Positions 1-63,666 of a DNA stretch of 63,666 bases are shown here, piece after piece (position 1 is the first letter of the stretch; every line of letters begins with the position of its first letter). Below the pieces are notes generated by a model. The model was not told where the DNA came from, did no database searches, and saw only the letters and a list, made by a program, of their open reading frames with translations. The DNA lies in assembly GCA_031280435.1 (NCBI GenBank), contig JAITGS010000132.1:1-63666 (forward strand), in the 5' to 3' direction. The DNA comes from Tannerellaceae bacterium. GTDB taxonomy: Bacteria > Bacteroidota > Bacteroidia > Bacteroidales > Tannerellaceae. A program made the translations under genes and the position numbers.

Positions 1-702
1 GCATCGGAGCATACGCCACGGATGGAATACTTTCATCACGAGCGCGGCCTGGCGATGAGCACCGTTTGCAGGCTCGTTGACAGCGCCGCCGAGGCAACTT
101 TTGAGCCCGCCCGCAAGGAGGCTGGCCTCAAGCTCCGCCCCATAGTCCATGCCTACAAGGGCTTGACTTCCGAGACCCGCGCGGGCGAGACCGACGACAT
201 TTTTAACATCCTGGAGGATCTCAACACTCCCGAAAACGCCGCCGCCCTCGCGACCCTCTCCCTCACCCCCTTCATCACCCGCGCCGCCACCCTCAACCAG
301 GAGTATTACGACCTGCTTGGCGAGCGCGAGCAGGAGTGGCAGCACACGCATCACGGCACGCTGCTGCCCATACGCCGCGAAACGGACACGGTGCTTTTCG
401 ATTTGACGGATGCCACGAACCTGCATTACAAAATTGCGCCCAGCCCTGCCCTCGAAGCGCTTGTCGACGCCGTGAACGCCGCCCTCCAGCCCTTCAAGCG
501 CATAGTTGCCCGCCGCCACAAACACTCCTCATCCTCATCACCCGGCGGCGGCGATAACAGCGGCGGCGGCGACGACGAAGGCACCGACGAAGGCATCCAG
601 AAGCCGGAGAACACACCCCCGCCGGCTTCCAACACTCCTCAGAATCCCACCGACGAACCGCATCACCTCGACCCGAACGAGCATCCGGCAGCCGGAGAGT
701 GA
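1..702 (+). CDS. DUF6261 family protein, 5'-truncated by window edge
   Basis: The reading frame is open from base 1 with no stop upstream of the first ATG (position 22), so the gene probably begins outside the window. The visible part resembles DUF6261 proteins of Bacteroidales, which have no known function. It has a helical body up to about residue 165. A low-complexity tail follows, rich in Ser, Gly, Asp, Pro and His, with a run of five Ser and a Gly/Asp stretch, and is probably disordered. There is no membrane segment in the visible part. A strong terminator lies 80 bp downstream. Family assignment is from memory of sequence style and is moderately sure; function is unknown. Confidence 0.7.
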   Translation, partial: ASEHTPRMEYFHHERGLAMSTVCRLVDSAAEATFEPARKEAGLKLRPIVHAYKGLTSETRAGETDDIFNILEDLNTPENAAALATLSLTPFITRAATLNQEYYDLLGEREQEWQHTHHGTLLPIRRETDTVLFDLTDATNLHYKIAPSPALEALVDAVNAALQPFKRIVARRHKHSSSSSPGGGDNSGGGDDEGTDEGIQKPENTPPPASNTPQNPTDEPHHLDPNEHPAAGE

Positions 703-783
703 CCTGTGTGGGCAGGCGGAAATCTATACGGGAGGCCCGTAGGGGGCTAATATTTTCGAACCGGATAGAACCGGATACCGGGC

Positions 784-823
784 GAGCCGCCGGAGACTTC
801 ACAAGCCTCCGGCGGCTCTTTTT
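784..823 (+). terminator. Rho-independent terminator after the DUF6261 gene
   Basis: A 12-bp perfect stem (GAGCCGCCGGAG at 784-795 with CTCCGGCGGCTC at 807-818) is followed by five T residues. It ends the DUF6261 transcript and insulates the next gene. Confidence 0.85.
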
Positions 824-865
824 ATACGGGCCCGCCCGCCCCTCTCCCCCACAAAAAAATAATTT

Positions 866-873
866 TACCTTTG
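866..873 (+). promoter_or_regulatory. -7 promoter element (TACCTTTG) for the DUF2851 gene
   Basis: It matches the Bacteroidota -7 consensus TAnnTTTG, 39 bp upstream of the start codon at 913 and just after a terminator. Confidence 0.6.
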
Positions 874-912
874 CGGCCATCAAAATAACCCCCCTTAACG
901 CGAAAAATATTT

Positions 913-2229
913 ATGGAATCTCTCCTTCACTATGTCTGGAAACACAGGCTCTATCTGCCCGACGAGCTCATCACTGCGGATAATCTGCGTGTAGAGGTGA
1001 TGGCTGCGGGCCTCAGCAATGCCGATTCCGGCCCCGACTTCCTCAATGCAAAGCTGCGCATAGGCGATACGATCTGGGTGGGCAATGTCGAGATTCACGA
1101 CAGGGCCTCCGACTGGTTCCGGCATCATCACGACGCGGACAGGGCCTACGACTCGGTTATCCTCCACGTTGTAGCCACCTGCGACGCCGTCGTTTATCGC
1201 CCCGACGGCAAGGCCGTTCCGCAGGCCGTGATGCGCGTGCCGGAGCAGCTCCGCAGCAACATTGACTGGCTCCTCAACCACGATAGCGCCATTCCTTGCC
1301 TTCCTCGACTGCGGGATATTCCTGCGGTGGCGCTGACTTCCTGGAAGAGCACCCTGCTGTGCGAACGGCTTGAGCGCAAAATCTCCGGCGTGCTCGACAC
1401 CCTCGGCAAGCACGGCAACGACTGGAACGTTACCTTTTACATACTGCTGAGCCGCGCCTTCGGTTTCGGCCTCAACAACGACGCCTTCGAGAGCCTGGCC
1501 CGGAGGCTGCCCTGGATTTATATACTGAAACATCGCAGCAACCTGTTCCAGCTGGAGGCGCTGCTGTTCGGCCAGGCCGGCATGCTCGGCGCCGAGGAGG
1601 AGGGGGCAAACGGATATTTTTATCAGCTCCGCAATGAATATGCTTTCCTGAAGCAGAAGCTCGGACTGACGCCTCTCGATGCATCAAGCTTCAGGATGAT
1701 GCGCATCCGACCGGCCAACTCGCCCCACCGGAAGCTGGCTCAGCTCGCGGCTATATGGTATGAGCACGACCTCCTTTTCTCGCGTATCATGAAGGAAAGC
1801 AGCCTGACCGACCTGGCCGAGATTTTCCGCATAGAGCCCTCGGTTTACTGGCAGTCTCACTATCACTTCCGCGACGGCTCGTCGCGAGCTCTCGGCGCAA
1901 CCATGGGCGAAAGCGGGCTGAATACGATAGTGATAAACGCCGTGGTGCCCCTCCTGTTTGCCTACGGACGCAGCAACCGGCAGGAGGAGTATTGCGAGCG
2001 GGCCTTGCAGTTCCTCGAGACTCTTCCTGCGGAGAACAACCGCATCGTGGAGACCTTCCGCTCGGCCGGCCTCTGCGCTAACAATGCAGGCGACAGCCAG
2101 GCGCTAATCCAGCTCCGCAACGAATACTGCCAAACGCGCAGATGCCTCCGATGCCGCATAGGCTTCAGCCTCCTGAAAGCCGGCAGCGGAAGGAGGGCAA
2201 GCGGGCAGGGCAGCCAAAGCGGAGGATAG
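913..2229 (+). CDS. DUF2851 family protein
   Basis: This 438-aa protein matches the Bacteroidota DUF2851 family in full length: the N-terminal MESLLHYVWKHRLY-type start, the VGNVEIHDRASDW stretch near residue 60, and the C-terminal Cys-rich motif CQTRRCLRCRIGF near residue 412. Its function is not known. The four spaced Cys at the C-terminus could bind metal (inference). There is no signal peptide, so a cytoplasmic location is likely. The last about 20 residues after FSLLKAG are Gly/Ser/Arg-rich and longer than I would expect for the family. A -7 promoter lies upstream. Confidence 0.9.
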   Translation: MESLLHYVWKHRLYLPDELITADNLRVEVMAAGLSNADSGPDFLNAKLRIGDTIWVGNVEIHDRASDWFRHHHDADRAYDSVILHVVATCDAVVYRPDGKAVPQAVMRVPEQLRSNIDWLLNHDSAIPCLPRLRDIPAVALTSWKSTLLCERLERKISGVLDTLGKHGNDWNVTFYILLSRAFGFGLNNDAFESLARRLPWIYILKHRSNLFQLEALLFGQAGMLGAEEEGANGYFYQLRNEYAFLKQKLGLTPLDASSFRMMRIRPANSPHRKLAQLAAIWYEHDLLFSRIMKESSLTDLAEIFRIEPSVYWQSHYHFRDGSSRALGATMGESGLNTIVINAVVPLLFAYGRSNRQEEYCERALQFLETLPAENNRIVETFRSAGLCANNAGDSQALIQLRNEYCQTRRCLRCRIGFSLLKAGSGRRASGQGSQSGG

Positions 2230-2294
2230 GAGTATATATCATGGTTTTCTTTATATTCGATGAGCAAAAGCTATTCAAATTAAAGAGGAATATT

Positions 2295-2597
2295 ATGAAA
2301 ACAAGAAGTGAGATTACAGACGTCAGCCTTGAAATGGACAGCCTGTACGGCAAAGTGGGAACGCCCGAACGCGACGCTTTCCGCACGGAGGCCTACGCTT
2401 ATTGCATGGGGCAGATAATCCGCGACGCTCGCCGCAAGGCAAAAGTCAGCCAAAAGGAGCTGTCCGAACGCATAGGGGTTAGCAAATCTTATATCTCCGG
2501 CATTGAGAAAGGGCAGATAGAGCCCGGAGCCTGCATGTTCTACCGCATAATAGACGCTCTCGGGCTGCGTGTAGATATAGTGAAGCCGGCCAACTGA
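2295..2597 (+). CDS. XRE-family helix-turn-helix protein (HigA-like, orphan)
   Basis: The product is 100 aa. An HTH_3 domain occupies about residues 37-95, with the QKELSERIGVSKSYISGIE helix-turn-helix. The start at 2295 is chosen because AAAGAGGAA lies just upstream and the protein then begins MKTRSEIT; in-frame starts further up (2142, 2241) overlap or closely follow the DUF2851 gene and add no domain. The fold resembles HigA-type antitoxins, which normally follow a RelE/HigB toxin. Here the upstream space is filled by the DUF2851 gene and no toxin is present, so it is an orphan antitoxin or a stand-alone regulator. Confidence 0.85.
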   Translation: MKTRSEITDVSLEMDSLYGKVGTPERDAFRTEAYAYCMGQIIRDARRKAKVSQKELSERIGVSKSYISGIEKGQIEPGACMFYRIIDALGLRVDIVKPAN

Positions 2598-2697
2598 CAT
2601 AGCGACACGCTCCCAACCGTTTTTTCTTCCTTTGCCGTGTAACATCTCCGGCGGCTATTCCGTCTTCGGGATATAAACTCTAAAAATTTTGAAAGCA

Positions 2698-3150
2698 ATG
2701 AAGAAGATTAATAAGGTATGGATGGCGGCGCTGCTTGCGGCGCTTTGTCTGGCGGCCGAGGCTCAGAGCGTCGACCGCCTGTTCAGGGAATTTGCTTCGG
2801 CGGACAACAATGAATCGGTCAGGCTCGGCCGATTTATGATGACTGTTGCCGGAGCCTTCAGCGATACCTACGGGGTACAGGGCGTGGAGGTTATCAGCCT
2901 CGGCAAGGCCGACGCGGACGTTAAGCAGCGCTTTGCCGAGGCCGTCAGGAACATTCGCGACTCTGCCTACGAGCTTATGATAGACGCCAAGGAAAACAAT
3001 CAGCGCACCAGGGTGATGGCCCGCATGAAAGGCGAGGTCGTTCGGGAGCTCGTGGTCTTGGCCTCCGGAGATAATCCTGCGCTGATTCGTATCAAGGGCA
3101 AGATTCGCAGGTCGGATATAGAGCGAATCATGAACGAGCACGGCAAATAG
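2698..3150 (+). CDS. DUF4252 domain protein 1 (secreted, sigma operon)
   Basis: The 150-aa product has an N-terminal signal peptide (MKKINKVWMAALLAALCLAAEAQS) and a DUF4252 domain over most of the mature part. The ATG at 2698 is chosen over an in-frame TTG at 2689 because it places a Lys-rich n-region directly before the hydrophobic core. DUF4252 proteins are envelope proteins of unknown role. It is the first gene of a four-gene unit: the sigma factor ATG lies 1 bp after its stop, and a second DUF4252 gene ends the unit. That arrangement suggests it takes part in sensing or regulation by the sigma/anti-sigma pair (inference). Confidence 0.88.
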   Translation: MKKINKVWMAALLAALCLAAEAQSVDRLFREFASADNNESVRLGRFMMTVAGAFSDTYGVQGVEVISLGKADADVKQRFAEAVRNIRDSAYELMIDAKENNQRTRVMARMKGEVVRELVVLASGDNPALIRIKGKIRRSDIERIMNEHGK

Positions 3151-3151
3151 C

Positions 3152-3661
3152 ATGACCGTAGCCGCCTTCAAAGAGCGCTTCCTGCCCCTGCATCCGCGCC
3201 TGTACCGGCTTGCCTTCTCCTTCACGGAGGACAGCAGCGATGCGGAGGATGTGCTCCAGGAGGCCTACCTGAAGCTGTGGACCAAGCGCAGCGAGCTCAG
3301 CCGCATTGACAACGCCGAAGCCTTTTGCGTCACCCTCGTGCGCAACATCTGCATCGACCGCCTCCGAAGCGCCGGGCCACTGCGACTCCCGAACGGGGAG
3401 GCAGCCGACAGCCGCTCGGCCTCATCGCCCGAGGCCACGGCTATCCGACGCGAGGAGCTGGCCTTAGTGAAGCTGCTGATCGACCGCCTCCCCGACAAGC
3501 AGAGGTTAGTGCTCCGCCTGTACGGCCTCAAGGAATATTCGCTCAAAGAAATAGAGCAGATAACGGGGCTGAGCTCCGTCAACATCCGCGTGCTGCTGTC
3601 CAGGGCGCGTAAAATAATCAAGGAACAATTCTTAAAACTATCGGGTTATGAACGAATCTGA
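3152..3661 (+). CDS. ECF-type RNA polymerase sigma factor
   Basis: This 169-aa protein has sigma-70 region 2 at about residues 10-75 (DAEDVLQEAYLKLWTKR core) and region 4 at about 105-160 (LPDKQRLVLRLYGLKEYSLKEIEQITG then an HTH). Region 3 is absent, as in extracytoplasmic-function sigma factors. The end overlaps the next gene by 14 bp, which suggests translational coupling to a putative anti-sigma factor. The flanking secreted DUF4252 proteins suggest an envelope signal. Target promoters cannot be told from the window. Confidence 0.92.
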   Translation: MTVAAFKERFLPLHPRLYRLAFSFTEDSSDAEDVLQEAYLKLWTKRSELSRIDNAEAFCVTLVRNICIDRLRSAGPLRLPNGEAADSRSASSPEATAIRREELALVKLLIDRLPDKQRLVLRLYGLKEYSLKEIEQITGLSSVNIRVLLSRARKIIKEQFLKLSGYERI

Positions 3662-4016
3662 ATTTGACAAAATAATGGACGATGCCCTGAAGGTCGACCT
3701 TCCCGCCGGCCTGGCCGAACGCCTGGAGGCTGCCGTCGACGAGCGCGCAAGCCGCTCCCGCAGGCTGAGGCTGCTGATGCCTGCGGCCGGCCTGGCCGCA
3801 TCGCTGCTGATATGCGCGGGCATACTGCTCTCGCAGCGGCGCGCTCCCATGCGGGATACCTTCGACGATCCGCGCGAAGCAGCCCTCGCGGCCGAGCAGA
3901 TGCTCACACTCGTATCGCGCGAAATCAATCTCGGCCTCGAGCAGGTGGCATCGGTAGAGCGCGAAGCCGTGCAGCACCTCAGCAATCTCATCAACGAACC
4001 TTTTAAAAACAGATAA
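3648..4016 (+). CDS. Putative membrane anti-sigma factor
   Basis: The 122-aa product has a cytoplasmic N-terminal part (1-40), one transmembrane helix (about 42-62, MPAAGLAASLLICAGILL) and a short periplasmic helical tail. This topology, and the 14-bp overlap with the ECF sigma gene, fit an anti-sigma factor. No zinc-binding HXXXCXXC motif is visible, so it is not a classic zinc anti-sigma protein. The role is inferred from context only. Confidence 0.8.
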   Translation: MNESEFDKIMDDALKVDLPAGLAERLEAAVDERASRSRRLRLLMPAAGLAASLLICAGILLSQRRAPMRDTFDDPREAALAAEQMLTLVSREINLGLEQVASVEREAVQHLSNLINEPFKNR

Positions 4017-4019
4017 ACA

Positions 4020-4490
4020 ATGAAATCGAAAATGAACACTAAAGCAATTATCACCATGCTCTGCCTGCTAATCGCAACGACAGGCTTCTCGCAGAGCAAA
4101 CTCTTCGACAAATATGCCGACATGGACAACGTCAAGTCGGTATATATCTCCAAAGCGATGTTCGACATGATTCCCCTGATTGGCGACGTGGGCATGAGCC
4201 TCACCAACCTGAAGGGCAAGATAGAATCGCTGCAGCTTTTATCGGCCGACAACAAGGATTTGACTGCCCGGATGCGCGACGAGTTCTCGCAGCTCGTCAC
4301 CAAGAACCACAACGAGCTGATGCGCGTTCGCGACGGCAAGAGCCGGGTGAACTTCTATTCCGCAAGCTCCGGCGAACTCCTCCGGGATCTCATCCTGATC
4401 GTCGACGCCGACACGGCCTACACCGTGATGCAAATACTCGGAAAATTCACCATGAAGGATATTCAGGGAATAGTCTCCGAAATACAATAG
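4020..4490 (+). CDS. DUF4252 domain protein 2 (secreted, sigma operon)
   Basis: This 156-aa protein has a signal peptide (hydrophobic core IITMLCLLIATTGF, cleavage near FSQS) and a DUF4252 domain (DKYADMDNVKSVYISKAMFDMIP region). It is a diverged paralogue of the gene at 2698, and starts 3 bp after the anti-sigma-like gene, so it belongs to the same operon. Start at the Met of MKSKMNTK; Met at residue 5 is an alternative. Function is unknown; it may be a regulated target or a periplasmic partner of the anti-sigma factor. Confidence 0.88.
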   Translation: MKSKMNTKAIITMLCLLIATTGFSQSKLFDKYADMDNVKSVYISKAMFDMIPLIGDVGMSLTNLKGKIESLQLLSADNKDLTARMRDEFSQLVTKNHNELMRVRDGKSRVNFYSASSGELLRDLILIVDADTAYTVMQILGKFTMKDIQGIVSEIQ

Positions 4491-4502
4491 AGGCCCGTTC
4501 CT

Positions 4503-5450
4503 CTATTCCGGCTTGCTCATGGGGGCGGCGCCGGGGATGCCGACTGCGCTCCCCTGCACCGCCCCTCTTTCGTGCATGCGGCGGACGATCCTGGCCGTGA
4601 TCTCGTGGTTCTTCAGCCCCCAGGAGGGAGCCAGGAGCAGGCCGGCAGGCGATTGGGATACGAAGCGCTCTACGGCAATGGCCGGGTTCAGCCGTTCCAG
4701 GAAATCTATCGCCAGCTCAATGTACTCCTCCGGCGAGTATAGCCGGAAGCGCTCCGGAGAGGCCTCCCATTCGGCAGCCATCTGCGTATGCCGCACTATC
4801 TGGAGCTGATGCATCTTGAGGCTTGTGAGCGGCAGCTCGGAGAGGCGGTCGGCATGCCCAAGGATCTGCTCGCGCGATTCGCCCGGCAGGCCGATGATCA
4901 GGTGGGCGCCTACGGCTATTCCGCAGGCATGCGTCCGTCGGATAGCCTCGGCGGAGCAGCCGAAGCTGTGTCCGCGATTGATGCGAGCCAGGCTCTCGTC
5001 CACGGTGCTCTCCACGCCGTATTCAATCATCACGAAGCCGCGCCGGGCCATCTCCGCCAGGTCTTTGAGCAGCAGGTCCGGCATGCAGTCGGGCCGCGTC
5101 CCAATGATAAGGCCGGCGATGCGTGGGTGGCGCAGGGCTTCCTCGAAGACGGCCGCAAGCTGCTCCGCATCGCCGTAGGTACCGGTGTAGGACTGGAAGT
5201 AGGCCAGGTAGCGCATGTCGGGATATTTGTAGGCGAAGAAGCGTATGCCTTCGGCAATCTGCTCCTCCACGCTCGCGCCCTCCAGACAGTAGGCCGGGCT
5301 GAAGGCCGCATTGTTGCAGTAGGTGCATCCGCCGCGACCCAGACTGCCGTCGCGGTTGGGACAGCTCCGGCCGCCATTGATGGACAGCTTCTGCACCTTG
5401 AAGGGAAAGCGTCGGCGGAGATAAGAAGCAAAATCGTTATACGGAAGCAT
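4503..5450 (-). CDS. yhcC: TIGR01212 family radical SAM protein, YhcC-like
   Basis: The 315-aa product matches the YhcC/TIGR01212 family in length and sequence. The three iron-sulfur Cys are C30, C42 and C45 (CPNRDG, then GGCTYC), the CX11CX2C spacing typical of this family. The SAM-binding region (FQSYTGTY, IIGTRPDC) and a later AHLIIGLPGE stretch are present. The exact reaction is not settled; the family is related to tRNA-modifying radical SAM enzymes. It is cytoplasmic. It ends convergently with the DUF4252 gene, 12 bp away. A 41-bp repeat array lies upstream, between it and the ZIP transporter gene. Confidence 0.92.
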   Translation of the reverse strand: MLPYNDFASYLRRRFPFKVQKLSINGGRSCPNRDGSLGRGGCTYCNNAAFSPAYCLEGASVEEQIAEGIRFFAYKYPDMRYLAYFQSYTGTYGDAEQLAAVFEEALRHPRIAGLIIGTRPDCMPDLLLKDLAEMARRGFVMIEYGVESTVDESLARINRGHSFGCSAEAIRRTHACGIAVGAHLIIGLPGESREQILGHADRLSELPLTSLKMHQLQIVRHTQMAAEWEASPERFRLYSPEEYIELAIDFLERLNPAIAVERFVSQSPAGLLLAPSWGLKNHEITARIVRRMHERGAVQGSAVGIPGAAPMSKPE

Positions 5451-5510
5451 TATCTAATGTTACAGAGTTATTCGAGTCGGCAAGCCAAGGCTATTCCCGC
5501 AAGCCTCTTC

Positions 5511-5740
5511 CAAATTTCATTTTGCCTACGGGATTCCGTAGAGCCATCAAAACAGTTTCATTTTGCCTACGGAATTCCGTAGAGGCATCAAAACAATTTC
5601 ATTTTGTCTACGGAATTCCGTTGAGGCATCAACACAATTTCATTTTGCCTACGGGATTCCGTGGAGCCATCAAAACAATTTCGGTTTGTCTACGGGATTC
5701 TCCGGGCATATCAAAACATTTTTGCTTTGTCTATGGAGAT
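5511..5740. repeat. Intergenic 41-bp tandem array 1
   Basis: About six units start at 5511 (short by 4 bp), 5548, 5589, 5630, 5671 and 5712; the internal spacing is exactly 41 bp. Each unit has CAAAACAATTTCATTTTG followed by a dyad, which in two units is the perfect 16-bp palindrome CTACGGAATTCCGTAG or one mismatch from it. Units differ at several positions and decay at the right end. 41 is not a multiple of 3, so the array does not encode a repeated peptide in one frame. It lies between yhcC and the ZIP gene, both on the minus strand. Confidence 0.93.
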
Positions 5741-5802
5741 GCCTTTGGGGCGGCGCGATGCGGGAGGGGGGCTAAAGGCGGCCGCCTTACAGGCCGAATC
5801 GT

Positions 5803-6600
5803 TTATCCCAGCGCCACGTCGAGCACCATCATCAGCAGAAATCCTCCCATGACCGCCAGGGTGCCCACGTTGCTGTGATCGCCCAGATGCGCTTCGGGTA
5901 TCAGCTCTTCGACCACCACATACATCATGGCTCCGGCGGCGAAGGCCAGCAGCCAGGGCATGTACGGAGCAATCACTCCCGCCAGGGCCACCATCATGAA
6001 GGCCGACAGCGGCTCTACTGCGCCCGACATGCATCCCAGGCCAAAGGATCGCTTTGCGCTCATTCCTTCTTGCCGTAGCGGCAGGGCCACGGCGGCGCCT
6101 TCGGGGAGGTTCTGTATGCCTATGCCGGCGGCCAGAGCGAGTGCGGCTGTGTACTGAGCCGCATCGCCTCCATGCTGAGCTGCCAGCACAAAGGCAAGCC
6201 CCACGGCCATTCCCTCCGGAATGTTATGTATGGTGACGGCCGAGAGCAGCAGGCTGCTGCGCTTCATGCGCGTGGGCAGGCCCTCCACCGTGCCGGACGA
6301 CAGGTGCAGGTGAGGAATCAGGCGGTCGAGGCCGAACAGAAAGAGTACGCCCATGGCAAAGCCGCCGGCAACAGGTATCAATCCGCTTCCGCCGGCGGCC
6401 TGACCCTCCTCTATGGCCGGCGCCAGCAGCCCGAAGGCCGAAGCCGCTATCATAATCCCGGCCGCAAATCCAAGGAAGATGGTTTGAGCCATACGGCTCG
6501 TCTGATTTTTAAAGAAGAAAACCATGGATGCCCCTATGCAGGTCATCACAAAAATAAAGCCGGCGCCTCCGGCTACCATAATCAATTCTTCGGTATTCAT
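5803..6600 (-). CDS. ZIP family metal transporter (ZupT-like)
   Basis: This 265-aa inner-membrane protein has about eight transmembrane helices. It has the two ZIP signature metal-binding motifs, HNIPEG (125-130) in helix 4 and QNLPEG (163-168) in helix 5, and EELIPEAH in a later helix. A His-containing loop (HLHL near 97-100) follows helix 3. The family imports zinc and often other divalent metals. No metal-specific regulator is nearby, so substrate is inferred. The gene stands alone on the minus strand. Confidence 0.93.
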   Translation of the reverse strand: MNTEELIMVAGGAGFIFVMTCIGASMVFFFKNQTSRMAQTIFLGFAAGIMIAASAFGLLAPAIEEGQAAGGSGLIPVAGGFAMGVLFLFGLDRLIPHLHLSSGTVEGLPTRMKRSSLLLSAVTIHNIPEGMAVGLAFVLAAQHGGDAAQYTAALALAAGIGIQNLPEGAAVALPLRQEGMSAKRSFGLGCMSGAVEPLSAFMMVALAGVIAPYMPWLLAFAAGAMMYVVVEELIPEAHLGDHSNVGTLAVMGGFLLMMVLDVALG

Positions 6601-6721
6601 TTTCTCTAAGCTTTATGTTATACATTATATATATGTGTGTACGCCCGGAGCCGTACGCAGGCAAAGTAAGGCCAAAAGATCCGTTCTCGCAAGAACCCAC
6701 GGCCCTGCACCGGGATACAGA

Positions 6722-6910
6722 GGTGTGCAATTGGAATTTGCGCCTGCCCAAATGGGTCATTCCCGCGAAGGCGGGAATCTCCGATCGAAAAACGGTTACG
6801 ATTGTAGTTGTATCATATAAAACAACAAATACAATCGTCCCAGCTCTCGATCGGAGATTCCCGCCTTCGCGGGAATGACCCATTGTTCGAGCGAAAATTC
6901 CTTTTTGACA
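6722..6910 (-). repeat. Nested-palindrome MITE-like element, copy 1
   Basis: A perfect 37-bp inverted repeat (6752-6788 and 6846-6882) encloses a 57-bp centre. Each arm contains its own small palindrome, ATTCCCGCGAAGGCGGGAAT. Outside the arms, the flanks match those of the copies at 26.8 and 28.8 kb but inverted: TTCGAGCG and TTTTTGACA on the right, a degenerate TGCCCAAATGGG on the left. It has no coding capacity. It sits between the ZIP gene and the tagaturonate epimerase gene, which are divergent. The remaining part of the 424-bp gap (6601-7024) holds no gene. Confidence 0.88.
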
Positions 6911-7024
6911 GATTTACTTCGGGCAGGCCGGGAATGGCTTTTTGCGCATCGCCATTCCCATTCGAAACTTATTACTACTTTTAGCCCGAACATAATTTTT
7001 AATCATATCAAAAACAAAACGACC

Positions 7025-8266
7025 ATGTTATTAGGAAAATATTCTTTTGGAACAGGCGACCGCTTTGCGCAGCAGGGCGAGGCGCAGTTGAGAGCCTTGA
7101 TGAAGGCTTCGCAGGAGATAGGTACGGACATTGTGCCGGTGTGGAACAAATCGAACAGGGAGCACCAAATCGTGGGCTCCACCCCGGCGGCCGTGAGGCG
7201 CGAGGCCGAGGATGCGGTGACGGCCCTGGGCTACGGCGGACAGTGGTTCACGGATGCCGACCATATAAACATGTCGAATGTTGATAAGTTTATAGACGAC
7301 TCGGACTTCTTCACCATAGACGTTGCCGACTTCATCGGTAAGCCCGAGGCCGACGATGCCGTGGAGGCCTTCATAGAGCGCAGCCTCAAGGCGGCCGCCG
7401 AGCTGAAGCTTCCGGTGGATGCGAGCGAGGCCAATCTGCGTCGGGTAGCCGCCAATTACCTGTACGCCGTCCGCGAGGCCGGGCGCATCTATCGCCACAT
7501 CGAGGAGCGCAAAGGCCACGGCCGCTTCGTGGCCGAAGTATCCATGGACGAGGCCGCCGCAAGCCAGTCGCCTGCCGATTTCATATTCATACTCCGCGAG
7601 CTGGCTCTTGAGGGCGTTGAGGTGCAAACGATAGCTCCCCGCTTCCACGGCAGCTTTCATAAGGGCGTGGATTACGTTGGCGACGTTGGCGTCTTTGCGA
7701 TCCAGTTCGAGGAGTACATGCAGGCGATCGACCTGGCCGTAGAGCGCTTCGGGCTTCCTCCCAGCCTCAAGCTCAGCATACACTCCGGCAGCGACAAGTT
7801 CTCGCTCTATCCCGTTATCGGCAGCATTTCGAAACGATACGGCCGCGGATTCCACCTCAAGACCGCCGGCACCACATGGCTGGAGGAAGTGATTGGGCTG
7901 GCCATGACGGAGGAGGCCGAGGCCGTCCGCTTGGTTAAGCTCATATACTCGCAGGCCGTTGAGCGCTGCGACGAGCTTTGCCTGCCGTACAGTACGGTTA
8001 TTGACATCAAGCCCGAAGGCCTCCCCACCCCGTCCGAGGTGAATAGCCGGAGCGGACGGCAAATAGCCGCGGCCCTGCGACACATTCCCGGGCATCCGGA
8101 GTATAATCCCGACATGCGACAGCTGGTGCACGTGGCCTACAAAATCGCCGCCGAGAACATGGACGCCTACCTGGCGGCCCTGCATCGCAACGCACTCGCC
8201 GTAGGCCTCGAGGTGGAGGCAAACATATACGACAGACACCTCCGCAGGCTGTTCGACCTGCCCTGA
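7025..8266 (+). CDS. uxaE: Tagaturonate epimerase family protein (UxaE-like)
   Basis: The 413-aa product resembles UxaE, which interconverts D-tagaturonate and D-fructuronate in galacturonate catabolism. Visible family stretches include FTDADHINMSNVDKF (near residue 80), APRFHGSFHKGVDYVGD and KLSIHSGSDKFSLYP. Conserved His and Asp in these probably bind the metal and substrate. The ATG at 7025 is chosen because it starts MLLGKYSFGTGDRF and follows AACAAAACGACC; the frame is open further up through the repeat element. It is cytoplasmic. It is the only uronate gene seen here and fits with pectin side-chain use elsewhere in the window. Confidence 0.85.
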   Translation: MLLGKYSFGTGDRFAQQGEAQLRALMKASQEIGTDIVPVWNKSNREHQIVGSTPAAVRREAEDAVTALGYGGQWFTDADHINMSNVDKFIDDSDFFTIDVADFIGKPEADDAVEAFIERSLKAAAELKLPVDASEANLRRVAANYLYAVREAGRIYRHIEERKGHGRFVAEVSMDEAAASQSPADFIFILRELALEGVEVQTIAPRFHGSFHKGVDYVGDVGVFAIQFEEYMQAIDLAVERFGLPPSLKLSIHSGSDKFSLYPVIGSISKRYGRGFHLKTAGTTWLEEVIGLAMTEEAEAVRLVKLIYSQAVERCDELCLPYSTVIDIKPEGLPTPSEVNSRSGRQIAAALRHIPGHPEYNPDMRQLVHVAYKIAAENMDAYLAALHRNALAVGLEVEANIYDRHLRRLFDLP

Positions 8267-8301
8267 AAACGGCGCGGAGGCAATTTTTATGAACTAATGC
8301 A

Positions 8302-8309
8302 TATCTTTG
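8302..8309 (+). promoter_or_regulatory. -7 promoter element (TATCTTTG) for enolase
   Basis: A perfect Bacteroidota -7 match 50 bp upstream of the enolase ATG. It gives eno its own promoter separate from the epimerase gene. Confidence 0.7.
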
Positions 8310-8340
8310 CGCCGCAGTTAATTCATTAAATAATAATTAA

Positions 8341-9639
<1,299 letters not shown>

Positions 9640-9745
9640 GGACAAAGGGCCGGGCATGCTCCCCGTAGCATAGCTCGGCCCCTAATATGTAATGTTTCCA
9701 AATAATAAGGCCACTTCCTTAACACCTTTGTAAATTTTTGTTTTA

Positions 9746-9777
9746 TTGGGCGTCGGGCATACTGTCCGGCGCTTTGT
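9746..9777 (+). terminator. Possible terminator downstream of eno
   Basis: A GGCGTCGGG ... CCGGCGC stem-loop followed by TTTGTTTT about 105 bp after the enolase stop. The stem is imperfect, so this is moderate evidence only. A GC-rich imperfect hairpin (GGGCCGGGC ... GCTCGGCCC) also lies at about 9648-9680 without a T-run. Confidence 0.5.
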
Positions 9778-9912
9778 TTTATATGCCCCCGCAGGATTGG
9801 CCGTCGGAGCCCGGCTGCCGCATGCCGCTAAAGGCGTCCGGGAGCCGTTCCGCCGGAAGCGATCCTGCCTCGAATAAGAGGGTGGATTCTCCGTTCATAT
9901 AATCCCACCTCA

Positions 9913-10262
9913 ATTCACCACATGATTTTATATGAAAACTGTGTTCAAAGTTTGATTCCGTATATGAATCGAGATAAAACTATATTCAAATTCTGATTCA
10001 CTATATGATTTTATCTGAAAACTATATTCAAATCCTGATTCAGAATATGAATTTATATGAAAACAGTTTTTAAATCTCTATTCACCATATGAATTACTAT
10101 TTAAATATTATACAGGAACCGATTCATATTATGAATTGATATGGCAATATTGTTTCAGCTTGATTCATGTATTGAATTATCTGCAACAAATATTTTTTTA
10201 TTGGATTCAGTATATGAATCAAGACGGATACATTTCTGCGGACTGATTCACCTTATGATTTT
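9913..10262. repeat. Intergenic 41-42-bp phased array 2 (ATTCAnnnTATGAAT core)
   Basis: Nine copies of an ATTCA-centred core, often continuing into TATGAATT (an AT dyad), begin at 9913, 9955, 9996, 10038, 10080, 10122, 10163, 10205 and 10246. Steps are 42, 41, 42, 42, 42, 41, 42 and 41 bp. The sequence between cores is well kept only in the first three or four units (TGAAAACTATATTCAAAT) and then drifts, yet the spacing stays the same. The rest of the 776-bp eno-nhaA gap holds no gene. Confidence 0.88.
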
Positions 10263-10380
10263 TGGGAGGCGGAGAGTTTGGGAGGCGGGCATGGGGGTGG
10301 GAATGTGGCAAAGGGGTTTTATGGAAGTAGGAAATTAATAAAACTGCAAGGTCGCTATTGCAAAAGCCGAATCAAGAGAA

Positions 10381-10388
10381 TATCTTTG
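10381..10388 (+). promoter_or_regulatory. -7 promoter element (TATCTTTG) for nhaA
   Basis: A perfect -7 match with a TTG at 10358-10360 about 20 bp upstream serving as the -33 element. It is 28 bp before the nhaA ATG. Confidence 0.75.
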
Positions 10389-10415
10389 TAAAAAAAACAA
10401 AAAGTATATGCCCCC

Positions 10416-11780
10416 ATGAAACAACAGGAAGACAACGGAAAAACATATCTGATAGACAAGTACGTGCAGCCGGTTCATCGCTTTATCAAGCAGGATAAAG
10501 CGAGCGGTATAGTGCTTGGCGGGGCGGTGCTGATTGCGCTGATATGGGCAAATTCTCCGCTGTCACATTCCTATTTCAACATTTTCCAGCACAAGCTCGG
10601 CTTCAGGTTTGACGGACAGTCTCATTTGGAATTCAGCATATACCACTGGATAAACGACGGGCTTATGGCAATATTTTTCTTCGTGGTAGGTTTGGAGCTT
10701 AAGCGCGAGTTTGTGGAAGGCGAGCTTTCGAATGTTCGCACGGCAATATTGCCTATTGCTGCGGCCGTTGGAGGCATGCTGGTGCCGGCCGTGATATATT
10801 ATCTGCTGAACAGAACCGGGGAGGCTGCCAATGGCTGGGGGATACCGATGGCCACGGATATTGCCTTCGCCCTGGGGGTTTTGTACCTGTTCGGCAAGCG
10901 TGTGCCCACGTCCATAAAGATTTTTCTGGCTGCGCTGGCTATTGTGGACGACCTTGGGGCCGTGGTTGTCATCGCCTTTTTTTATACATCTAATATATAT
11001 ATAGGAAATCTGCTCATAGGATTCGCTTTTGTGGCTGTAATGTTTGCGGGCAACATGATTGGAATCAGGAACTTGTTTTTCTATGCGATACTTGGGGTGG
11101 CCGGGGTTTGGGTGGCCTTTGTGACGTCCGGGGTTCATGCCACTATTGCTGCGGTGATAGCGGCATTCACTATTCCTGCCGATGTGCGTATTAATCCGCG
11201 TGTTTATATCAACAGGATGGAGAAGCTGCTGAAGGATCTGAACCTCATTCAGCTGAATGCCCGTAACACGCTTTCGGAGGAACAGGTTCATCTGTTCGGG
11301 GAGATAAAGCAGGGTACGAATGATGCCATCCCGCCTCTTCAGCGGCTGGAGCATGCTTTTTATCCTGTGGCCATGTTCGGAGTGCTGCCTGTTTTTGCGG
11401 TGGCTAATGCCGGTGTGCCGTTCCAGGTGCATGCGGATTTCTGGACGGGCTCGGTTTCGCTGGGTGTGGCCCTCGGATTGTTTGTGGGCAAGCCTCTGGG
11501 GGTGATTGGCACCACCTGGCTGTTGGTGAAGCTGAAGATTGCGAAGTATCCTAAGGGGATGAACTTTCTGCACCTGATGGGTGTGGGGCTTCTTGCCTCC
11601 ATTGGCTTTACGATGTCGATATTTATCACGTCTCTTGCCTTCACGGAGCCTGCTCACTTCCTTCAAGCCAAGCTGGGCATATTCGCGGCGTCGATAGCAG
11701 GTGGAGGTCTGGGCTACCTGGTGCTGAAAAAAGCGATAGGCAAGGAGCCCTCCGAAGTAGCGGCGAAAGCCAAAGTTTGA
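10416..11780 (+). CDS. nhaA: Na+/H+ antiporter NhaA
   Basis: This 454-aa inner-membrane protein has the NhaA arrangement of about 12 transmembrane helices. The adjacent ion-binding aspartates are D178-D179 in LAIVDDLGAVVVI, and the unwound-helix motif GIPMATDIAFALGVLYLFG is at 142-160. It exchanges Na+ for protons, giving sodium and pH homeostasis. It is longer than the E. coli protein, mainly through a cytoplasmic loop near residues 270-310. It has its own promoter and stands alone. Confidence 0.96.
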   Translation: MKQQEDNGKTYLIDKYVQPVHRFIKQDKASGIVLGGAVLIALIWANSPLSHSYFNIFQHKLGFRFDGQSHLEFSIYHWINDGLMAIFFFVVGLELKREFVEGELSNVRTAILPIAAAVGGMLVPAVIYYLLNRTGEAANGWGIPMATDIAFALGVLYLFGKRVPTSIKIFLAALAIVDDLGAVVVIAFFYTSNIYIGNLLIGFAFVAVMFAGNMIGIRNLFFYAILGVAGVWVAFVTSGVHATIAAVIAAFTIPADVRINPRVYINRMEKLLKDLNLIQLNARNTLSEEQVHLFGEIKQGTNDAIPPLQRLEHAFYPVAMFGVLPVFAVANAGVPFQVHADFWTGSVSLGVALGLFVGKPLGVIGTTWLLVKLKIAKYPKGMNFLHLMGVGLLASIGFTMSIFITSLAFTEPAHFLQAKLGIFAASIAGGGLGYLVLKKAIGKEPSEVAAKAKV

Positions 11781-11907
11781 GGAGGTAAATAAGGCTGCGG
11801 GAGGTGGTGAATTGCATTTTGTCCATGACATCCCGGCTTTTCATAGCTAAAAAAACTAAAAACGCGATGGTACGAAGCATAGAGTAAGTAAAGAATGAAA
11901 AAATATA

Positions 11908-11915
11908 TATATTTG
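11908..11915 (+). promoter_or_regulatory. -7 promoter element (TATATTTG) for the first tonB gene
   Basis: A -7 match in an AT-rich stretch 34 bp before the TonB start at 11949. Confidence 0.6.
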
Positions 11916-11948
11916 CAATGTAAGAAACACCTATAAATTTAAAAAAGT

Positions 11949-12644
11949 ATGGAAGTCAAGAAATCAAAAGATGCGGACTTGGAGAGTTCGAAACTGTCAA
12001 GCTACCTGATGGGGCTTGTTGTTGGGCTTGCAATATTATTCGTCGGCTTTGAATGGGGCACGCAAGACGTTAAGGAAGTTGTAGACACAGGCATTGTTGA
12101 AATCCAGGCAGAAGAGGAGATAGAGATCACCCGGCCGGAAGACACGCCTCCCCCGCCTCCTCCCCCGCCGGTACAGGTAACACCTGAGATATTGGAAGTT
12201 GTGGAAGATAATGTCAAGGTAGACGAGACGGAAATTCTCTCTACGGAGGACGATTCGAAGAAAGCTCAGGAGCAGGTATACGTACCGACGGCTCCGGTGG
12301 CTGCACAAGATGAGGAGGAATCCGCTCAGGAGATATTTGCCATAGTGGAAGACATGCCTGAATATCCTGGCGGCCAGGCAGAGATGTTCAAGTTCCTGAG
12401 AGAGAATCTGAAGTATCCTATTATTGCGCAGGAGAACGGTGTGACGGGCCGCGTGACGGTAGGTTTTGTTGTCAACCGCGACGGCTCGATTGTGGATGCA
12501 ACGGTAATGCGCGGTGTGGATCCATCTTTAGACAAGGAAGCCCTCCGCGTGGTCACATCCATGCCGAAATGGACTCCGGGCAAGCAGCGCGGCAAGCCGG
12601 TGCGAGTAAAATTCACTGTTCCGGTAACATTCAAGTTGAATTAA
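11949..12644 (+). CDS. Energy transducer TonB, tandem copy 1
   Basis: The 231-aa product has a cytoplasmic N-terminus, one transmembrane anchor (about 22-38, LMGLVVGLAILFVGFEW), a periplasmic spacer with a proline run (PPPPPPPPVQVTPEIL), and a C-terminal TonB domain (about 140-231, FVVNRDGSIVDATVMRGVDP and MPKWTPGKQRGKPV). It couples inner-membrane proton-motive force, through ExbB/ExbD, to SusC-type outer-membrane receptors. A close paralogue follows 60 bp downstream. Confidence 0.95.
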   Translation: MEVKKSKDADLESSKLSSYLMGLVVGLAILFVGFEWGTQDVKEVVDTGIVEIQAEEEIEITRPEDTPPPPPPPPVQVTPEILEVVEDNVKVDETEILSTEDDSKKAQEQVYVPTAPVAAQDEEESAQEIFAIVEDMPEYPGGQAEMFKFLRENLKYPIIAQENGVTGRVTVGFVVNRDGSIVDATVMRGVDPSLDKEALRVVTSMPKWTPGKQRGKPVRVKFTVPVTFKLN

Positions 12645-12704
12645 ACAGAACAAAAAAATCAGCATGTCTTTTCAGAATTAGTAACTCTATAAAAAAATAA
12701 AATT

Positions 12705-13400
12705 ATGGAAAGCAAGAAATCCAAAAATGCAAGCTTAGAAAGTACGAAGGTATCGCACTATCTGATGGGGCTTATAGTTGGGCTTGCAATACTATTTGTC
12801 GGCTTCGAGTGGCGTAGCTCAGATCTGAAGATGCCGATTAACACAGGCATCGTTGATATTAAAGCGGAAACAGAAATTGACATCACTCGTCCGGAAGAGA
12901 CACCTCCTCCTCCGCCGCCCCCTCCGGTGCAGGCAACTCCTGAGATATTGGAAGTAGTAGATAATAATGCTGCAATAGATCAGCAGGAGATGCGCTCGAC
13001 GGAAGACGATTTGCATACTATTCAGGTTGAGTCGTACGTACAGCCCTCCGCAGTTATGACGGTTGAAGAAGAAGCTTCGCAGGAGGAGATTTTTCAGAGA
13101 GTGGAAGAGATGCCACAGTTTCCCGGCGGCGACTTAGAGCTGTTCAAATTCTTGAGAGATAATATATGGTATCCATTCGGTGCCATGCATGACGGCATAT
13201 CTGGCCGCGTGACGGTAGGTTTTGTTGTAAACAGCGACGGCTCTATTGTTGATGCAACGGTATTGCGTGGCGTAGATCCCGCGCTGGACAAGGAGGCCCT
13301 GCGTGTTGTAAGCAGCATGCCGAAATGGACTCCTGGCAAGCAGAGAGGCAAGCCGGTAAGAGTAAAGTATGCTGTTCCGGTAACATTCAAGTTGAATTAA
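12705..13400 (+). CDS. Energy transducer TonB, tandem copy 2
   Basis: This protein is also 231 aa and has the same layout as its upstream neighbour: transmembrane anchor about 22-38, proline run, and C-terminal TonB domain ending VPVTFKLN. The anchor and C-terminal domain are nearly the same in the two copies, while the spacer between about residues 85 and 135 has diverged. This indicates a tandem duplication in which the ExbB/D-facing and receptor-facing parts are under constraint. The copies may serve different receptors (inference). Confidence 0.95.
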   Translation: MESKKSKNASLESTKVSHYLMGLIVGLAILFVGFEWRSSDLKMPINTGIVDIKAETEIDITRPEETPPPPPPPPVQATPEILEVVDNNAAIDQQEMRSTEDDLHTIQVESYVQPSAVMTVEEEASQEEIFQRVEEMPQFPGGDLELFKFLRDNIWYPFGAMHDGISGRVTVGFVVNSDGSIVDATVLRGVDPALDKEALRVVSSMPKWTPGKQRGKPVRVKYAVPVTFKLN

Positions 13401-13440
13401 ACAGCAAGGATTAAAAAAAGAAAGTAGTCCGACCCTAATT

Positions 13441-13500
13441 TCCCCTCCCAGGAAGGATGCCGGAAGCGATTCCGCCCCCTTTTCCTTCCTCGGAGGGGAC
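13441..13500 (+). terminator. Large hairpin after the tonB pair
   Basis: A 16-bp stem interrupted by one C-C mismatch (TCCCCTCC and AGGAAGGA pair with TCCTTCCT and GGAGGGGA). The loop holds a small GGAA/TTCC hairpin. The following T-run is weak (TTCTTT), so it is a terminator or an mRNA 3' stabiliser. Confidence 0.6.
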
Positions 13501-13529
13501 TTCTTTGATTCGGAAAATAAAACTTAAGC

Positions 13530-14507
13530 ATGTATCTCAGTTTTCAGGACATCATATCCCGCGTTGAAACCGAAATATCGAGGTTGCGCTTCGTTAATCA
13601 CCCGGAAAGTTTGTACGCTCCCATATCCTATATGCTCTCGATAGGAGGCAAACGGATTCGCCCGTCGCTTGCGCTTGTATCATGCAATATATACAGCGAT
13701 TCGATAGAGCATTCCATCCCTCCCGCCCTTTGCGTAGAGGTGTTCCATAACTTCACCCTCATGCACGACGACCTGATAGACAACTCGGATCGTCGGAGGA
13801 AGAAGCCCACGGTTCATAAGGTATGGAACAAGAATACGGCTATCCTTTCGGGCGACGCTATGCTGATTACTGCCTATCGGCTTATCTCCGAGTCGCCTTC
13901 GTCGAACCTGAAAGAACTTCTGGATTTGTTCACGACAACGGCGCTTGAAATCTGCGGAGGCCAGCAATACGATATGGATTTTGAATCGCGAACCGACGTA
14001 ACGGAGGCCGAATACATAGAGATGATTCGCCTGAAGACAGCCGTGCTCCTTGCCTGCGCTCTGAAAGCCGGAGCAATCATAGGCGGCGCATCTGAGGAAG
14101 AGGCTATGCACCTGTACGAGCTGGGAGTTTATATTGGCCTTGCCTATCAGTTGCAGGACGACCTGCTGGATGTATACGGCGATCCGGAAACCTTCGGCAA
14201 AATAGTTGGCGGCGATATTCTTAGCAACAAGAAGACCTTCCTCCTGATCTATGCACTGGAGCAAGCCTCCCAATCGCAGAGCGAGGAGTTTCATCGCTGG
14301 TTCGGACAGAAGACATTCGATCCTTCGGAGAAAGTTGCAGCCTTCAAGCGCATGTACGACGCTCTGGGAGTGAAGGAGGCGGCAGAAGCCAAGATCAAAT
14401 CCTACTACGACAAAGCCTGGGAACACCTACACATGTTGCAGGCTCCGCACGGACGTCTGGCAGTGCTGGAAGAGGTAACGAACTATCTGTTGTATCGCCA
14501 GGCGTAA
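13530..14507 (+). CDS. Polyprenyl synthetase family protein (IspB-like)
   Basis: The 325-aa product is a trans-isoprenyl diphosphate synthase. The first Asp-rich motif is DDLID (80-84) followed by RRR, and the second is DDLLD (210-214); these bind Mg and the diphosphates. GGKRIRPSLAL (39-49) is the substrate-binding stretch. Such enzymes build the long chain of menaquinone or the C55 carrier; residues before the first motif (FHNFTLMHDD) suggest a long-chain product, but length cannot be set from sequence alone. The tatD gene follows with no gap. Confidence 0.93.
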   Translation: MYLSFQDIISRVETEISRLRFVNHPESLYAPISYMLSIGGKRIRPSLALVSCNIYSDSIEHSIPPALCVEVFHNFTLMHDDLIDNSDRRRKKPTVHKVWNKNTAILSGDAMLITAYRLISESPSSNLKELLDLFTTTALEICGGQQYDMDFESRTDVTEAEYIEMIRLKTAVLLACALKAGAIIGGASEEEAMHLYELGVYIGLAYQLQDDLLDVYGDPETFGKIVGGDILSNKKTFLLIYALEQASQSQSEEFHRWFGQKTFDPSEKVAAFKRMYDALGVKEAAEAKIKSYYDKAWEHLHMLQAPHGRLAVLEEVTNYLLYRQA

Positions 14508-15287
14508 GTGAAGTTAATGGGATTGGTCGACACACACAGCCACGTATATCTCGAAGCCTTCGACGCAGATCGCGAAGCTTGTTTGCATGAAGCCGAAGCG
14601 TCGGGGATAGAGAAAATATTACTGCCGAACATCGACTTGTCCAGCATTGATCGTATGCAGGCCATGTGCGACAAGTATCCGGGCTTCCTGCATCCTATGA
14701 TGGGGCTTCACCCTACCGGCGTTAAAGCAGATTATGCGGCAGCGCTTAGCAGCATGGAAACTTATCTTCACAAGGGTTCGTACTGCGCCATAGGCGAAAT
14801 AGGTATAGATCTGTATTGGGACAAAAGCTATCTGACGGAGCAAATAGCTGCATTCGAGGAGCAATTGCGATGGAGCATCGACCTCGATCTGCCCATAGTA
14901 ATACATACGAGAAAAGCCTTCCCAGTAGTTTTCGAGTGTATATATAAGATAGGAAAGGATCGCCTGAAAGGAGTATTCCATAGCTTCTCCGGCTCGGAAG
15001 CCGACTTGCACGAAATCGAGCGGCTCGGCAACTTCAAGATAGGGATAGGCGGAGTGGTAACATACAAGAATGCAAAGCTTCCGGACATAATATCCCGGAC
15101 GGATATCAGCAATATCCTGCTGGAAACAGACGCTCCCTACCTGCCTCCGGTTCCCCATCGCGGCAAGCGCAACGATCCTGTGTATATATGGGAGACGGCC
15201 CGAAAAGTAGCCGAAGTGTATAAGCGGACGGTAGAAGAAGTGGCTCGAATCACACGAGCAAGTAGCTTTGAAATGTTTGCATTGTGA
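14508..15287 (+). CDS. tatD: TatD family metal-dependent hydrolase
   Basis: This 259-aa TIM-barrel hydrolase shows the TatD metal and catalytic motifs: DTHSH (8-12), GEIGIDLYWD with E97, IHTRKAF, HSFSGS and LETDAPYLPP. TatD proteins act as 3'-5' DNA exonucleases or related phosphoesterases in the cytoplasm. The start is GTG directly after the previous stop; the ATG at 14517 (MGLVDTHSH) is a possible alternative. It is co-transcribed with the polyprenyl synthase gene. Confidence 0.93.
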   Translation: MKLMGLVDTHSHVYLEAFDADREACLHEAEASGIEKILLPNIDLSSIDRMQAMCDKYPGFLHPMMGLHPTGVKADYAAALSSMETYLHKGSYCAIGEIGIDLYWDKSYLTEQIAAFEEQLRWSIDLDLPIVIHTRKAFPVVFECIYKIGKDRLKGVFHSFSGSEADLHEIERLGNFKIGIGGVVTYKNAKLPDIISRTDISNILLETDAPYLPPVPHRGKRNDPVYIWETARKVAEVYKRTVEEVARITRASSFEMFAL

Positions 15288-15417
15288 AACATTTGCCGCA
15301 GGTAACACCTATTTATATGAAGCAAAAACATTTGAATTGCGAGCCTGAAAGTTTGAGGTTTTATTTTTTTTTGTATTTTGCGCTCGATTTATGAAGGTAC
15401 ACTATTCTAAAAAACAA

Positions 15418-15505
15418 GGAGAGATGCTCGAGTGGTTGAAGAGGCACGCCTGGAAAGCGTGTGTACGCCAAAAGCGTACCGCGGGTTCGAATCCCGCTTT
15501 CTCCG
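15418..15505 (+). tRNA. tRNA-Ser (anticodon GGA)
   Basis: An 88-nt class II tRNA. The acceptor stem GGAGAGA pairs with TTTCTCC, the anticodon loop is CTGGAAA with anticodon GGA, there is a long variable arm (GTACGCCAAAAGCGTAC hairpin) typical of tRNA-Ser, and the T arm is GCGGGTTCGAATCCCGC. The CCA end is not encoded. It lies between tatD and exbB. Confidence 0.97.
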
Positions 15506-15567
15506 CACAATATTAAAGAACAATCAAATGATGAATTAAATTATTAATCTTAAAAATTAAACACACA

Positions 15568-16320
15568 ATGAAAAAGTTTTTTGCTAAAACATTCCTGGTT
15601 CTGTGCGCCCTTGGCACAACAACATTTGCATTTGCACAAGAAGCTGCCACTGCTGCCGAAACAGCCGCAACAGAAGGAGGCTTTCACAATGCATTGAAGA
15701 TAAAATTTATTGAGGGTGGCGCCGAGTTTATGACAGTTATCGCCATTCTGTTAATCTTAGGCTTAGGCTTCTGTCTGGAGAGAGTAATCTATCTTAATTT
15801 GGCAGAAGTTAATCCCCGCAAGCTTCTGAAAGGTGTGGAGGAAGCCCTTGACAAAGGCGACGTTGAAGGCGCAAAAACAATAGCCCGCAACACTCGCGGC
15901 CCCATTGCATCCATTATTTACCAAGGACTGTTGAGAATAGACCAGGGTATTGATGTGGTTGAGAAATCAGTTGTATCGTATGGCGGCGTTCAAAGCGGTT
16001 TGATGGAGAAGAACTTCTCATGGATCGGTTTGTTTATCGCACTGTCCCCATCGGTTGGGTTCCTCGGTACTGTGGTTGGTATGGTTATGGCTTTCGACGA
16101 TATTGAAAGAGCCGGAGATATTAGCCCGACAGTTGTTGCCGGAGGTATGAAAGTGGCGTTGATTACAACCGTCGGCGGTTTGATCGTAGCTCTGATCCTG
16201 CAAACTTTCTACAATTATTTACTGAGCAAGCTGGAAGGCATCATCAACCAGATGGAAGACGCATCCATTACTTTGATTGACATCGCTCTGAAATATACGT
16301 ACAAATACAACAACAAATAA
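15568..16320 (+). CDS. exbB: MotA/TolQ/ExbB proton channel family protein
   Basis: This 250-aa protein has three transmembrane helices (about 52-70, 150-175, 195-215), the last two bearing the ExbB signature (GLFIALSPSVGFLGTVVGMVMAF region and VALITTVGGLIVAL). It forms the proton-conducting complex with ExbD that energises TonB. An N-terminal segment (1-24, ending FAFAQ) looks like a cleavable signal peptide. It is the first gene of a tight operon (8-bp and 12-bp gaps, then a 1-bp overlap) with a membrane protein and two ExbD proteins. Confidence 0.95.
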   Translation: MKKFFAKTFLVLCALGTTTFAFAQEAATAAETAATEGGFHNALKIKFIEGGAEFMTVIAILLILGLGFCLERVIYLNLAEVNPRKLLKGVEEALDKGDVEGAKTIARNTRGPIASIIYQGLLRIDQGIDVVEKSVVSYGGVQSGLMEKNFSWIGLFIALSPSVGFLGTVVGMVMAFDDIERAGDISPTVVAGGMKVALITTVGGLIVALILQTFYNYLLSKLEGIINQMEDASITLIDIALKYTYKYNNK

Positions 16321-16328
16321 TTAACAAC

Positions 16329-16805
16329 ATGGCTGTAACTAAAATCAGAAAAATATCCAGTTGGACTTTGGTCGTAACGAGCGTAATCCTCCTGGTAGTT
16401 TTAGGGCTCTTCCTGACCGGCGGTAATAATCCTCCGCTGAATGGAAAATCCTGGTACCCGAAACAAACCGATACGTTACTGTATTGGGGATATGTCATGT
16501 TTGGATTAACCGTGCTGGCAACAGTAATTTTCGCCCTGCTTCAGTTCGTTCAGAATTTCAGGAACGACGCAAAGAAAGCTTTATTAGGTTTGGGCGTAAT
16601 CATAGCATTTGCCGCATTACTATTTATCACCTATTCGATTGGCAGCGGAGAACCGATTGCGCGGCTTGCAACAGGCTCGTCGGCTTCTTACAATGTGCCG
16701 ACATGGTTGAAAGCAGCCGATATGCTGATTTATTCCATATACGCCATGTTTATCATGACGTTCGTCGCAATTGTGGTAGGCAGCATCAAAAATTTATTTA
16801 AATAA
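16329..16805 (+). CDS. Membrane protein of the ExbB/ExbD operon
   Basis: The 158-aa product has four predicted transmembrane helices (about 14-32, 55-75, 92-110 and 135-153). I recognise no enzymatic motif. Proteins of this kind sit between exbB and exbD in many Bacteroidales, so it is probably an accessory subunit of the TonB motor (context inference). The start is supported by its place 8 bp after exbB. Confidence 0.85.
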   Translation: MAVTKIRKISSWTLVVTSVILLVVLGLFLTGGNNPPLNGKSWYPKQTDTLLYWGYVMFGLTVLATVIFALLQFVQNFRNDAKKALLGLGVIIAFAALLFITYSIGSGEPIARLATGSSASYNVPTWLKAADMLIYSIYAMFIMTFVAIVVGSIKNLFK

Positions 16806-16817
16806 TCTGCTATTCGT

Positions 16818-17414
16818 ATGGCAAAAAAGAAAAGAAAAGTCCCCGCGTTGAACTCAACATCGTCGGCCGACATTGCCTTCATCATGCTTCTTTTCTTCTT
16901 ATTGACTTCTTCTATGGATACCGACAGAGGGTTGCCGCGACGCTTGCCTCCGCCTCCGCAGAAAGATCAAAAGATGAACGACGTAAAAGTCAAGAAGAGA
17001 AACATTCTGGTTGTGCTGATCAATTCAAGCAATCAGATCAGTGCAGGTGATGAATACATAACCGATATGAAACTGTTGAGAAACAAGGTGAAAGAGTTTG
17101 TTGAAAATCCAACAAACAACGAACACATGCCCGAAAAAACGGAAGTAGACGTTCCGTTCTTCGGGAACATGATGGTGTCAAAGAGCCATGTGGTTTCACT
17201 GCAAAACGACCGCGGAACTTCATATCAGAGTTATATAACGGTGCAAAGCGAAATAGTGGCCGCTTACTCCGAACTTAGGAATGAGATTTCCCAGAAGAAA
17301 TTCGGGAAAAACTTTATGGAATTGAACGAAGAACAACAAGAGGCTGTGAAAAAGATTTATCCGCAAAATATATCCGAAGCAGAGCCTAAAAACTATTCAG
17401 AGAGGAAAAAGTAA
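16818..17414 (+). CDS. ExbD/TolR family biopolymer transport protein 1
   Basis: This 198-aa protein has a short basic cytoplasmic N-terminus (MAKKKRKVP), one transmembrane helix with the conserved Asp (SSADIAFIMLLFFLL, D at about 18), and a periplasmic domain. ExbD carries protons with ExbB to drive TonB. It is longer than the usual 130-150 aa, with an added segment near residues 90-150. The stop overlaps the start of the next gene (TAATG). Confidence 0.94.
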   Translation: MAKKKRKVPALNSTSSADIAFIMLLFFLLTSSMDTDRGLPRRLPPPPQKDQKMNDVKVKKRNILVVLINSSNQISAGDEYITDMKLLRNKVKEFVENPTNNEHMPEKTEVDVPFFGNMMVSKSHVVSLQNDRGTSYQSYITVQSEIVAAYSELRNEISQKKFGKNFMELNEEQQEAVKKIYPQNISEAEPKNYSERKK

Positions 17415-17881
17415 TGGGAAAATTTGGAGGAGGCAACAACCGGGAAGTACCTCAACCCAGTATGGCATCGCTATCAGACTTGGTTTTCACGTTTTTGTTC
17501 TTCATCATGATGGTAACTTCCATGCGTGAAGTAACATTAATGGTGCGATTCAGAGCCCCGCAAGCAACCGAACTTCAGAAGCTGGAGAAAAAGTCGCTTG
17601 TTACATTTATATATATAGGCGAGCCGGTAGAGAAATACAAAGCCAAGTTTGGTTCTGCAACGCGCGTCCAATTGAACGATCAGTTTGAGGAAATATCCGC
17701 TATTCAAGACTATATCGCTCAGGAAAAATCGAGTATGAAAGAAGAAGATCAGCCCCTTATGACGGTTTCTATAAAAGCAGATAGAGACACAAAGATGGGT
17801 ATTATAACCGACGTCAAGCAAGCGCTTCGCGAAGCTTATGCACTGAAGATTAGTTATTCTGCCCTTAGTGGGGCTCAATAA
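17414..17881 (+). CDS. ExbD/TolR family biopolymer transport protein 2
   Basis: The 155-aa product has a single N-terminal transmembrane helix with the conserved Asp (MASLSDLVFTFLFFIMMVTS) and a periplasmic domain. It is a diverged paralogue of the preceding ExbD; Bacteroidota often encode two, probably forming a mixed dimer. It is the last gene of the operon, ended by a strong terminator. Confidence 0.94.
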   Translation: MGKFGGGNNREVPQPSMASLSDLVFTFLFFIMMVTSMREVTLMVRFRAPQATELQKLEKKSLVTFIYIGEPVEKYKAKFGSATRVQLNDQFEEISAIQDYIAQEKSSMKEEDQPLMTVSIKADRDTKMGIITDVKQALREAYALKISYSALSGAQ

Positions 17882-17923
17882 TATTTTGTGGTTTTCATTG
17901 TTTCATTTTATTTATTTGACTCC

Positions 17924-17957
17924 GGAGTTGCTTTGAAAAAGGCAACTCCTTTTTTTT
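17924..17957 (+). terminator. Terminator of the exbB operon
   Basis: GGAGTTGC (17924-17931) pairs with GCAACTCC (17942-17949), followed by eight more T residues, 43 bp after the last exbD stop. Confidence 0.9.
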
Positions 17958-18180
17958 GCCCGGCATGCGCACCTGCACGCATGTGAATTTGATAGGCATC
18001 ATACGTTTATTGGCGGATAAAATGCTTGTTGAAGGCTGGAGCCGGCGAGGCGCGGTGCCAACTTTGTCGGTCAAACTCACAATGTCCGTTAGAAGGGTAA
18101 AGCCGGCGGGTTATTGATGTGCTCCTTTCTCCTGAGATTCTAAACTCTCATAATTGTGAGTTTTATAAGTCCGGAAAATC

Positions 18181-18400
18181 GACTGCTCCACTTAGTGGAA
18201 AGCGCGATCGGCATGCCGGGGGAGCTTTCCACTAAGTGGAAAGTGCGATCGACTTGCTCGATCATGCTTTCAACAATGTTGGCGGCGTGATCGACTTGCT
18301 CGATCATGCTTTCAACATTGTTGGCGGCGTGATCGACTTGCCGGGCGAGCTTTCAACATTGTTGGTGACATGCCGAACTTGGGCAGGGAGGTTGGCGGCA
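18181..18400. repeat. Intergenic 41-42-bp array 3
   Basis: Copies of GATCGACTTG-type cores start at 18206, 18247, 18289, 18331 and (degenerate) about 18372; the steps are 41, 42, 42 and 41 bp. Between cores lies a dyad: CTTTCCACTAAGTGGAAAG in the first units, replaced by CTTTCAACATTGTTGG in later ones. So the dyad has changed sequence but kept symmetry and position. The remaining part of the 655-bp gap (17882-18536) holds a terminator, a near-palindrome (ACTCTCATAATTGTGAGT) near 18134 and the next promoter. Confidence 0.85.
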
Positions 18401-18502
18401 AGGGGGCGTAATCCGCATCCGGGCGTGCGAAGAATGATCCGGTGCTGATGCCTTTGCCCTGAATTATATGTCCGCAAGATTTGGTTTATATCTTAATTGC
18501 CG

Positions 18503-18510
18503 TATCTTTG
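18503..18510 (+). promoter_or_regulatory. -7 promoter element (TATCTTTG) for the glsA-glsB operon
   Basis: A perfect -7 match 26 bp before the ATG at 18537; TTGG at 18481 may be the -33 element. Confidence 0.7.
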
Positions 18511-18536
18511 CCTGGGATCAAAGTGCTTAAATCCGT

Positions 18537-19388
18537 ATGAATGAAGCAGAGAATATGAAGAAAATCGTTGACGTCCGACAGATACTCCGGGAAAAGGCTC
18601 CGCACCTGGCCGGCAAATTGCCCTCTTTCATTATTAATTATCTTATCAAAATTGTTCATGAAGACGAGGTTAACTTTGTGCTGAACAGCTATTGCGACAA
18701 AGATGGCATAGCCTTTATGGACGCGCTGATGGATTATTTCGACATTAGGCTTAATGTGTATGGAGAGGATTGCTTGCCGGATTCGAGCAGGTTGGTTTTT
18801 GTTTCGAATCATCCTTTGGGAGGGCTCGACGGAGTTTGCATTTCGTCGGTTTTGGGTAGGCGGTACGATGGTCGCCTGCGTGTGCCGGTTAACGATCTGC
18901 TGCTTTTTATTCCGAATCTTCGCTCCATTTTCATCCCGGTTAACAAGCACGGGCGCCAGGATCGCCGAGCGGCTTTGCTGACGGAGGAGACTTTTGCTTC
19001 CGATAATCATATACTTACCTTTCCGGCGGGAATGTGTTCGCGCAAGATGCGGGGCGAGATTGTTGATTTGCCCTGGAAAAAATCTTTTCTGCAAAAGGCT
19101 GTCGAGCACAAGCGCGACATTGTTCCCATGTTTTTCGACGGCAAGAATTCGGACTTTTTCTATCGTTTGGCCAATGTGAGAAAGCGGTTTGGGATTAAGG
19201 CTAACGTCGAGATGCTATATCTCTCCGACGAGTTGTTCAAGAGCAAACATTCGTCGTTTGGGATATATTTTGGCCGGCCGATGTCGTGGACTATGTTCGA
19301 CAAAAGCCGTACGCCGGGAGAATGGACGGAGGAGATCCGGAAAAAAGTATATTCGCTGAAGGGTGATTTTATCAAAAGAACTAAATGA
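18537..19388 (+). CDS. glsA: PlsC-like acyltransferase, GlsA-like (glycine lipid synthesis)
   Basis: The 283-aa product belongs to the 1-acyl-glycerol-phosphate acyltransferase superfamily. The catalytic block is SNHPLGGLDG (90-99), with H92 and D98: this is HX5D rather than the usual HX4D. FPAGMCSRK further on is the second acyltransferase block. Together with the overlapping GNAT gene it matches the Bacteroides glsB/glsA pair, in which GlsA O-acylates N-acyl glycine (commendamide-type) to make the diacylated glycine lipid. Function is inferred from that pairing. It is a cytoplasmic or membrane-associated enzyme. Met7 is an alternative start. Confidence 0.85.
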   Translation: MNEAENMKKIVDVRQILREKAPHLAGKLPSFIINYLIKIVHEDEVNFVLNSYCDKDGIAFMDALMDYFDIRLNVYGEDCLPDSSRLVFVSNHPLGGLDGVCISSVLGRRYDGRLRVPVNDLLLFIPNLRSIFIPVNKHGRQDRRAALLTEETFASDNHILTFPAGMCSRKMRGEIVDLPWKKSFLQKAVEHKRDIVPMFFDGKNSDFFYRLANVRKRFGIKANVEMLYLSDELFKSKHSSFGIYFGRPMSWTMFDKSRTPGEWTEEIRKKVYSLKGDFIKRTK

Positions 19389-20368
19389 AAAATATATATG
19401 TTATGCAAACTATTATCAATCCTATTGATCGTGACCTTTTAAAATCGGAGCTAACGCCCGACAAGCTGTTGCGACGAACAAACAAAGCAAACAACGAGAT
19501 TTACATCATCACGGCTCATGATTCGCCTAATGTTATGCTCGAAATCGGGCGCCTGCGCGAGATTGCTTTCAGGCATTACGGCGGCGGAACGGGCATGCCT
19601 GTCGACATCGACGAGTTCGACACTATGGACGGCGCTTACAGGCAGTTGCTGGTATGGGATCCGCGCGAGGAAATGCTGCTTGGCGGCTATCGTTTTTTGT
19701 GCGGGTCGGATGTGAAATTTGATGAGTCGGGCAAGCCTATGCTGGCGACTTCTCATCTGTTCGACTTTACGGATGTGTTTCTGAAGAATTATTTGCCGTA
19801 TACGGTTGAGTTGGGGCGCTCGTTTGTGGCGCTTGAGTATCAGGCCACGCGCGAGGGCTCGGTCAAAGGGCTGTTTGTGCTCGACAACCTTTGGGACGGT
19901 CTGGGCGCGATGACGGTTATAGACCCGTCGCTTCAGTATTTTTTCGGCAAGGTGACTATGTATAACACCTACAATCCTAAGGCTCGCGACATGATTCTGT
20001 ACTTCTTGGCCAAGCATTTCCCGGATCCCGACAGGCTGCTGACGCCTATTTCCCCGCTCGAAACCAATTTGAACGAGGAGATGCTGGCCGAGCTGTTCTG
20101 CTCTGATAATTATAAGGATGACTATCGGATCCTGAACCAGGAAGTGCGCAAGTACGACATCAACGTGCCGCCTCTGATCAGCGCCTACATGAGCCTGTCG
20201 CCCAGGATGCGCACCTTCGGTACAGCCATTAATCACGAGTTTGGCGAAGTGGAAGAAACCGGTATCCTTATTTCAATTGACGAGATATTGGAGGATAAGA
20301 AGAAGCGACACATCGAGAGCTATTTCCGCGAAGAATATCCGTCTCAGCCACTTCTCAAGTACAATTAA
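19385..20368 (+). CDS. glsB: GNAT-family N-acyltransferase, GlsB-like (glycine lipid synthesis)
   Basis: This 327-aa protein resembles the hemolysin-like/GNAT acyltransferase family that makes N-acyl amino acids. The GNAT core is seen around residues 45-190 (LREIAFRHYGGGTGMPVDIDEFD, LLGGYRF, VELGRSFVALEYQ). In Bacteroides the GlsB enzyme transfers a 3-hydroxy fatty acid to glycine. The ATGA overlap with the preceding acyltransferase indicates translational coupling. Met7 is an alternative start. The family is secure; the substrate rests on analogy. Confidence 0.88.
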   Translation: MKNIYVMQTIINPIDRDLLKSELTPDKLLRRTNKANNEIYIITAHDSPNVMLEIGRLREIAFRHYGGGTGMPVDIDEFDTMDGAYRQLLVWDPREEMLLGGYRFLCGSDVKFDESGKPMLATSHLFDFTDVFLKNYLPYTVELGRSFVALEYQATREGSVKGLFVLDNLWDGLGAMTVIDPSLQYFFGKVTMYNTYNPKARDMILYFLAKHFPDPDRLLTPISPLETNLNEEMLAELFCSDNYKDDYRILNQEVRKYDINVPPLISAYMSLSPRMRTFGTAINHEFGEVEETGILISIDEILEDKKKRHIESYFREEYPSQPLLKYN

Positions 20369-20479
20369 GTTGGCTCCGGAGGATGCATGCGCAGCCCGGT
20401 TTGCCTTCCGTAAGCTTCGGCAAACAGAGATGGCCAACAAAAAATATTACCAAAGGTGAATTAATATTAAAAATATATT

Positions 20480-20487
20480 TATCTTTG
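20480..20487 (+). promoter_or_regulatory. -7 promoter element (TATCTTTG)
   Basis: A perfect -7 match 38 bp before the thioredoxin-like lipoprotein gene at 20526. Confidence 0.65.
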
Positions 20488-20525
20488 GGTCGTTATATGA
20501 TAGATTAAGTTATGTAGATAGCGAC

Positions 20526-21632
20526 ATGAAAAAACTTTTGTTAGTACTAAGTACCTTATTAATGCTGTTGTTGGCGGCATGTAGCGACAGCGAATTGTGC
20601 CGTTTTGAAGGAAAGATCACTAATCTGGAAGACGATACGGTTTATGTAGTTTTCGAATCTGCCGAGAGAAGCATGGTCGATACCATTGAGTGCTACCAGC
20701 CCGGACGGTTCAGAACAGAGCTGCTGCGGGAAGAATTTCAGCAAGCCACATTCTTTTTTGATGATCAAACGGCCTGGTTTACGGTTTATCTCGACGACCG
20801 GCAGGCGAAGAAGATCGAGATCACAGGCGACATCCGATTCCCCGCATTGCTGTACGCCAAGGGAGGACGCACCAACAACGAGCTATCGTCGTTCCGGAAA
20901 AAGGTTGAATCTCTGCTGAAAGAAGACACCAGGATTCGCAAAACCATCATCAACGCATCTCTCACCCAAAGCAACGAACTGATCTCGCGAGCGGCCGACA
21001 TCAAGAATCAACTGAACGAGCAGGCCTTGCTATACATACAGGATAATCCGGGCAAGGCCTCCTCCGTTGTGCTGCTCAAAACCTACTTTGCCGACCCCGA
21101 CGATACTCGCCGCATCGACGAACTGTTGATCACGCTTGCTCCCGAAATACAGGATCACTATCTCGTTAGCGACTTGCAGCAATACAGCATACGCGCCAAG
21201 CGTACGGCTCTCGGAGCCGAGGCCCCCGACTTCACCGCAACCAATATCTACGGCAATAGCGTCAGCCTCGATTCCTTTCCGCAGAAGTACGTTTTGCTCA
21301 CTTTCACCGCTCCATGGTGCGACAGATGCCGCACGGATGAGCTCTACCTTAACGAAATCGATCGCAAATACAAGAAGGATGAGCTCGAACAGTTGCTGAT
21401 TACACTCGACGACGATCTGCCGGGCCTCCGGACGCTCCTTAAGAGCGACAGCATAGGATGGAACCTCATCGCCGACTCCGCAGGCCAGGCTACCAAGCTG
21501 TTCGACCTGTACAACGTCAGCATTTTGCCCCGCTTCTTCCTGATAGACGACGAAGGCAAAATCATACTTAAAACCGAAGCCGGAATAGAAATCAAACAAA
21601 CCCTCGAACGATTGATACCAAAAGAAACTTGA
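20526..21632 (+). CDS. TlpA-like thioredoxin lipoprotein with N-terminal DUF4369-like domain
   Basis: The 368-aa product has a lipoprotein signal (LLLAAC, lipidated C19), a DUF4369-like beta domain at about 25-110, a helical linker, and a C-terminal thioredoxin/AhpC-TSA fold from about 228 (GAEAPDFTATNIYGNSVSL) with the redox motif WCDRC (264-268). It is a periplasm-facing disulfide reductase or oxidoreductase. Redox partner and target are not visible. It has its own promoter; the downstream yifB gene starts 36 bp after its stop and may be co-transcribed. Confidence 0.92.
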   Translation: MKKLLLVLSTLLMLLLAACSDSELCRFEGKITNLEDDTVYVVFESAERSMVDTIECYQPGRFRTELLREEFQQATFFFDDQTAWFTVYLDDRQAKKIEITGDIRFPALLYAKGGRTNNELSSFRKKVESLLKEDTRIRKTIINASLTQSNELISRAADIKNQLNEQALLYIQDNPGKASSVVLLKTYFADPDDTRRIDELLITLAPEIQDHYLVSDLQQYSIRAKRTALGAEAPDFTATNIYGNSVSLDSFPQKYVLLTFTAPWCDRCRTDELYLNEIDRKYKKDELEQLLITLDDDLPGLRTLLKSDSIGWNLIADSAGQATKLFDLYNVSILPRFFLIDDEGKIILKTEAGIEIKQTLERLIPKET

Positions 21633-21668
21633 ATTAAATTACTTCCCCCCTCATAATAAACCTTGACT

Positions 21669-23201
21669 ATGTTAGTAAAATCTTATGCGGCCGCCGTTCA
21701 GGGCATCTCCGCAATCATCATCACGATCGAAGTTGACTGTTCCAAGGGAGTGCAATTCCTCCTCGTGGGTCTGCCCGACGTTGCCGTTCGCGAAAGCCAC
21801 GAGCGAATAACGTCGGCCTTGCGACAATACGGATACAAATTCCCCAACCTGCGCATAATCATCAACATGGCCCCGGCCAACATCCGCAAGGAAGGTTCGG
21901 CATACGACCTCCCGCTCGCCATAGGGCTCATGGCCGGAGCCGAATATGTGCCATGCGATCGCCTGGCCGAATATGTCCTCATGGGCGAGCTTTCGCTCGA
22001 CGGAAGCTTAGTGCCCGTCAAAGGAGCCCTCTCCATTGCACTTTGCGCACGCGATGCAGGTTTCAAAGGGCTTATACTTCCCAAGCAAAACGCATGCGAA
22101 GCAGCAGTTGTCGATGGCCTCGCGGTATACGGCATGGAAAATATCCGGCAGGTTATCGACTTCATCTGCGGAAGCCCGGCCGAGCCTACAACCGTCGACA
22201 TGACCACGGAGTTTTATTCCCGTCAGGATACCTACTTGGAAGACTTTTCCGACGTTCGCGGACAGGAAAACGTGAAGCGCGCCCTCGAAGTTGCCGCAGC
22301 CGGCGGGCATAACCTCCTCATGGTGGGCCCTCCGGGAAGCGGCAAGTCCATGCTCGCCAAGCGACTGCCCTCCATCCTTCCGCCGCTCTCCATACGCGAA
22401 TCGCTCGAAACAACCATGATACACTCCGTAGCCGGACTGATGAACGCCGGCTCGCTGATGGCCCAGCGGCCCTTTCGATCGCCGCATCACACCATCTCCG
22501 ACATCGCCATGGTAGGCGGAGGATCATTTCCTCAGCCGGGCGAGATCAGCCTTGCGCACAACGGCGTACTCTTCCTCGACGAGCTGCCGGAGTTCAAGCG
22601 AACCGTGCTCGAAGTGATGAGGCAGCCGCTCGAAGACCACGTGATGACCATCTCGCGTGCCCGCTATACGGTGGAATATCCCGCCGGATTTATGCTCGTG
22701 GCCTCCATGAATCCCTGCCGGTGCGGATACTACAACCATCCCACGCGCCCCTGCCTCTGCTCGCCGGGCACAGTGCAGCAGTATCTTAACCGTATATCGG
22801 GCCCGCTGCTCGACCGCATCGACATACAGATCGAGATAGTTCCGGTGCCCTTCGAGAAGATGTCGGCGCAGCGATCTACCGTTTCGAGCGCCGAAGTCCG
22901 CGAGCGCGTCACAGCCGCCCGCGCCTTGCAGTCCGAACGCTTCAAAGACGTTCCGGGCGTCTACAACAATGCTCAGATGAGCTCGCAACTGCTTCACACC
23001 TATGTGAAACCCGACCCCGTAGGCCTTAGTCGCCTCGGCGCGGCAATGCAAAAGCTTAATCTTTCGGCACGAGCCTACGACCGCATCCTCAAAGTGTCGC
23101 GCACTATTGCCGACCTCGCCGGAGCCGAGCAGGTTGGGGCCGGACATATTGCCGAAGCCATAAGCTATCGAAACCTCGACCGCGAAAGCTGGGGGCTTTA
23201 G
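21669..23201 (+). CDS. comM: YifB/ComM family Mg-chelatase-like AAA+ ATPase
   Basis: The 510-aa product has an N-terminal Lon-protease-like ChlI domain (about 20-140), an AAA+ Mg-chelatase domain with Walker A GPPGSGKS near residue 220 and Walker B LFLDELPEF, and a C-terminal Mg-chelatase lid with two zinc-type Cys pairs in MNPCRCGYYNHPTRPCLCSPG. In naturally competent bacteria ComM is a hexameric helicase that drives branch migration during DNA uptake. The ATG at 21669 is chosen over an in-frame TTG at 21663. Length and motifs are typical. Confidence 0.95.
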   Translation: MLVKSYAAAVQGISAIIITIEVDCSKGVQFLLVGLPDVAVRESHERITSALRQYGYKFPNLRIIINMAPANIRKEGSAYDLPLAIGLMAGAEYVPCDRLAEYVLMGELSLDGSLVPVKGALSIALCARDAGFKGLILPKQNACEAAVVDGLAVYGMENIRQVIDFICGSPAEPTTVDMTTEFYSRQDTYLEDFSDVRGQENVKRALEVAAAGGHNLLMVGPPGSGKSMLAKRLPSILPPLSIRESLETTMIHSVAGLMNAGSLMAQRPFRSPHHTISDIAMVGGGSFPQPGEISLAHNGVLFLDELPEFKRTVLEVMRQPLEDHVMTISRARYTVEYPAGFMLVASMNPCRCGYYNHPTRPCLCSPGTVQQYLNRISGPLLDRIDIQIEIVPVPFEKMSAQRSTVSSAEVRERVTAARALQSERFKDVPGVYNNAQMSSQLLHTYVKPDPVGLSRLGAAMQKLNLSARAYDRILKVSRTIADLAGAEQVGAGHIAEAISYRNLDRESWGL

Positions 23202-23219
23202 CGCTTATTATTTATGAGT

Positions 23220-23227
23220 TACCTTTG
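23220..23227 (+). promoter_or_regulatory. -7 promoter element (TACCTTTG)
   Basis: A -7 match 65 bp before the ATG at 23293. Confidence 0.5.
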
Positions 23228-23292
23228 AAGCATCTAAAGTTGGAATCCCCAACAATAAGGAACGATTATTAATAACTTATACTTTATAACCC

Positions 23293-24501
23293 ATGAGAAC
23301 AGCCATAAGGATAATTCCTTTTCTTCCCTTATTTATTCTTGGAACTAATTGCAAAACGGATAAAGCTCCGGATGCATATTTACAGCAGGTTTTGACTAAT
23401 CTTGAAAGCATAAAATCTGCCGTTTATCACGAGCAGAGAGAGGTGTGGCAGCCGGGAGATACGGCCGCCGCAAATATTTTTTGCCTCATCGTTAATGAAT
23501 ACGATAATCCGGCCGATACATGCATAGGAGCCGCCTGTGTTACGTTCGATTGCGAGGATTCCACAAGAATGGAATTCGGTTATGACGGCAACATCCGGGC
23601 TGTGATTTACCACGATAAAAACGGGATAATCTTGGACGATTTTACTACAAGAACTTCGCCCTTCAGACCCGTTTCACCTCCATTCTTTAATTACACCGAA
23701 AGTATCATTAAATATATACTCACAACACAGGACAGTATTGATTGGAAGATGACGGATATGAAGGATCATTATTATCTGAAACTGACTATTAATGAGGACA
23801 GGCAGGTCGAATTTTTCGGTAAGGCTTATCACATGCCCGACAATCCGTATATCTATGGAAATACAACTTCCGTATACGAATTATGGATCTCAAAATCGGA
23901 CGATTTGCCTCATAAGGTACGCCGGGAAATGGCGCACAGTATATCCGTTAACTCCCGGTCTAAAGCTGAGTTCAATACGCTGTCGATAGCCGATTTCAAC
24001 ATGTTCGCTTACTTGCCCGCCGACTATGAAATAAGGAATTACGGCGACGCCGGCAAGCGCAAAGCAGAGCCTCAGCTTACAGGCGAAAAGGCCCCTGATT
24101 GGGTTCTGACCGATATGGATGAAAAGAGCGTATCGCTGGCCGATTTTCAGGGGAAAGCTATGCTGATTCAATTCACCGGCATAGGTTGCGGCCCTTGTAT
24201 GGCTTCCATTCCTTTTCTAAAGAAATTAAAGGACAAATACAGCGCTGATGATTTTGAAGTTATAGCAATTGAAACCTGGATAAGAAGAGCGGCTTCGCTC
24301 CGGAATTATTCCAATAAACACGATTTGAATTACAGCATGCTGAACGGCACCGACAAGCTTATTGATGATTACAAAGCCGGCCGGGCCGTACCTGTATTCT
24401 TCATCATAGATAAGCAGCATAATATCCGAAAAGTAATAAACGGATACAGTGAAAAAACGACGGATGAGGAAATCCTGAAAGCCCTTAGCGAGCTCTTATA
24501 A
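23293..24501 (+). CDS. Thioredoxin-like envelope protein (TlpA family)
   Basis: The 402-aa product has an N-terminal hydrophobic signal ending in LGTNC (possible lipidation at C20), a long beta-rich middle part (about 40-250) with no recognised name, and a C-terminal TlpA thioredoxin domain from about 264 (TGEKAPDWVLTDMDEKSVSL) with CGPC at 299-302. It probably acts in the periplasm on disulfides. The middle part resembles outer-membrane lipoprotein-sorting (LolA-like) folds in style, but I cannot confirm this. A small inverted-repeat element begins directly after its stop codon. Confidence 0.88.
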   Translation: MRTAIRIIPFLPLFILGTNCKTDKAPDAYLQQVLTNLESIKSAVYHEQREVWQPGDTAAANIFCLIVNEYDNPADTCIGAACVTFDCEDSTRMEFGYDGNIRAVIYHDKNGIILDDFTTRTSPFRPVSPPFFNYTESIIKYILTTQDSIDWKMTDMKDHYYLKLTINEDRQVEFFGKAYHMPDNPYIYGNTTSVYELWISKSDDLPHKVRREMAHSISVNSRSKAEFNTLSIADFNMFAYLPADYEIRNYGDAGKRKAEPQLTGEKAPDWVLTDMDEKSVSLADFQGKAMLIQFTGIGCGPCMASIPFLKKLKDKYSADDFEVIAIETWIRRAASLRNYSNKHDLNYSMLNGTDKLIDDYKAGRAVPVFFIIDKQHNIRKVINGYSEKTTDEEILKALSELL

Positions 24502-24623
24502 GGGAACTTCTAATAATTAGATTTTTCAAGGCTTGTGACGGCGGCAAAAGCGGAGTGTACTTGGGTACATGAGCATTTTGCCGCCGTCGCATAACGCAGA
24601 AAAAGCAATTATTCGAAGTTCCC
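24502..24623. repeat. Small inverted-repeat element, family B, copy 1
   Basis: The 122-bp element has ends GGGAACTTC and GAAGTTCCC. Inside is a long inner hairpin: GCGACGGCGGCAAAA-like arm paired with TTTTGCCGCCGTCGC, and GTGTAC/GTACAT at the tip. It starts at the base after the stop codon of the thioredoxin-like gene. It matches the element at 36291-36414 closely. It has no coding capacity and could serve as a bidirectional terminator. The following 130 bp up to 24756 hold nothing I recognise. Confidence 0.88.
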
Positions 24624-24756
24624 ATAATCAAGACGGAGTAGTCGCGGAGGCATTGCACGGGGCTAAAGTCTTCAGGCGGCCCTTGCCGGAGGTTCCCGAT
24701 TGCAGCGATTAGGGCCGGCGGTGCATCATGATTAATAAGATTAATATTTATAAAAG

Positions 24757-25242
24757 ATGAAAAATTTCACTATCACTATTATTTTATGCGGCATGCTTGC
24801 CATCTTAACCGGCGCTTCGGGCCCGGTATATGAGTGGGGCGAATACACGCCGGTGTTTATGAATAAGGCCGACCTCGAGAACTCGGTTAGTTACAGTCCG
24901 GGCGCGCGAGCCATGAAAGATCCCGGAAAGATTTACTACAAGGCTCCTTACATCTTCGTGAACGAGCGCTACAAGGGCGTGCATGTCATCAACAATTCCA
25001 ACCCTGCCAATCCTGTTGCCGAGGGCTTCATCATCGCTCCGGGATGCCTCGACATGGCCGTGAAGGAGAATATTCTTTACATAGACAATGCGGTTGACCT
25101 TGTGGCGTTCGACCTTAATGCCAAGCAGCTTACGCAGCGGCTTCGCGACGTCTTCCCTACGCCGCCATCGCCGGCCGGAGCGCTCTATTATAATGATCCC
25201 AGTCAAACCGACAAAGTGCTTGTAGGATGGAAAAAGCGATAA
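24757..25242 (+). CDS. Secreted LVIVD-repeat-like protein, short
   Basis: This 161-aa protein has a signal peptide (IIILCGMLAILTG-type core) and beta-propeller-like repeats (YIFVNERYKGVHVINNSNPANPV, ILYIDNAVDLVAFDL) typical of LVIVD proteins, which are envelope propeller fragments of unknown role. It overlaps the next gene by 16 bp. At this length it cannot form a full propeller by itself, so it may pair with its larger neighbour. Function unknown. Confidence 0.8.
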   Translation: MKNFTITIILCGMLAILTGASGPVYEWGEYTPVFMNKADLENSVSYSPGARAMKDPGKIYYKAPYIFVNERYKGVHVINNSNPANPVAEGFIIAPGCLDMAVKENILYIDNAVDLVAFDLNAKQLTQRLRDVFPTPPSPAGALYYNDPSQTDKVLVGWKKR

Positions 25243-26009
25243 AGACAGCTCTTGCGGCAGCGGCCGTTATCTTCTTTGCGAGCTGCAGCATAGGCGACAG
25301 CGGCCCGGCTCTGAGCAGTCCGGAGCAGGGCGTGGGCGGCTCGATGGCCCGCTTCACCGTTAAGGGCGACTATCTGTACGCCGTGACCGAAAGCGCCCTG
25401 AAGACCTTCGACATTGCCACCGCCGCCAAGCCGAGATACCTCAGCGGCAAGGAACAGACGCTAAACATGTGGGCCGAGACGATTTTCCCGCTCGACAGCT
25501 TCCTGTTCATAGGCTCTCAGCAGGGGATGTATATTTATTCTGTTGCGCGCGACGGATTCCCGCAGCAAGTGGCCGTCGTGAGCCACATCACGAGCTGCGA
25601 TCCGGTGGTTGCATCCGGCCGCTATGCCTACGTGACGCTTCATTCGGACATCAACAGCCGCTGCGGCAGGGGAGTTAACCGGCTGGAGATATACGATGTT
25701 TCAGACCATACCGCTCCCGTTTTGCTTCATACGGAGGAGGGCTTCATTCGCCCGCTCGGACTCGGCATAGACGGCAGCAAGCTGTTCATCTGCGACAACG
25801 GGCTCAAGGTGTACGACGTCAGCAATCCGCTCAAACCCGTCTGGACGGGCGACATTACTCACATCCCGGAGCTCGACGACATTGAGCCCTACGACGTGAT
25901 TCCCCTGGGCGGCACCCTGCTGCTCGTCGGCCGCGGAGGCTTCTATCAGCTCGACTATTCCGGCGAAAAGATATCGCTGATAAGCAAAATCACAGTAACC
26001 AAAGAATAA
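25227..26009 (+). CDS. LVIVD-repeat lipoprotein
   Basis: The 260-aa product has its own lipoprotein signal (VIFFASC, lipidated C20) and several LVIVD-type propeller repeats (DYLYAVTESALKTFDIATAAKP, GRYAYVTLHSD, NRLEIYDVSDHTAPVLL, LKVYDVSNPLKPVW). It is a surface or periplasm-facing beta-propeller lipoprotein of unknown role. The own signal peptide shows it is a separate gene and not the rest of a frameshifted one, despite the 16-bp overlap with the upstream gene. A putative outer-membrane protein follows 5 bp downstream. Confidence 0.87.
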   Translation: MEKAIKTALAAAAVIFFASCSIGDSGPALSSPEQGVGGSMARFTVKGDYLYAVTESALKTFDIATAAKPRYLSGKEQTLNMWAETIFPLDSFLFIGSQQGMYIYSVARDGFPQQVAVVSHITSCDPVVASGRYAYVTLHSDINSRCGRGVNRLEIYDVSDHTAPVLLHTEEGFIRPLGLGIDGSKLFICDNGLKVYDVSNPLKPVWTGDITHIPELDDIEPYDVIPLGGTLLLVGRGGFYQLDYSGEKISLISKITVTKE

Positions 26010-26014
26010 TATTA

Positions 26015-26692
26015 ATGTGTATGAATAAGATAATCTCCGCTGCACTTGCCGCCATTTTCCTGCTCACAACGAACGCCAAAGCGCAGGAACGACCGGCGAC
26101 AATACCCGCCAACAACTATCAAATCGGCATCCATCCGGTTTACAATCTCGCAAACGGCCTGCGCATCGACATCGATCGCCGGCTACGCAATCCCCGCAAC
26201 TGGCTCTCGCTCGGGCTCGTGGGCTATTGGGCCTTCGAGGGTTCCGAAACGACTATCTTCCCGCTACTTGCCTTCTCGGAAGCGAAGTCGGTGTCGGGCG
26301 CCGGGGCAGTCTTCTCCTTCAAGCATTTCCTCGGCACCGGGCGGCAGATTTGCTTCATTGAAGCCGGAGTCTCAGCCCATTACTTCGACATCAGGTACAA
26401 CGGATGGGGCTTCAAAAGTTTCGAGGAGGATAAGCTCAATTACTATGAATGGTACTACGACGAAATATCGCACAGCTTCCCCAAGGTGGGCAGCCACCTG
26501 CTGTTCGGCGTTCAGCTTCCGAGCCGCTCGCGCGTGTTCGTCGACGGAGCCATAGGCATTGGATACAGCCACAGCTTCTACAATCCCGAACTCTTTCTCC
26601 CCAATGCTTATAGCGTGCTCTACGGCCTCAGCCGGCGAGGCTTTTATCCCACGGGGGAGTTCCGGCTGGGGATACGATTAGGAAAACTTTGA
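26015..26692 (+). CDS. Putative outer-membrane beta-barrel protein
   Basis: The 225-aa product has a signal peptide (ISAALAAIFLLTTNAKAQ, cleaved after KAQ), then alternating beta-strand sequence ending GEFRLGIRLGKL, which fits a small outer-membrane barrel of 8-10 strands. I recognise no named family. It is the last gene of the trio with two LVIVD-type proteins and may anchor or export them (inference). Met3 (26021) is an alternative start. Confidence 0.82.
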   Translation: MCMNKIISAALAAIFLLTTNAKAQERPATIPANNYQIGIHPVYNLANGLRIDIDRRLRNPRNWLSLGLVGYWAFEGSETTIFPLLAFSEAKSVSGAGAVFSFKHFLGTGRQICFIEAGVSAHYFDIRYNGWGFKSFEEDKLNYYEWYYDEISHSFPKVGSHLLFGVQLPSRSRVFVDGAIGIGYSHSFYNPELFLPNAYSVLYGLSRRGFYPTGEFRLGIRLGKL

Positions 26693-26750
26693 CGAGGGTG
26701 CGCAAAAAGGTCAGGAGCCTGTCAATACGGGTCATGGAGCTGCGTCAAAA

Positions 26751-26930
26751 GCCCTCCACGCTCGAACAATGGGTCATTCCCGCGAAGGCGGGAATCTCCT
26801 TGCAAGAAGACGGGACGATTGCATAATCCTTAGAGACAAAGGGCTTATACAATCGTCCCAGCTATCGTTAGGGAGATTCCCGCCTTCGCGGGAATGACCT
26901 ATTTTTCAGTCGAAAAATCCTTTTCTCGAA
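26751..26930 (+). repeat. Nested-palindrome MITE-like element, copy 2
   Basis: Arms of 31 bp (26769-26799 and 26872-26902, one mismatch) have the inner palindrome ATTCCCGCGAAGGCGGGAAT. It is preceded by GTCAAAAGCCCTCCACGCTCGAACA, which is shared (in pieces) with copy 3. The centre differs from copy 1 except for ACGATTG and ACAATCGTCCCAGCT. Non-coding. Confidence 0.85.
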
Positions 26931-26955
26931 CATCTGTTGATACGATAATCTGCAC

Positions 26956-26989
26956 GAGGCGCGGGGTGTGAACTTCGCGCCTCTTTATT
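26956..26989 (+). terminator. Probable terminator
   Basis: GAGGCGCG (26956-26963) pairs with CGCGCCTC (26976-26983), then TTTATT. It lies past the MITE-like element, 264 bp after the outer-membrane gene. Confidence 0.65.
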
Positions 26990-27042
26990 CTCCGCCCTTA
27001 CTCTCCCATGCCGGAGGCTAATCCGGGTCGAGCAGGAGGCAG

Positions 27043-27185
27043 CTCCACAATCGCTAAAGCTTGCGAACACGTTCCCACGCTTTCTCCACAATCGCTAAAG
27101 CTTGCGAACGCGTTCCCACGCTTTCTCCACAATCGCTAAAGCTTGCGAACACGTTCGCGACAAATCTCCATCGTGGAGGTCGTCA
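27043..27185. repeat. Intergenic 41-bp tandem array 4
   Basis: Units start at 27043, 27084, 27125 and 27166, exactly 41 bp apart. The first three are nearly the same: CTCCACAATCGCTAAAGC then TTGCGAACACGTTCCCACGC. The fourth is truncated (CTCCATCGTGGAG). The third unit contains the near-palindrome GCGAACACGTTCGC. It lies within the 587-bp gap before the carboxylesterase gene, which also holds a MITE-like element and a terminator. Confidence 0.92.
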
Positions 27186-27245
27186 TTAAAAATCTCCGGC
27201 AAAATCCGGCTTGGAGGTTGATTGTGCGGTACGGCGGCTTTATTC

Positions 27246-27253
27246 TAAATTTG
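27246..27253 (+). promoter_or_regulatory. -7 promoter element (TAAATTTG)
   Basis: A -7 match 27 bp before the carboxylesterase ATG at 27280. Confidence 0.6.
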
Positions 27254-27279
27254 CAGCAATCACTATTAATACAATAAGT

Positions 27280-28791
27280 ATGTTTAAACAGATTATCGTA
27301 GCAACCGCGCTTCTGCTCCTGCCTCTGAGCTCCTGCCGCAATGCGTTGCAAACAGAGGCGACACCGGTGACTACGCGCGCCGGACTTGTATCGGGAACGG
27401 TTTCGGACGATGGGCAAATAAGGATCTTCCGCGGTATTCCTTTTGCGGCGCCGCCTGTCGGCGATTTGCGCTGGCGCGAGCCTCAGCCGCCGGCGCCATG
27501 GGAAGGCGTCAGGGCCTGCACCATTCCGCCGGCATCGGCCATGCAGGCTAAGCCCGTTCCCTTCAATTGCTGGAGCAGCGAGTTCCTTATTCCTCCTGAT
27601 CCTATTAGCGAGGACTGCCTCTACCTGAACGTATGGACGCCGGCCGGGCCGGGCGACAGGCTCCCCGTGATGGTATGGATTCATGGCGGCGGCTTTACGG
27701 GAGGCTCCGGCACCGTCCCGCTCTACGACGGCGAGGCCATAGCCCGCAAGGGAATTGTTTACGTCACGATCAACTATCGGCTGGGCATCTTCGGCTTCCT
27801 TGCGCACCCCGAGCTCAGCGCCGAATCGCCTCAGCATCTGTCGGGCAACTACGGCCTGCTCGACCAGGTTGCGGCCCTGCGCTGGGTGCAGGAAAACATT
27901 GCAGGCTTCGGAGGCGATCCGGCTCAGGTGTGCATTGCGGGGCAATCGGCCGGCGCCTTTAGCGTCAACATGCTGATGGCCTCGCCGCTGACCAGGGGGC
28001 TGTTTGCCCGTGCCATTGCTCAGAGCGGAGGAACGCTGTGGGGCAGCCGGGCCCTCGGCCAAACTTTGCCTGATGCCGAGGAGCGAGGCCGACGGCTCGT
28101 CGACAGGCTGGGCCTCACTATCCCTCAGATGCGTGCGCTGCCTGCCGACTCGCTGCTGAAGCTTCCGTCTGCGAACGGCTTCGTCATCGACAGCCTCTGC
28201 TTCCCCTCCGCCCGCTCCGTGTTCGAGGCCGGGCTCCAGCACAAGGTGCCTTTGCTCACGGGATGGAACGAGGGCGACGGCGTGTCCTTCGGGCCTTCGC
28301 CGAGCGCCGCAAGCTTCAGGGCGGCTGCGGAGATGCAATACGGCGATCGCGCCGGGCAGTTCCTCAGGCTCTTCCCGGCCGAAACAGACCTGGAGGCAGC
28401 CGCATCGCAGAAGCTTGTCAACGCGCTATTCTTCGGATGGAACAACTACGCCCTGGCCAGGTTTCAGTCAGCCGCTTGCCCCAGCTTCCTGTATTATTTT
28501 CGCCGGACGCCTCCGGGCGAGCCGAACTACGGCTCCTTCCACTCCGCCGAGTTTGCATACGCGCTGCACACGCTCAACTATTGGGAGCGGCCCTTCACCG
28601 AGGTCGATCGCAGGCTTGAGGAAGCCATGTCGTCGTACTGGACGAACTTCGTCAAGCATGGCGATCCCAACGGAGCTTCCCTACCCCCCTGGCCTGCCTT
28701 CGATCCGCAGAATCCGCAGGTGATGGAGCTTGGTGATGAGGTGAAAGCCGGTACTATGCCCGCCCGCGAGCAGCTCGAATGGAACTTTTAG
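27280..28791 (+). CDS. Carboxylesterase type B family lipoprotein
   Basis: The 503-aa product has a lipoprotein signal (LPLSSC, C19) and a full alpha/beta-hydrolase of the carboxylesterase B/cholinesterase type. The oxyanion hole is HGGG (135-138), the nucleophile S223 is in GQSAGA, and a catalytic His is likely in YGSFHSAEFAYAL near 430. It hydrolyses ester bonds at the cell surface or in the periplasm; a role in removing acetyl or feruloyl esters from plant glycans is possible but not shown. The ATG at 27280 gives a proper signal peptide, whereas the upstream in-frame start does not. Confidence 0.93.
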   Translation: MFKQIIVATALLLLPLSSCRNALQTEATPVTTRAGLVSGTVSDDGQIRIFRGIPFAAPPVGDLRWREPQPPAPWEGVRACTIPPASAMQAKPVPFNCWSSEFLIPPDPISEDCLYLNVWTPAGPGDRLPVMVWIHGGGFTGGSGTVPLYDGEAIARKGIVYVTINYRLGIFGFLAHPELSAESPQHLSGNYGLLDQVAALRWVQENIAGFGGDPAQVCIAGQSAGAFSVNMLMASPLTRGLFARAIAQSGGTLWGSRALGQTLPDAEERGRRLVDRLGLTIPQMRALPADSLLKLPSANGFVIDSLCFPSARSVFEAGLQHKVPLLTGWNEGDGVSFGPSPSAASFRAAAEMQYGDRAGQFLRLFPAETDLEAAASQKLVNALFFGWNNYALARFQSAACPSFLYYFRRTPPGEPNYGSFHSAEFAYALHTLNYWERPFTEVDRRLEEAMSSYWTNFVKHGDPNGASLPPWPAFDPQNPQVMELGDEVKAGTMPAREQLEWNF

Positions 28792-28818
28792 ATAATTACG
28801 GATGCCGGACAGCCGGAG

Positions 28819-29006
28819 TGTCAAAAGCCCTTCACGCTCGAACAATGGGTCATTCCCGCGAAGGCGGGAATCTCCGATCGAGAGCTGGGACGTTTGGATT
28901 TATATTATGTGAAGCAAAAACATCCAATCGTCCCGTTTTTCGATCGGAGATTCCCGCCTTCGCGGGAATGACCTGTTTTGGCAGGCTGAATTACCTTTTG
29001 ACGCAC
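28819..29006 (+). repeat. Nested-palindrome MITE-like element, copy 3 (most complete)
   Basis: Outer ends are TGTCAAAAG on the left and CTTTTGACGCA on the right. Inner arms are 37 bp on the left (28845-28881) and 34 bp on the right (28940-28973), with the ATTCCCGCGAAGGCGGGAAT palindrome in each. The right flank holds GGCAGGCTGAATTACCTTTTGAC (28980-29002, given here in two overlapping halves GGCAGGCTGAATTA and ATTACCTTTTGAC). It fills the gap between the esterase and GH51 genes, which converge. Confidence 0.88.
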
Positions 29007-29034
29007 CCTCTGATACCGGGCAATTAAGAAAAGG

Positions 29035-30606
29035 TCAGGAGATTTCCACCATCACTACCGACTTCGGAGGCAGCGTTACGGTCAGCTTGCCGCTGCTCAG
29101 CTTGGCGCCCTTGAAATCTTTGACGCCTACGGTATTCGGACGGTCGAAGGAATTGTAGTCGTTCAGCTTGGGTGATGTGAGGATTTTGCCGGAAATGTTT
29201 TTGCCTGCCATTCCGCGCAGCTCGCCGTCTATAACCTGTTCCCGGCTGGGGTCGAGGTTGACGAGTGTGATATGAACCTTGCCGGAAGCATCTTTGGAGG
29301 CCGATGCGCTGACGGCGTCAATCTTCCGTCCGCCCACTCCGTAGGTGTTGCAGGAGAACTCTATGGGCAGTAGGGTTGCCTCGTGATGCACCTTGTAGAG
29401 CCAGTAAACCCAGTAGGTCGGCGTGAGCACCATTTTCTCCTTGTCGGTGAGGATAACAGCTTGCAGTACGTTGACGGTCTGGGCGATGTTGGTCATCTTT
29501 ACTCTGTCGCAATGCGCGTTGAAGATGTTGAGGTTAATGCCTGCCACGATGGCATCCCTCATGGTGTTTTGCTGGTAGAGGAATCCCGGATTGGTTTCCG
29601 GCTCCACGTTGTACCATGTGCCCCACTCGTCGGGAATCAGTCCGACTCTTTTCATAGGATCGTATTGATCCATAATGCTTGAATGGCGGCTTACGAGCTC
29701 TTCCATGCGCAGGGTTTTGCTGACGGTTTCAAAGTATTGCTCTTCGTCGAATACGGTAGCCGAGCCCTTGTCGTTCCAGTTCTTAGGCACCGTATAGTAG
29801 TGAAGCGAAACGCCTTGCAGATGCCTTCCGGCGTTCTTCATGAGGGTTGTCATCCAGTGATAATCGCCCTCGTTAGGCCCTCCGGCTATCTTGTAGAGGC
29901 GATTGTCGCCGTAGTTGCGGCAGTAGGTGGCGTATCGTTTGTAGAGGTCGGTGTAGTATTCGGCTGTCATGTTGCCTCCGCATCCCCAGTTCTCGTTGCC
30001 TACGCCCCAGAATCGCACCTTCCAAGGCTTGTCTCTACCGTTTTCGCGGCGCAGCTTCGACATCGGGCTTTCGCCGTCGAAGGTGATATACTCCACCCAC
30101 TTCGACATCTCTTCCACGCTTCCGCTACCCACGTTGCCGCAGATGTAGGGTTCGCATCCGAGCTGTTCGCAGAGGTCGAGGAACTCGTGCGTGCCGAAGC
30201 TGTTGTCCTCGGTGACGCCTCCCCAATGCGTGTTCACCATCTTTGGTCGCTTGTTGCGCGGGCCTATTCCGTCCATCCAGTGATACTCGTCGGCGAAGCA
30301 TCCGCCCGGCCAGCGCAGGTTCGGTATGCTTATATCCCTGAGAGCCTGCACAACATCGTTACGGATTCCGCGCGTGTTCGGTATGGACGAATCTTCGCCA
30401 ACCCAGTATCCTCCATAGATACAATGCCCCAGATGCTCGGAAAAGTGGCCGTAAATATGTTTACTGATAACATCCTTGCCCAAGTCGGCATTAATCGTAA
30501 GCTTGTTTTGAGCCGCGGCGGGCATGCACACAAAGGCCAGCGCAGCAAAGGCGACGGCCGATAAAAAAAATCTCATTGTCTTTTTCATTTTCTGATTATT
30601 ATTCAT
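29035..30606 (-). CDS. GH51 alpha-L-arabinofuranosidase, secreted
   Basis: The 523-aa product has a signal peptide (about 11-33, ending PAAAQ) and a GH51 TIM barrel plus C-terminal beta domain. The acid/base is E205 in GVGNENWG and the nucleophile E327 in IPDEWGTW; both retaining residues are present. [14 protein letters not shown] (97-110) is another family signature. It removes alpha-L-arabinofuranosyl residues from arabinan or arabinoxylan. Unlike many intracellular GH51 enzymes it is exported, so it probably acts in the periplasm. It is a single gene with its own promoter, outside the arabinoside locus at 48.7-63.1 kb. Confidence 0.95.
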
Positions 30607-30667
30607 GGTTACTAAATTTTAATTGATAACACCCTAATGACGCCCTGCGATAGCAGCAGTAACGGCG

Positions 30668-30675
30668 CAAAGATA
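30668..30675 (-). promoter_or_regulatory. -7 promoter element (TATCTTTG) for GH51
   Basis: A perfect -7 match on the minus strand, 61 bp upstream of the GH51 start. Confidence 0.65.
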
Positions 30676-30725
30676 TATCTTCCGGCCAAAAATCCAACGC
30701 GGGTTGGCTCTCCGAGCCTTTTCAT

Positions 30726-30733
30726 TACATTTG
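30726..30733 (+). promoter_or_regulatory. -7 promoter element (TACATTTG) for the DUF6057 operon
   Basis: A -7 match 27 bp before the ATG at 30761, divergent from the GH51 promoter. Confidence 0.6.
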
Positions 30734-30760
30734 CGTTTATTCATCCTTAAACAGTACCGC

Positions 30761-32473
30761 ATGAACAATCACAGGCAATTCCTTCTCTTCGCTACCCTTG
30801 CCGGCTCCTTCGGTTTTATTTATTTCGGATTCCTCATGCCCTTCGGCATGATGTTTAAGGAAGAGCTGACGATGTTTACGTACGATTCCGACTACATCCT
30901 CGCATATTTTTCCCGTCCGGGCTGTCTGTCATCATTGGCAGGCGATTTCCTCACGCAGTTTTTTTACAACAGATGGCTGGGAGCGGCTGTGATGGCTCTG
31001 TTTATGGCTGCGGCATATACTTTGTCGGCCGCTGTGCTGCGCCGCTTCTTCCCGTGGCGGAACGCCTGCGCCCTGGCCCTGTTGCCCGCATGCCTTGAGC
31101 TGCTGGCGGCGGGAAAGCTTACATGGTCGCTTGCCATGCCGGCGGGATGGATGATAGCGGCGGCCTCGTTCTGCGGCTATGCGACTATAAGGAACAGGAG
31201 CGGATTGCTTGCGGCGCAGGTTCTGGGCGCGGCGGCGCTCTATGTGCTTGCGGGCTCGGCGGCTGTTGTGTTCGCGCTGCTGGTTGTAGCTTTTGAGGCT
31301 GATAAGGGAGGGCGTCGGCTCCTCTGCGCTGCCGCAGGTTTGCTTCTGCCCATTGTTGTTTGCCATGCGCTTAGCGGCCGGTATCTGCTCACATTGCCGC
31401 AGGCTTTTGCTTATCCCTTCACAAGCTGGGGAGAGGCTTTGGGGGCTATTGCGCTCGTAGGCTTGGCGGCGGTATCGCATCTTCCAGCGGCGCGGGCGGA
31501 ATGGTCGCGGGCGGTGCGGGCTGCGGTGTCGGGTTTGGTGGCGATGGGCTTCGGGCTTATAGCTTTCAAGTTTGCTCCGTATAAGGTGGAGGATGTGCTG
31601 CGGATAAGAGCTCTGGCAGCCGAGGAGCAATGGGATGCGGTTCTGCAGGCCGGGCGTAAGCTTCAGGATCCTGTGGCCGCGAGCTATGTCAATATAGCCC
31701 TCTCCTCTCAGGGAACAATGGGAGAGCGGCTGATGGAATTTTATCAGCCTGCCTCATCGGGACTTTTCCTTGAGGTATCGCCTTCGGCAGGCTGGTGGAC
31801 TATATATTTTGCGAGCGATGCATACTTTCACGTGGGAGATATGATTATGGCGCAGCATGCGGCTATGCTGGGGATGATATTCTCGCCGCGGGAGAGGAGC
31901 TCGCGCCTCGTGGAGCGCCTGGCCGGGATAAGCATCATCACCGGAGATACGGCCGCAGCCATGAAGTTTATAGCCATGCTCGACCGTACGCTCTTCCATC
32001 GCGGCGAAGCCCGCCGGCTGAGAGCTCAGGCTCTCGCGCCCGACGATTCTCCCGAAATATCTGCGGCTCGGAAGCGCATCCACAGCGACGATATTATCCG
32101 GAGCCACTGGCCTCCCGTCGAATCCCTCGAATCGCTCGCCGGCAATCCCTACAGCCCGCAGGCGCGCAATTATCTCCTCGCATATCATCTGCTGCATAAA
32201 GACATCCCGGCCTTTTTCAATGCCTACACATTATATTATATACAAACCGGAGCAAAACCCCCCAGGGCCTTTGCCGAGGCTTTGCTGATTTACCTTGCCG
32301 CCACCGGAGCCACGGCCGACAAAGTTCGCGCGCTGAACATAGCTCCCGAAACCATGCGGGCCTTTGCCGACTATACCCGAACGCACGAGCAGTCGGCCGG
32401 CAACCTGCATCTGCTCCAACAAAGGTTCCCGGCAAGCTATTGGGTTTACTATCATTTCGCCACATTCAGATGA
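30761..32473 (+). CDS. DUF6057 family integral membrane protein
   Basis: The 570-aa product matches DUF6057. Its N-terminal half has about eight transmembrane helices (residues 8-270). Its C-terminal half is soluble and helical, with TPR-like repeats (WDAVLQAGRKLQDPVAASYVNIALS and similar). Function is unknown. The ATG at 30761 starts directly before the first hydrophobic helix and is preferred over the upstream in-frame start. The stop overlaps the ATG of the next gene (ATGA), a heme-motif propeller lipoprotein, so the two are translationally coupled and probably act together. Confidence 0.88.
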   Translation: MNNHRQFLLFATLAGSFGFIYFGFLMPFGMMFKEELTMFTYDSDYILAYFSRPGCLSSLAGDFLTQFFYNRWLGAAVMALFMAAAYTLSAAVLRRFFPWRNACALALLPACLELLAAGKLTWSLAMPAGWMIAAASFCGYATIRNRSGLLAAQVLGAAALYVLAGSAAVVFALLVVAFEADKGGRRLLCAAAGLLLPIVVCHALSGRYLLTLPQAFAYPFTSWGEALGAIALVGLAAVSHLPAARAEWSRAVRAAVSGLVAMGFGLIAFKFAPYKVEDVLRIRALAAEEQWDAVLQAGRKLQDPVAASYVNIALSSQGTMGERLMEFYQPASSGLFLEVSPSAGWWTIYFASDAYFHVGDMIMAQHAAMLGMIFSPRERSSRLVERLAGISIITGDTAAAMKFIAMLDRTLFHRGEARRLRAQALAPDDSPEISAARKRIHSDDIIRSHWPPVESLESLAGNPYSPQARNYLLAYHLLHKDIPAFFNAYTLYYIQTGAKPPRAFAEALLIYLAATGATADKVRALNIAPETMRAFADYTRTHEQSAGNLHLLQQRFPASYWVYYHFATFR

Positions 32474-33906
32474 AACTATCCGCAACCGTATTACTCTTAG
32501 CCGCCATCGCCTGCCTGACAGGATGCAGCAAGCCGGCCGCCGTCAGACAGTCCGACCTCCTGCCGGACATCTATCCCGACTATGCCGACGTAACCATCCC
32601 GTACAACATCGCCCCGCTTCACTTCCTTGTTCGCAACAATCCTTCGGCCACCGAAATACTGCTGCGCGACGGCGATAAGAGCATACGCATCAAGGGCCGC
32701 GACCGGTTCCGCATCTCCATCAAGCGCTGGCGACGGCTGCTATCCGAGGCAAAAGGGCGAAGCATAAGCGTTGAAGTGAAAGCCCGCTTCGGAGGCGAGT
32801 GGGTAAGCTACAAGCCCTTCCGCTGGCACATCTCCGAGCAGGCCGCCGACCCATTCATCACCTACCGCCTCATAGAGCCCGGATACGAAGTATGGAACCA
32901 CATCAGCCTCTGCCGCCGGAATATCACCAACTTCGGCGAGCGAACCTTTGCCGACAACAACCTCACCGATCGCGCATGCATCAACTGCCACATCCCGGCT
33001 AACCAAGACCCCCGCCTCTCGTTCTTCCACATACGGGGCAAAAACGGAGGCACCCTGCTCAATCGCGACGGACGCCTCAGCCGCTTTGAGCTCCGCATGC
33101 CCCAATCCGACCTCAGCCCAACCTACGGAGCCCTGCATCCCGGCGGACGCTACGCCGTCTTCAGCGCCAACCGCGTCGTCCCCGCCTTCCACACCACAGC
33201 GCAAACAATGCTCGAAGTGTACGACCAACAGTCCGAGCTCGCAATTGTCGACTTCGACGAAGCAAGCATCAGCCCCCTGCCCCTCGACAGCTCAGCCTCC
33301 GGAGCAGCCGTCCTCCCCACATTCCCAACATTTTCGCCCGACGGCAGCCGAATCTACTTCTGCGCCGCCGAGGCCATGCCCCTGCCGGACAGCATCCGCA
33401 GCATGCGATACATTTTGTGCTCCACAGGCTTCGACGCCGCCTCCGGCACGGCCGACGGACGCATCGACACTCTGCTCGACCTCCGCCCCGAAGGCCTCTC
33501 CATATCCTTCCCCCGCATCTCGCCCGACGGACGCTTTTTGCTCTACTGCACCTCGGCCTACGGCACCTTCCCCATCTGGCATCGCGAAACCGACCTGCGC
33601 ATGCTCAACCTGCAAAGCGGCGAAGCTCCCGACATCTCAGCCGCCAACAGTCCCTATTCCGACACCTGGCACTCATGGTCGTCCGAGGGCCGCTGGATAG
33701 CTTTTGCCTCCAAGCGCGACGACGGCCTCTACGGCAAAGTCTATCTTTGCCACATCGACCCCGAAGGCAATGCCTCAAAAGCCTTTGTGCTTCCGCAGCG
33801 CAATCCCGGCTTCTACGACAATACGCTGAAGTCCTTCAACCTGCCGGAGTTCATACGCGCGCCGCTTCCCTTCTCTGCTGCCGACGTGGAGCGCGCCCTG
33901 CGATAA
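32470..33906 (+). CDS. PD40/TolB-like propeller lipoprotein with one CXXCH heme motif
   Basis: The 478-aa product has a lipoprotein signal (CLTGC, C19), an Ig-like N-terminal part, then a c-type heme motif CINCH (C170, C173, H174), then WD40/PD40 propeller repeats (YGALHPGGRYAVFSAN, FPTFSPDGSRIYFCAA, FPRISPDGRFLLYCTS, WSSEGRWIAFASKRDDG). The sequence implies an envelope beta-propeller that may carry one covalently bound heme. The partner is the DUF6057 membrane protein with which it overlaps by 4 bp. Redox function is inference; the CXXCH could be fortuitous, but the propeller family with NCH motifs is seen in other Bacteroidota. Confidence 0.85.
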   Translation: MKLSATVLLLAAIACLTGCSKPAAVRQSDLLPDIYPDYADVTIPYNIAPLHFLVRNNPSATEILLRDGDKSIRIKGRDRFRISIKRWRRLLSEAKGRSISVEVKARFGGEWVSYKPFRWHISEQAADPFITYRLIEPGYEVWNHISLCRRNITNFGERTFADNNLTDRACINCHIPANQDPRLSFFHIRGKNGGTLLNRDGRLSRFELRMPQSDLSPTYGALHPGGRYAVFSANRVVPAFHTTAQTMLEVYDQQSELAIVDFDEASISPLPLDSSASGAAVLPTFPTFSPDGSRIYFCAAEAMPLPDSIRSMRYILCSTGFDAASGTADGRIDTLLDLRPEGLSISFPRISPDGRFLLYCTSAYGTFPIWHRETDLRMLNLQSGEAPDISAANSPYSDTWHSWSSEGRWIAFASKRDDGLYGKVYLCHIDPEGNASKAFVLPQRNPGFYDNTLKSFNLPEFIRAPLPFSAADVERALR

Positions 33907-33961
33907 TTGAGGCAAAAAATGCATCCCCTTTCCCTCACGGATAAAATTCGGAGGAGAAGCA

Positions 33962-34034
33962 GGCCTGCATGGGCCGGCGCAGGATCTCTTTGGCGGGCAA
34001 AGGCCTCTTTGCGCGATGCCCGTTTTGCGCGTAG
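33962..34034. repeat. 73-bp direct repeat, left copy
   Basis: It matches 34738-34810 at 72 of 73 bases (one C/T difference near the start). The pair bounds the composite repeat region on both sides. Confidence 0.93.
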
Positions 34035-34036
34035 GG

Positions 34037-34079
34037 TGTCAAAAGCTTTGGGCAGGCTGAATTAGCTTTTGACCTCTCA
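34037..34079. repeat. 43-bp inverted repeat, left arm
   Basis: A perfect inverted copy lies at 34663-34705. The arm includes TGTCAAAAGC and GGCAGGCTGAATTAG, the terminal motif also seen in the MITE-like elements at 29.0 and 48.6 kb. Confidence 0.93.
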
Positions 34080-34083
34080 CTGT

Positions 34084-34668
34084 GATTTATCGGTGGGCCC
34101 AAATCTTTTTCCGGCCTCAACTGAGTTTATCGGTGGGGCCAAATCTTTTTCCGGGCTCAACCGAGTTTATCGGTGGGGCCAAATCTTTTTCCGGGCTCAA
34201 GTGAGTTTATCGGTGGGCCCAAATCTTTTTCCGGGCTCAACCGAGTTTATCGGTGGGCCCAAAAAAATGATTTGGAGCCACCGATAAACTAGATTGAGGC
34301 AAAAAGGGCCTTTTTGGGGCAATTGAGGCTTATCGCCGACGAAAAAAAACGGTTTTGAGAGGAAGCAGGTCTCTCATTTGGCCAAAAAAAAATATTTGGC
34401 GACAATATGGCAGCCCGTTTTGCCTCAAAAAGATTTTTTGAGGACAATGTGGCATATCATTTCTTCCAAAAAAATGATTTTACCTCAAGTGAGTTTATCG
34501 GTGGCTCCAAATCGTTTTTTTGGCCCCACCGATAAACTCACTTGAGGCGAAAAAAAGTTGTGGGCTCACCGATAAACTCACTTGAGCCCCCAAAAAGTTT
34601 TGGCCCCACCGATAAACTCACTTGAGGCGGAAAAAAGTTTTGGGCTCACCGATAAACTCACTTGAGAG
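34084..34668. repeat. Intergenic 40-bp tandem array 5, two opposed halves
   Basis: Left half: TTTATCGGTGGGCCCAAATC units at a 40-bp step (about 34084, 34123, 34163, 34203, 34243). Right half: the inverted core CCGATAAACTCAC at 34529, 34569, 34609 and 34649, exactly 40 bp apart. A middle part (34280-34490) has scattered single cores and A/T-rich runs such as CCAAAAAAA. The halves face each other and are bounded by 43-bp inverted and 73-bp direct repeats. The whole 983-bp gap (33907-34889) contains no gene; it lies between convergent genes. Confidence 0.9.
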
Positions 34669-34705
34669 GTCAAAAGCTAATTCAGCCTGCCCAAAGCTTT
34701 TGACA
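34663..34705. repeat. 43-bp inverted repeat, right arm
   Basis: The perfect inverted match of 34037-34079. Confidence 0.93.
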
Positions 34706-34737
34706 CATACAAAATCACAGGCCCTATGGGCGGGAAT

Positions 34738-34810
34738 GGCCTGCACGGGCCGGCGCAGGATCTCTTTGGCGGGCAAAGGCCTCTTTGCGCGATGCCCGTT
34801 TTGCGCGTAG
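34738..34810. repeat. 73-bp direct repeat, right copy
   Basis: It matches 33962-34034 in the same orientation with one mismatch. Confidence 0.93.
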
Positions 34811-34889
34811 AGACGCGATGCGTCGCGTCTCTACAAATCGCAGGGTTCCGTGGGCAGGGAGGGGCGTCTTGGGTCGGAACCCCAGGCTC

Positions 34890-36281
34890 TCATGGCTGCG
34901 GCCTCCATTCGTTGTACACGCCCATTTCGGCTATGGCCGGCGGGCGCGTGGAGGAGTGTATCACGATTCGGACTTTGCCTCCGCGGACGGGGTCGAAGCG
35001 ATGGAGCTTCACTTTGCGGTCGTTCTCGGCGTTGTCGGCCAGCGGAATCCATTGGCTGTTGCGCTCGTAGAGGATGGAGTACCGGCGGATGCAATTGCGG
35101 CTGTCGTATACCATGACGGCGTTGAAGGTTTGGTAGGCGGGGAAGTCTATCTCGAACCATGGCTCCGATACTTCGGGATTGGACTCCCATGATGTGCGGA
35201 AGCTGTCATCGTTTCCGAAGTCCATGATCATCATGTCGTCGCTCCAGCTGGAACGCACGGGTTGGTGCTTGGCGAGGTTGGTCGATATGATGGGGCTGTC
35301 GGCGGGGGGCAGCGGTGTCGAGGGGGCTCCGTCGTCCCAGAGGCGGCCTATCTCGGCGAGGGCCTGGAGTGCGTTGGGGTCGATGAGGCCGTCGCGGTTC
35401 GGCGCTACGTTCAAGATAAAGTTGCAGTAGGCCCGGTTGAAGGCTTCGAGGTTGTGCCGGACGAGGCGGAGGGGGCTCTTGACGGTGTCGGTCGGGAAGG
35501 CGGGCTTCCAGAACCAGTTCTTCTGTATCGGCAAGCAGGAGAGGGCGGGGAGGCGGTTGGCTTCCCTGGCGATGTGCTGCCCGGCGCCTTGTTCGTATGA
35601 CTTGATGTCGGTGTAGAAAAGCATTTCGGGCGGATACTTGGCGGCGTTCAGATCCATCAAAAGGCATTGGGGCTGAAGGCTCTTGACCAAGTTGTATATC
35701 TCCTCGAAAGGTATGTCCTCGTATGATATTCGCGACCACGGAGCGTCCCAGCCGTCGATGATCAGTGCGTCGATGTGGCCATAATTGCTGAGGAGCTCGC
35801 TAATCTGGGCCTTCACCATGTCTATGTGATGCCGGTTGATGAATCCCGGTCTGAGGCTGTGATGCGTGTCGAGAATTGAATAGTAAAGCATCACGCGAAG
35901 GCCTGCGCGGCGGAAAGCGTCGGCGTACTCGCGCACCACATCGCGCCGGAGCGGACTGTTCATCACGCCGTAGTCTGTCGTTTGGGTGTCCCAGATGCAG
36001 AAGCCGCTGTGGTGCTTGGCGGTGAGGCAGCCGTACCGCATTTTGGCCGACTTGGCGGCCTCGGCCCACTGATTGCAATCGAGCAGGCGGGGATTGAAGA
36101 TAGCCGGGTCGGCCTCAGGGTCGGGCCAGTCGTGATTCGTGAAGGTGGGTATATTGAAATGTATGAACATGCCGAACTTGAGGTCGACAAATGCCTGCTG
36201 CATTTTCTGCAAATCCGTGGCCGATGCTGTGCTCAGGGCAAGGAGCAGAAGGAGGGTTGAAAGAGACTTTCTCATATACAT
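34890..36281 (-). CDS. GH29 alpha-L-fucosidase with C-terminal F5/8-type domain
   Basis: The 463-aa product has a signal peptide (LSTLLLLLALSTASA) and a GH29 TIM barrel: KFGMFIHFNIPTFT, LTAKHHSGFCIWDT (active-site His) and the nucleophile D176 in LIIDGWDAPW. A discoidin-like binding domain follows (about 335-463, FEIDFPAYQTFNAVMVYDSR). It removes alpha-L-fucose from plant or host glycans in the periplasm. Linkage is not predictable. Met3 (36275) is an alternative start. A family B repeat element sits just upstream, in place of a clear promoter. Confidence 0.94.
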   Translation of the reverse strand: MYMRKSLSTLLLLLALSTASATDLQKMQQAFVDLKFGMFIHFNIPTFTNHDWPDPEADPAIFNPRLLDCNQWAEAAKSAKMRYGCLTAKHHSGFCIWDTQTTDYGVMNSPLRRDVVREYADAFRRAGLRVMLYYSILDTHHSLRPGFINRHHIDMVKAQISELLSNYGHIDALIIDGWDAPWSRISYEDIPFEEIYNLVKSLQPQCLLMDLNAAKYPPEMLFYTDIKSYEQGAGQHIAREANRLPALSCLPIQKNWFWKPAFPTDTVKSPLRLVRHNLEAFNRAYCNFILNVAPNRDGLIDPNALQALAEIGRLWDDGAPSTPLPPADSPIISTNLAKHQPVRSSWSDDMMIMDFGNDDSFRTSWESNPEVSEPWFEIDFPAYQTFNAVMVYDSRNCIRRYSILYERNSQWIPLADNAENDRKVKLHRFDPVRGGKVRIVIHSSTRPPAIAEMGVYNEWRPQP

Positions 36282-36290
36282 TATTATATA

Positions 36291-36414
36291 TGAGAACTTC
36301 TAATAATTAGCTTTTTCAAGGCTTGCGAGGGAGGCAAATGCGGAGTGTACTTTAGTACATGAGCATTTTGCCGACCGAGCATAACGCAGAAAAAGCAATT
36401 AGTAGGAGTTCTCA
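36291..36414. repeat. Small inverted-repeat element, family B, copy 2
   Basis: The 124-bp element has ends TGAGAACTTCTAATAATTAG and an imperfect inverted match at the right (ATTAGTAGGAGTTCTCA), plus the inner hairpin around GTGTACTTTAGTACAT. It ends 4 bp from the proC stop codon and starts 9 bp upstream of the fucosidase start. So it fills the whole gap between the two minus-strand genes. Confidence 0.88.
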
Positions 36415-36418
36415 GGGA

Positions 36419-37234
36419 TTATTTGCTTGCTTTTAGTCCGCGTATCACTGCCGAAGTAAAGCCGGACAGTTCCATCTCGTTAAGTCCTCGGATTGTGATG
36501 CCTCCGGGAGTAGTCACGCGATCGATTTCCTGCTCCGGGTTGCTGCGATTCGTCAGCAGCAAGTCCACGGCGCCTTTGACCGTCCGCACTACTATTTCCT
36601 GAGCTTCCTGCGGATAGAAGCCCAGCTCCACGCCGCCTTCTATCGCGGCCCGTATGTATCGAAGGGCGAAGGCGATGCCGCTGGATGCGAGAGCCGTCCC
36701 GGCCGTCATGAGGCGTTCCTCTACGAGCATTGCGGTTCCGAGTTCGTTGAACATTTGCAGGATCAGTCCGGTTTGTTCTTCGGAAGCGTTGCAGGCCGAT
36801 ACGAAGGTCATGCTGCTTCGGGCCTCGATTGCCGTGTTTGGTATGACCCTGAAGAGCGCCGGCAGAGAGCGTCCCACGGTCGTGATCTTCGTAAGATATT
36901 CGGATAGCTCCCTGAAGGACACGCCGGCGGCCACGGAAACCACGACCTGGCGGTTGTAGTCTATGTGCGACTTTATTTCTTCGAGTACGGACTGCACCAT
37001 CCACGGTTTGACCGCCAGGACGATGTAGTCGGCCTTGTGCGCTGCGATACCGTTGTCCAGCGAAGTTCCGAACTCAGGGTTCCATTCCTTGAGCCTGTCG
37101 AGTATTGCCTGAGAGCGGTCGGTGCATGTGATGTCCCCGGCCTTTACTATCGAGCCCTGCGCCAGGCCGCGTGCGATAGCGCCGCCTATATTTCCGGCGC
37201 CGATGATGGTGACTTTGATTGTAGGATTTTCCAT
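36419..37234 (-). CDS. proC: Pyrroline-5-carboxylate reductase
   Basis: The 271-aa product has an N-terminal NAD(P)-binding Rossmann fold (IIGAGNIGGAIARGL, 10-24) and a C-terminal helical dimerisation domain with the ProC signature (TTPGGITIRGLNEME, near 240-255). It makes L-proline from pyrroline-5-carboxylate, the last step of proline synthesis, in the cytoplasm. RVIPNTA is the usual substrate-loop motif. Its length is typical. A -7 promoter element lies 31 bp upstream on the minus strand. Confidence 0.96.
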   Translation of the reverse strand: MENPTIKVTIIGAGNIGGAIARGLAQGSIVKAGDITCTDRSQAILDRLKEWNPEFGTSLDNGIAAHKADYIVLAVKPWMVQSVLEEIKSHIDYNRQVVVSVAAGVSFRELSEYLTKITTVGRSLPALFRVIPNTAIEARSSMTFVSACNASEEQTGLILQMFNELGTAMLVEERLMTAGTALASSGIAFALRYIRAAIEGGVELGFYPQEAQEIVVRTVKGAVDLLLTNRSNPEQEIDRVTTPGGITIRGLNEMELSGFTSAVIRGLKASK

Positions 37235-37264
37235 ATAGCTTATACTGTTTTAATTGTTCGCGGG

Positions 37265-37272
37265 CAAATATA
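37265..37272 (-). promoter_or_regulatory. -7 promoter element (TATATTTG) for proC
   Basis: A -7 match on the minus strand upstream of the proC start. Confidence 0.6.
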
Positions 37273-37491
37273 CGGCGAGGCTGCGGATTATGAGGCATGG
37301 CTCCGCGAATTTAACCGGATGCATGAGGCCGCCGCAACATGCCTAATCTTACTCCCGCAAGCAAAACTTACATCGGTTTGGGGCAAAGCGTATGCCCGCA
37401 GGCCGTTGCGGTTTTATAGGCCTCCAAGGTTTTTATTCCCTTGCCGAAAGGCCATGGTGAGTGTATGAATGGGAAAGGATGAGGGCGAAAG

Positions 37492-38157
37492 TCAGCGTCG
37501 GCGGTACAAATCTATGCTTTTGTAGCCGGCGGCGAGCGCCAGGGCCATGTGGGCGAGGCGCTTGAGGCGTGTTTCTTCTGTCCGGACGCTAAAAATGTAG
37601 CGGGCCCAGTCGCGCTGATAGCCGGGCGTCAGGGCGTCGTAGCGGGAGAGGATGTCGGGGTCGGTTTGGCTCCAGATGTTTCGCAGCTCCGGGATGCGGT
37701 CTACGTAGTCGGCTATGCATTGGCTGGGAGCGGAGCTTTTCCGGGCGGGGGTCACAATATTTTTGAGTCCTATGCATGTGAAGGTGTCGTCGAAAGCCAA
37801 CATTCGGTTGAACCTGATGCTGCTTCCGAAAACGAAGCCCTCGGCGTCGACATAGCCCTGACGGAAGAAGTCGTCGCGACCTATATGGCTGTCGTAAATC
37901 TTGTTCCCTTTCTTGGGGTAGGCTATGTAGAGGTAGCCGTCGGGTCGGAGCAGCTTGTCGGAGATGGTTTGCCGGAGCAGGGCGCTAAATTCGTCGAGGC
38001 TGAAGATGAAGGCGAGGATCAGATCGTAGTCGGGCTTCGCTATACGGCTGTCGAATGTGATGCCCTCGAAGGCGGTTACATGTGCCGGGAGGTTGAGGAG
38101 GAGCTTGTCGGGGTAGGCGTGTAGCCGGAGTTTTTCGGTGAGGCTTTGCTGTGCCAT
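37492..38157 (-). CDS. DUF3052-like plus YdeI/OmdA C-terminal domain protein
   Basis: The 221-aa protein has an N-terminal part (about 10-115) resembling DUF3052 (LLNLPAHVTAFEG, LRPDGYLYIAYPKKGNK) and a C-terminal YdeI/OmpD-associated type domain (about 150-215, YDALTPGYQRDWARYIFS, EETRLKRLAHMALALAAGYKS). It has no signal peptide. The YdeI family has been linked to resistance to cationic peptides in Enterobacteria, but its mechanism is unclear. The combination of the two domains is an unproven reading by eye. Confidence 0.8.
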   Translation of the reverse strand: MAQQSLTEKLRLHAYPDKLLLNLPAHVTAFEGITFDSRIAKPDYDLILAFIFSLDEFSALLRQTISDKLLRPDGYLYIAYPKKGNKIYDSHIGRDDFFRQGYVDAEGFVFGSSIRFNRMLAFDDTFTCIGLKNIVTPARKSSAPSQCIADYVDRIPELRNIWSQTDPDILSRYDALTPGYQRDWARYIFSVRTEETRLKRLAHMALALAAGYKSIDLYRRR

Positions 38158-38220
38158 GATGTATTGGATTTAAGGGTTTATGAAGGGCGAGGGCCGGGGC
38201 TGTGCTCCGCTCTAATTTTG

Positions 38221-38892
38221 CTATAAGCGGATGAGGTAGCTGAGCTTGCCGTAAATGACCTGGCTGGATGATTTTGGGAAGGTGTCTGCTTTTCTGTTTC
38301 CGAAGATGTCGCCCAGGGCATAGTAGTATCTGGCTTCTATTTGGAAGATGCCTATGCGTGTGCGTAGCTCAAGGCCGGGTCCGCCGCACAGCCCCCAGGC
38401 GAAATTGTTCTGCGCCGGCATGCTCCATTGCTCGGTGCGATGGGGCTGGCTTCCGGCGGGCGGCGGCGAGGCGATGACGTTTTCGGTGGTGCTCTCGGCA
38501 ATGAGTAGGCCTACCTTGGGGCCGAGATTGACGAAAAACCTTAGCCGTTTGCCCTTGGTGTGTATGTGGGTGAGGAAAGGGATGTCGATGTAGCTGAGCC
38601 GTCGGCTGTACCGGTATTGGGGCTCGTCGAAGAGCTCGCTCCAGCCTTGCTGCGAGAGGTTCGCTTCGGCCTGGAGGCCCAGGTAGTTTTCGGTTATCCA
38701 GCGGAAAGTGATTCCGGCATGATAGCCTGTCAGCTGCTTTTGCGGAATTGTAGGGACGAAGGATACGGTGGAGATGCCCATCCCGACCGAAGCTCCTATG
38801 GCTGCTTCGTACCTGAACGCCTCCTGCTGAGCCTGCGCAAGCGAGAGCGACAGCAGGAGGGCCGCCAGTATTAATTGCAGATGTCTTCCCAT
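38221..38892 (-). CDS. PorT-like outer-membrane beta-barrel protein
   Basis: The 223-aa product has a signal peptide (LILAALLLSLSLAQAQQ) and an 8-strand-type barrel: IGASVGMGISTVSF, GYHAGITFRWITENYLGLQAEANLSQQGW (here cited by region 55-83), and a final strand VIYGKLSYLIRL. This is the PorT/outer-membrane-barrel family of Bacteroidota. In Porphyromonas PorT is needed for type IX secretion, but many family members have other roles. The gene overlaps the upstream LysM gene by 22 bp, so they form an operon. Confidence 0.88.
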   Translation of the reverse strand: MGRHLQLILAALLLSLSLAQAQQEAFRYEAAIGASVGMGISTVSFVPTIPQKQLTGYHAGITFRWITENYLGLQAEANLSQQGWSELFDEPQYRYSRRLSYIDIPFLTHIHTKGKRLRFFVNLGPKVGLLIAESTTENVIASPPPAGSQPHRTEQWSMPAQNNFAWGLCGGPGLELRTRIGIFQIEARYYYALGDIFGNRKADTFPKSSSQVIYGKLSYLIRL

Positions 38893-40661
38893 TGAGTTTT
38901 ATGGTTATCCTTGTTGTATCTTATGAGGAACCAGGCGGTGTTGATAAAACCTCCCCAGTTGCTTGCCCTTCGGAAGCCGAAGTTGGTCTGCAATCCTTTG
39001 CTGTTGGCACGGTCGATGAAGTTCTCGAAACTGATTCCGAATCGTCCGAGAGCGTCGAAGAAGAACATTCCGGTGTCGAATCCCAGCATGCCGTAGCGCG
39101 AGAAGCGGCTCGGAGCTTTTCCGTACCAGTATCTGAACTTGGAGTTGAATCGCAGGGCTGCTTCGGACTGTGTATCGACGCGGAAGTTGCTATATATATG
39201 TGTGTCGAAGTAGTATAAGTCTTCGATGATTTCGCGGGCGTAGGTTTGCCATTCGGGATATCCGTAGAGGCTTATTTGCAGATTGCGGTTGCGGTCGAGC
39301 AGGCTGCGGAGGGCCGGGCGAACTTTATTGATGGCTTCGGCTTTTCCGGATGTGAGTATGATGAGGTTGCTGCGGTCGTTGCGAAGCAGTTGAGCCAGAT
39401 CGGCTGCAAATGATTCCTGGCGGTAGATGATGTCGCGAAAGAGGATGTTGCGCTGTGCAAATTCGTGCTTGACGGCGGTGAGGAAATCGGCTTTGTCGTC
39501 CGCATCCTGCGTATCTATAAAAATTACGTTATGTTCTTTGAACCTTTGTCCGGCGAGGGCAGCCGCATGCGCGATGAGATAAGAGTGGGAGGTGTTGACC
39601 TGGAAAATGGCGGCGTTGGCATATACCTCATCGTTGCGCGACGAAAACGGAACCACGTAGCGAATCTGTCTCCTGAGGGCATAAGCTCCAATCATGGCTA
39701 TCTGCTCATTGTCCACTCCTCCTATTATGAGATTTATTTCGTCGAGCGCCGGCTCTTTGAGCAGCTCGGCCAGCGTTTGTGTGCCGTATCCGGTGTCGCG
39801 CACTATCAATTTCAGAGTGAGGTTGCGGCGCTGGAGGCTGTCGATGGCCAGCAAAAGTCCCTGGTAGTACTCCGTGATATGCAGGCTTGCAGATGTTGTC
39901 ATCGTATCGCCCGTCATGAACGGGAGGAGCAAGGCCACTCGTATGGTATCCGGACGGTTCACGGTCGGCCTCGCCGCGCTCGGCAGAGCCTTAGCCTCCC
40001 GTTCGTTCTGCACAGATTCGCGTTCCGGAGGCTGAGTTGCAGCCTGCTCGGCAGAGGGAATCCGCAGCAGCATCCCTGCTTTCACTCCCTTAGCCAGCTC
40101 AGGATTGTGGCGCAGAAGCTCTTCGCGGCTGATATTAAATTTTCGCTGTATGCTGTAAAACGTCTCGCGCCTCTGCACTTTGTATTCTATGAACCGAGGC
40201 TCGGCCGGCGCTTGGACGAGGCTTTCTTCGGCAAGCGTCACGGGGATGCGTATGTTCTTGCCGGCGGGGACGGCGGAGGGCTCGAGGCCGGGGTTGGCTG
40301 CCATGATGTCGGCGAGCCGGACCTGATAGATTTTCGACACGGCGTAAAGCGATTCCTTGGGCCGCATGCTGTGGTAGATGAACGTCGGTTTGCCGGCAAC
40401 AGGCTGCTGCTGCATTATCCGCAGCTGCTGCCCGGCTTTGATGACCTCCTTGCTGCCGGGGTTCAGGTTATAGATGGTGATGGTATCGAGGCCATACATC
40501 CGGGCTATGGAATAAACCGTTTCGCCACGCTCCACTGTGTGGTAAAAAACAGAGCTGTCCGGGCTTGCCGCAGCCCCCTTGTTATCATTGCGGGAAATAA
40601 CGGGCGGGCATGTGAGAAACATTAAAGCCGTCAGTATATATGCGATAGTCTGTGTTTTCAT
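38871..40661 (-). CDS. LysM domain protein with periplasmic-binding-protein-like domain
   Basis: The 596-aa product has a signal peptide, three LysM domains (about 40-85 VERGETVYSIARMYGL, 98-140 MRPKESLYAVSKIYQV, 160-205 VQRRETFYSIQRKFNI) that bind peptidoglycan, and a C-terminal periplasmic binding fold (about 240-580, VALLLPFMTGD, LIIGGVDNEQIAMIGAYA) of the kind seen in branched-chain amino-acid receptors. It probably sits on the cell wall and senses or binds a small ligand. It is divergent from the T9SS cargo and transglycosylase operon, which suggests a shared envelope role. A -7 promoter lies upstream. Confidence 0.92.
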   Translation of the reverse strand: MKTQTIAYILTALMFLTCPPVISRNDNKGAAASPDSSVFYHTVERGETVYSIARMYGLDTITIYNLNPGSKEVIKAGQQLRIMQQQPVAGKPTFIYHSMRPKESLYAVSKIYQVRLADIMAANPGLEPSAVPAGKNIRIPVTLAEESLVQAPAEPRFIEYKVQRRETFYSIQRKFNISREELLRHNPELAKGVKAGMLLRIPSAEQAATQPPERESVQNEREAKALPSAARPTVNRPDTIRVALLLPFMTGDTMTTSASLHITEYYQGLLLAIDSLQRRNLTLKLIVRDTGYGTQTLAELLKEPALDEINLIIGGVDNEQIAMIGAYALRRQIRYVVPFSSRNDEVYANAAIFQVNTSHSYLIAHAAALAGQRFKEHNVIFIDTQDADDKADFLTAVKHEFAQRNILFRDIIYRQESFAADLAQLLRNDRSNLIILTSGKAEAINKVRPALRSLLDRNRNLQISLYGYPEWQTYAREIIEDLYYFDTHIYSNFRVDTQSEAALRFNSKFRYWYGKAPSRFSRYGMLGFDTGMFFFDALGRFGISFENFIDRANSKGLQTNFGFRRASNWGGFINTAWFLIRYNKDNHKTQWEDICN

Positions 40662-40686
40662 ACTTATCTTATTTTTTTATTTATGG

Positions 40687-40694
40687 CAAAGATA
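40687..40694 (-). promoter_or_regulatory. -7 promoter element (TATCTTTG) for the LysM operon
   Basis: A perfect minus-strand -7 match 25 bp upstream of the start at 40661. Confidence 0.7.
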
Positions 40695-40780
40695 AGAAAT
40701 TCGGCATGCGGAGGAAATCCCCGCAAGTGTTTGTATGTATCCGCAGAACAATTATTTTTGAATTAAAATAACAGTGCAAC

Positions 40781-42106
40781 ATGATAAGAACAAAGCTCAG
40801 CCGCTTAATCCCGGCTTTAATCCTTATGACTTTAATTTTTTCGCAGGCAAGGGCTCAGTATACTGTGTCGGGCGGAAAGGTCGCGCCTTTGCCGGCCGTT
40901 GACGATACTCCGAACCGGCTGCAAGTCTGGCTCGTATACGGGGTCGAAGATGTCCGCATCAGCTGCTCCGCATCGCCGGGCGCCGTATGGAAGCGCTACG
41001 CAACTAAGGCTTTGGAGGCCGAAACCATTACCGAGGGCATAACATCCGAGGGCAGCCTCTCGGTGCTCACGGAAGTGGCCGACGGATACGGATACTTCCT
41101 CGAAGAGCCCGGCGCTCTGTCCCGCTACATCTGGATAATAGATTACAGCCGTCATGCCGTCAGCCTCGGATCGATCGGCATACTTGCCAACGATAATCCC
41201 TGCGAGGAGCTGTGGCTGACGGGCGATGCCGACATCTCTCCTCTGGTTTATTTCACCCCGATAGGTCTTCGCCGCGAGCTCCAACGACAGTTTGAGGTTA
41301 CGTACAACACCATGGAGTGGGCCCCCGAATCGCGCTCCTTCGTCATCACGCAAGCCAGGCATACCATAGAAGGCGACCCCTTTGAGCAAGCGCTGCCCCC
41401 GCCTATGTCCGACACCGAAATCCGCTTGCAGGGCGACCTCTTTGCAAGGCACTTCGGAGTGGAGCAGAGCGCCGTCAGCCCGACCTTCCAAGCAGTTGCA
41501 GTCGCTGCACGCATAGACACGCTCGTCACCTCTTCCGCCGGAGCGAACATAGCCGGACAGGGCAGCGGCTTCTCCGCCCCGCTCTTCGTGAACTTCCGGC
41601 CGGCTGCAAACGAGCCCGCAGCAAACTGGTTCCGCTGGACCATTTATCATCAGGACAAAAGGGATACGATAAGGGCATCGACGGTCAGGGATATGGACTT
41701 CACTTTCACCGAAGCCGGCACATATACCATAGGCCTCGAAGTTGCCGACCGCTCGCGCAAATGCATGGCTGTCGACTCCATATCCATTGCCATTGGCGAA
41801 TCCTACCTGCACGTGCCCAATGCTTTTTCGCCCGGAGCATCGCCGGGGGTCAACGACGTCTTCAAGGTAGCCTACAAATCCCTCATCAGTTTCAACGGAT
41901 GGATATTTAACCGCTGGGGAGCCGAACTTTTCCGTTGGAGCGACCCCACGCAGGGCTGGGACGGCAAAAAGGGCGGCGCCTACGTACCGCCCGGAGTTTA
42001 CTTCTACGTAATAGAAGCTAAAGGCTCCGACGGAAAAAACTATAAAGAAAAAGGACACATTAATATAATAAGACCCAAAAATGTACGCGATCAAATCTCT
42101 GAATAA
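40781..42106 (+). CDS. T9SS type B sorting domain protein with PKD-like domain
   Basis: The 441-aa product has a signal peptide (IPALILMTLIFSQARAQ), a middle region without recognised name, a PKD-like domain (about 265-340, FTEAGTYTIGLEVADRSRKC) and a C-terminal gliding-motility-associated/type B sorting domain (about 345-430: VPNAFSPGASPGVNDVFKV, IFNRWGAELFRW, WDGKKGGAYVPPGVYFYVIEA). That domain is the signal for export through the type IX secretion system. It is predicted to be a surface or secreted protein. It overlaps the transglycosylase gene by 26 bp. Confidence 0.92.
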   Translation: MIRTKLSRLIPALILMTLIFSQARAQYTVSGGKVAPLPAVDDTPNRLQVWLVYGVEDVRISCSASPGAVWKRYATKALEAETITEGITSEGSLSVLTEVADGYGYFLEEPGALSRYIWIIDYSRHAVSLGSIGILANDNPCEELWLTGDADISPLVYFTPIGLRRELQRQFEVTYNTMEWAPESRSFVITQARHTIEGDPFEQALPPPMSDTEIRLQGDLFARHFGVEQSAVSPTFQAVAVAARIDTLVTSSAGANIAGQGSGFSAPLFVNFRPAANEPAANWFRWTIYHQDKRDTIRASTVRDMDFTFTEAGTYTIGLEVADRSRKCMAVDSISIAIGESYLHVPNAFSPGASPGVNDVFKVAYKSLISFNGWIFNRWGAELFRWSDPTQGWDGKKGGAYVPPGVYFYVIEAKGSDGKNYKEKGHINIIRPKNVRDQISE

Positions 42107-43061
42107 ACTGCTCTCAATTATTTTAGCCGCCGCACTGGCCGCAGCCCTCTCATTCATATTTTTCGGTTCGAAAGATGCAAAGCGCGAAGCTCAGGAACGG
42201 CCGCTGGTGTCGTCGCTAACCGTATCGCCGGCCATCCCCGCACAGGTGAACTTCTGCGGGCAGGCAATCGACCTGAGCAGATACGACCGGCACGAAGGCT
42301 TAGACCGGGAGCTCAGCAGCTTTACATATCTGCACGCCACCACCATGCTGCTCTTCAAACGAGCCAACCGCATCTTCCCCATCATAGAGCCCATACTGAA
42401 GCGAAACGGCATACCCGACGACTTCAAGTACCTTGCCGTCATAGAAAGCAGTCTCGACCCCAAAGCCTCGTCGGTAGTTCGCGCCACCGGAGTCTGGCAG
42501 TTCATGGAAGCAACCGGGCGCCAATACGGCCTCACCATAAGCGCCACCGTCGACGAGCGCAGCCACGTAGAAAAATCGACCGCCGCCGCATGCCGCTATC
42601 TTAAGGACGCCTACGCCAAGTACGGCAGCTGGATGAACGTGGCCGCATCCTATAACGCCGGGATGGGCCGCATCAGTGGCGAGCAGTCGCGGCAAGACGT
42701 TGACGACGCCATGGACATGTGGTTGGTCGAGGAAACCCTCCGCTACCCGTATCGCATCCTTGCAGTGAAGCTCGTATTCGAGAGTCCCTATCAATACGGC
42801 TTCGTCATCAATCCCCAGATGCTTTACAAGCCCATACGCACGCGCGACGTCCCCGTCAAATCCGATATAGCCGACCTTGCCGCCTTTGCCCGCAGCCAGG
42901 GAGTGACCTACGCCGACCTCAAACGATTCAACCCCTGGCTGCGCGACCGCAAGCTCATCACGGCCGGCAAAACCTTCGTCATACAGATTCCCGACCCCGA
43001 AGACCTCCACTACGACCGGCCGAATTCCTACGTGCACAGCTCACGCTGGGTGGTCAACTGA
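42081..43061 (+). CDS. Lytic murein transglycosylase (MltD-like)
   Basis: The 326-aa product has an N-terminal membrane/signal segment (10-29) and a soluble lytic transglycosylase domain (about 100-235) with catalytic E122 in AVIESSLDPKAS, then VWQFMEATGRQYGL and AASYNAGMGRI. A C-terminal segment (LAAFARSQGVTYADLKRFNPWL, about 270-290) looks like one LysM-type or LysM-derived motif. It cleaves peptidoglycan glycan strands. The 26-bp overlap with the T9SS cargo gene and the divergent LysM gene suggest cell-wall work linked to secretion (inference). Confidence 0.93.
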   Translation: MYAIKSLNKLLSIILAAALAAALSFIFFGSKDAKREAQERPLVSSLTVSPAIPAQVNFCGQAIDLSRYDRHEGLDRELSSFTYLHATTMLLFKRANRIFPIIEPILKRNGIPDDFKYLAVIESSLDPKASSVVRATGVWQFMEATGRQYGLTISATVDERSHVEKSTAAACRYLKDAYAKYGSWMNVAASYNAGMGRISGEQSRQDVDDAMDMWLVEETLRYPYRILAVKLVFESPYQYGFVINPQMLYKPIRTRDVPVKSDIADLAAFARSQGVTYADLKRFNPWLRDRKLITAGKTFVIQIPDPEDLHYDRPNSYVHSSRWVVN

Positions 43062-43088
43062 GCCAATCCCACCGGCTATACATATTAT

Positions 43089-43136
43089 AATAAGGGCCCC
43101 AAAGAGAAATCCTTGAGGCCCTTATTGCAAAACTGC
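43089..43136 (+). terminator. Terminator after the transglycosylase gene
   Basis: AATAAGGGCC (43089-43098) pairs perfectly with GGCCCTTATT (43127-43136). It stands 27 bp after the stop. The palindromic A/T ends allow it to act in both directions. Confidence 0.75.
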
Positions 43137-43165
43137 AGTTCCGGGCGCAATTCCGGGAGGCAAAT

Positions 43166-43395
43166 GCAGGTCTGCTTTTCCTTCGGAAAAAAAATGGAGC
43201 TTCTGCAGGTCTGCATTTCCTTGCGGAAAAAAAATTGGAGCTTCTGCAGGTCTGTATTTCCTTGCGGAAAAAAATTTGGCGCTTCTGCAGGTCTGCATTT
43301 CCTTGCGGAAAAAAAATCGGAGCTTCTGCAGGTCTGTATTTCCTTGCGGAAAAAAATTTGGCGCTTCTGCAGGTCTGCTTTTCCTGGCGGAAAGC
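43166..43395. repeat. Intergenic 41-bp tandem array 6
   Basis: GCAGGTCTG starts at 43166, 43205, 43246, 43287, 43328 and 43369: one 39-bp step and then four exact 41-bp steps. Each unit continues to a TTTCCTTGCGGAAA dyad and an A-run. Two alternating versions of the tail are seen (TTGGAGCTT and TTTGGCGCTT), so the higher-order unit may be 82 bp. It lies between the transglycosylase gene and a lipoprotein gene. Confidence 0.92.
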
Positions 43396-43492
43396 TTTCG
43401 CTAAAGGTATGCAAGTGCGGGTTGCCGGCAAAACAGTTTGGTTTGGAACCGATAATGCAGGGATGCCGTCCGGCATATTCCCCTAATATATC

Positions 43493-43500
43493 TATCTTTG
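43493..43500 (+). promoter_or_regulatory. -7 promoter element (TATCTTTG)
   Basis: A perfect -7 match 30 bp before the lipoprotein gene at 43531. Confidence 0.7.
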
Positions 43501-43530
43501 CCCGCATAGCAAACAAAAACATACAGCATC

Positions 43531-44043
43531 ATGAAAGCATTACCAATCATCACCATCATTATCCTGAGCTTCATCGCGGCTTGCAGCACAAGCAGGCAAG
43601 CTGCGCAAAGCGCATCGCAAACATCAGTCACAGGTATGAACAATTCCAATGCATCCGCAGGCCCTCCGGCCATTGTCTACAAAACTACGGCCGACTACGC
43701 CGACAATGTGCCGGTAACGATGAACGCCGCCCGCACCGCGATAGTATCCTACCCCGACCCCACCGACCTCGGGCAGCACTCCAAGCCTACGCCTCTCCGG
43801 AACGGATACTTGCTCGACAACCGGGGCATCAACGAGAACGTGGCCTTCCTTCGCTACACCTACGATGAATATAGCCGCCTGCCGCATCCGCCTACGCTTG
43901 CGGAGCTGCAAGCGAACATCATCGACAAGAATCCGCTGGCCGAACTCATACGCTGCGGCTACCGGCATCAGTATCCGGACATTGTGGAGGCTATGAACCG
44001 CCTCATCCAATCCGGTTTCACCGGCTGCGAGCGTATCAAATAG
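43531..44043 (+). CDS. Uncharacterised lipoprotein
   Basis: The 170-aa product has a lipoprotein signal (LSFIAAC, C18), a short Ser/Gln-rich linker, and a compact domain (about 45-170) with VPVTMNAARTAIVSYPDPTDL and NGYLLDNRGINENVAFLRYTYDEYSRLP. I recognise no named family with confidence. It lies 39 bp upstream of a GH127 lipoprotein and could be co-transcribed. Function unknown. Confidence 0.82.
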   Translation: MKALPIITIIILSFIAACSTSRQAAQSASQTSVTGMNNSNASAGPPAIVYKTTADYADNVPVTMNAARTAIVSYPDPTDLGQHSKPTPLRNGYLLDNRGINENVAFLRYTYDEYSRLPHPPTLAELQANIIDKNPLAELIRCGYRHQYPDIVEAMNRLIQSGFTGCERIK

Positions 44044-44082
44044 CAAACCGGGCTACTCTAAGCTTCAAACATTACGTAAGAG

Positions 44083-46077
44083 ATGAAAGCGACTTATTTT
44101 CTTGGCCTCCTGCTTGCTGCTATGACGGCATGCACGGCTGGCGACGGCAGCATGCAGAGTGGGCCGGCCCAGGCTGTTTCGTTCACCCGTGTACGGCTCA
44201 CCGACAACTTCTGGGCGCCACGCATAGAGACGAACCGCGCCGTATCCATCCCCTCCGCATTCCGTCAGTGCGAGATCAACGGGCGGTTCCACAACTTTGC
44301 CCTCGCCGCAGGCACTGCAACAGGCGAGCAGGCGGGCGACTTCCCCTTTGACGACACCGATCCGTACAAGATAATAGAAGGAGCCTCGTACACGCTGTCG
44401 GTCAAATGGGACCCTCAGCTCGACGCCTACCTCGACAGTATTATCAGCATCATCGCCTCGGCACAGGAGCCCGACGGATACCTCACAACCTGCGTCACCA
44501 ACCGCAGCGAGCGGCTCAAGCGGTGGTGGGGGAGCGAGCGATGGGAGAAAATCAACAGCCACGAGCTTTATAACAGCGGACACCTCTATGAGGCTGCCGT
44601 GGCCCACTATCAGGCTACCGGCAAGCGCAGCCTGCTCGACGTGGCTATCCGCAATGCCGACCTCGTTTGCAGCGTTTTCGGCCCCAGCGACACTCAGAAG
44701 CACGTACCCTCCGGGCATCCCATCATAGAAATGGCGCTCGTGAAGCTCTACAACGTAACGGGCAACCGACAGTACCTCAGCCAAGCCCGCTACTTTATAG
44801 AGGAGACAGGCAGGGGAACAGACGGTCATACGCTCAACGATTACAGCCAGGATCATAAGCCTATACTTGAGCAGGACGAAATCCTGGGTCATGCCGTCAG
44901 AGCCGGATACCTCTTCTCAGGCGTAGTCGACATGGCCGTGCAAGAGCGCGACACGGCATACCTCGACGCCGCCATAGCCCTGTGGGACAACATGGCAAAC
45001 CAAAAGCTCTACGTCACAGGAGGCATAGGCTCGCAGGGACGCAACGAAGGCTTCGGCGAGCCTTACGACCTCCCGAACCATACCGCCTACTGCGAAACCT
45101 GCGCATCCATAGCCAATGTTTACTGGAACCACCGCCTCTTCCTCGCAACAGGCGACGCCAGATACGCCGACCTGCTCGAACGAACGCTCTACAACGCACT
45201 CATAGCAGGAGTATCGCTCAGCGGCGATCTCTTCTTCTACGACAACCCGCTCGCCTCCAAAGGCGACATCACACGGCAAGCATGGTTCGGCTGCGCCTGC
45301 TGCCCGGGCAACATCACCCGCTTCATGGCATCCATCCCGGGATACATGTACGCCGTGAACGGGAGTTCGCTCTACGTGAACCTCTACGCCACAAGCACGG
45401 CACAGGTGGAAATAAACGGCAAAGAGCTTCGCATCAGCCAGCAGACCGATTATCCCTGGGACGGGAAAATAAGCATCAGGCTGCAACCCAAATCCCGGCA
45501 AAGCCTCACCCTCATGCTGCGAATCCCCGGCTGGGCAAGCGACACGCCGCAACCCGGAAGCGATCTCTACGCCTTCACCGCAGGCAACAAGCCGTCGGAG
45601 GCTGCAATCAGTGTCAGGATTAACGGCGAGGAACTGCCCGCCGTCCAAACGGTCAACGGCTACCTCCCCATCACACGCAGCTGGAGCGACAACGACATCG
45701 TCGAGCTCAGCCTCCCCATGGACATCCGTCGCATCCTGGCGCATCCCAAGGTGGAAGCCGACCGGGGACAATTAGCCATACAGCGCGGCCCCATCATCTA
45801 CTGCCTTGAGAGCATCGACCAGCCGGACAAGGAAGTATTCAACAAGTACATCCCCGCCGACGCAGCCATGACCTTCCGATACGACCCGACGCTCCTCAAC
45901 GGCAGCGGACTAATCAGCGGCCGTGCGCAACTCATCCGCCCCAAGGCCGGCCGCTCCGAGACGGCCTTCAGCGCCATACCATACGCCCTGTGGGACAACC
46001 GCGGCCGGTCGCAGATGAGCGTATGGATGCCCGCCACGCCAACACCGCCTCCACCTCCTCCACTCCCTGCAGAATGA
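44083..46077 (+). CDS. GH127 beta-L-arabinofuranosidase, lipoprotein
   Basis: The 664-aa product has a lipoprotein signal (LAAMTAC, C17) and a full (alpha/alpha)6 GH127 domain. E322 fits the acid/base, E338, C340 (CETC) and C406, C407 (CACCPGN) fit the zinc site and cysteine nucleophile known from Bifidobacterium HypBA1. It releases beta-1,2-linked L-arabinofuranose, as found on plant extensins. It lies outside the SusCD locus and in GC-rich DNA; its paralogue at 60999 shares the same catalytic positions. The stop overlaps the next start (ATGA). The tail is a proline run (TPTPPPPPPLPAE). Confidence 0.95.
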   Translation: MKATYFLGLLLAAMTACTAGDGSMQSGPAQAVSFTRVRLTDNFWAPRIETNRAVSIPSAFRQCEINGRFHNFALAAGTATGEQAGDFPFDDTDPYKIIEGASYTLSVKWDPQLDAYLDSIISIIASAQEPDGYLTTCVTNRSERLKRWWGSERWEKINSHELYNSGHLYEAAVAHYQATGKRSLLDVAIRNADLVCSVFGPSDTQKHVPSGHPIIEMALVKLYNVTGNRQYLSQARYFIEETGRGTDGHTLNDYSQDHKPILEQDEILGHAVRAGYLFSGVVDMAVQERDTAYLDAAIALWDNMANQKLYVTGGIGSQGRNEGFGEPYDLPNHTAYCETCASIANVYWNHRLFLATGDARYADLLERTLYNALIAGVSLSGDLFFYDNPLASKGDITRQAWFGCACCPGNITRFMASIPGYMYAVNGSSLYVNLYATSTAQVEINGKELRISQQTDYPWDGKISIRLQPKSRQSLTLMLRIPGWASDTPQPGSDLYAFTAGNKPSEAAISVRINGEELPAVQTVNGYLPITRSWSDNDIVELSLPMDIRRILAHPKVEADRGQLAIQRGPIIYCLESIDQPDKEVFNKYIPADAAMTFRYDPTLLNGSGLISGRAQLIRPKAGRSETAFSAIPYALWDNRGRSQMSVWMPATPTPPPPPPLPAE

Positions 46078-46685
46078 TAACCTTCACCACCTGGCTCGAC
46101 TATCTCGGCACCTTCGCCTTCGCCATAAGCGGCATACGCCTCGCATCAGCCAAGCGCTTCGACTGGTTCGGCGCCTACGTCGTAGGCATAGTAACCGCAG
46201 TCGGAGGCGGTACCCTTCGCGACATACTGCTCGGCGCTACACCCTTCTGGATGCAGCAGCCCTCCTACCTCATCGTATCGGGCCTTGCCCTAATCTTCGT
46301 CATCATCCTGCGGAAGTACGTCATCCGACTGAACAACACCTTCTTCATCTTCGACGCAATAGGGCTCGGCCTCTTCGTAGTAGTCGGCATAGTGAAGACG
46401 CTCGATTACAGCTTCCCCATCTGGGTTGCAATAGCAATGGGAACGATAACGGGCTCCTTCGGCGGCATAATGCGCGACATACTCATCAACGAAGTCCCGC
46501 TCATCTTCCGCAAAGAAATATACGCCATAGCCTGCCTCGCAGGCGGCCTGATATACTGGGCATGCATCTCCCTCCATCTTCCGCCCGTAATATCCCAGGT
46601 AATCACAGCCGTATCCATCTCCGCAATACGCATCCTCTCCGTCAAGTACCAGATAAGCCTGCCTGCCCTGCGAGGAGAAAGCTAA
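46074..46685 (+). CDS. TRIC-type (UPF0126/YadS) membrane protein
   Basis: The 203-aa product has about seven transmembrane helices and two UPF0126 repeats, each with a GG(T/I)xRD motif (VGGGTLRDILLG and FGGIMRDILIN). Bacterial TRIC proteins form trimeric cation (K+) channels. The start at 46074 overlaps the GH127 stop (ATGA), which supports it over the longer in-frame reading through the GH127 end. The pairing of a hydrolase with this channel has no obvious reason. Confidence 0.93.
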   Translation: MITFTTWLDYLGTFAFAISGIRLASAKRFDWFGAYVVGIVTAVGGGTLRDILLGATPFWMQQPSYLIVSGLALIFVIILRKYVIRLNNTFFIFDAIGLGLFVVVGIVKTLDYSFPIWVAIAMGTITGSFGGIMRDILINEVPLIFRKEIYAIACLAGGLIYWACISLHLPPVISQVITAVSISAIRILSVKYQISLPALRGES

Positions 46686-46711
46686 GCACAGTCGCTAACC
46701 CACAACACCGT

Positions 46712-46748
46712 AAACGGTCGCCACAACCTCCATTGGCGACCGTTTTCA
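46712..46748 (+). terminator. Terminator after the TRIC gene
   Basis: An 11-bp perfect stem (AAACGGTCGCC with GGCGACCGTTT, 46712-46722 and 46735-46745) is followed by a short T stretch. The rest of the 376-bp gap to 47061 is AT-rich, with a C/A-rich stretch and the promoter of the next gene, and holds no gene. Confidence 0.75.
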
Positions 46749-47016
46749 TCTCCCCAAATCCCATCTATACATTATTATATATATACATATAATAATATAG
46801 CATCCCACACAATAAGCAGCCCCACACAATACCCCCAGGCACAAACAGCAAAAGCACAGAATCACAGGCCTGCGACAAAGCCGCAACAACAGCAGCATAT
46901 CCCGTAAAATCAAATCAAACCGCCACCGTTAGCAACTTGTTGAAAAAAGCAAGAAAAACCAAGCCCGTTCACCACAAAAACCGTGGCAGGCATACATAAG
47001 ATTCGAAACAAATTCA

Positions 47017-47024
47017 TAGCTTTG
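47017..47024 (+). promoter_or_regulatory. -7 promoter element (TAGCTTTG)
   Basis: A -7 match 37 bp upstream of the isomerase gene at 47062. Confidence 0.6.
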
Positions 47025-47061
47025 CGCATCTTGTTTAATCAATAAAATCATCATATCAGAA

Positions 47062-48054
47062 ATGGCACGATTAGTAACCCTCTACACATTGCAATGGGGA
47101 GACCTCCCCTTAGAAACCGTCTGCACGAAAGCAAAAGAGTTCGGATACGACGGCCTCGAGCTCGGACTCCCCAATCACGTTGACGTCCGACAGACAGATC
47201 CCGGCTATTACGCAAACATCCTCAAGCTGCTCAACAAGCACGGACTCCAGTTACGAACCATCTCGACCCACCTTATCGGGCAAGCCGTATGCGACAACAT
47301 CGACTTCCGCCACAAGTCCATACTCCCCGACTACATCTGGGGCGACGGCGATCCCGAAGGCGTTCGCAGCCGCGCAGCCGAAGAGCTCATACGCACAGCC
47401 CACGCCGCCAAAGCACTCGGCGCCGACACCGTCGTAGGATTCACAGGCAGCTCAATATGGCACTACCTCTATTCATTCCCGCCCGTCAGCAGCGAAATAA
47501 TAGAAGAAGGATACAAAGACTTTGCAAAGCGATTCATACCCATACTCGACGAATACGCAAAGCTCGGCGTACGGTATGCACTCGAAGTACACCCCACCGA
47601 AATAGCCTTCGACACCATTACAGCCCAGCGCGCACTCGAAGCCCTCGGCCACCATCCCGCCTTCGGATTCAACTACGACCCCAGCCACTTCGGCTACCAG
47701 GGAGTAGACTACGTCGACTTCATCCACCGCTTTGCAGACCGCATCTTCCACGTACACATGAAAGACGTGTACTGGAGCGCAAGCCCAAAGCCCGCAGGAG
47801 TATTCGGAGGCTACGTCACCTTCGGCGACCATCGCCGCTACTGGAACTTCCGCAGCCTCGGACACGGTTGCATCAACTTCGAAGAAATAATCAGAGCGCT
47901 CAACGCCATCCGCTATACCGGCCCACTCTCCATCGAATGGGAAGACAGCGCCATGGACCGCGAAGCAGGCGCGCGCGAATCCTGTGAATTTACAAAGCGC
48001 ATCGACTTTCAGCCGTCAGCCCATGCCTTTGACGCCGTGTTTGAAAAGAAATAG
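47062..48054 (+). CDS. Sugar phosphate isomerase/epimerase (xylose isomerase-like TIM barrel)
   Basis: The 330-aa product is an AP endonuclease 2/xylose isomerase-like TIM barrel with the likely metal ligands in ALEVHPTE (E), [10 protein letters not shown] (D, H), [10 protein letters not shown] (H) and LSIEWEDS (E). Such enzymes isomerise or epimerise free sugars or inositol derivatives in the cytoplasm. The exact substrate is unknown; there is no signal peptide. It is a single gene with its own promoter and a strong terminator 36 bp downstream. Confidence 0.92.
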
Positions 48055-48090
48055 AACACCAAGACCTTTGTAAGTTGTAGTAATTAGTTA

Positions 48091-48126
48091 AGAAGCGTGG
48101 AATCCTTATACCACGCTTCTTTTTTT
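48091..48126 (+). terminator. Terminator after the sugar isomerase gene
   Basis: AGAAGCGTGG (48091-48100) pairs perfectly with CCACGCTTCT (48111-48120), then six T residues. Confidence 0.92.
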
Positions 48127-48170
48127 ATGCATAGCACCTCAAACTTTTTTTGAACACTATTTTTTTGCAT

Positions 48171-48533
48171 TTGCGCACGCTGCGCAAGTTTGTCGGGATT
48201 TGTCGGGGAACTTGCGCGCGCTGCGCAAGTTTGTCGGGATTTGTCGGGGAACTTGCGCGCGCTGCGCAAGTTTGTCGGGATTTGTCGGGGAACTTGCGCG
48301 CGCTGCGCAAGTCTGTCGGGATTTGTCGGGGAACTTGCGCACGCTGCGCAAGTCTGTCGGGATTTGTCGGCAAACTTGCGCACGCTGCGCAAGTCTGTCG
48401 GGATTTGCTGTGGAACTTGCGCGCGCTGCGCAAGTCTGTCGGGATTTGTCGGGGAACTTGCGCGCGCCGCGCAAGTCTGTCGGGATTTGTCGGCAAACTT
48501 GCGCGCGCCGCGCAAGTCTGTCGGGATTTTCTG
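48171..48533. repeat. Intergenic 41-bp tandem array 7 (nine units)
   Basis: CAAGT cores at 48185, 48226, 48267, 48308, 48349, 48390, 48431, 48472 and 48513: eight consecutive steps of exactly 41 bp. The unit has CTTGCGCGCGCTGCGCAAG (a near-palindrome) and TGTCGGGATTTGTCGGG. Variants are zoned: TTTGTCGG in units 1-3, TCTGTCGG in 4-9, CCGCGC only in 8-9. It lies beyond a terminator, between convergent genes. The full 616-bp gap (48055-48670) holds the terminator, this array and a deleted MITE-like copy. Confidence 0.95.
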
Positions 48534-48542
48534 TGGAGGGAG

Positions 48543-48631
48543 TGTTCAAACAACATTTTACGCTCGAACAAAGGTCATTCCCGCCTTCGTTGGAATGACC
48601 TGTTTGGGCAGGCTGAATTACCTTTTGACAC
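48543..48631 (+). repeat. Nested-palindrome MITE-like element, copy 4 (internal deletion)
   Basis: It keeps CGCTCGAACAAAGGTCATTC on the left and CGTTGGAATGACC plus GGCAGGCTGAATTACC on the right, but the centre and half of each arm are gone, leaving a single short palindrome. Confidence 0.8.
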
Positions 48632-48670
48632 ATTCGGCCCTCCTAACCCGATTGGGGTTCTTTTGAAAAC

Positions 48671-51031
48671 TTATTTTGATTTTTTGACGAGGCGGCAATC
48701 ATAAATATTGGATACTCGCGTATTCTCGCCGGCTTTGAATGTCAAGCGAATTTTATCCTTTCCTTTCGTTAATTCTTCCGGAATATCCAGGGTGTATTCA
48801 ATAAAGCCGTCTTTGTTCTCAATCAGAGGGACTGTTGTTGTCCAGTTCCCGACGATCAGATCAAATGTATATTTCTTTGAGTCGCCGCCATAATAGGTCA
48901 GTATCAGTTGTGCAGGCTCGTCGTAGCCGCATGCCATATCAAATTCAAACCATCCGTTTTCGTAGGCCATCCGATATTTTCTGAGATAGCCTTCCCCTAT
49001 GCGTGTGTTTTCGCCATCCAGATTGTGATTACGTTCCGGTTGCATTTCTCCGAGCTCTATGAAGTCAAGCGTACGCAGGTTAAGTTTTGCAAGTCGCTCC
49101 ATTTCTGCCTTACGTTTATCTTCGGCAATTTTCCATTCTCCCGGAGAGTATACATCCCAGTAAACGCTTTGATATTGGTCGTATACTTTATAAAACGGTA
49201 TCATGAATGTGTTAGCGGGGGCTTCCTGAAATACGGTTTGGAACTTAAGCGGCTTTTCCGATACAAGTTTGATATAGTTCGTCATACTTTTTTCTTCTGA
49301 AACAAATACGGGAATATCCCCTTGCTTTCGTTCTCCGACTCCGAATACGCCGGCCAGCAAACTGGGGCCGTAGAAGACTGCGCGCCGGTCAGGATTATCC
49401 GGCATTGAAACCGTATACAGGGACATCGGAAAATCGATCTCAATATAATCTCCCTTTTTCCATCTACGGTTTATGGAAATAAAAGAACCCGGGGTTGTGG
49501 TTATTTTTTGCTTTGTCCCGTTCACTTTAACCGTCGCGCCCGAAGTTGCCCATGCCGGATAGCGAAAATTTATTTTCATCGTTTGCAAAGGGCTTTTTTC
49601 CAATCGTATGTTGATTTTGCCTCCTTCCGGATAATCGGTTTCCATCTTTATGGTCATATCCTTTTCATGCCAGCTAAGAACAGACGGGATATATAAATTA
49701 ATATTCAGTTCGTCATTTTCGGGAGAATGACTGTATATAGCGCCGCCATATTTCGAATGATTTTCAAAGCCGGTCCCCATGCAGCATGTGAAATTATTCG
49801 TTTTGTTGCCGAACGCTTTTTTCGTTCCCATCCCTAACGACAGGAAGTAGCAAACTCCTCCCTCAACGGGGTGTTGCGAGGCCAGAATATGATTGAACAG
49901 AGCACGTTCGTAATAGTCAAGATATGAAGGATCTCCGCTCCATTCATAGAGATATTGCGTCAGTTTAAGCATATTATATGTGTTGCAGGTTTCGCATGTA
50001 TTGGTTCCCAAACGATCGCTGAGCTTATCCGGCGTCGAGAGGTATTCGCCCATACTGTTCCCTCCGTTGGCATAAGAATGATGGTGAACGAGAGTGTTCC
50101 ATGAGAATTCGGCGATTTTGTAATCCCTTGCGTTTCCGGTGAGTTCATATTGACGGGCGCTGCCGATCAGTTTTGGTATTTGTGTATTAGAATGAAGTCC
50201 TTGCAATGCATCAACGCCTTCCGCCAGCTTATCCTGTAATTTTTTATGATAAAAAGAATAGGATGCTTTCAGGTATTTTTTTTCACCCGTAAGTGCATAA
50301 ACCTGAGCAAATGCTTCGTTCATTCCGCCATATTCGCAATCAAGCATTAATTGCATCTGTTCATCCGTCAGGCCGGAGATCACGTCAGCCAAATAATCCG
50401 ACAGATCGGTAAGCACGGTTTTTGCTTTCAGGTTTCCGGTCAGAAGATAGGCATCGTTCAAGCCCATCATTGTTTTATGCTCATTATACCAGGGTACCCA
50501 GATGCCATTCAGATCAAAGCCTTTAGAACGTATGATTCCCTTTTTTACTTCTTTAAAAACCTTATCTCCTCCTGGCATACCTCCAATGAAACCGTTTACA
50601 AAATTGATTCGGCAGGAATCCAGTTCGTCTACTATATAATCCACTCTTTCTTTGAAGCGTTCATCGCCGGTTGCGGCATAATGTTGTGACGCGGCCGAAA
50701 GATAATGTCCGATCGTGTGGCCTGCTATTCCCATGGCTTCCCAGCCTCTGTAAGGTTCCGCTTTAGGCACTAAGCCTGCATTTTTACGAAAGTTGGATAA
50801 CAAACTGTCCGGATTGAGTTCCAGCATCCATTCTGCATTCAAATCCATGGCGTGTTTGAAAGGGCTGTCGAGCAGGCGTACATTTTTTACTCCAAAATAC
50901 TTAGTTTTAGCAGGAATTACATTCTGTACTTTATGGAAAATAAGATCGTTACATTTTTCACAGGCTGAGCTTACAGCGATGGCACCTATTAATAATAACG
51001 AGGTCAGCGCGATTTTTTTTCTTTGTTTCAT
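48671..51031 (-). CDS. GH146 beta-L-arabinofuranosidase
   Basis: The 786-aa product has a signal peptide (LLLIGAIAVSSAC; C24 may be lipidated) and a DUF1680-type catalytic barrel followed by beta domains and a C-terminal DUF4986/jelly-roll-like part. CETC (346-349) and NFTCCMGTGFENH (C416, C417) match the zinc-cysteine site of GH127/GH146; the CxxGTGxENH form is that of GH146. It removes beta-L-arabinofuranose. The start at 51031 (MKQRKK) gives the signal peptide; the longer reading lacks it. It is the first enzyme of the arabinoside locus, on the opposite strand to SusC. Confidence 0.94.
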   Translation of the reverse strand: MKQRKKIALTSLLLIGAIAVSSACEKCNDLIFHKVQNVIPAKTKYFGVKNVRLLDSPFKHAMDLNAEWMLELNPDSLLSNFRKNAGLVPKAEPYRGWEAMGIAGHTIGHYLSAASQHYAATGDERFKERVDYIVDELDSCRINFVNGFIGGMPGGDKVFKEVKKGIIRSKGFDLNGIWVPWYNEHKTMMGLNDAYLLTGNLKAKTVLTDLSDYLADVISGLTDEQMQLMLDCEYGGMNEAFAQVYALTGEKKYLKASYSFYHKKLQDKLAEGVDALQGLHSNTQIPKLIGSARQYELTGNARDYKIAEFSWNTLVHHHSYANGGNSMGEYLSTPDKLSDRLGTNTCETCNTYNMLKLTQYLYEWSGDPSYLDYYERALFNHILASQHPVEGGVCYFLSLGMGTKKAFGNKTNNFTCCMGTGFENHSKYGGAIYSHSPENDELNINLYIPSVLSWHEKDMTIKMETDYPEGGKINIRLEKSPLQTMKINFRYPAWATSGATVKVNGTKQKITTTPGSFISINRRWKKGDYIEIDFPMSLYTVSMPDNPDRRAVFYGPSLLAGVFGVGERKQGDIPVFVSEEKSMTNYIKLVSEKPLKFQTVFQEAPANTFMIPFYKVYDQYQSVYWDVYSPGEWKIAEDKRKAEMERLAKLNLRTLDFIELGEMQPERNHNLDGENTRIGEGYLRKYRMAYENGWFEFDMACGYDEPAQLILTYYGGDSKKYTFDLIVGNWTTTVPLIENKDGFIEYTLDIPEELTKGKDKIRLTFKAGENTRVSNIYDCRLVKKSK

Positions 51032-51061
51032 GTTTTTGGGATACTTGTTGTTTTTTTCGAA

Positions 51062-51069
51062 CAAAAATA
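51062..51069 (-). promoter_or_regulatory. -7 promoter element (TATTTTTG) for GH146
   Basis: A minus-strand -7 match 30 bp upstream of the GH146 start at 51031. Confidence 0.6.
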
Positions 51070-51343
51070 GGTCAATACCCGGTTTCGGAATAGAACAAAC
51101 ATCTATTTGTATAAAAATATAGTCTACAAAGCCCCCTCTATTTAGGATGATCATCAGGGCAAACCTTTAAAGAAACGAACCGGCTTTGCATGCAAAAAAA
51201 TCTTTGTTGGGTATATACAAGCTCAGGCTAAGCTTTTGTATCTCTGCTACTGTACACCGGCAAGACGTTCTAACTTGCTTATAATATCCGGCTGCGCGCA
51301 GTAAAACAAGAGATTAAGCTATTCCCACAGCCTTTGCGGGTGC

Positions 51344-51625
51344 ACCCTACATGATTTTGGGGGCACCCGCAACGATTTTGGACATGTCAAGAAGGATTTT
51401 GGGGACACCCGCAACGGCTTTGGGGGTTCCCAAAATGATTATGGGAGCACCCGCGAGCCATCGGGAACCCCCGCAATGATTTTGGGAGCACCCGCGACGA
51501 TTGCGGGAACCCCCGCAATGATTTTGGGAACCCCCACGAGCCATCGGGAACCCCCGCAATGATTTTGGGAACCCCCGCGATCATTCCCGGAACCCCCGCG
51601 ATCATTCCCGGAACCATCGATCCGG
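51344..51625. repeat. Intergenic array 8, 20-21-bp half-period
   Basis: About 14 copies of GGAACCCCCGCAATGATTTTG-like units, read as ACCCGC plus GATTTTGGG in halves, have steps of 20-21 bp (one 18). Positions of the GATTTT-type core: 51353, 51374, 51395, 51416, 51437, 51457, 51478, 51499, 51520, 51540, 51561, 51579, 51600. Two steps make 41-42 bp. Unit versions with GCCATCGGG recur. It lies between GH146 and the HTCS gene. The rest of the 753-bp gap (51032-51784) has the GH146 promoter and no gene. Confidence 0.88.
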
Positions 51626-51784
51626 TTCCCTGTGTAGCATGAAATGGCCGGAAGCTCCTCCGAGATTGCTGATTTTTATAGTGAATCATGCTTTGCTGTC
51701 GTGTCAAACTCTTATTATCGTTCTTGCAGGGCAATACGAGCCTGCGAAGAGCGATATGGTTTAAGCACGTTTGCCCCGGAATTA

Positions 51785-54700
51785 TCATAGATTCTTTTTA
51801 GCGTTTGCAAAGTCTTTAGGCAACATTCCAAATCGTTTTTGAAAACATTTTGAAAAGTAGGAGGGATTGTTAAAGCCCACTTTATAGCATATTTCATTTA
51901 TCCGCAATTCCTTTCCTGCCAGCAGTTCTGCTGCCTTCTTGAGCCGAATCAGCTGTATTAATTCATTGGGCGTCATTCCGGTAAGAGATTTCATTTTGGT
52001 AAACAAGCCCGAACGGCTTATACACAATTGCCCGGCCAGTATGTCGACGGAAAAATCCGGATTTGCAATGTTGTTCTCTATCAAATGATTCATTTTATCA
52101 AGAAACTGTTTGTCCGATTTATTTCCGGCAACGCTGTTCAGCGGAATGAAAGGCATTTCCGAGAATTTTTTCCTCAATTCCATTCTTGATTTCAACAAGT
52201 TCTCTATCTGTGCCTGTAACAGTTTCAAGGAAAAGGGTTTTTCTATGTATGCATCGGCTCCGGTATGCATACTTTCCAATTTAGTTGCCGTATCTGTTTT
52301 TGCCGTAAGCAGAATGACCGGTATATGACTTAACTCAATATTGTTTTTCATTTCCCTGGTAAATTCTATTCCGTTCATTTCCGGCATCATAATATCACTG
52401 ACGATAATATCAATCCGGTATTTTTTCAACATCTCCAGAGCATCTTTACCGTTTTTTGCTTCAAGAACCTTATAGTAAAAACGCAAACTGTCGGATAGAA
52501 ACATAAGCATATCGGAACTATCTTCCACGATCAGCAATGACGCTTTGTGTTCTTCGACGATATTTGTCCTGGTATCTCTTGAATCCTGTTCGTGCGGAAT
52601 GATATCATGACTTAATGACAGACCGTTTGGCGGATTTTCAGTTGCTACATTCTGATGTTTAGGTAACGTTACTATAAACGCAGTTTGTTTGCCGGGAACA
52701 CTTTCAACCTCTACCATGCCATGATGGGCGTCAACAAGCAGCTTTACCAGCGACAAACCGAGCCCGGTTCCAGGTTTCCGTCCTTGTGCAATCTGGTAAA
52801 AAGGCAAAAATATGTTTTTTTGTTCCTGTAATTGTATTCCGGGTCCGTCGTCCGTGACTTTAATCGTAACGTATTCCCCCTCACATACACAAGATACTAT
52901 AATTCTGCTTTGAGCATGCTTTATTGCATTGGTTAATAAATTACTGACAATCTTGGTAAGGGCTTCGGCGTCTACAATTGCACCAACATCCGGCTTCTCT
53001 ATCTCTAATAAAAGCGTGATGTTATTTTGTTCGGCCAAGGGTTTAAAGCGTATATATAAACTGTGGAGCAAGTCATATAGATTCTGATAAGAAAAGTTGA
53101 TGCTGAAAGCTTTATCTTCTGCTTTACGGAAATCCAGCAACTGGTTAACCAACGACAAAAGGCGTTGGCTGTTACGGTTTATAATCGGCAAACTATCCTG
53201 AACCGCATCCGGCAAGGAACGTATATTATCCATTATAATTTCGAGCGGTCCTATGATTAAAGATACCGGCGTACGTATCTCATGCGCAACAAAGGTGAAA
53301 AAGTTGATTTTTGCTTCATGGAGCTCCCGGTCTTTTTCCGCCTGCAATTGCTGCATGCGGATTTTGTGTTCTTTTTCCGATTTTCGTTGGATCTGATAGA
53401 TAAACAAGGCCAATGCTGCTATAATAAACAGGACATAGAATACATACGCCATGGTTGTCCTCCAAAACGGAGGATAAATGATCACGGCCAGGCTCACGCC
53501 TTGTTCATTCCATATTTCATTATTATTACTGCCTTTTACATGAAAAAAATATTTACCCGCCGGAAGATTCATGTAAGTGGCTCTTCGTTGACTTCCCACC
53601 TCATTCCAATTTTTATCAAAGCCCTCCAACCAATATTTGTATTGATTTTTAGCCGGCGTTTTATAGCTGAGCGCCACATATTCTATACTGAAAACATTTT
53701 CCTTATGCGACAATTCGATTGTTTTTGTGCAAATAGCCGATTTTTGCTGCACACCCCGGTTTTCAAATTTCAGGCTCTTATTAAATATCTGGAAATTGGT
53801 GATATAGACAGGTGGAATATATTCATTCTCAGCAATGTTTTCCGGTTTTATGATATTGAATCCCTTGGTTGTACCCAGATACAATTCGCCGGAAGAGCTT
53901 AACAATCCGGAATTTATGCTGAACTGGTCGCTCTGCAATCCGTCACTTTTGTAAAAACACTTGAAGGAGCCATCTGAAAGTACATAGTTGATAAGTCCGC
54001 GACTCGTTGCTATCCATAATTCTTCACGGATATTCCTGATATAACAAATATTACTGTACTCGGCGTTTAAAGGTATTGTAGAGAACGTATTGCTTTTTTT
54101 ATCGTGCACGGCCAGTCCGTTGTCGGTTCCTATCCAAAGTTTGTTTTCTGCATCTATATGAAGTGTATTTACTTGATTGTGAGGAATCGAAGTTGTGTCA
54201 TCCGGGTTGTGGAGATATTGATGCCAAGTCTGTCCGTTTTTATCATAGCAGAAAATCCCCATTCCCCAGGTAGCGAACCACAGACAGCCGTCCGTATCGC
54301 CAACTATATCCGCAACTGTGGCTCTTATTGCTTTTATTCTCAGGAAATTGTCGTTCTCGCGGTTATACATGCAGATTCCTTCCATCGTACCCAGCCATAT
54401 TTCACCGTCACTATCCTTATAGATGGAGTAAATGCTGCTACTGTATAAAGAATATGGGTCATTAGCAGTCGAATGATAGTGTTGAAACCGTTTTGTTTTC
54501 AGGTTAAGCACATTCAGTCCGCCGGAATAAGTGCCAATCCACAGTTTATCACCCTCAAGGCATAACGCATGAATATTATGATATGAAAGACTATTCCGGT
54601 TCCGGTCAGGCATATAATTGACGAACGTTTTTTTCTCCGGATCAAAATGACTGAGTCCGCCGTCATCGGAGCCGATCCAGATATGGCCGAAAGTATCTTC

Positions 54701-55822
54701 AGTAAAGCAACTGACAATATTGCCACTGACCGAATTTTTGTATTTGGAATGAGAATAACCCGTAATATTTCCTTTCAAAGGAGGCGCATAGTTGACTCCT
54801 CCATAGTATGTTCCGACCCATAGCCCGCCTTCGCCATCCTTAAAAATCGGATATACAAATTTGTCGGACAAGGTGCTGCTTTTTAATTCGGACGAAGTCA
54901 TTAATTCATTTTCATGCGTGCGTGTATTGAATATTGCCAGACCGTCGTCTGATCCTACTAGTAGTATACCTGCCTGATATTCCATAATTTCATGTATGTG
55001 AGAAATGGCATTCGTTGTTCCGGGCCTTAGGAATGATTCTATTTTACCGGTATTCTTGTCCAATTTACATAAACCATGGTTCCATGTTCCCAGCCAAAAA
55101 TTATGATCCGAATCTTCGGTCATGGCATAAACGCCGAAATCAGTCAGATCTTGATCGTTTATTCGGACATGCAGGGGAACAAATTGATTCGATGTGCGCT
55201 CGAACCTGTTTAGCACGCCGCTCTTCCTCTTAGGCGCAGCCCATACATTGTTCCGGTGGTCAATATACAATGCAAGAATCATATCCGAAGCCAGGGAATT
55301 CGGATTATCCGGGTCGTGTACATAATTATGCAGCACATCCTTTTCGCGATGATAAAAGAAAACACCCTGAGATAGGGAGGAAAACCATAGATTATGGTCG
55401 TTGTCTTCCTGTATTGAATTGATATGGCTTTTTATTGTGACGCCGTTCCCGGTAAGTTTTGAGAAAAAAGAAAACTGTTCCAGTTCAGGGTTATACAGGT
55501 ATATACCATCATCCGTACCTATCCAAAGAATCTGATGGGAATCTTCATATATAGCGTAGATATAACGATTTCCTAATGAAGTGGAATCGCCTTGCACAGG
55601 CTTGAAATTTTTAAAAACATAACCGTCGAAACGACTTAGTCCGTTATCCGTACCGAACCACATAAACCCCCGGCTATCCTGAGTAAGGCTCCGTACAGTG
55701 TTCGAAGGCAGTCCATCCTGAACTTCATAATGCCTGAAGCTGAAGAATTCCGCATAGACGGCATTCTCACAACAAACCATCTGTATAACAAATAAAATAA
55801 AAGTGCGGGTTAACGTATTCAT
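51785..55822 (-). CDS. Hybrid two-component system regulator (HTCS) of the arabinoside locus
   Basis: The 1345-aa product has a signal/first membrane segment, a periplasmic sensor made of two-component-regulator propeller repeats (about 30-690, DSRGFMWFGTDNGLSRFDGY-type blades), a Y_Y_Y domain (about 700-770), one transmembrane helix (about 785-805), a histidine kinase with H847 in FVAHEIRTPVSLI and an HATPase domain (GTGLGLSLVKLL), a receiver domain with D1143 (IIVSDIMMPEMNG), and a C-terminal AraC-type DNA-binding domain (about 1240-1345). It senses a glycan fragment and activates the locus. It is divergent from susC with 240 bp between. Start at 55822 (MNTLTRTF) rather than 55843. Confidence 0.95.
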   Translation of the reverse strand: MNTLTRTFILFVIQMVCCENAVYAEFFSFRHYEVQDGLPSNTVRSLTQDSRGFMWFGTDNGLSRFDGYVFKNFKPVQGDSTSLGNRYIYAIYEDSHQILWIGTDDGIYLYNPELEQFSFFSKLTGNGVTIKSHINSIQEDNDHNLWFSSLSQGVFFYHREKDVLHNYVHDPDNPNSLASDMILALYIDHRNNVWAAPKRKSGVLNRFERTSNQFVPLHVRINDQDLTDFGVYAMTEDSDHNFWLGTWNHGLCKLDKNTGKIESFLRPGTTNAISHIHEIMEYQAGILLVGSDDGLAIFNTRTHENELMTSSELKSSTLSDKFVYPIFKDGEGGLWVGTYYGGVNYAPPLKGNITGYSHSKYKNSVSGNIVSCFTEDTFGHIWIGSDDGGLSHFDPEKKTFVNYMPDRNRNSLSYHNIHALCLEGDKLWIGTYSGGLNVLNLKTKRFQHYHSTANDPYSLYSSSIYSIYKDSDGEIWLGTMEGICMYNRENDNFLRIKAIRATVADIVGDTDGCLWFATWGMGIFCYDKNGQTWHQYLHNPDDTTSIPHNQVNTLHIDAENKLWIGTDNGLAVHDKKSNTFSTIPLNAEYSNICYIRNIREELWIATSRGLINYVLSDGSFKCFYKSDGLQSDQFSINSGLLSSSGELYLGTTKGFNIIKPENIAENEYIPPVYITNFQIFNKSLKFENRGVQQKSAICTKTIELSHKENVFSIEYVALSYKTPAKNQYKYWLEGFDKNWNEVGSQRRATYMNLPAGKYFFHVKGSNNNEIWNEQGVSLAVIIYPPFWRTTMAYVFYVLFIIAALALFIYQIQRKSEKEHKIRMQQLQAEKDRELHEAKINFFTFVAHEIRTPVSLIIGPLEIIMDNIRSLPDAVQDSLPIINRNSQRLLSLVNQLLDFRKAEDKAFSINFSYQNLYDLLHSLYIRFKPLAEQNNITLLLEIEKPDVGAIVDAEALTKIVSNLLTNAIKHAQSRIIVSCVCEGEYVTIKVTDDGPGIQLQEQKNIFLPFYQIAQGRKPGTGLGLSLVKLLVDAHHGMVEVESVPGKQTAFIVTLPKHQNVATENPPNGLSLSHDIIPHEQDSRDTRTNIVEEHKASLLIVEDSSDMLMFLSDSLRFYYKVLEAKNGKDALEMLKKYRIDIIVSDIMMPEMNGIEFTREMKNNIELSHIPVILLTAKTDTATKLESMHTGADAYIEKPFSLKLLQAQIENLLKSRMELRKKFSEMPFIPLNSVAGNKSDKQFLDKMNHLIENNIANPDFSVDILAGQLCISRSGLFTKMKSLTGMTPNELIQLIRLKKAAELLAGKELRINEICYKVGFNNPSYFSKCFQKRFGMLPKDFANAKKNL

Positions 55823-56062
55823 GTGTATTACATTTAAGTGCACAAAGGTGATTGTTTTTTTTTAATACAATGGAACTATCATCCAAAAAAACAAAAACAT
55901 CATCTATGAGGCAATCATAAAAGGCTGATCATAACGCATTTGAGTATAATACGAGATTGTGCGCAGTACAAATAATTGTATCATTGTATTTGGATGATTT
56001 TTTCATATATAAATTGCGAACAGGCTTACTTTTACAAACAAATTTTAAAATGGGTCAAGAAA

Positions 56063-59000
56063 ATGAAAGTAATTTTTGAACAAATGATTTCCGGCAACAG
56101 TATGCGAAAAATTGTCATCTCGTTTTTTCTTGCTATAAGCGTAAATGTATTATTGCTCCACGCCGTTCCGGAGAATCGGCAAACGGGTATTTCTGAAAGC
56201 ACGCAACAGACAGTTATAATTACAGGTACAGTGACGGACACGCAAGGTGATCCTGTGGTTGGAGCGAATGTTGTAGAAAAAGGTACGTCTAACGGTATTA
56301 TCACAGATATAGATGGCAAATTCCATTTAACCGTGAACAATGCGCAGTCCGTATTGATTGTATCATATGTCGGCTATCTCTCTCAGGAAATAACAATCGG
56401 CTCAAAAACGGAGTTTTACGTTACGCTGATTGAAGATTCCAAGCTGATAGACGAAATAGTTGTAATCGGTTATGGTACGCAGCGGAAAGCAGACGTCACA
56501 AGCGCCGTCACAAGCGTAAAAGCGGAAGAGTTTAACAAAGGTGCGATCCTTGACGCCGGGCAGTTGGTGCAGGGAAAAGTGGCCGGTTTACAAATCTCGT
56601 TACCGACCGGCGATCCTGTCGCTTCAACCTCCGTTATATTGCGTGGCAGTACAACTCTGCAGGGCAACCGGAGCCCATTGATTCTTGTGGATGGGGTTCC
56701 GGGTTCTTTTTCTACGGTGGCGCCGGAAGATATAGAATCAATAGACGTTCTGAAGGATGGTTCTGCAACTGCGATCTATGGCACCCGTGGAACAAACGGC
56801 GTGATTATTATCACAACTAAAAGCAGGAAGGGCGATATGCCCTCCAGCATTGATTACAGCGGATATATATCAATCTCCAACCAACTCAGGAAAGCCGATT
56901 TTATGGAAGCAGCCGATTTGCGAAAACGACTGGCGGAAGGATGGTCGTTCTCCGGAGCTAATAATCAAGATTACGGGGCCGGCATTAATTGGCTGGATGA
57001 AATCAGCCGAACAGGCGTAACGCATGTACACAACCTGACATTCCGCGGAGGCGGAAGACAAACAAGCTTATTGGCGAATCTTACTTATGAAGAACGTCAG
57101 GGAACAATAAAGAAATCGGATGTGGACAATATGCGCGGGCGCGTGGAAGTTAACCACCGTATGTTTGACGATAAGTTGATTTCCACGGTAGCAATCATTG
57201 CGAATGAAAGAAAGGCCTATACAGCCTATAATTCGAATTTATTCGAGGATGTGTATCGCCAGGCCTGTATACAGAATCCGACTCAACCGATATACGATGA
57301 AAACGGGGATTATGTGGAACGAGATGTTTATTTTTATACGAACCCTGTTTCCTTGTTGAACGAACGCGAAGCCGAATATCGTAATCGAAACCTTCGCTTT
57401 ACCGGATCAATGGAATTCCGGCCGGTTAACGATATTTCATTGAAGGGTATGTACACACGCAAGGGACAAAGCAATATTAACGGTTATTACCTGACTCATA
57501 ATCATTATACAACAACGGAAGGTGGATATAATGGTTCTGCTTATAGGTATGCCAGTGATTTCAGGAGCGATCTGGCGGAATTAACGGCGTCCTGGAATAA
57601 AAACATAGGAAAACATACATTCGGAGCCGTTGCAGGCTATAGTTATCAGGAAGATGTTTTTGAAGAATTTTATATGACAAACCGCAACTTCCCTACGGAT
57701 TCGTACAGTTATAATAACATCGGTTCCGGCCTGGGTATCAATAATGGCGATGGGAGTATCTATTCGCATAAAAAGAAAGAAAAATTAATTGCCTTGTTAG
57801 CCCGCGTAACTTATAATTACAAGGATCGTTATCTGTTGATGGCTTCTATTCGGCATGAAGGCTCAACCAAGTTCGGGGAGGAGCACAAGTGGGGTAGTTT
57901 TCCCGGCATTTCGTTAGGATGGCGCATAAGTGAAGAAGATATTATGAAAAGTATCGAATGGCTGGATAACCTGAAGATTCGCGCCGGTTTCGGTATTACA
58001 GGTACGAACATATACGATCCTTATCAATCATTGGCGTCGTTAAGTTATTCCGGCTATTTCCTGTATAACGGTTCATGGATCAATACACTGGTACCGTCAA
58101 GAAACCCGAATCCGGATCTGAAGTGGGAAAAGAAACATGAATATAATGCCGGCCTGGACTTTGATTTCTTTAACGGACGACTGGGAGGTACGATTGATGT
58201 TTATCTGCGCGATACAAAAGATGCGCTTTGGGATTATGCCGTAGCGTCGCCGCCTTATCAGTACACTTCCATTATGGCAAATGCGGGAGAAATACGAAAT
58301 TCCGGATTTGAACTGGCCTTGAACGTTATTCCTGTAAGAAATAAAGCTCTGGAATGGAATACCGGTATTACGTTTTCTACCAATAAAAATGAACTGAGGG
58401 CACTTGGTAATGATAAGTTTACATCACCGGTAGACTATTTTTATGCCGGACATACGGGAGAACCGATACAACAGAGTACCCATCGAAATAAAATCGGAAG
58501 ACCTATCGGCGATTTTTGGGGATTGAAATCTGTTGGACTTACGGAAAACGGCAAATGGGTGGTAGAACGTTTCCATCGTGATGGCGAAGGTAATATTACC
58601 GGAACTTATTATGATTTGGCTGAAAATGCAGATGATGATGATAAACAAATATTAGGTAACGGTGTCCCCACCATGTTCCTGAACTGGAATAATCAGGTAC
58701 GATTTAGGAACTTTGATTTATCAATCAGCATGCGTGGTGCATTCGACTATGAAATATTGAATTTTCAAAAAATGTATTACGGGAATCCGACTATTCAATA
58801 CAATGTATTAAATAGCGCGTTTGAGCTTCATCCTGTCGTTGATTTATCTAACGGTCAACCTGTGGGACAGAAAACAACTATCAATGACTCTCAACGCTAT
58901 GTAAGCGAATACATTGAAAAAGGCGATTACTGGAAAATAGATAACGTAACAATCGGATATACCTTTAACCTGATTAAATCAAAGAGAATCAGAGCGCTAA

Positions 59001-59155
59001 GAGTATATGCGTCCTGTCTGAACTTGGCGACTTTTACTGGATATAGCGGCATTGATCCGGAGGTGAGAATGATTGATAATGACCCCGGTATAGACAGTCG
59101 TGACAAATTTCCGACCGTACGCTCATACACTTTTGGTATCAATGCGACTTTTTAA
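56063..59155 (+). CDS. SusC/RagA family TonB-linked outer-membrane receptor
   Basis: The 1030-aa product has a signal segment (MRKIVISFFLAISVNVLLLH), an N-terminal carboxypeptidase-D regulatory-like domain (about 55-130, GTVTDTQGDPVVGANVVEKG), a TonB box region (IDEIVVIGYGTQRK), a plug domain (LVDGVPGSFSTVAPEDIESIDV, ATAIYGTRGTNGVIIITTK) and a 22-strand barrel ending VRSYTFGINATF. It imports glycan oligomers with its SusD partner, powered by TonB. Starts at 56063 and 56102 (MRKIV) are both possible; A-rich bases before 56063 favour it. It is the first gene of the susC-susD-GH127 operon. Confidence 0.96.
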   Translation: MKVIFEQMISGNSMRKIVISFFLAISVNVLLLHAVPENRQTGISESTQQTVIITGTVTDTQGDPVVGANVVEKGTSNGIITDIDGKFHLTVNNAQSVLIVSYVGYLSQEITIGSKTEFYVTLIEDSKLIDEIVVIGYGTQRKADVTSAVTSVKAEEFNKGAILDAGQLVQGKVAGLQISLPTGDPVASTSVILRGSTTLQGNRSPLILVDGVPGSFSTVAPEDIESIDVLKDGSATAIYGTRGTNGVIIITTKSRKGDMPSSIDYSGYISISNQLRKADFMEAADLRKRLAEGWSFSGANNQDYGAGINWLDEISRTGVTHVHNLTFRGGGRQTSLLANLTYEERQGTIKKSDVDNMRGRVEVNHRMFDDKLISTVAIIANERKAYTAYNSNLFEDVYRQACIQNPTQPIYDENGDYVERDVYFYTNPVSLLNEREAEYRNRNLRFTGSMEFRPVNDISLKGMYTRKGQSNINGYYLTHNHYTTTEGGYNGSAYRYASDFRSDLAELTASWNKNIGKHTFGAVAGYSYQEDVFEEFYMTNRNFPTDSYSYNNIGSGLGINNGDGSIYSHKKKEKLIALLARVTYNYKDRYLLMASIRHEGSTKFGEEHKWGSFPGISLGWRISEEDIMKSIEWLDNLKIRAGFGITGTNIYDPYQSLASLSYSGYFLYNGSWINTLVPSRNPNPDLKWEKKHEYNAGLDFDFFNGRLGGTIDVYLRDTKDALWDYAVASPPYQYTSIMANAGEIRNSGFELALNVIPVRNKALEWNTGITFSTNKNELRALGNDKFTSPVDYFYAGHTGEPIQQSTHRNKIGRPIGDFWGLKSVGLTENGKWVVERFHRDGEGNITGTYYDLAENADDDDKQILGNGVPTMFLNWNNQVRFRNFDLSISMRGAFDYEILNFQKMYYGNPTIQYNVLNSAFELHPVVDLSNGQPVGQKTTINDSQRYVSEYIEKGDYWKIDNVTIGYTFNLIKSKRIRALRVYASCLNLATFTGYSGIDPEVRMIDNDPGIDSRDKFPTVRSYTFGINATF

Positions 59156-59174
59156 CACTATAACACAATTTCTC

Positions 59175-60773
59175 ATGAAAAATATATATAAATGGGCATT
59201 CTATTTTTCAATGCCGTGTCTGTTATTAACAAGCTGTTTCAACCTGGAAGAAGAAGCCTATTCCGAAGTTGTTGAAAAAGATTTTATTGCGACGGAGCAG
59301 GATGTAGCATCACTTCTTGCCGGCACTTATTCCCCTTTAATCTACATCATGAACTGGCAGGGATATTTTGACCTGCAGGAAGAACCCGGAGATTGTATTA
59401 TTACGCCTACCCGTCCGAACGGTTGGGATGACGCGGGAACTTACCGCCGCATGCATCAACATGAATGGACCATTGACCAGTGGCAACCCCGAAACACGTA
59501 TGAAAAATGTTATAGCGGCATAAACAGTGCAAACCGCATATTGGATCAGGTCAAAGAAGAACGCCTGCCAACCGGCGACCTGAAAGAATCTACCATTGCG
59601 GAATTACGAGCCATACGTGCATTCTGGTATTCCATCCTGATTGACACGCATGGTAATGTGCCTTTAGTAACGGCATTTACAGACGAAATTCCGGCGCAGG
59701 CGACCCGTAAACAAATTTTTGATTTTATTGTTTCGGAAATGACGGAGGTTATACCGTTGTTGAGCGAGGAGGCGAACGCTATGACTTATGGCCGTATGAA
59801 CAGATGGGCTGCCTGTATGGTATTAGCGCGTTTATATCTGAATGCAGAAATATATACCGGAATGGCGCAATGGTCTAAAGCGCTCGAATATGCCGATAAA
59901 ATTATCGCATCCGGACTATTCGGATTATCTTCCGACTATTCCGACAATTTTGCAATAGCCTTGGACCATACCAATAAAGAGGTTATTTTTTCTGTTCCTT
60001 ATGATCGCGTGTATGCCGGTTTTGGTCAATTTGCCAAATGGTATCCCCCGGTCTCCCGTCTGGTTTTCGGTTCTTCATACCAATGCTGGGGAGGTTCCGG
60101 AGCTAATCCACAGTTTATCAATTCTTACCAGGAAGGTGACAAACGCCTGGCAAAAACATGGCTGATGGGGCCTCAATACAATATCAATACAGGCGCTCTG
60201 GTCTGGACTTGTACAAACTACATTCCGTCATTAACCTGTTATAAAGATGGAGTGAACATGACCAGTATTGATTATGGCTATCGCGTATGGAAATATGAAT
60301 ATAATTATGAAACTTCCTGGAATTGGGAAAATGATTTCCCTTATTTCCGTTATGCAGAGACACTGCTGATCAAAGCTGAGTGTCTGTTGCGTTTAGGGCA
60401 GGATGAAAGTGAAGCGGCCAGTCTTGTTTCTCAGGTTCGTGCACGAGTATTCGATGATCCGTCAAAAGCGATGGTGAGCGTAGAACAGTTGAAAGCCGAT
60501 ACCAAAATACAATATGGTACGTTGGATTGGGACAACAACATTGATGTTTTGGGAGACCAGTCTCCGGTTGTACTGGGAGGTCTGTATGATGAATATGGTT
60601 GGGAATTCGCTTGTGAAGCGCAACGTCGCACACACATGATTCGATTTGGCACCTACCATGTTAAAAACTGGTTCAATCATACGGCCATAAAGGACGGCCA
60701 TACCCGTTTGTTCCCTATCCCGTTAAGCGAACTTACGAAAAACACAAATCTGAAACAGAATTCGGGATATTGA
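59175..60773 (+). CDS. SusD/RagB family glycan-binding lipoprotein
   Basis: The 532-aa product has a lipoprotein signal (LLLTSC, C21) and a SusD helical fold with TPR-like repeats. Family features include CYSGINSANRILDQV, ELRAIRAFWYSILIDTHGNVPLV, and ETLLIKAECLLRLGQ. The C-terminal FPIPLSEL is typical of the family. It caps the SusC barrel and binds the incoming oligosaccharide. The start is 20 bp after the susC stop; the longer in-frame reading overlaps susC and lacks a signal at its beginning. Confidence 0.96.
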   Translation: MKNIYKWAFYFSMPCLLLTSCFNLEEEAYSEVVEKDFIATEQDVASLLAGTYSPLIYIMNWQGYFDLQEEPGDCIITPTRPNGWDDAGTYRRMHQHEWTIDQWQPRNTYEKCYSGINSANRILDQVKEERLPTGDLKESTIAELRAIRAFWYSILIDTHGNVPLVTAFTDEIPAQATRKQIFDFIVSEMTEVIPLLSEEANAMTYGRMNRWAACMVLARLYLNAEIYTGMAQWSKALEYADKIIASGLFGLSSDYSDNFAIALDHTNKEVIFSVPYDRVYAGFGQFAKWYPPVSRLVFGSSYQCWGGSGANPQFINSYQEGDKRLAKTWLMGPQYNINTGALVWTCTNYIPSLTCYKDGVNMTSIDYGYRVWKYEYNYETSWNWENDFPYFRYAETLLIKAECLLRLGQDESEAASLVSQVRARVFDDPSKAMVSVEQLKADTKIQYGTLDWDNNIDVLGDQSPVVLGGLYDEYGWEFACEAQRRTHMIRFGTYHVKNWFNHTAIKDGHTRLFPIPLSELTKNTNLKQNSGY

Positions 60774-60998
60774 CGAAACCATACGGTTTCAGGTGACGGA
60801 CATGCAAACATTTGCAGGCACTGATTTTAGCATCGGGGTAGATATGTGTGGGATGGAGCTACGCTACAAACTGTATCTTTTGGATGTCCGCTCAATGAAC
60901 ATTTGTCTGGCCCTATTCCGGTAAATGTGCCTGTTTTACAATCAACATAAAAACCATAAAATGACAGCAGGTGCTGTAACAGATAACAACAATATAGT

Positions 60999-63062
60999 AT
61001 GAAAAGAGCTATGATTTCTGCCTTGCTTGTAATTCTTATTTGCTGCGTTCAGGCTCAGAAAAGAATAGAAAACGGAGGTTATCCTATTACGCCGGTACCG
61101 TTTACTTCGGTCAAAGTGACCGATACATTTTGGGGACAGCGGCTGAAAGCAAGCCGTGAAGTGACTATCCCGCTGGCATTTGGCAAGTGCGAAGAAACCG
61201 GACGATATGATAATTTTGTCAAAGCAGCAAATCCCAGTCCGAAGTATAAGGTAGGCGGCTATTCTTTCGACGATACCGACGTTTACAAAACAATCGAAGG
61301 AGCCAGCTACTCCATACAGACGTATCCGGATAAAAAACTGGAAAAATACATGGACAGTGTTTTGACGATTGTCGCTGCCGCTCAGGAACCGGACGGATAT
61401 TTGTATACTGCCCGCACTATGAATCCGGAGCATCCACACGAATGGGCCGGAAGCAAACGATGGGAAAAAGTGGAAGAGTTGAGTCATGAATTCTATAATC
61501 TGGGCCATATGATAGAAGGCGCTATTGCACATTATCAGGCTACCGGAAAACGTAACTTCCTGGATATTGCCATTAAGTACGCTGATTGTGTAGAACGTGA
61601 AATAGGCAATGGGCCAGGCAAACAGATAAAGGTTCCGGGTCATCAGATTGCAGAAATGGCATTGGCCAAACTTTATCTTGTTACCGGAGAAAAAAAGTAT
61701 CTCCAGCTGGCCAGGTTTTTCATTGACCGGCGCGGGTATACAAAACGCATTGACGCATACAGCCAGGCTCATAAGCCTGTCCTTGAACAGGATGAAGCCG
61801 TCGGGCATGCTGTTCGAGCAGCCTATATGTATTCCGGAATAGCAGATGTGGCCGCCCTTACGGGAGATACGGATTACATTTGCGCCATAGATAGAATATG
61901 GGAGAATGTGGTCGCGAAGAAATTGTACGTCACAGGAGGTATAGGCGCTACAAACCGTGGCGAAGCTTTCGGTGAAAATTACGAATTGCCGAACATGTCC
62001 GCTTATTGTGAAACCTGCGCTGCGATCGGTAACGTGTATTGGAATTACCGTCTGTTTCTTTTGCATGGCGACTCCAAATATTACGACGTACTGGAAAGAA
62101 CGCTGTACAACGGTTTGATCTCCGGTATTTCGCTTGAGGGAGATGGCTTCTTCTATCCAAACCCGTTGGAATCCAACGGCCAACATAAACGCCAACCCTG
62201 GTTCGGATGTGCATGTTGTCCTTCCAACGTATGTCGTTTCATTCCTTCGCTGCCCGGATATATTTATGCCGTGCGTGATCGCGATATTTATGTCAACCTG
62301 TTTGTGAGCAACACGTCTGATATGAAAGTACAGGGCAAAAACGTTTTGTTGACACAGAAAACCGGATATCCCTGGAAGGGAGATATACAAATAGATGTCA
62401 ATCCGAAAGGGAGACAGGCATTCACTTTAAAAATACGTATCCCCGGATGGTTGCAGGGAAGGGTAACGCCAGGCGATTTGTACAGATATACGGATAATAA
62501 AGAGTTGAGCTATCAAATAAAGGTAAATGGGCAGCAAGTCGAAAGTCTATTGGATAACGGCTACTTCGCAATCAGCCGGACATGGGAAAAAGGCGATGTG
62601 GTTCATATACGTTTTGACATGGAACCCCGTACGGTGAGAGCGAATCATAAAGTAGAAGCTGACAGAGGGAAAATATCCGTAGAATGTGGTCCGATTGTAT
62701 ACTGTGCGGAATGGCCGGATAATGATTTCAGCGTGTTAAGCGTATTGATGAACCGCAAACCGGAATTTACCGTAGAGCGAAAAGACGATTTGTTACACGG
62801 AATCAATCAGATACAGACGAGAGCGCAAACCTTATTCTATGACGGAGCAGGTTGCCTGCATACAAAAGAGGTTTTGCTGACATTGACACCGTATTATGCC
62901 TGGGCGCATCGTGGAAGCGGCGAAATGGCAGTATGGTTGCCTCAGGATATAAATGCGGCACGTCCGGTACTGCCGCCGGCGGTTACGACTGAATCCCTTA
63001 AGAGCAAAGTTATTTTACCGGAGAAGGATGCCGCCGGACTATTTGAATGGAGTACCGAATAA
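60999..63062 (+). CDS. GH127 beta-L-arabinofuranosidase (locus copy)
   Basis: The 687-aa product has a signal peptide (ISALLVILICCVQAQ) and a GH127 domain with the same key positions as its paralogue at 44083: E322 (acid/base), E338 and C340 in CETC, and C406, C407 in GCACCPSN. The signal peptide looks like type I, so this copy is probably periplasmic and soluble, unlike the lipoprotein paralogue. It is the last gene of the susCD operon, 225 bp after susD. That gap has a possible 40-codon reading frame of no known meaning. Confidence 0.95.
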   Translation: MKRAMISALLVILICCVQAQKRIENGGYPITPVPFTSVKVTDTFWGQRLKASREVTIPLAFGKCEETGRYDNFVKAANPSPKYKVGGYSFDDTDVYKTIEGASYSIQTYPDKKLEKYMDSVLTIVAAAQEPDGYLYTARTMNPEHPHEWAGSKRWEKVEELSHEFYNLGHMIEGAIAHYQATGKRNFLDIAIKYADCVEREIGNGPGKQIKVPGHQIAEMALAKLYLVTGEKKYLQLARFFIDRRGYTKRIDAYSQAHKPVLEQDEAVGHAVRAAYMYSGIADVAALTGDTDYICAIDRIWENVVAKKLYVTGGIGATNRGEAFGENYELPNMSAYCETCAAIGNVYWNYRLFLLHGDSKYYDVLERTLYNGLISGISLEGDGFFYPNPLESNGQHKRQPWFGCACCPSNVCRFIPSLPGYIYAVRDRDIYVNLFVSNTSDMKVQGKNVLLTQKTGYPWKGDIQIDVNPKGRQAFTLKIRIPGWLQGRVTPGDLYRYTDNKELSYQIKVNGQQVESLLDNGYFAISRTWEKGDVVHIRFDMEPRTVRANHKVEADRGKISVECGPIVYCAEWPDNDFSVLSVLMNRKPEFTVERKDDLLHGINQIQTRAQTLFYDGAGCLHTKEVLLTLTPYYAWAHRGSGEMAVWLPQDINAARPVLPPAVTTESLKSKVILPEKDAAGLFEWSTE

Positions 63063-63417
63063 ATCATCATTTCTGTATTTTACGAACAATGCTATTGGCA
63101 AATTTCCGGGAGAGCTACGTTCTTCCCCCCATATTTCCCGGCTTCCGTAGGGATTGATGCCGGATTCGACCGCAAAATCCGCGATATTCTCCCCCATCCG
63201 GGCAGCTCCCGGTGGCTTTGCGGGATTTTTGTTTGTGCAATAATCCTTTCGTATAGCTTCAACATAAGCAACATGCAGCATGGCATTATTCTCAAAGATT
63301 TTATGCTGCGAGAGAAACACTAATGGAGCAAAAAGATAGTCACAGGCATGCAGCTATGACTTTTTGTTAGTGATTTCAAAAAAAATAATCTAAAATTTGG
63401 TATTTAAAAATATTCTT

Positions 63418-63425
63418 TATCTTTG
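63418..63425 (+). promoter_or_regulatory. Promoter (-33 TTTG, -7 TATCTTTG) at the right edge
   Basis: TTTG at 63396-63399 and a perfect -7 at 63418-63425, 18 bp apart. Transcription would start near 63434. The preceding 63063-63400 holds only small hairpin-forming stretches and no supported gene. Confidence 0.75.
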
Positions 63426-63448
63426 CCCGCGTTGAAATATCTAATAAC

Positions 63449-63666
63449 ATGAAATTCAAAACGGACGCATATTATACATATAACATAGTACATCGCAGCC
63501 GGTCATTCGGTCGCAGTGCTTTACAATCCCCCTTCCTCCCCAACAAATCCACCGGAGATTATGTAGGCCGTCAAGCTTTTCTGTTTCAACATTATATTTC
63601 AGCCCTCTCGGACAAGTTCCGGAGGGCTTTTTTTTACGCCTTCGCAGGCTTGTTCGGTTCCGGCGG
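63449..63666 (+). other. Leader or 5' part of a gene running off the window
   Basis: An ATG at 63449 opens a frame that is still open at the window edge (72 codons). It begins MKFKTDAYYTYNIVHRSRS, with three Tyr among the first 11 residues. An intrinsic terminator lies inside this frame. So the stretch is either a leader with attenuation, a small RNA, or the start of a real gene. I do not recognise the peptide. Confidence 0.4.
63602..63635 (+). terminator. Strong intrinsic terminator within the right-edge leader
   Basis: GCCCTC (63602-63607), one bulged T, CGGA, a 5-nt loop, then TCCG and GAGGGC (63618-63627), followed by eight T residues. It lies about 170 nt downstream of the predicted transcription start. 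Confidence 0.88.

Follow-up and report, generated by a model that had tools for sequence, protein, structure and literature searches.

Tandem repeats in the intergenic DNA of this Tannerellaceae bacterium were found to share one period, about 41 bp or half of it, although most of their families look unlike one another. We tentatively read them as helically phased dyad arrays bound by a dimeric protein; this reading falls somewhat short of an even chance, and we favoured it over a mutational origin as hairpin minisatellites, which is itself quite possible. That the spacing is retained although the units differ suggests that geometry and symmetry count above sequence. The window in the following is the whole stretch of 63,666 nt; G000 denotes the genome it comes from, and G009 and G007 are the genomes of relatives.

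One period in arrays of unlike sequence

Nine arrays in the window had a TRF score of at least 50, and no further window entry reached 50. Eight had been described in the initial annotation with steps of 40, 41 or 42 bp in seven and 20-21 bp in the eighth, and TRF matched this with periods of 40, 41 or 42 bp in seven and 21, 41 and 83 bp in the eighth; the ninth, which is inverted, lies at 34.5 kb (34518-34666). The arrays, none of them assigned to a strand, are listed by window position.

5513..5745: array of about 5.5 units of 41 bp with the dyad CTACGG(A/G)ATTCCGTAG (TRF 5513-5700 at period 41; other rows reach 5737)
9900..10273: old array of nine dyads ATTCA-N5-TGAAT, centred at 9920, 9962, 10003, 10045, 10087, 10129, 10170, 10212 and 10253, in steps of 41 or 42 (TRF covers only part, 9913-10095, period 42)
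18190..18368: array whose 42-bp unit holds two dyads, GATCGA-CTTGC-TCGATC and CAACAATGTTG (TRF 18247-18365, period 42; diverged units start at about 18190 by eye)
27043..27166: array of a 41-bp unit, 2.8 units (TRF 27043-27156, period 41)
34036..34706: two 40-bp arrays in inverted orientation, 34086-34263 and 34518-34666 (TRF period 40 each)
43165..43393: array of a 41-bp unit, 5.6 units (TRF period 41)
48171..48539: array of a 41-bp unit, 8.8 units, dyad TTGCGC-N5-GCGCAA (TRF 48171-48529, period 41)
51353..51615: array of GGGNNNCCC dyads spaced about 20-22 bp apart (TRF periods 21, 41, 62 and 83)

All nine lie outside genes called by a codon-usage script, which confirmed their intergenic position. 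Each adjoins a gene 3' end and none lies in a divergent spacer, as had been noted for the window, but this rule did not extend to the genome. Among the 59 arrays of 40-42 bp in the own genome, 9 of which are in the window, 16 were in divergent, 19 in tandem and 7 in convergent spacers, 4 overlapped a called ORF and 13 were at a contig end; arrays were seen alike in all three kinds of spacer, and 16 of the 42 with both neighbours classed were flanked by divergent genes. The neighbours were ordinary, e.g., enolase and a Na+/H+ antiporter. The 15 called genes that adjoin window arrays were all scanned against Pfam; none matched a partition family and two had no match at all. An Rfam scan of the window gave a single match, a tRNA. 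The promoter-like motif TAnnTTTG occurred 13 times in the arrays (25.1 kb) versus 21 times in shuffles.

Over 362,711 b of own sequence, made up of the window and 20 further stretches, TRF found 77 arrays with a score of at least 50, with periods of 21-23 (10 arrays), 40-42 (39), 80-84 (10), 121-126 (7), 165 (1) and elsewhere (10). With the window left aside (20 stretches, 299,045 b), 57 of 68 arrays fell at 20-23, 40-46, 80-92 or 120-138. Arrays made up about 4% of the own sequence sampled (15,174 of 362,711 b) and were present in 19 of the 21 spacers measuring 600-1000 bp; by extrapolation the genome would hold roughly 500-600. Loci from other taxa, 77 in number and 1.45 Mb in total, had no array at 40-43, a single one at 44 and 14 at 21. 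When shifts were searched 5 bases either side of each array's best period, 227 of the 229 G000 unit steps of 39-42 bp fell at 40-42 (129 at 41), and the only steps outside 39-42 bp were 21 (16) and 23 (17). The mean unit step was 41.12 bp (sd 0.64, 48 arrays) in G000 and 41.31 bp (sd 0.68, 44 arrays) in G009. Periods of 26-38 nt were nearly missing from these two genomes, and 18 of their 24 short arrays (fewer than 2.6 copies, period 18-79) were already at 21-23 or 40-42. In the closest relative sampled the period was unchanged and the units were mostly different, and other species of the genus used mainly 20-23 and 40-46, including periods of 22, 23, 44 and 46 bp. The histogram in the own genome and its relatives was a sharp peak and not the broad spread that had been named as refuting the initial idea. 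This peak is as expected for four or two helical turns, but exactly two or four turns, as first proposed, is too strict because relatives use 22, 23, 44 and 46 bp, unless species differ in helical repeat or footprint.

The units had also been called unrelated. By common 14-mers, 101 arrays of G000 and G009 formed 37 families, 2 of them mixed, which bears this out in part; however, 14-mer chaining joined 29 of 78 own arrays into the largest own cluster, and some families recurred at five to ten or more places. Families were mostly restricted to one species, and arrays were gained and lost between G000 and G009. No 8-mer was common to more than 6 of the 37 families, and each of the 16 top-ranking 5-mers and 6-mers by enrichment was confined to at most 14.

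Individual window arrays illustrated this turnover. The 5.5-kb family recurred on own contig C122 (L122 8102-8388), and the matching G009 spacer held a two-unit counterpart with different arms. The spacer matching the 18.2-kb array was shorter in seven relatives, six of these recurring in another comparison. The 27.0-kb array, which lies between a terminator-like hairpin (upstream, by eye) and the next gene (downstream), was missing from the matching G009 spacer (~136 bp), and the spacer of the 51.3-kb array measured 631 bp versus ~90 bp between the matched flanking genes in G007. Units akin to the 43.2-kb array were found at L202 and L115 in G000 and at L188 in G009. The 48.2-kb family occurred on four further own contigs; 50-60 bp of left flank were common to three of them, and one of the four matched ~50 bp of the window's right flank. 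The 34-kb pair is enclosed by a larger inverted repeat with ends GTGTCAAAAG...CTTTTGACAC, has family members on at least 9 other own contigs and is a MITE-like composite.

Dyads, arm conservation and retained spacing

The best dyad axis of the 59 arrays scored 5.0 versus 3.2 in column-shuffled arrays, and a second axis half a period away scored 1.8 versus about 0.5, indicating a weaker dyad in the 41-bp units. Dyads were thus above shuffles on average, but 24 of the 59 arrays passed the shuffled 95th percentile and 35 did not, so that a dyad in most units, as initially described, was borne out only as an average. Seven own arrays of 20-24 bp gave no such excess: they scored 3.13 against 2.88, and none of the seven passed the 95th percentile. 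Another 7 arrays of this period range, from other taxa, gave 3.19 versus 2.77. In 35 arrays of 21-23 bp from relatives, the second axis at half a period scored 2.35 versus 0.79, and 9 of the 35 were above the 95th percentile; this axis is not independent of the first because a fully palindromic unit yields both, and it is only a sign of whole-unit palindromy.

The dyads kept their spacing. In arrays of at least 150 bp with a best period of 39-43, and with shifts left free over 30-53 bp, 245 of 252 dyad-to-dyad steps were 40-42 (49 arrays), as were 63 of 66 where the spacers were less than 70% identical. The 9.9-kb array and its G009 counterpart, L224 with twelve dyads, had steps of 41 or 42 throughout (8 of 8 and 11 of 11), with spacer identities of 42% and 50% (random, 28-29%) and core identities of 75% and 72%; for the G009 spacer, 12 of 21 pattern matches were kept, the nine dropped having 2 to 4 mismatches.

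Arms were also more conserved than their surroundings. Identity of arms minus spacers was 0.145 versus 0.047 at other axes, with 39 of 49 arrays above their own controls (Wilcoxon p 2.7e-5), and identity of arms minus centres was 0.113 versus -0.008 (p 0.006). Other axes of the same arrays served as the control because core-based alignment inflates core identity. Of 396 pairs changed at the main axis in 325 ordered pairs of related arrays, 93 had changed on both sides and kept Watson-Crick pairing, compared with 28 of 526 at control axes. These figures are optimistic because same-family arrays are not independent and each pair was counted in both directions; the second axis gave no excess (10 of 204). 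In the 9.9-kb alignment, the covariation score exceeded all but 10 of 500 shuffles, and neither the number of two-sided-change pairs (379/500) nor that of pair types (482/500) was above shuffles.

The sharp peak, unlike units, dyads and held spacing are predictions of a helical-phase constraint, and the original suggestion that such a constraint is likelier than chance slippage was partly supported, the strict turns excepted. The phased-dyad reading is further supported by the second axis in 41-bp units, the main-axis two-sided changes, the conservation of arms over spacers and centres, the spacing in diverged arrays and the occurrence in all three kinds of spacer; the intergenic position and the turnover between species were observed as well. 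Each array would consist of operator-like dyads in double-stranded DNA, successive dyads facing one side of the helix, and helical phase would be the cause of the spacing. The blocks of ~20.5-22 bp, more or less palindromic, would be all alike in the 21-23 bp arrays and alternate between strong and weak in the 40-46 bp arrays. Most likely, the arrays would be scaffolds where one or more dimeric proteins bind side by side, reading symmetry and spacing, with a sequence specificity that may vary from family to family and a possible role in local chromosome or transcription architecture. They would turn over by growth and shrinkage in whole units, homogenisation within a locus, copying to other spacers and drift by changes in both arms. 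Several points count against this reading: dozens of unlike dyads demand many proteins or one that ignores sequence, the periods of 22, 23, 44 and 46 bp in relatives misfit a single helical repeat, and arm homogenisation could also be attained by palindrome-focused recombination. The arrays without a dyad excess, the lack of excess two-sided changes at the second axis, the mixed covariation result at 9.9 kb and the flipped loops described below weigh on the same side. If spacing and symmetry are conserved, a sizeable class of DNA with regulatory or architectural roles would have gone unrecognised in these genomes, one that escapes sequence-similarity methods because most families look unlike one another. 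A more far-reaching version is rather doubtful, namely that each chromosome carries several hundred cis-elements defined solely by geometry, with one-face dyads every two or four turns whose sequence may turn over if the arms change together, built and kept by a protein or enzyme that reads symmetry and spacing instead of sequence and organises the chromosome or insulates neighbours in Tannerellaceae and perhaps other Bacteroidales.

Alternative origins and known repeat systems

The strongest competitor, which we hold to be a real possibility, takes the arrays as mutational hairpin minisatellites with no function of their own. One-strand fold-back units would slip or switch template, fold-back copying would keep the arms complementary and flip the loops, and a ruler, such as the size of a hairpin, polymerase or repair complex, would set ~21 and 41 nt; these bacteria would then have a replication or repair process that makes fixed-length tandem duplications. 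A flipped loop was indeed found, GATCGA-CTTGC-TCGATC at 18.2 kb versus GATCGA-GCAAG-TCGATC in L111 (2038-2308), and flipped loops suggest hairpin or cruciform intermediates at some stage. The two-sided changes, the gain and loss of arrays between G000 and G009, the restriction of most families to one species and the presence of the period in short arrays also fit this origin. However, fold-back copying should not slow arm substitution, yet arms surpassed spacers and centres in conservation; hairpins of 26-38 nt should do equally well, yet these lengths are nearly missing; and the spacing is held even with near-random spacers. A unit formed as a full-circle palindrome (x followed by its reverse complement) was rejected, and simple fold-back duplication is unsupported, because whole-unit self-complementarity was only modestly above shuffles in most arrays. 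Units built of similar halves were rejected as well, direct similarity at lag 21 being weak (0.28 versus ~0.24). Minisatellites carried inside MITEs, with a transposase moving the element and the inner array expanding, would resemble BrickBuilt and PgRS/464 of Porphyromonas gingivalis; they are improbable here, and as a general explanation MITEs are not supported. PMC4596501 records tandem repeats in P. gingivalis with lengths of 41, 23 and 22 nt, the 41-nt repeats in the MITE PgRS/464 and the 23-nt repeats in BrickBuilt, and P. gingivalis repeats are treated also in PMC5771137. The statement that no described system fits therefore needs qualifying: these repeats, like ours, stand in tandem between the genes of a Bacteroidales genome with units of 22-23 or 41 nt, predicted stem-loops and copy-number variation. 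According to PMC4596501, however, each type there has one repeat sequence in ~10-20 copies per genome, whereas dozens of unlike units (37 families in 101 arrays) occur here, and BrickBuilt has a leader, a tail and IS5-like terminal repeats, whereas most arrays here have no recognised leader or tail. A scan for the MITE-end motifs GTCAAAAG and CATTCCCGC within 150 bp of the 108 arrays of G000 and G009 found them at 10 and 17, and either at 22. Terminal inverted repeats do bound the 34.0-34.7 kb pair, short flanks are in common at some 48.2-kb family loci, and in the pairs L113/L122 and L109/L112 homology extends beyond the array edges. A common leader or tail was nevertheless not general, the exceptions being the 34-kb pair and, partly, the 48-kb family; in several families with more than one locus (5.5 kb, 48.2 kb versus L108, and 43.2 kb) homology ends within ~30 bp of the array edge. 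That no 8-mer spans more than 6 of the 37 families also speaks against MITEs, which leave the single period of unlike units unexplained.

Very unlikely, in our judgement, are transcribed hairpin chains at gene 3' ends that, like REP/BIME elements, end transcription or protect transcripts. Palindromes with variable centres and the gene 3' end touching every window array are what such elements would predict, but the 16 of 42 arrays between divergent genes are not. G-U cells in tandem contexts numbered 19 on the sense strand versus 14 only on the other strand, a comparison of low power; convergent contexts (7 and 1) and divergent ones (5 and 14, plus strand) gave small counts, and for these no direction is expected. 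Intrinsic terminators and 3' UTR hairpins were ruled against by the divergent placement and the lack of a clear G-U strand bias (low power); moreover, the gene upstream of the 27.0-kb array retains its terminator-like hairpin outside the array, and the tRNA was the sole Rfam match in the window. The arrays resemble REP/BIME in being intergenic tandem groups of 20-40 bp palindromes, though not each array's dyad beats shuffles. REPs of one genome have a common sequence family plus a tag and are linked to RAYT, whereas no widely common k-mer exists here. Y1 transposases (Y1_Tnp, PF01797) gave 0 matches in G000 and G009, which are 83% and 60% complete, and a match in 6 of 18 genus genomes; a RAYT-driven REP was rejected on the result for these two incomplete genomes. 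CRISPR arrays were also rejected, since the whole unit repeats, including the spacer part, and spacer identity is graded from 0.47 upwards among the 22 most diverged arrays listed. In titles and abstract openings of the Bacteroidales and Bacteroidetes repeat literature, we found no description of one shared period for unlike intergenic repeats, which is weak evidence of absence as subscription titles are thinly covered.

For the favoured phased-dyad arrays, the closest anatomical likeness is with plasmid centromeres. The sopC of the F plasmid has 43-bp iterons. PMC5016525 describes short inverted repeats inside longer centromere iterons, and a ParR protein superhelix with parC DNA wrapped on it. 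Whereas sopC and parC have one or few loci and one sequence, with a partition operon beside parC, the arrays here have many loci, unlike sequences and, among the genes next to the window arrays, no match to a partition family; in both, phased tandem units each hold a dyad, a dimer-binding site that is predicted here.

Period, position and families of the arrays

TRF recovered all eight tandem arrays to which the initial annotation had ascribed one common period, with periods of 41, 42, 42, 41, 40, 41, 41 and 21/41/62/83, and an additional 40-bp array was found at 34.5 kb of the window. The 9.9-kb array, with nine dyads from 9920 to 10253, exceeds the extent assigned by TRF. Furthermore, the shared period extends beyond the window. 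In the window's own genome, G000 (window plus 20 further stretches, 362,711 b), TRF detected 77 arrays with scores of at least 50, comprising 39 at 40-42 bp, 18 at multiples (80-84, 121-126 and 165), 10 at 21-23 and 10 elsewhere; without the window, 57 of 68 arrays had periods of the ~21/41-bp class or its multiples. The closest relative sampled, G009, whose stretches were selected by matches to the window, had 68 arrays in 278,325 b (28 stretches): 34 at 40-46, 19 at 60-69, 80-92 or 120-138, 9 at 20-23 and 6 elsewhere. Mean unit steps were 41.12 bp (sd 0.64, 48 arrays) in G000 and 41.31 bp (sd 0.68, 44 arrays) in G009. Extrapolation from 67 arrays in 362.7 kb, window included, gives ~500-600 arrays per genome, and draft assemblies may contain too few arrays and give wrong copy numbers.

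Fourteen further genomes of the genus, mostly thin samples, yielded 81 arrays (41 at 20-23, 16 at 40-46, 3 at 60-69 or 80-92, 16 below 20 and 5 elsewhere), and arrays were absent from 3 of the 14 samples. Those of G007 (GC 41%), which shares the genus of the window's genome, were short and mainly of 22-bp period. Array density was lower in family- and order-level relatives; 77 mixed loci of other taxa (1.45 Mb) contained no array at 40-43 and a single one at 44; their peak was at 21, with 14 arrays, of which some may be coding. A study on P. gingivalis, a member of the same order, records 41-, 23- and 22-nt tandem repeats and two MITE types with such repeats inside (PMC4596501). A common set of periods across Bacteroidales families is notable, and our literature search on Bacteroidales/Bacteroidetes repeats listed no account of a single period common to unlike repeats.

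By gene calls made in this analysis, all window arrays lie outside called genes, as do 62 of 67 arrays of the own genome. An array was held by 4 of 6 spacers above 1000 bp, 19 of 21 of 600-1000 bp, 9 of 14 of 400-600 bp, 2 of 9 of 300-400 bp and 1 of 39 of 100-300 bp. The arrays had been described as adjoining gene 3' ends and never separating divergent genes; this proved a small-sample effect. All orientations were seen: 42 arrays with two classed neighbours were divergent in 16 cases, tandem in 19 and convergent in 7 (all 77 spacers of at least 150 bp: 18, 49 and 10, respectively).

Shared 14-mers grouped 101 arrays of G000 and G009 into 37 families, two of them mixed. The units, earlier called unrelated, are indeed unlike across families but not all unrelated, since 29 of 78 own arrays were chained into one 14-mer group, aided by ten stretches chosen for family membership. 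Unit-to-unit alignment connected further families, across species too. Families recur within one genome: the 34-kb family occurs on at least 10 contigs (window included), and the 48-kb family on at least five among the matches listed.

Dyad structure and its conservation

Dyad axes were picked from the sequence, with shuffles and control axes serving as internal standards of comparison. For the 40-42 bp arrays of the own genome (59 in all), the top-scoring dyad reached 5.0 versus 3.2 after column shuffling, and 24 of the arrays exceeded the shuffled 95th percentile. A second axis half a period away (20.5-21 bp), built from base pairs other than the first axis's inner pairs, scored 1.8 versus 0.5 (59 arrays); repeating the analysis under different filters gave 1.08 versus 0.51 in the half-period bin (52 arrays). 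In relatives' 21-23 bp arrays the whole unit tends to one palindrome (4.34 versus 2.98, 35 arrays), and seven own 20-24 bp arrays had no dyad excess (3.13 versus 2.88). We infer a common building block in which dyads recur at 20.5-22 bp; these dyads are alike where the period is short and alternate where it is long.

Across 49 arrays, identity of arms (2-6 bp off axis) minus spacer was 0.145, compared with 0.047 when other axes of these arrays were taken, and was above control in 39 (p 2.7e-5); arms minus centre gave 0.113 versus -0.008 at control axes (p 0.006, 49 arrays). These p-values are optimistic because members of a family are not independent of one another. Between related arrays, 396 pairs had changed at the main axis, 93 of them by two-sided changes that keep pairing; control axes gave 28 of 526, and the second axis had no such excess (10 of 204).

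In the 9.9-kb spacer, G000 and G009 both have an array. The arms are ATTCA/TGAAT-like in G000 and in the edge units of G009, and ATACA/TGTAT inside the latter, which is a two-sided change spread through the array. The changed arm pair comprised 11 U-A, 7 A-U and 3 unpaired; 77% of alignment cells were paired versus 25-37% with slid partners. The covariation score exceeded 490 of 500 shuffles, and two further measures were not above shuffles. Spacers were 42% and 50% identical within species, which is near the random level (28-29%), yet 19 of 19 steps in both species were 41 or 42 bp.

At 5.5 kb, G009 has two units that share the backbone of G000 and have different arms. The 27.0-kb array is missing in G009 (matched spacer ~136 bp), the 30.7-kb spacer holds an array in G009 and none in the window, and another G009 array adjoins the gene corresponding to that at 24.7 kb, where the match covers a single side. 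In seven other species, the spacer at 18.2 kb falls short of the window's by 440-500 bp, and six of the seven were recovered in a further comparison.

With steps left free over 30-53 bp, 245 of 252 fell at 40-42, as did 63 of 66 in arrays whose spacers were less than 70% identical; these arrays were preselected for a best period of 39-43, so the counts measure regularity within arrays and not the period peak. From general indel rates, neutral indels are expected to blur spacing.

Proposed dimer binding and alternative origins

Taken together, constrained arms, free centre and spacer, one spacing and all gene orientations suggest, tentatively and at somewhat below even likelihood, that dimers would bind the double-stranded DNA on one helix face. 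Such an arrangement would resemble plasmid centromere arrays in its dimers on one face, but the arrays here are unlike in sequence and lie at many places. The main rival, which we consider possible yet doubtful, invokes fold-back in minisatellites, a process that would both create palindromes and correct them. Palindromes that share a stem but carry reverse-complementary loops, CTTGC (window 18247-18365) and GCAAG (stretch L111, 2038-2308), favour it, and these flipped loops make hairpin or cruciform intermediates likely at some stage; however, fold-back does not explain why arms evolve more slowly or why G000 and G009 have almost no periods of 24-38 bp. Carriage by MITEs is consistent with the 34.0-34.7 kb pair, whereas 86 of 108 arrays have neither MITE motif nearby. 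Explanations by RNA hairpins or RAYT are disfavoured.

Neighbouring genes and other repeats

The window corresponds to contig 115 in a draft genome (3.06 Mb, 143 contigs, 83% complete). Genes beside arrays are ordinary (radical SAM protein, ZIP transporter, enolase, Na+/H+ antiporter, ExbD, acyltransferase, carboxylesterase, fucosidase, transglycosylase, sugar isomerase-like protein, GH127 and hybrid two-component sensor), and a Pfam scan left 2 of 15 genes adjoining window arrays without a match. In a listing that may omit close records, one window glycosidase had its best named matches in a Tannerellaceae MAG, Bacteroides sp. 519 and Parabacteroides sp. PH5-46 (74-76% identity). Two GH127 beta-L-arabinofuranosidase genes (48671-51154 and 60999-63062) stand on either side of a hybrid two-component sensor and of a SusC/D pair, together a probable glycan utilisation locus. 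Two palindromic elements also occur in the window:

6728-6914, 26741-26907, 28818-29005 and, partial, 48577-48660: high-copy palindromic element of ~165 bp
24495-24630 and 36285-36415: palindromic element of 125-130 bp (AACTTCTAATAATTAG...), present twice

The former has arms GGTCATTCCCGC/GCGGGAATGACC and a GTCAAAAG-type motif close to its ends, with numerous copies in G000 and G009; the latter is present in G009 (stretch L193, 714-836) at 91-95% identity. Elsewhere in the own genome, stretch L122 (736-1050) carries three copies of a 96-bp repeat with GAGACGCGATTAATCGCGTCTC palindromes and blast matches in L112 and L113. Long 23-bp arrays in L115 (7053-7236, 8 copies) and L119 (6043-6343, 13 copies), for which the small own set of 20-24 bp arrays gave no dyad excess, possibly form a different class.
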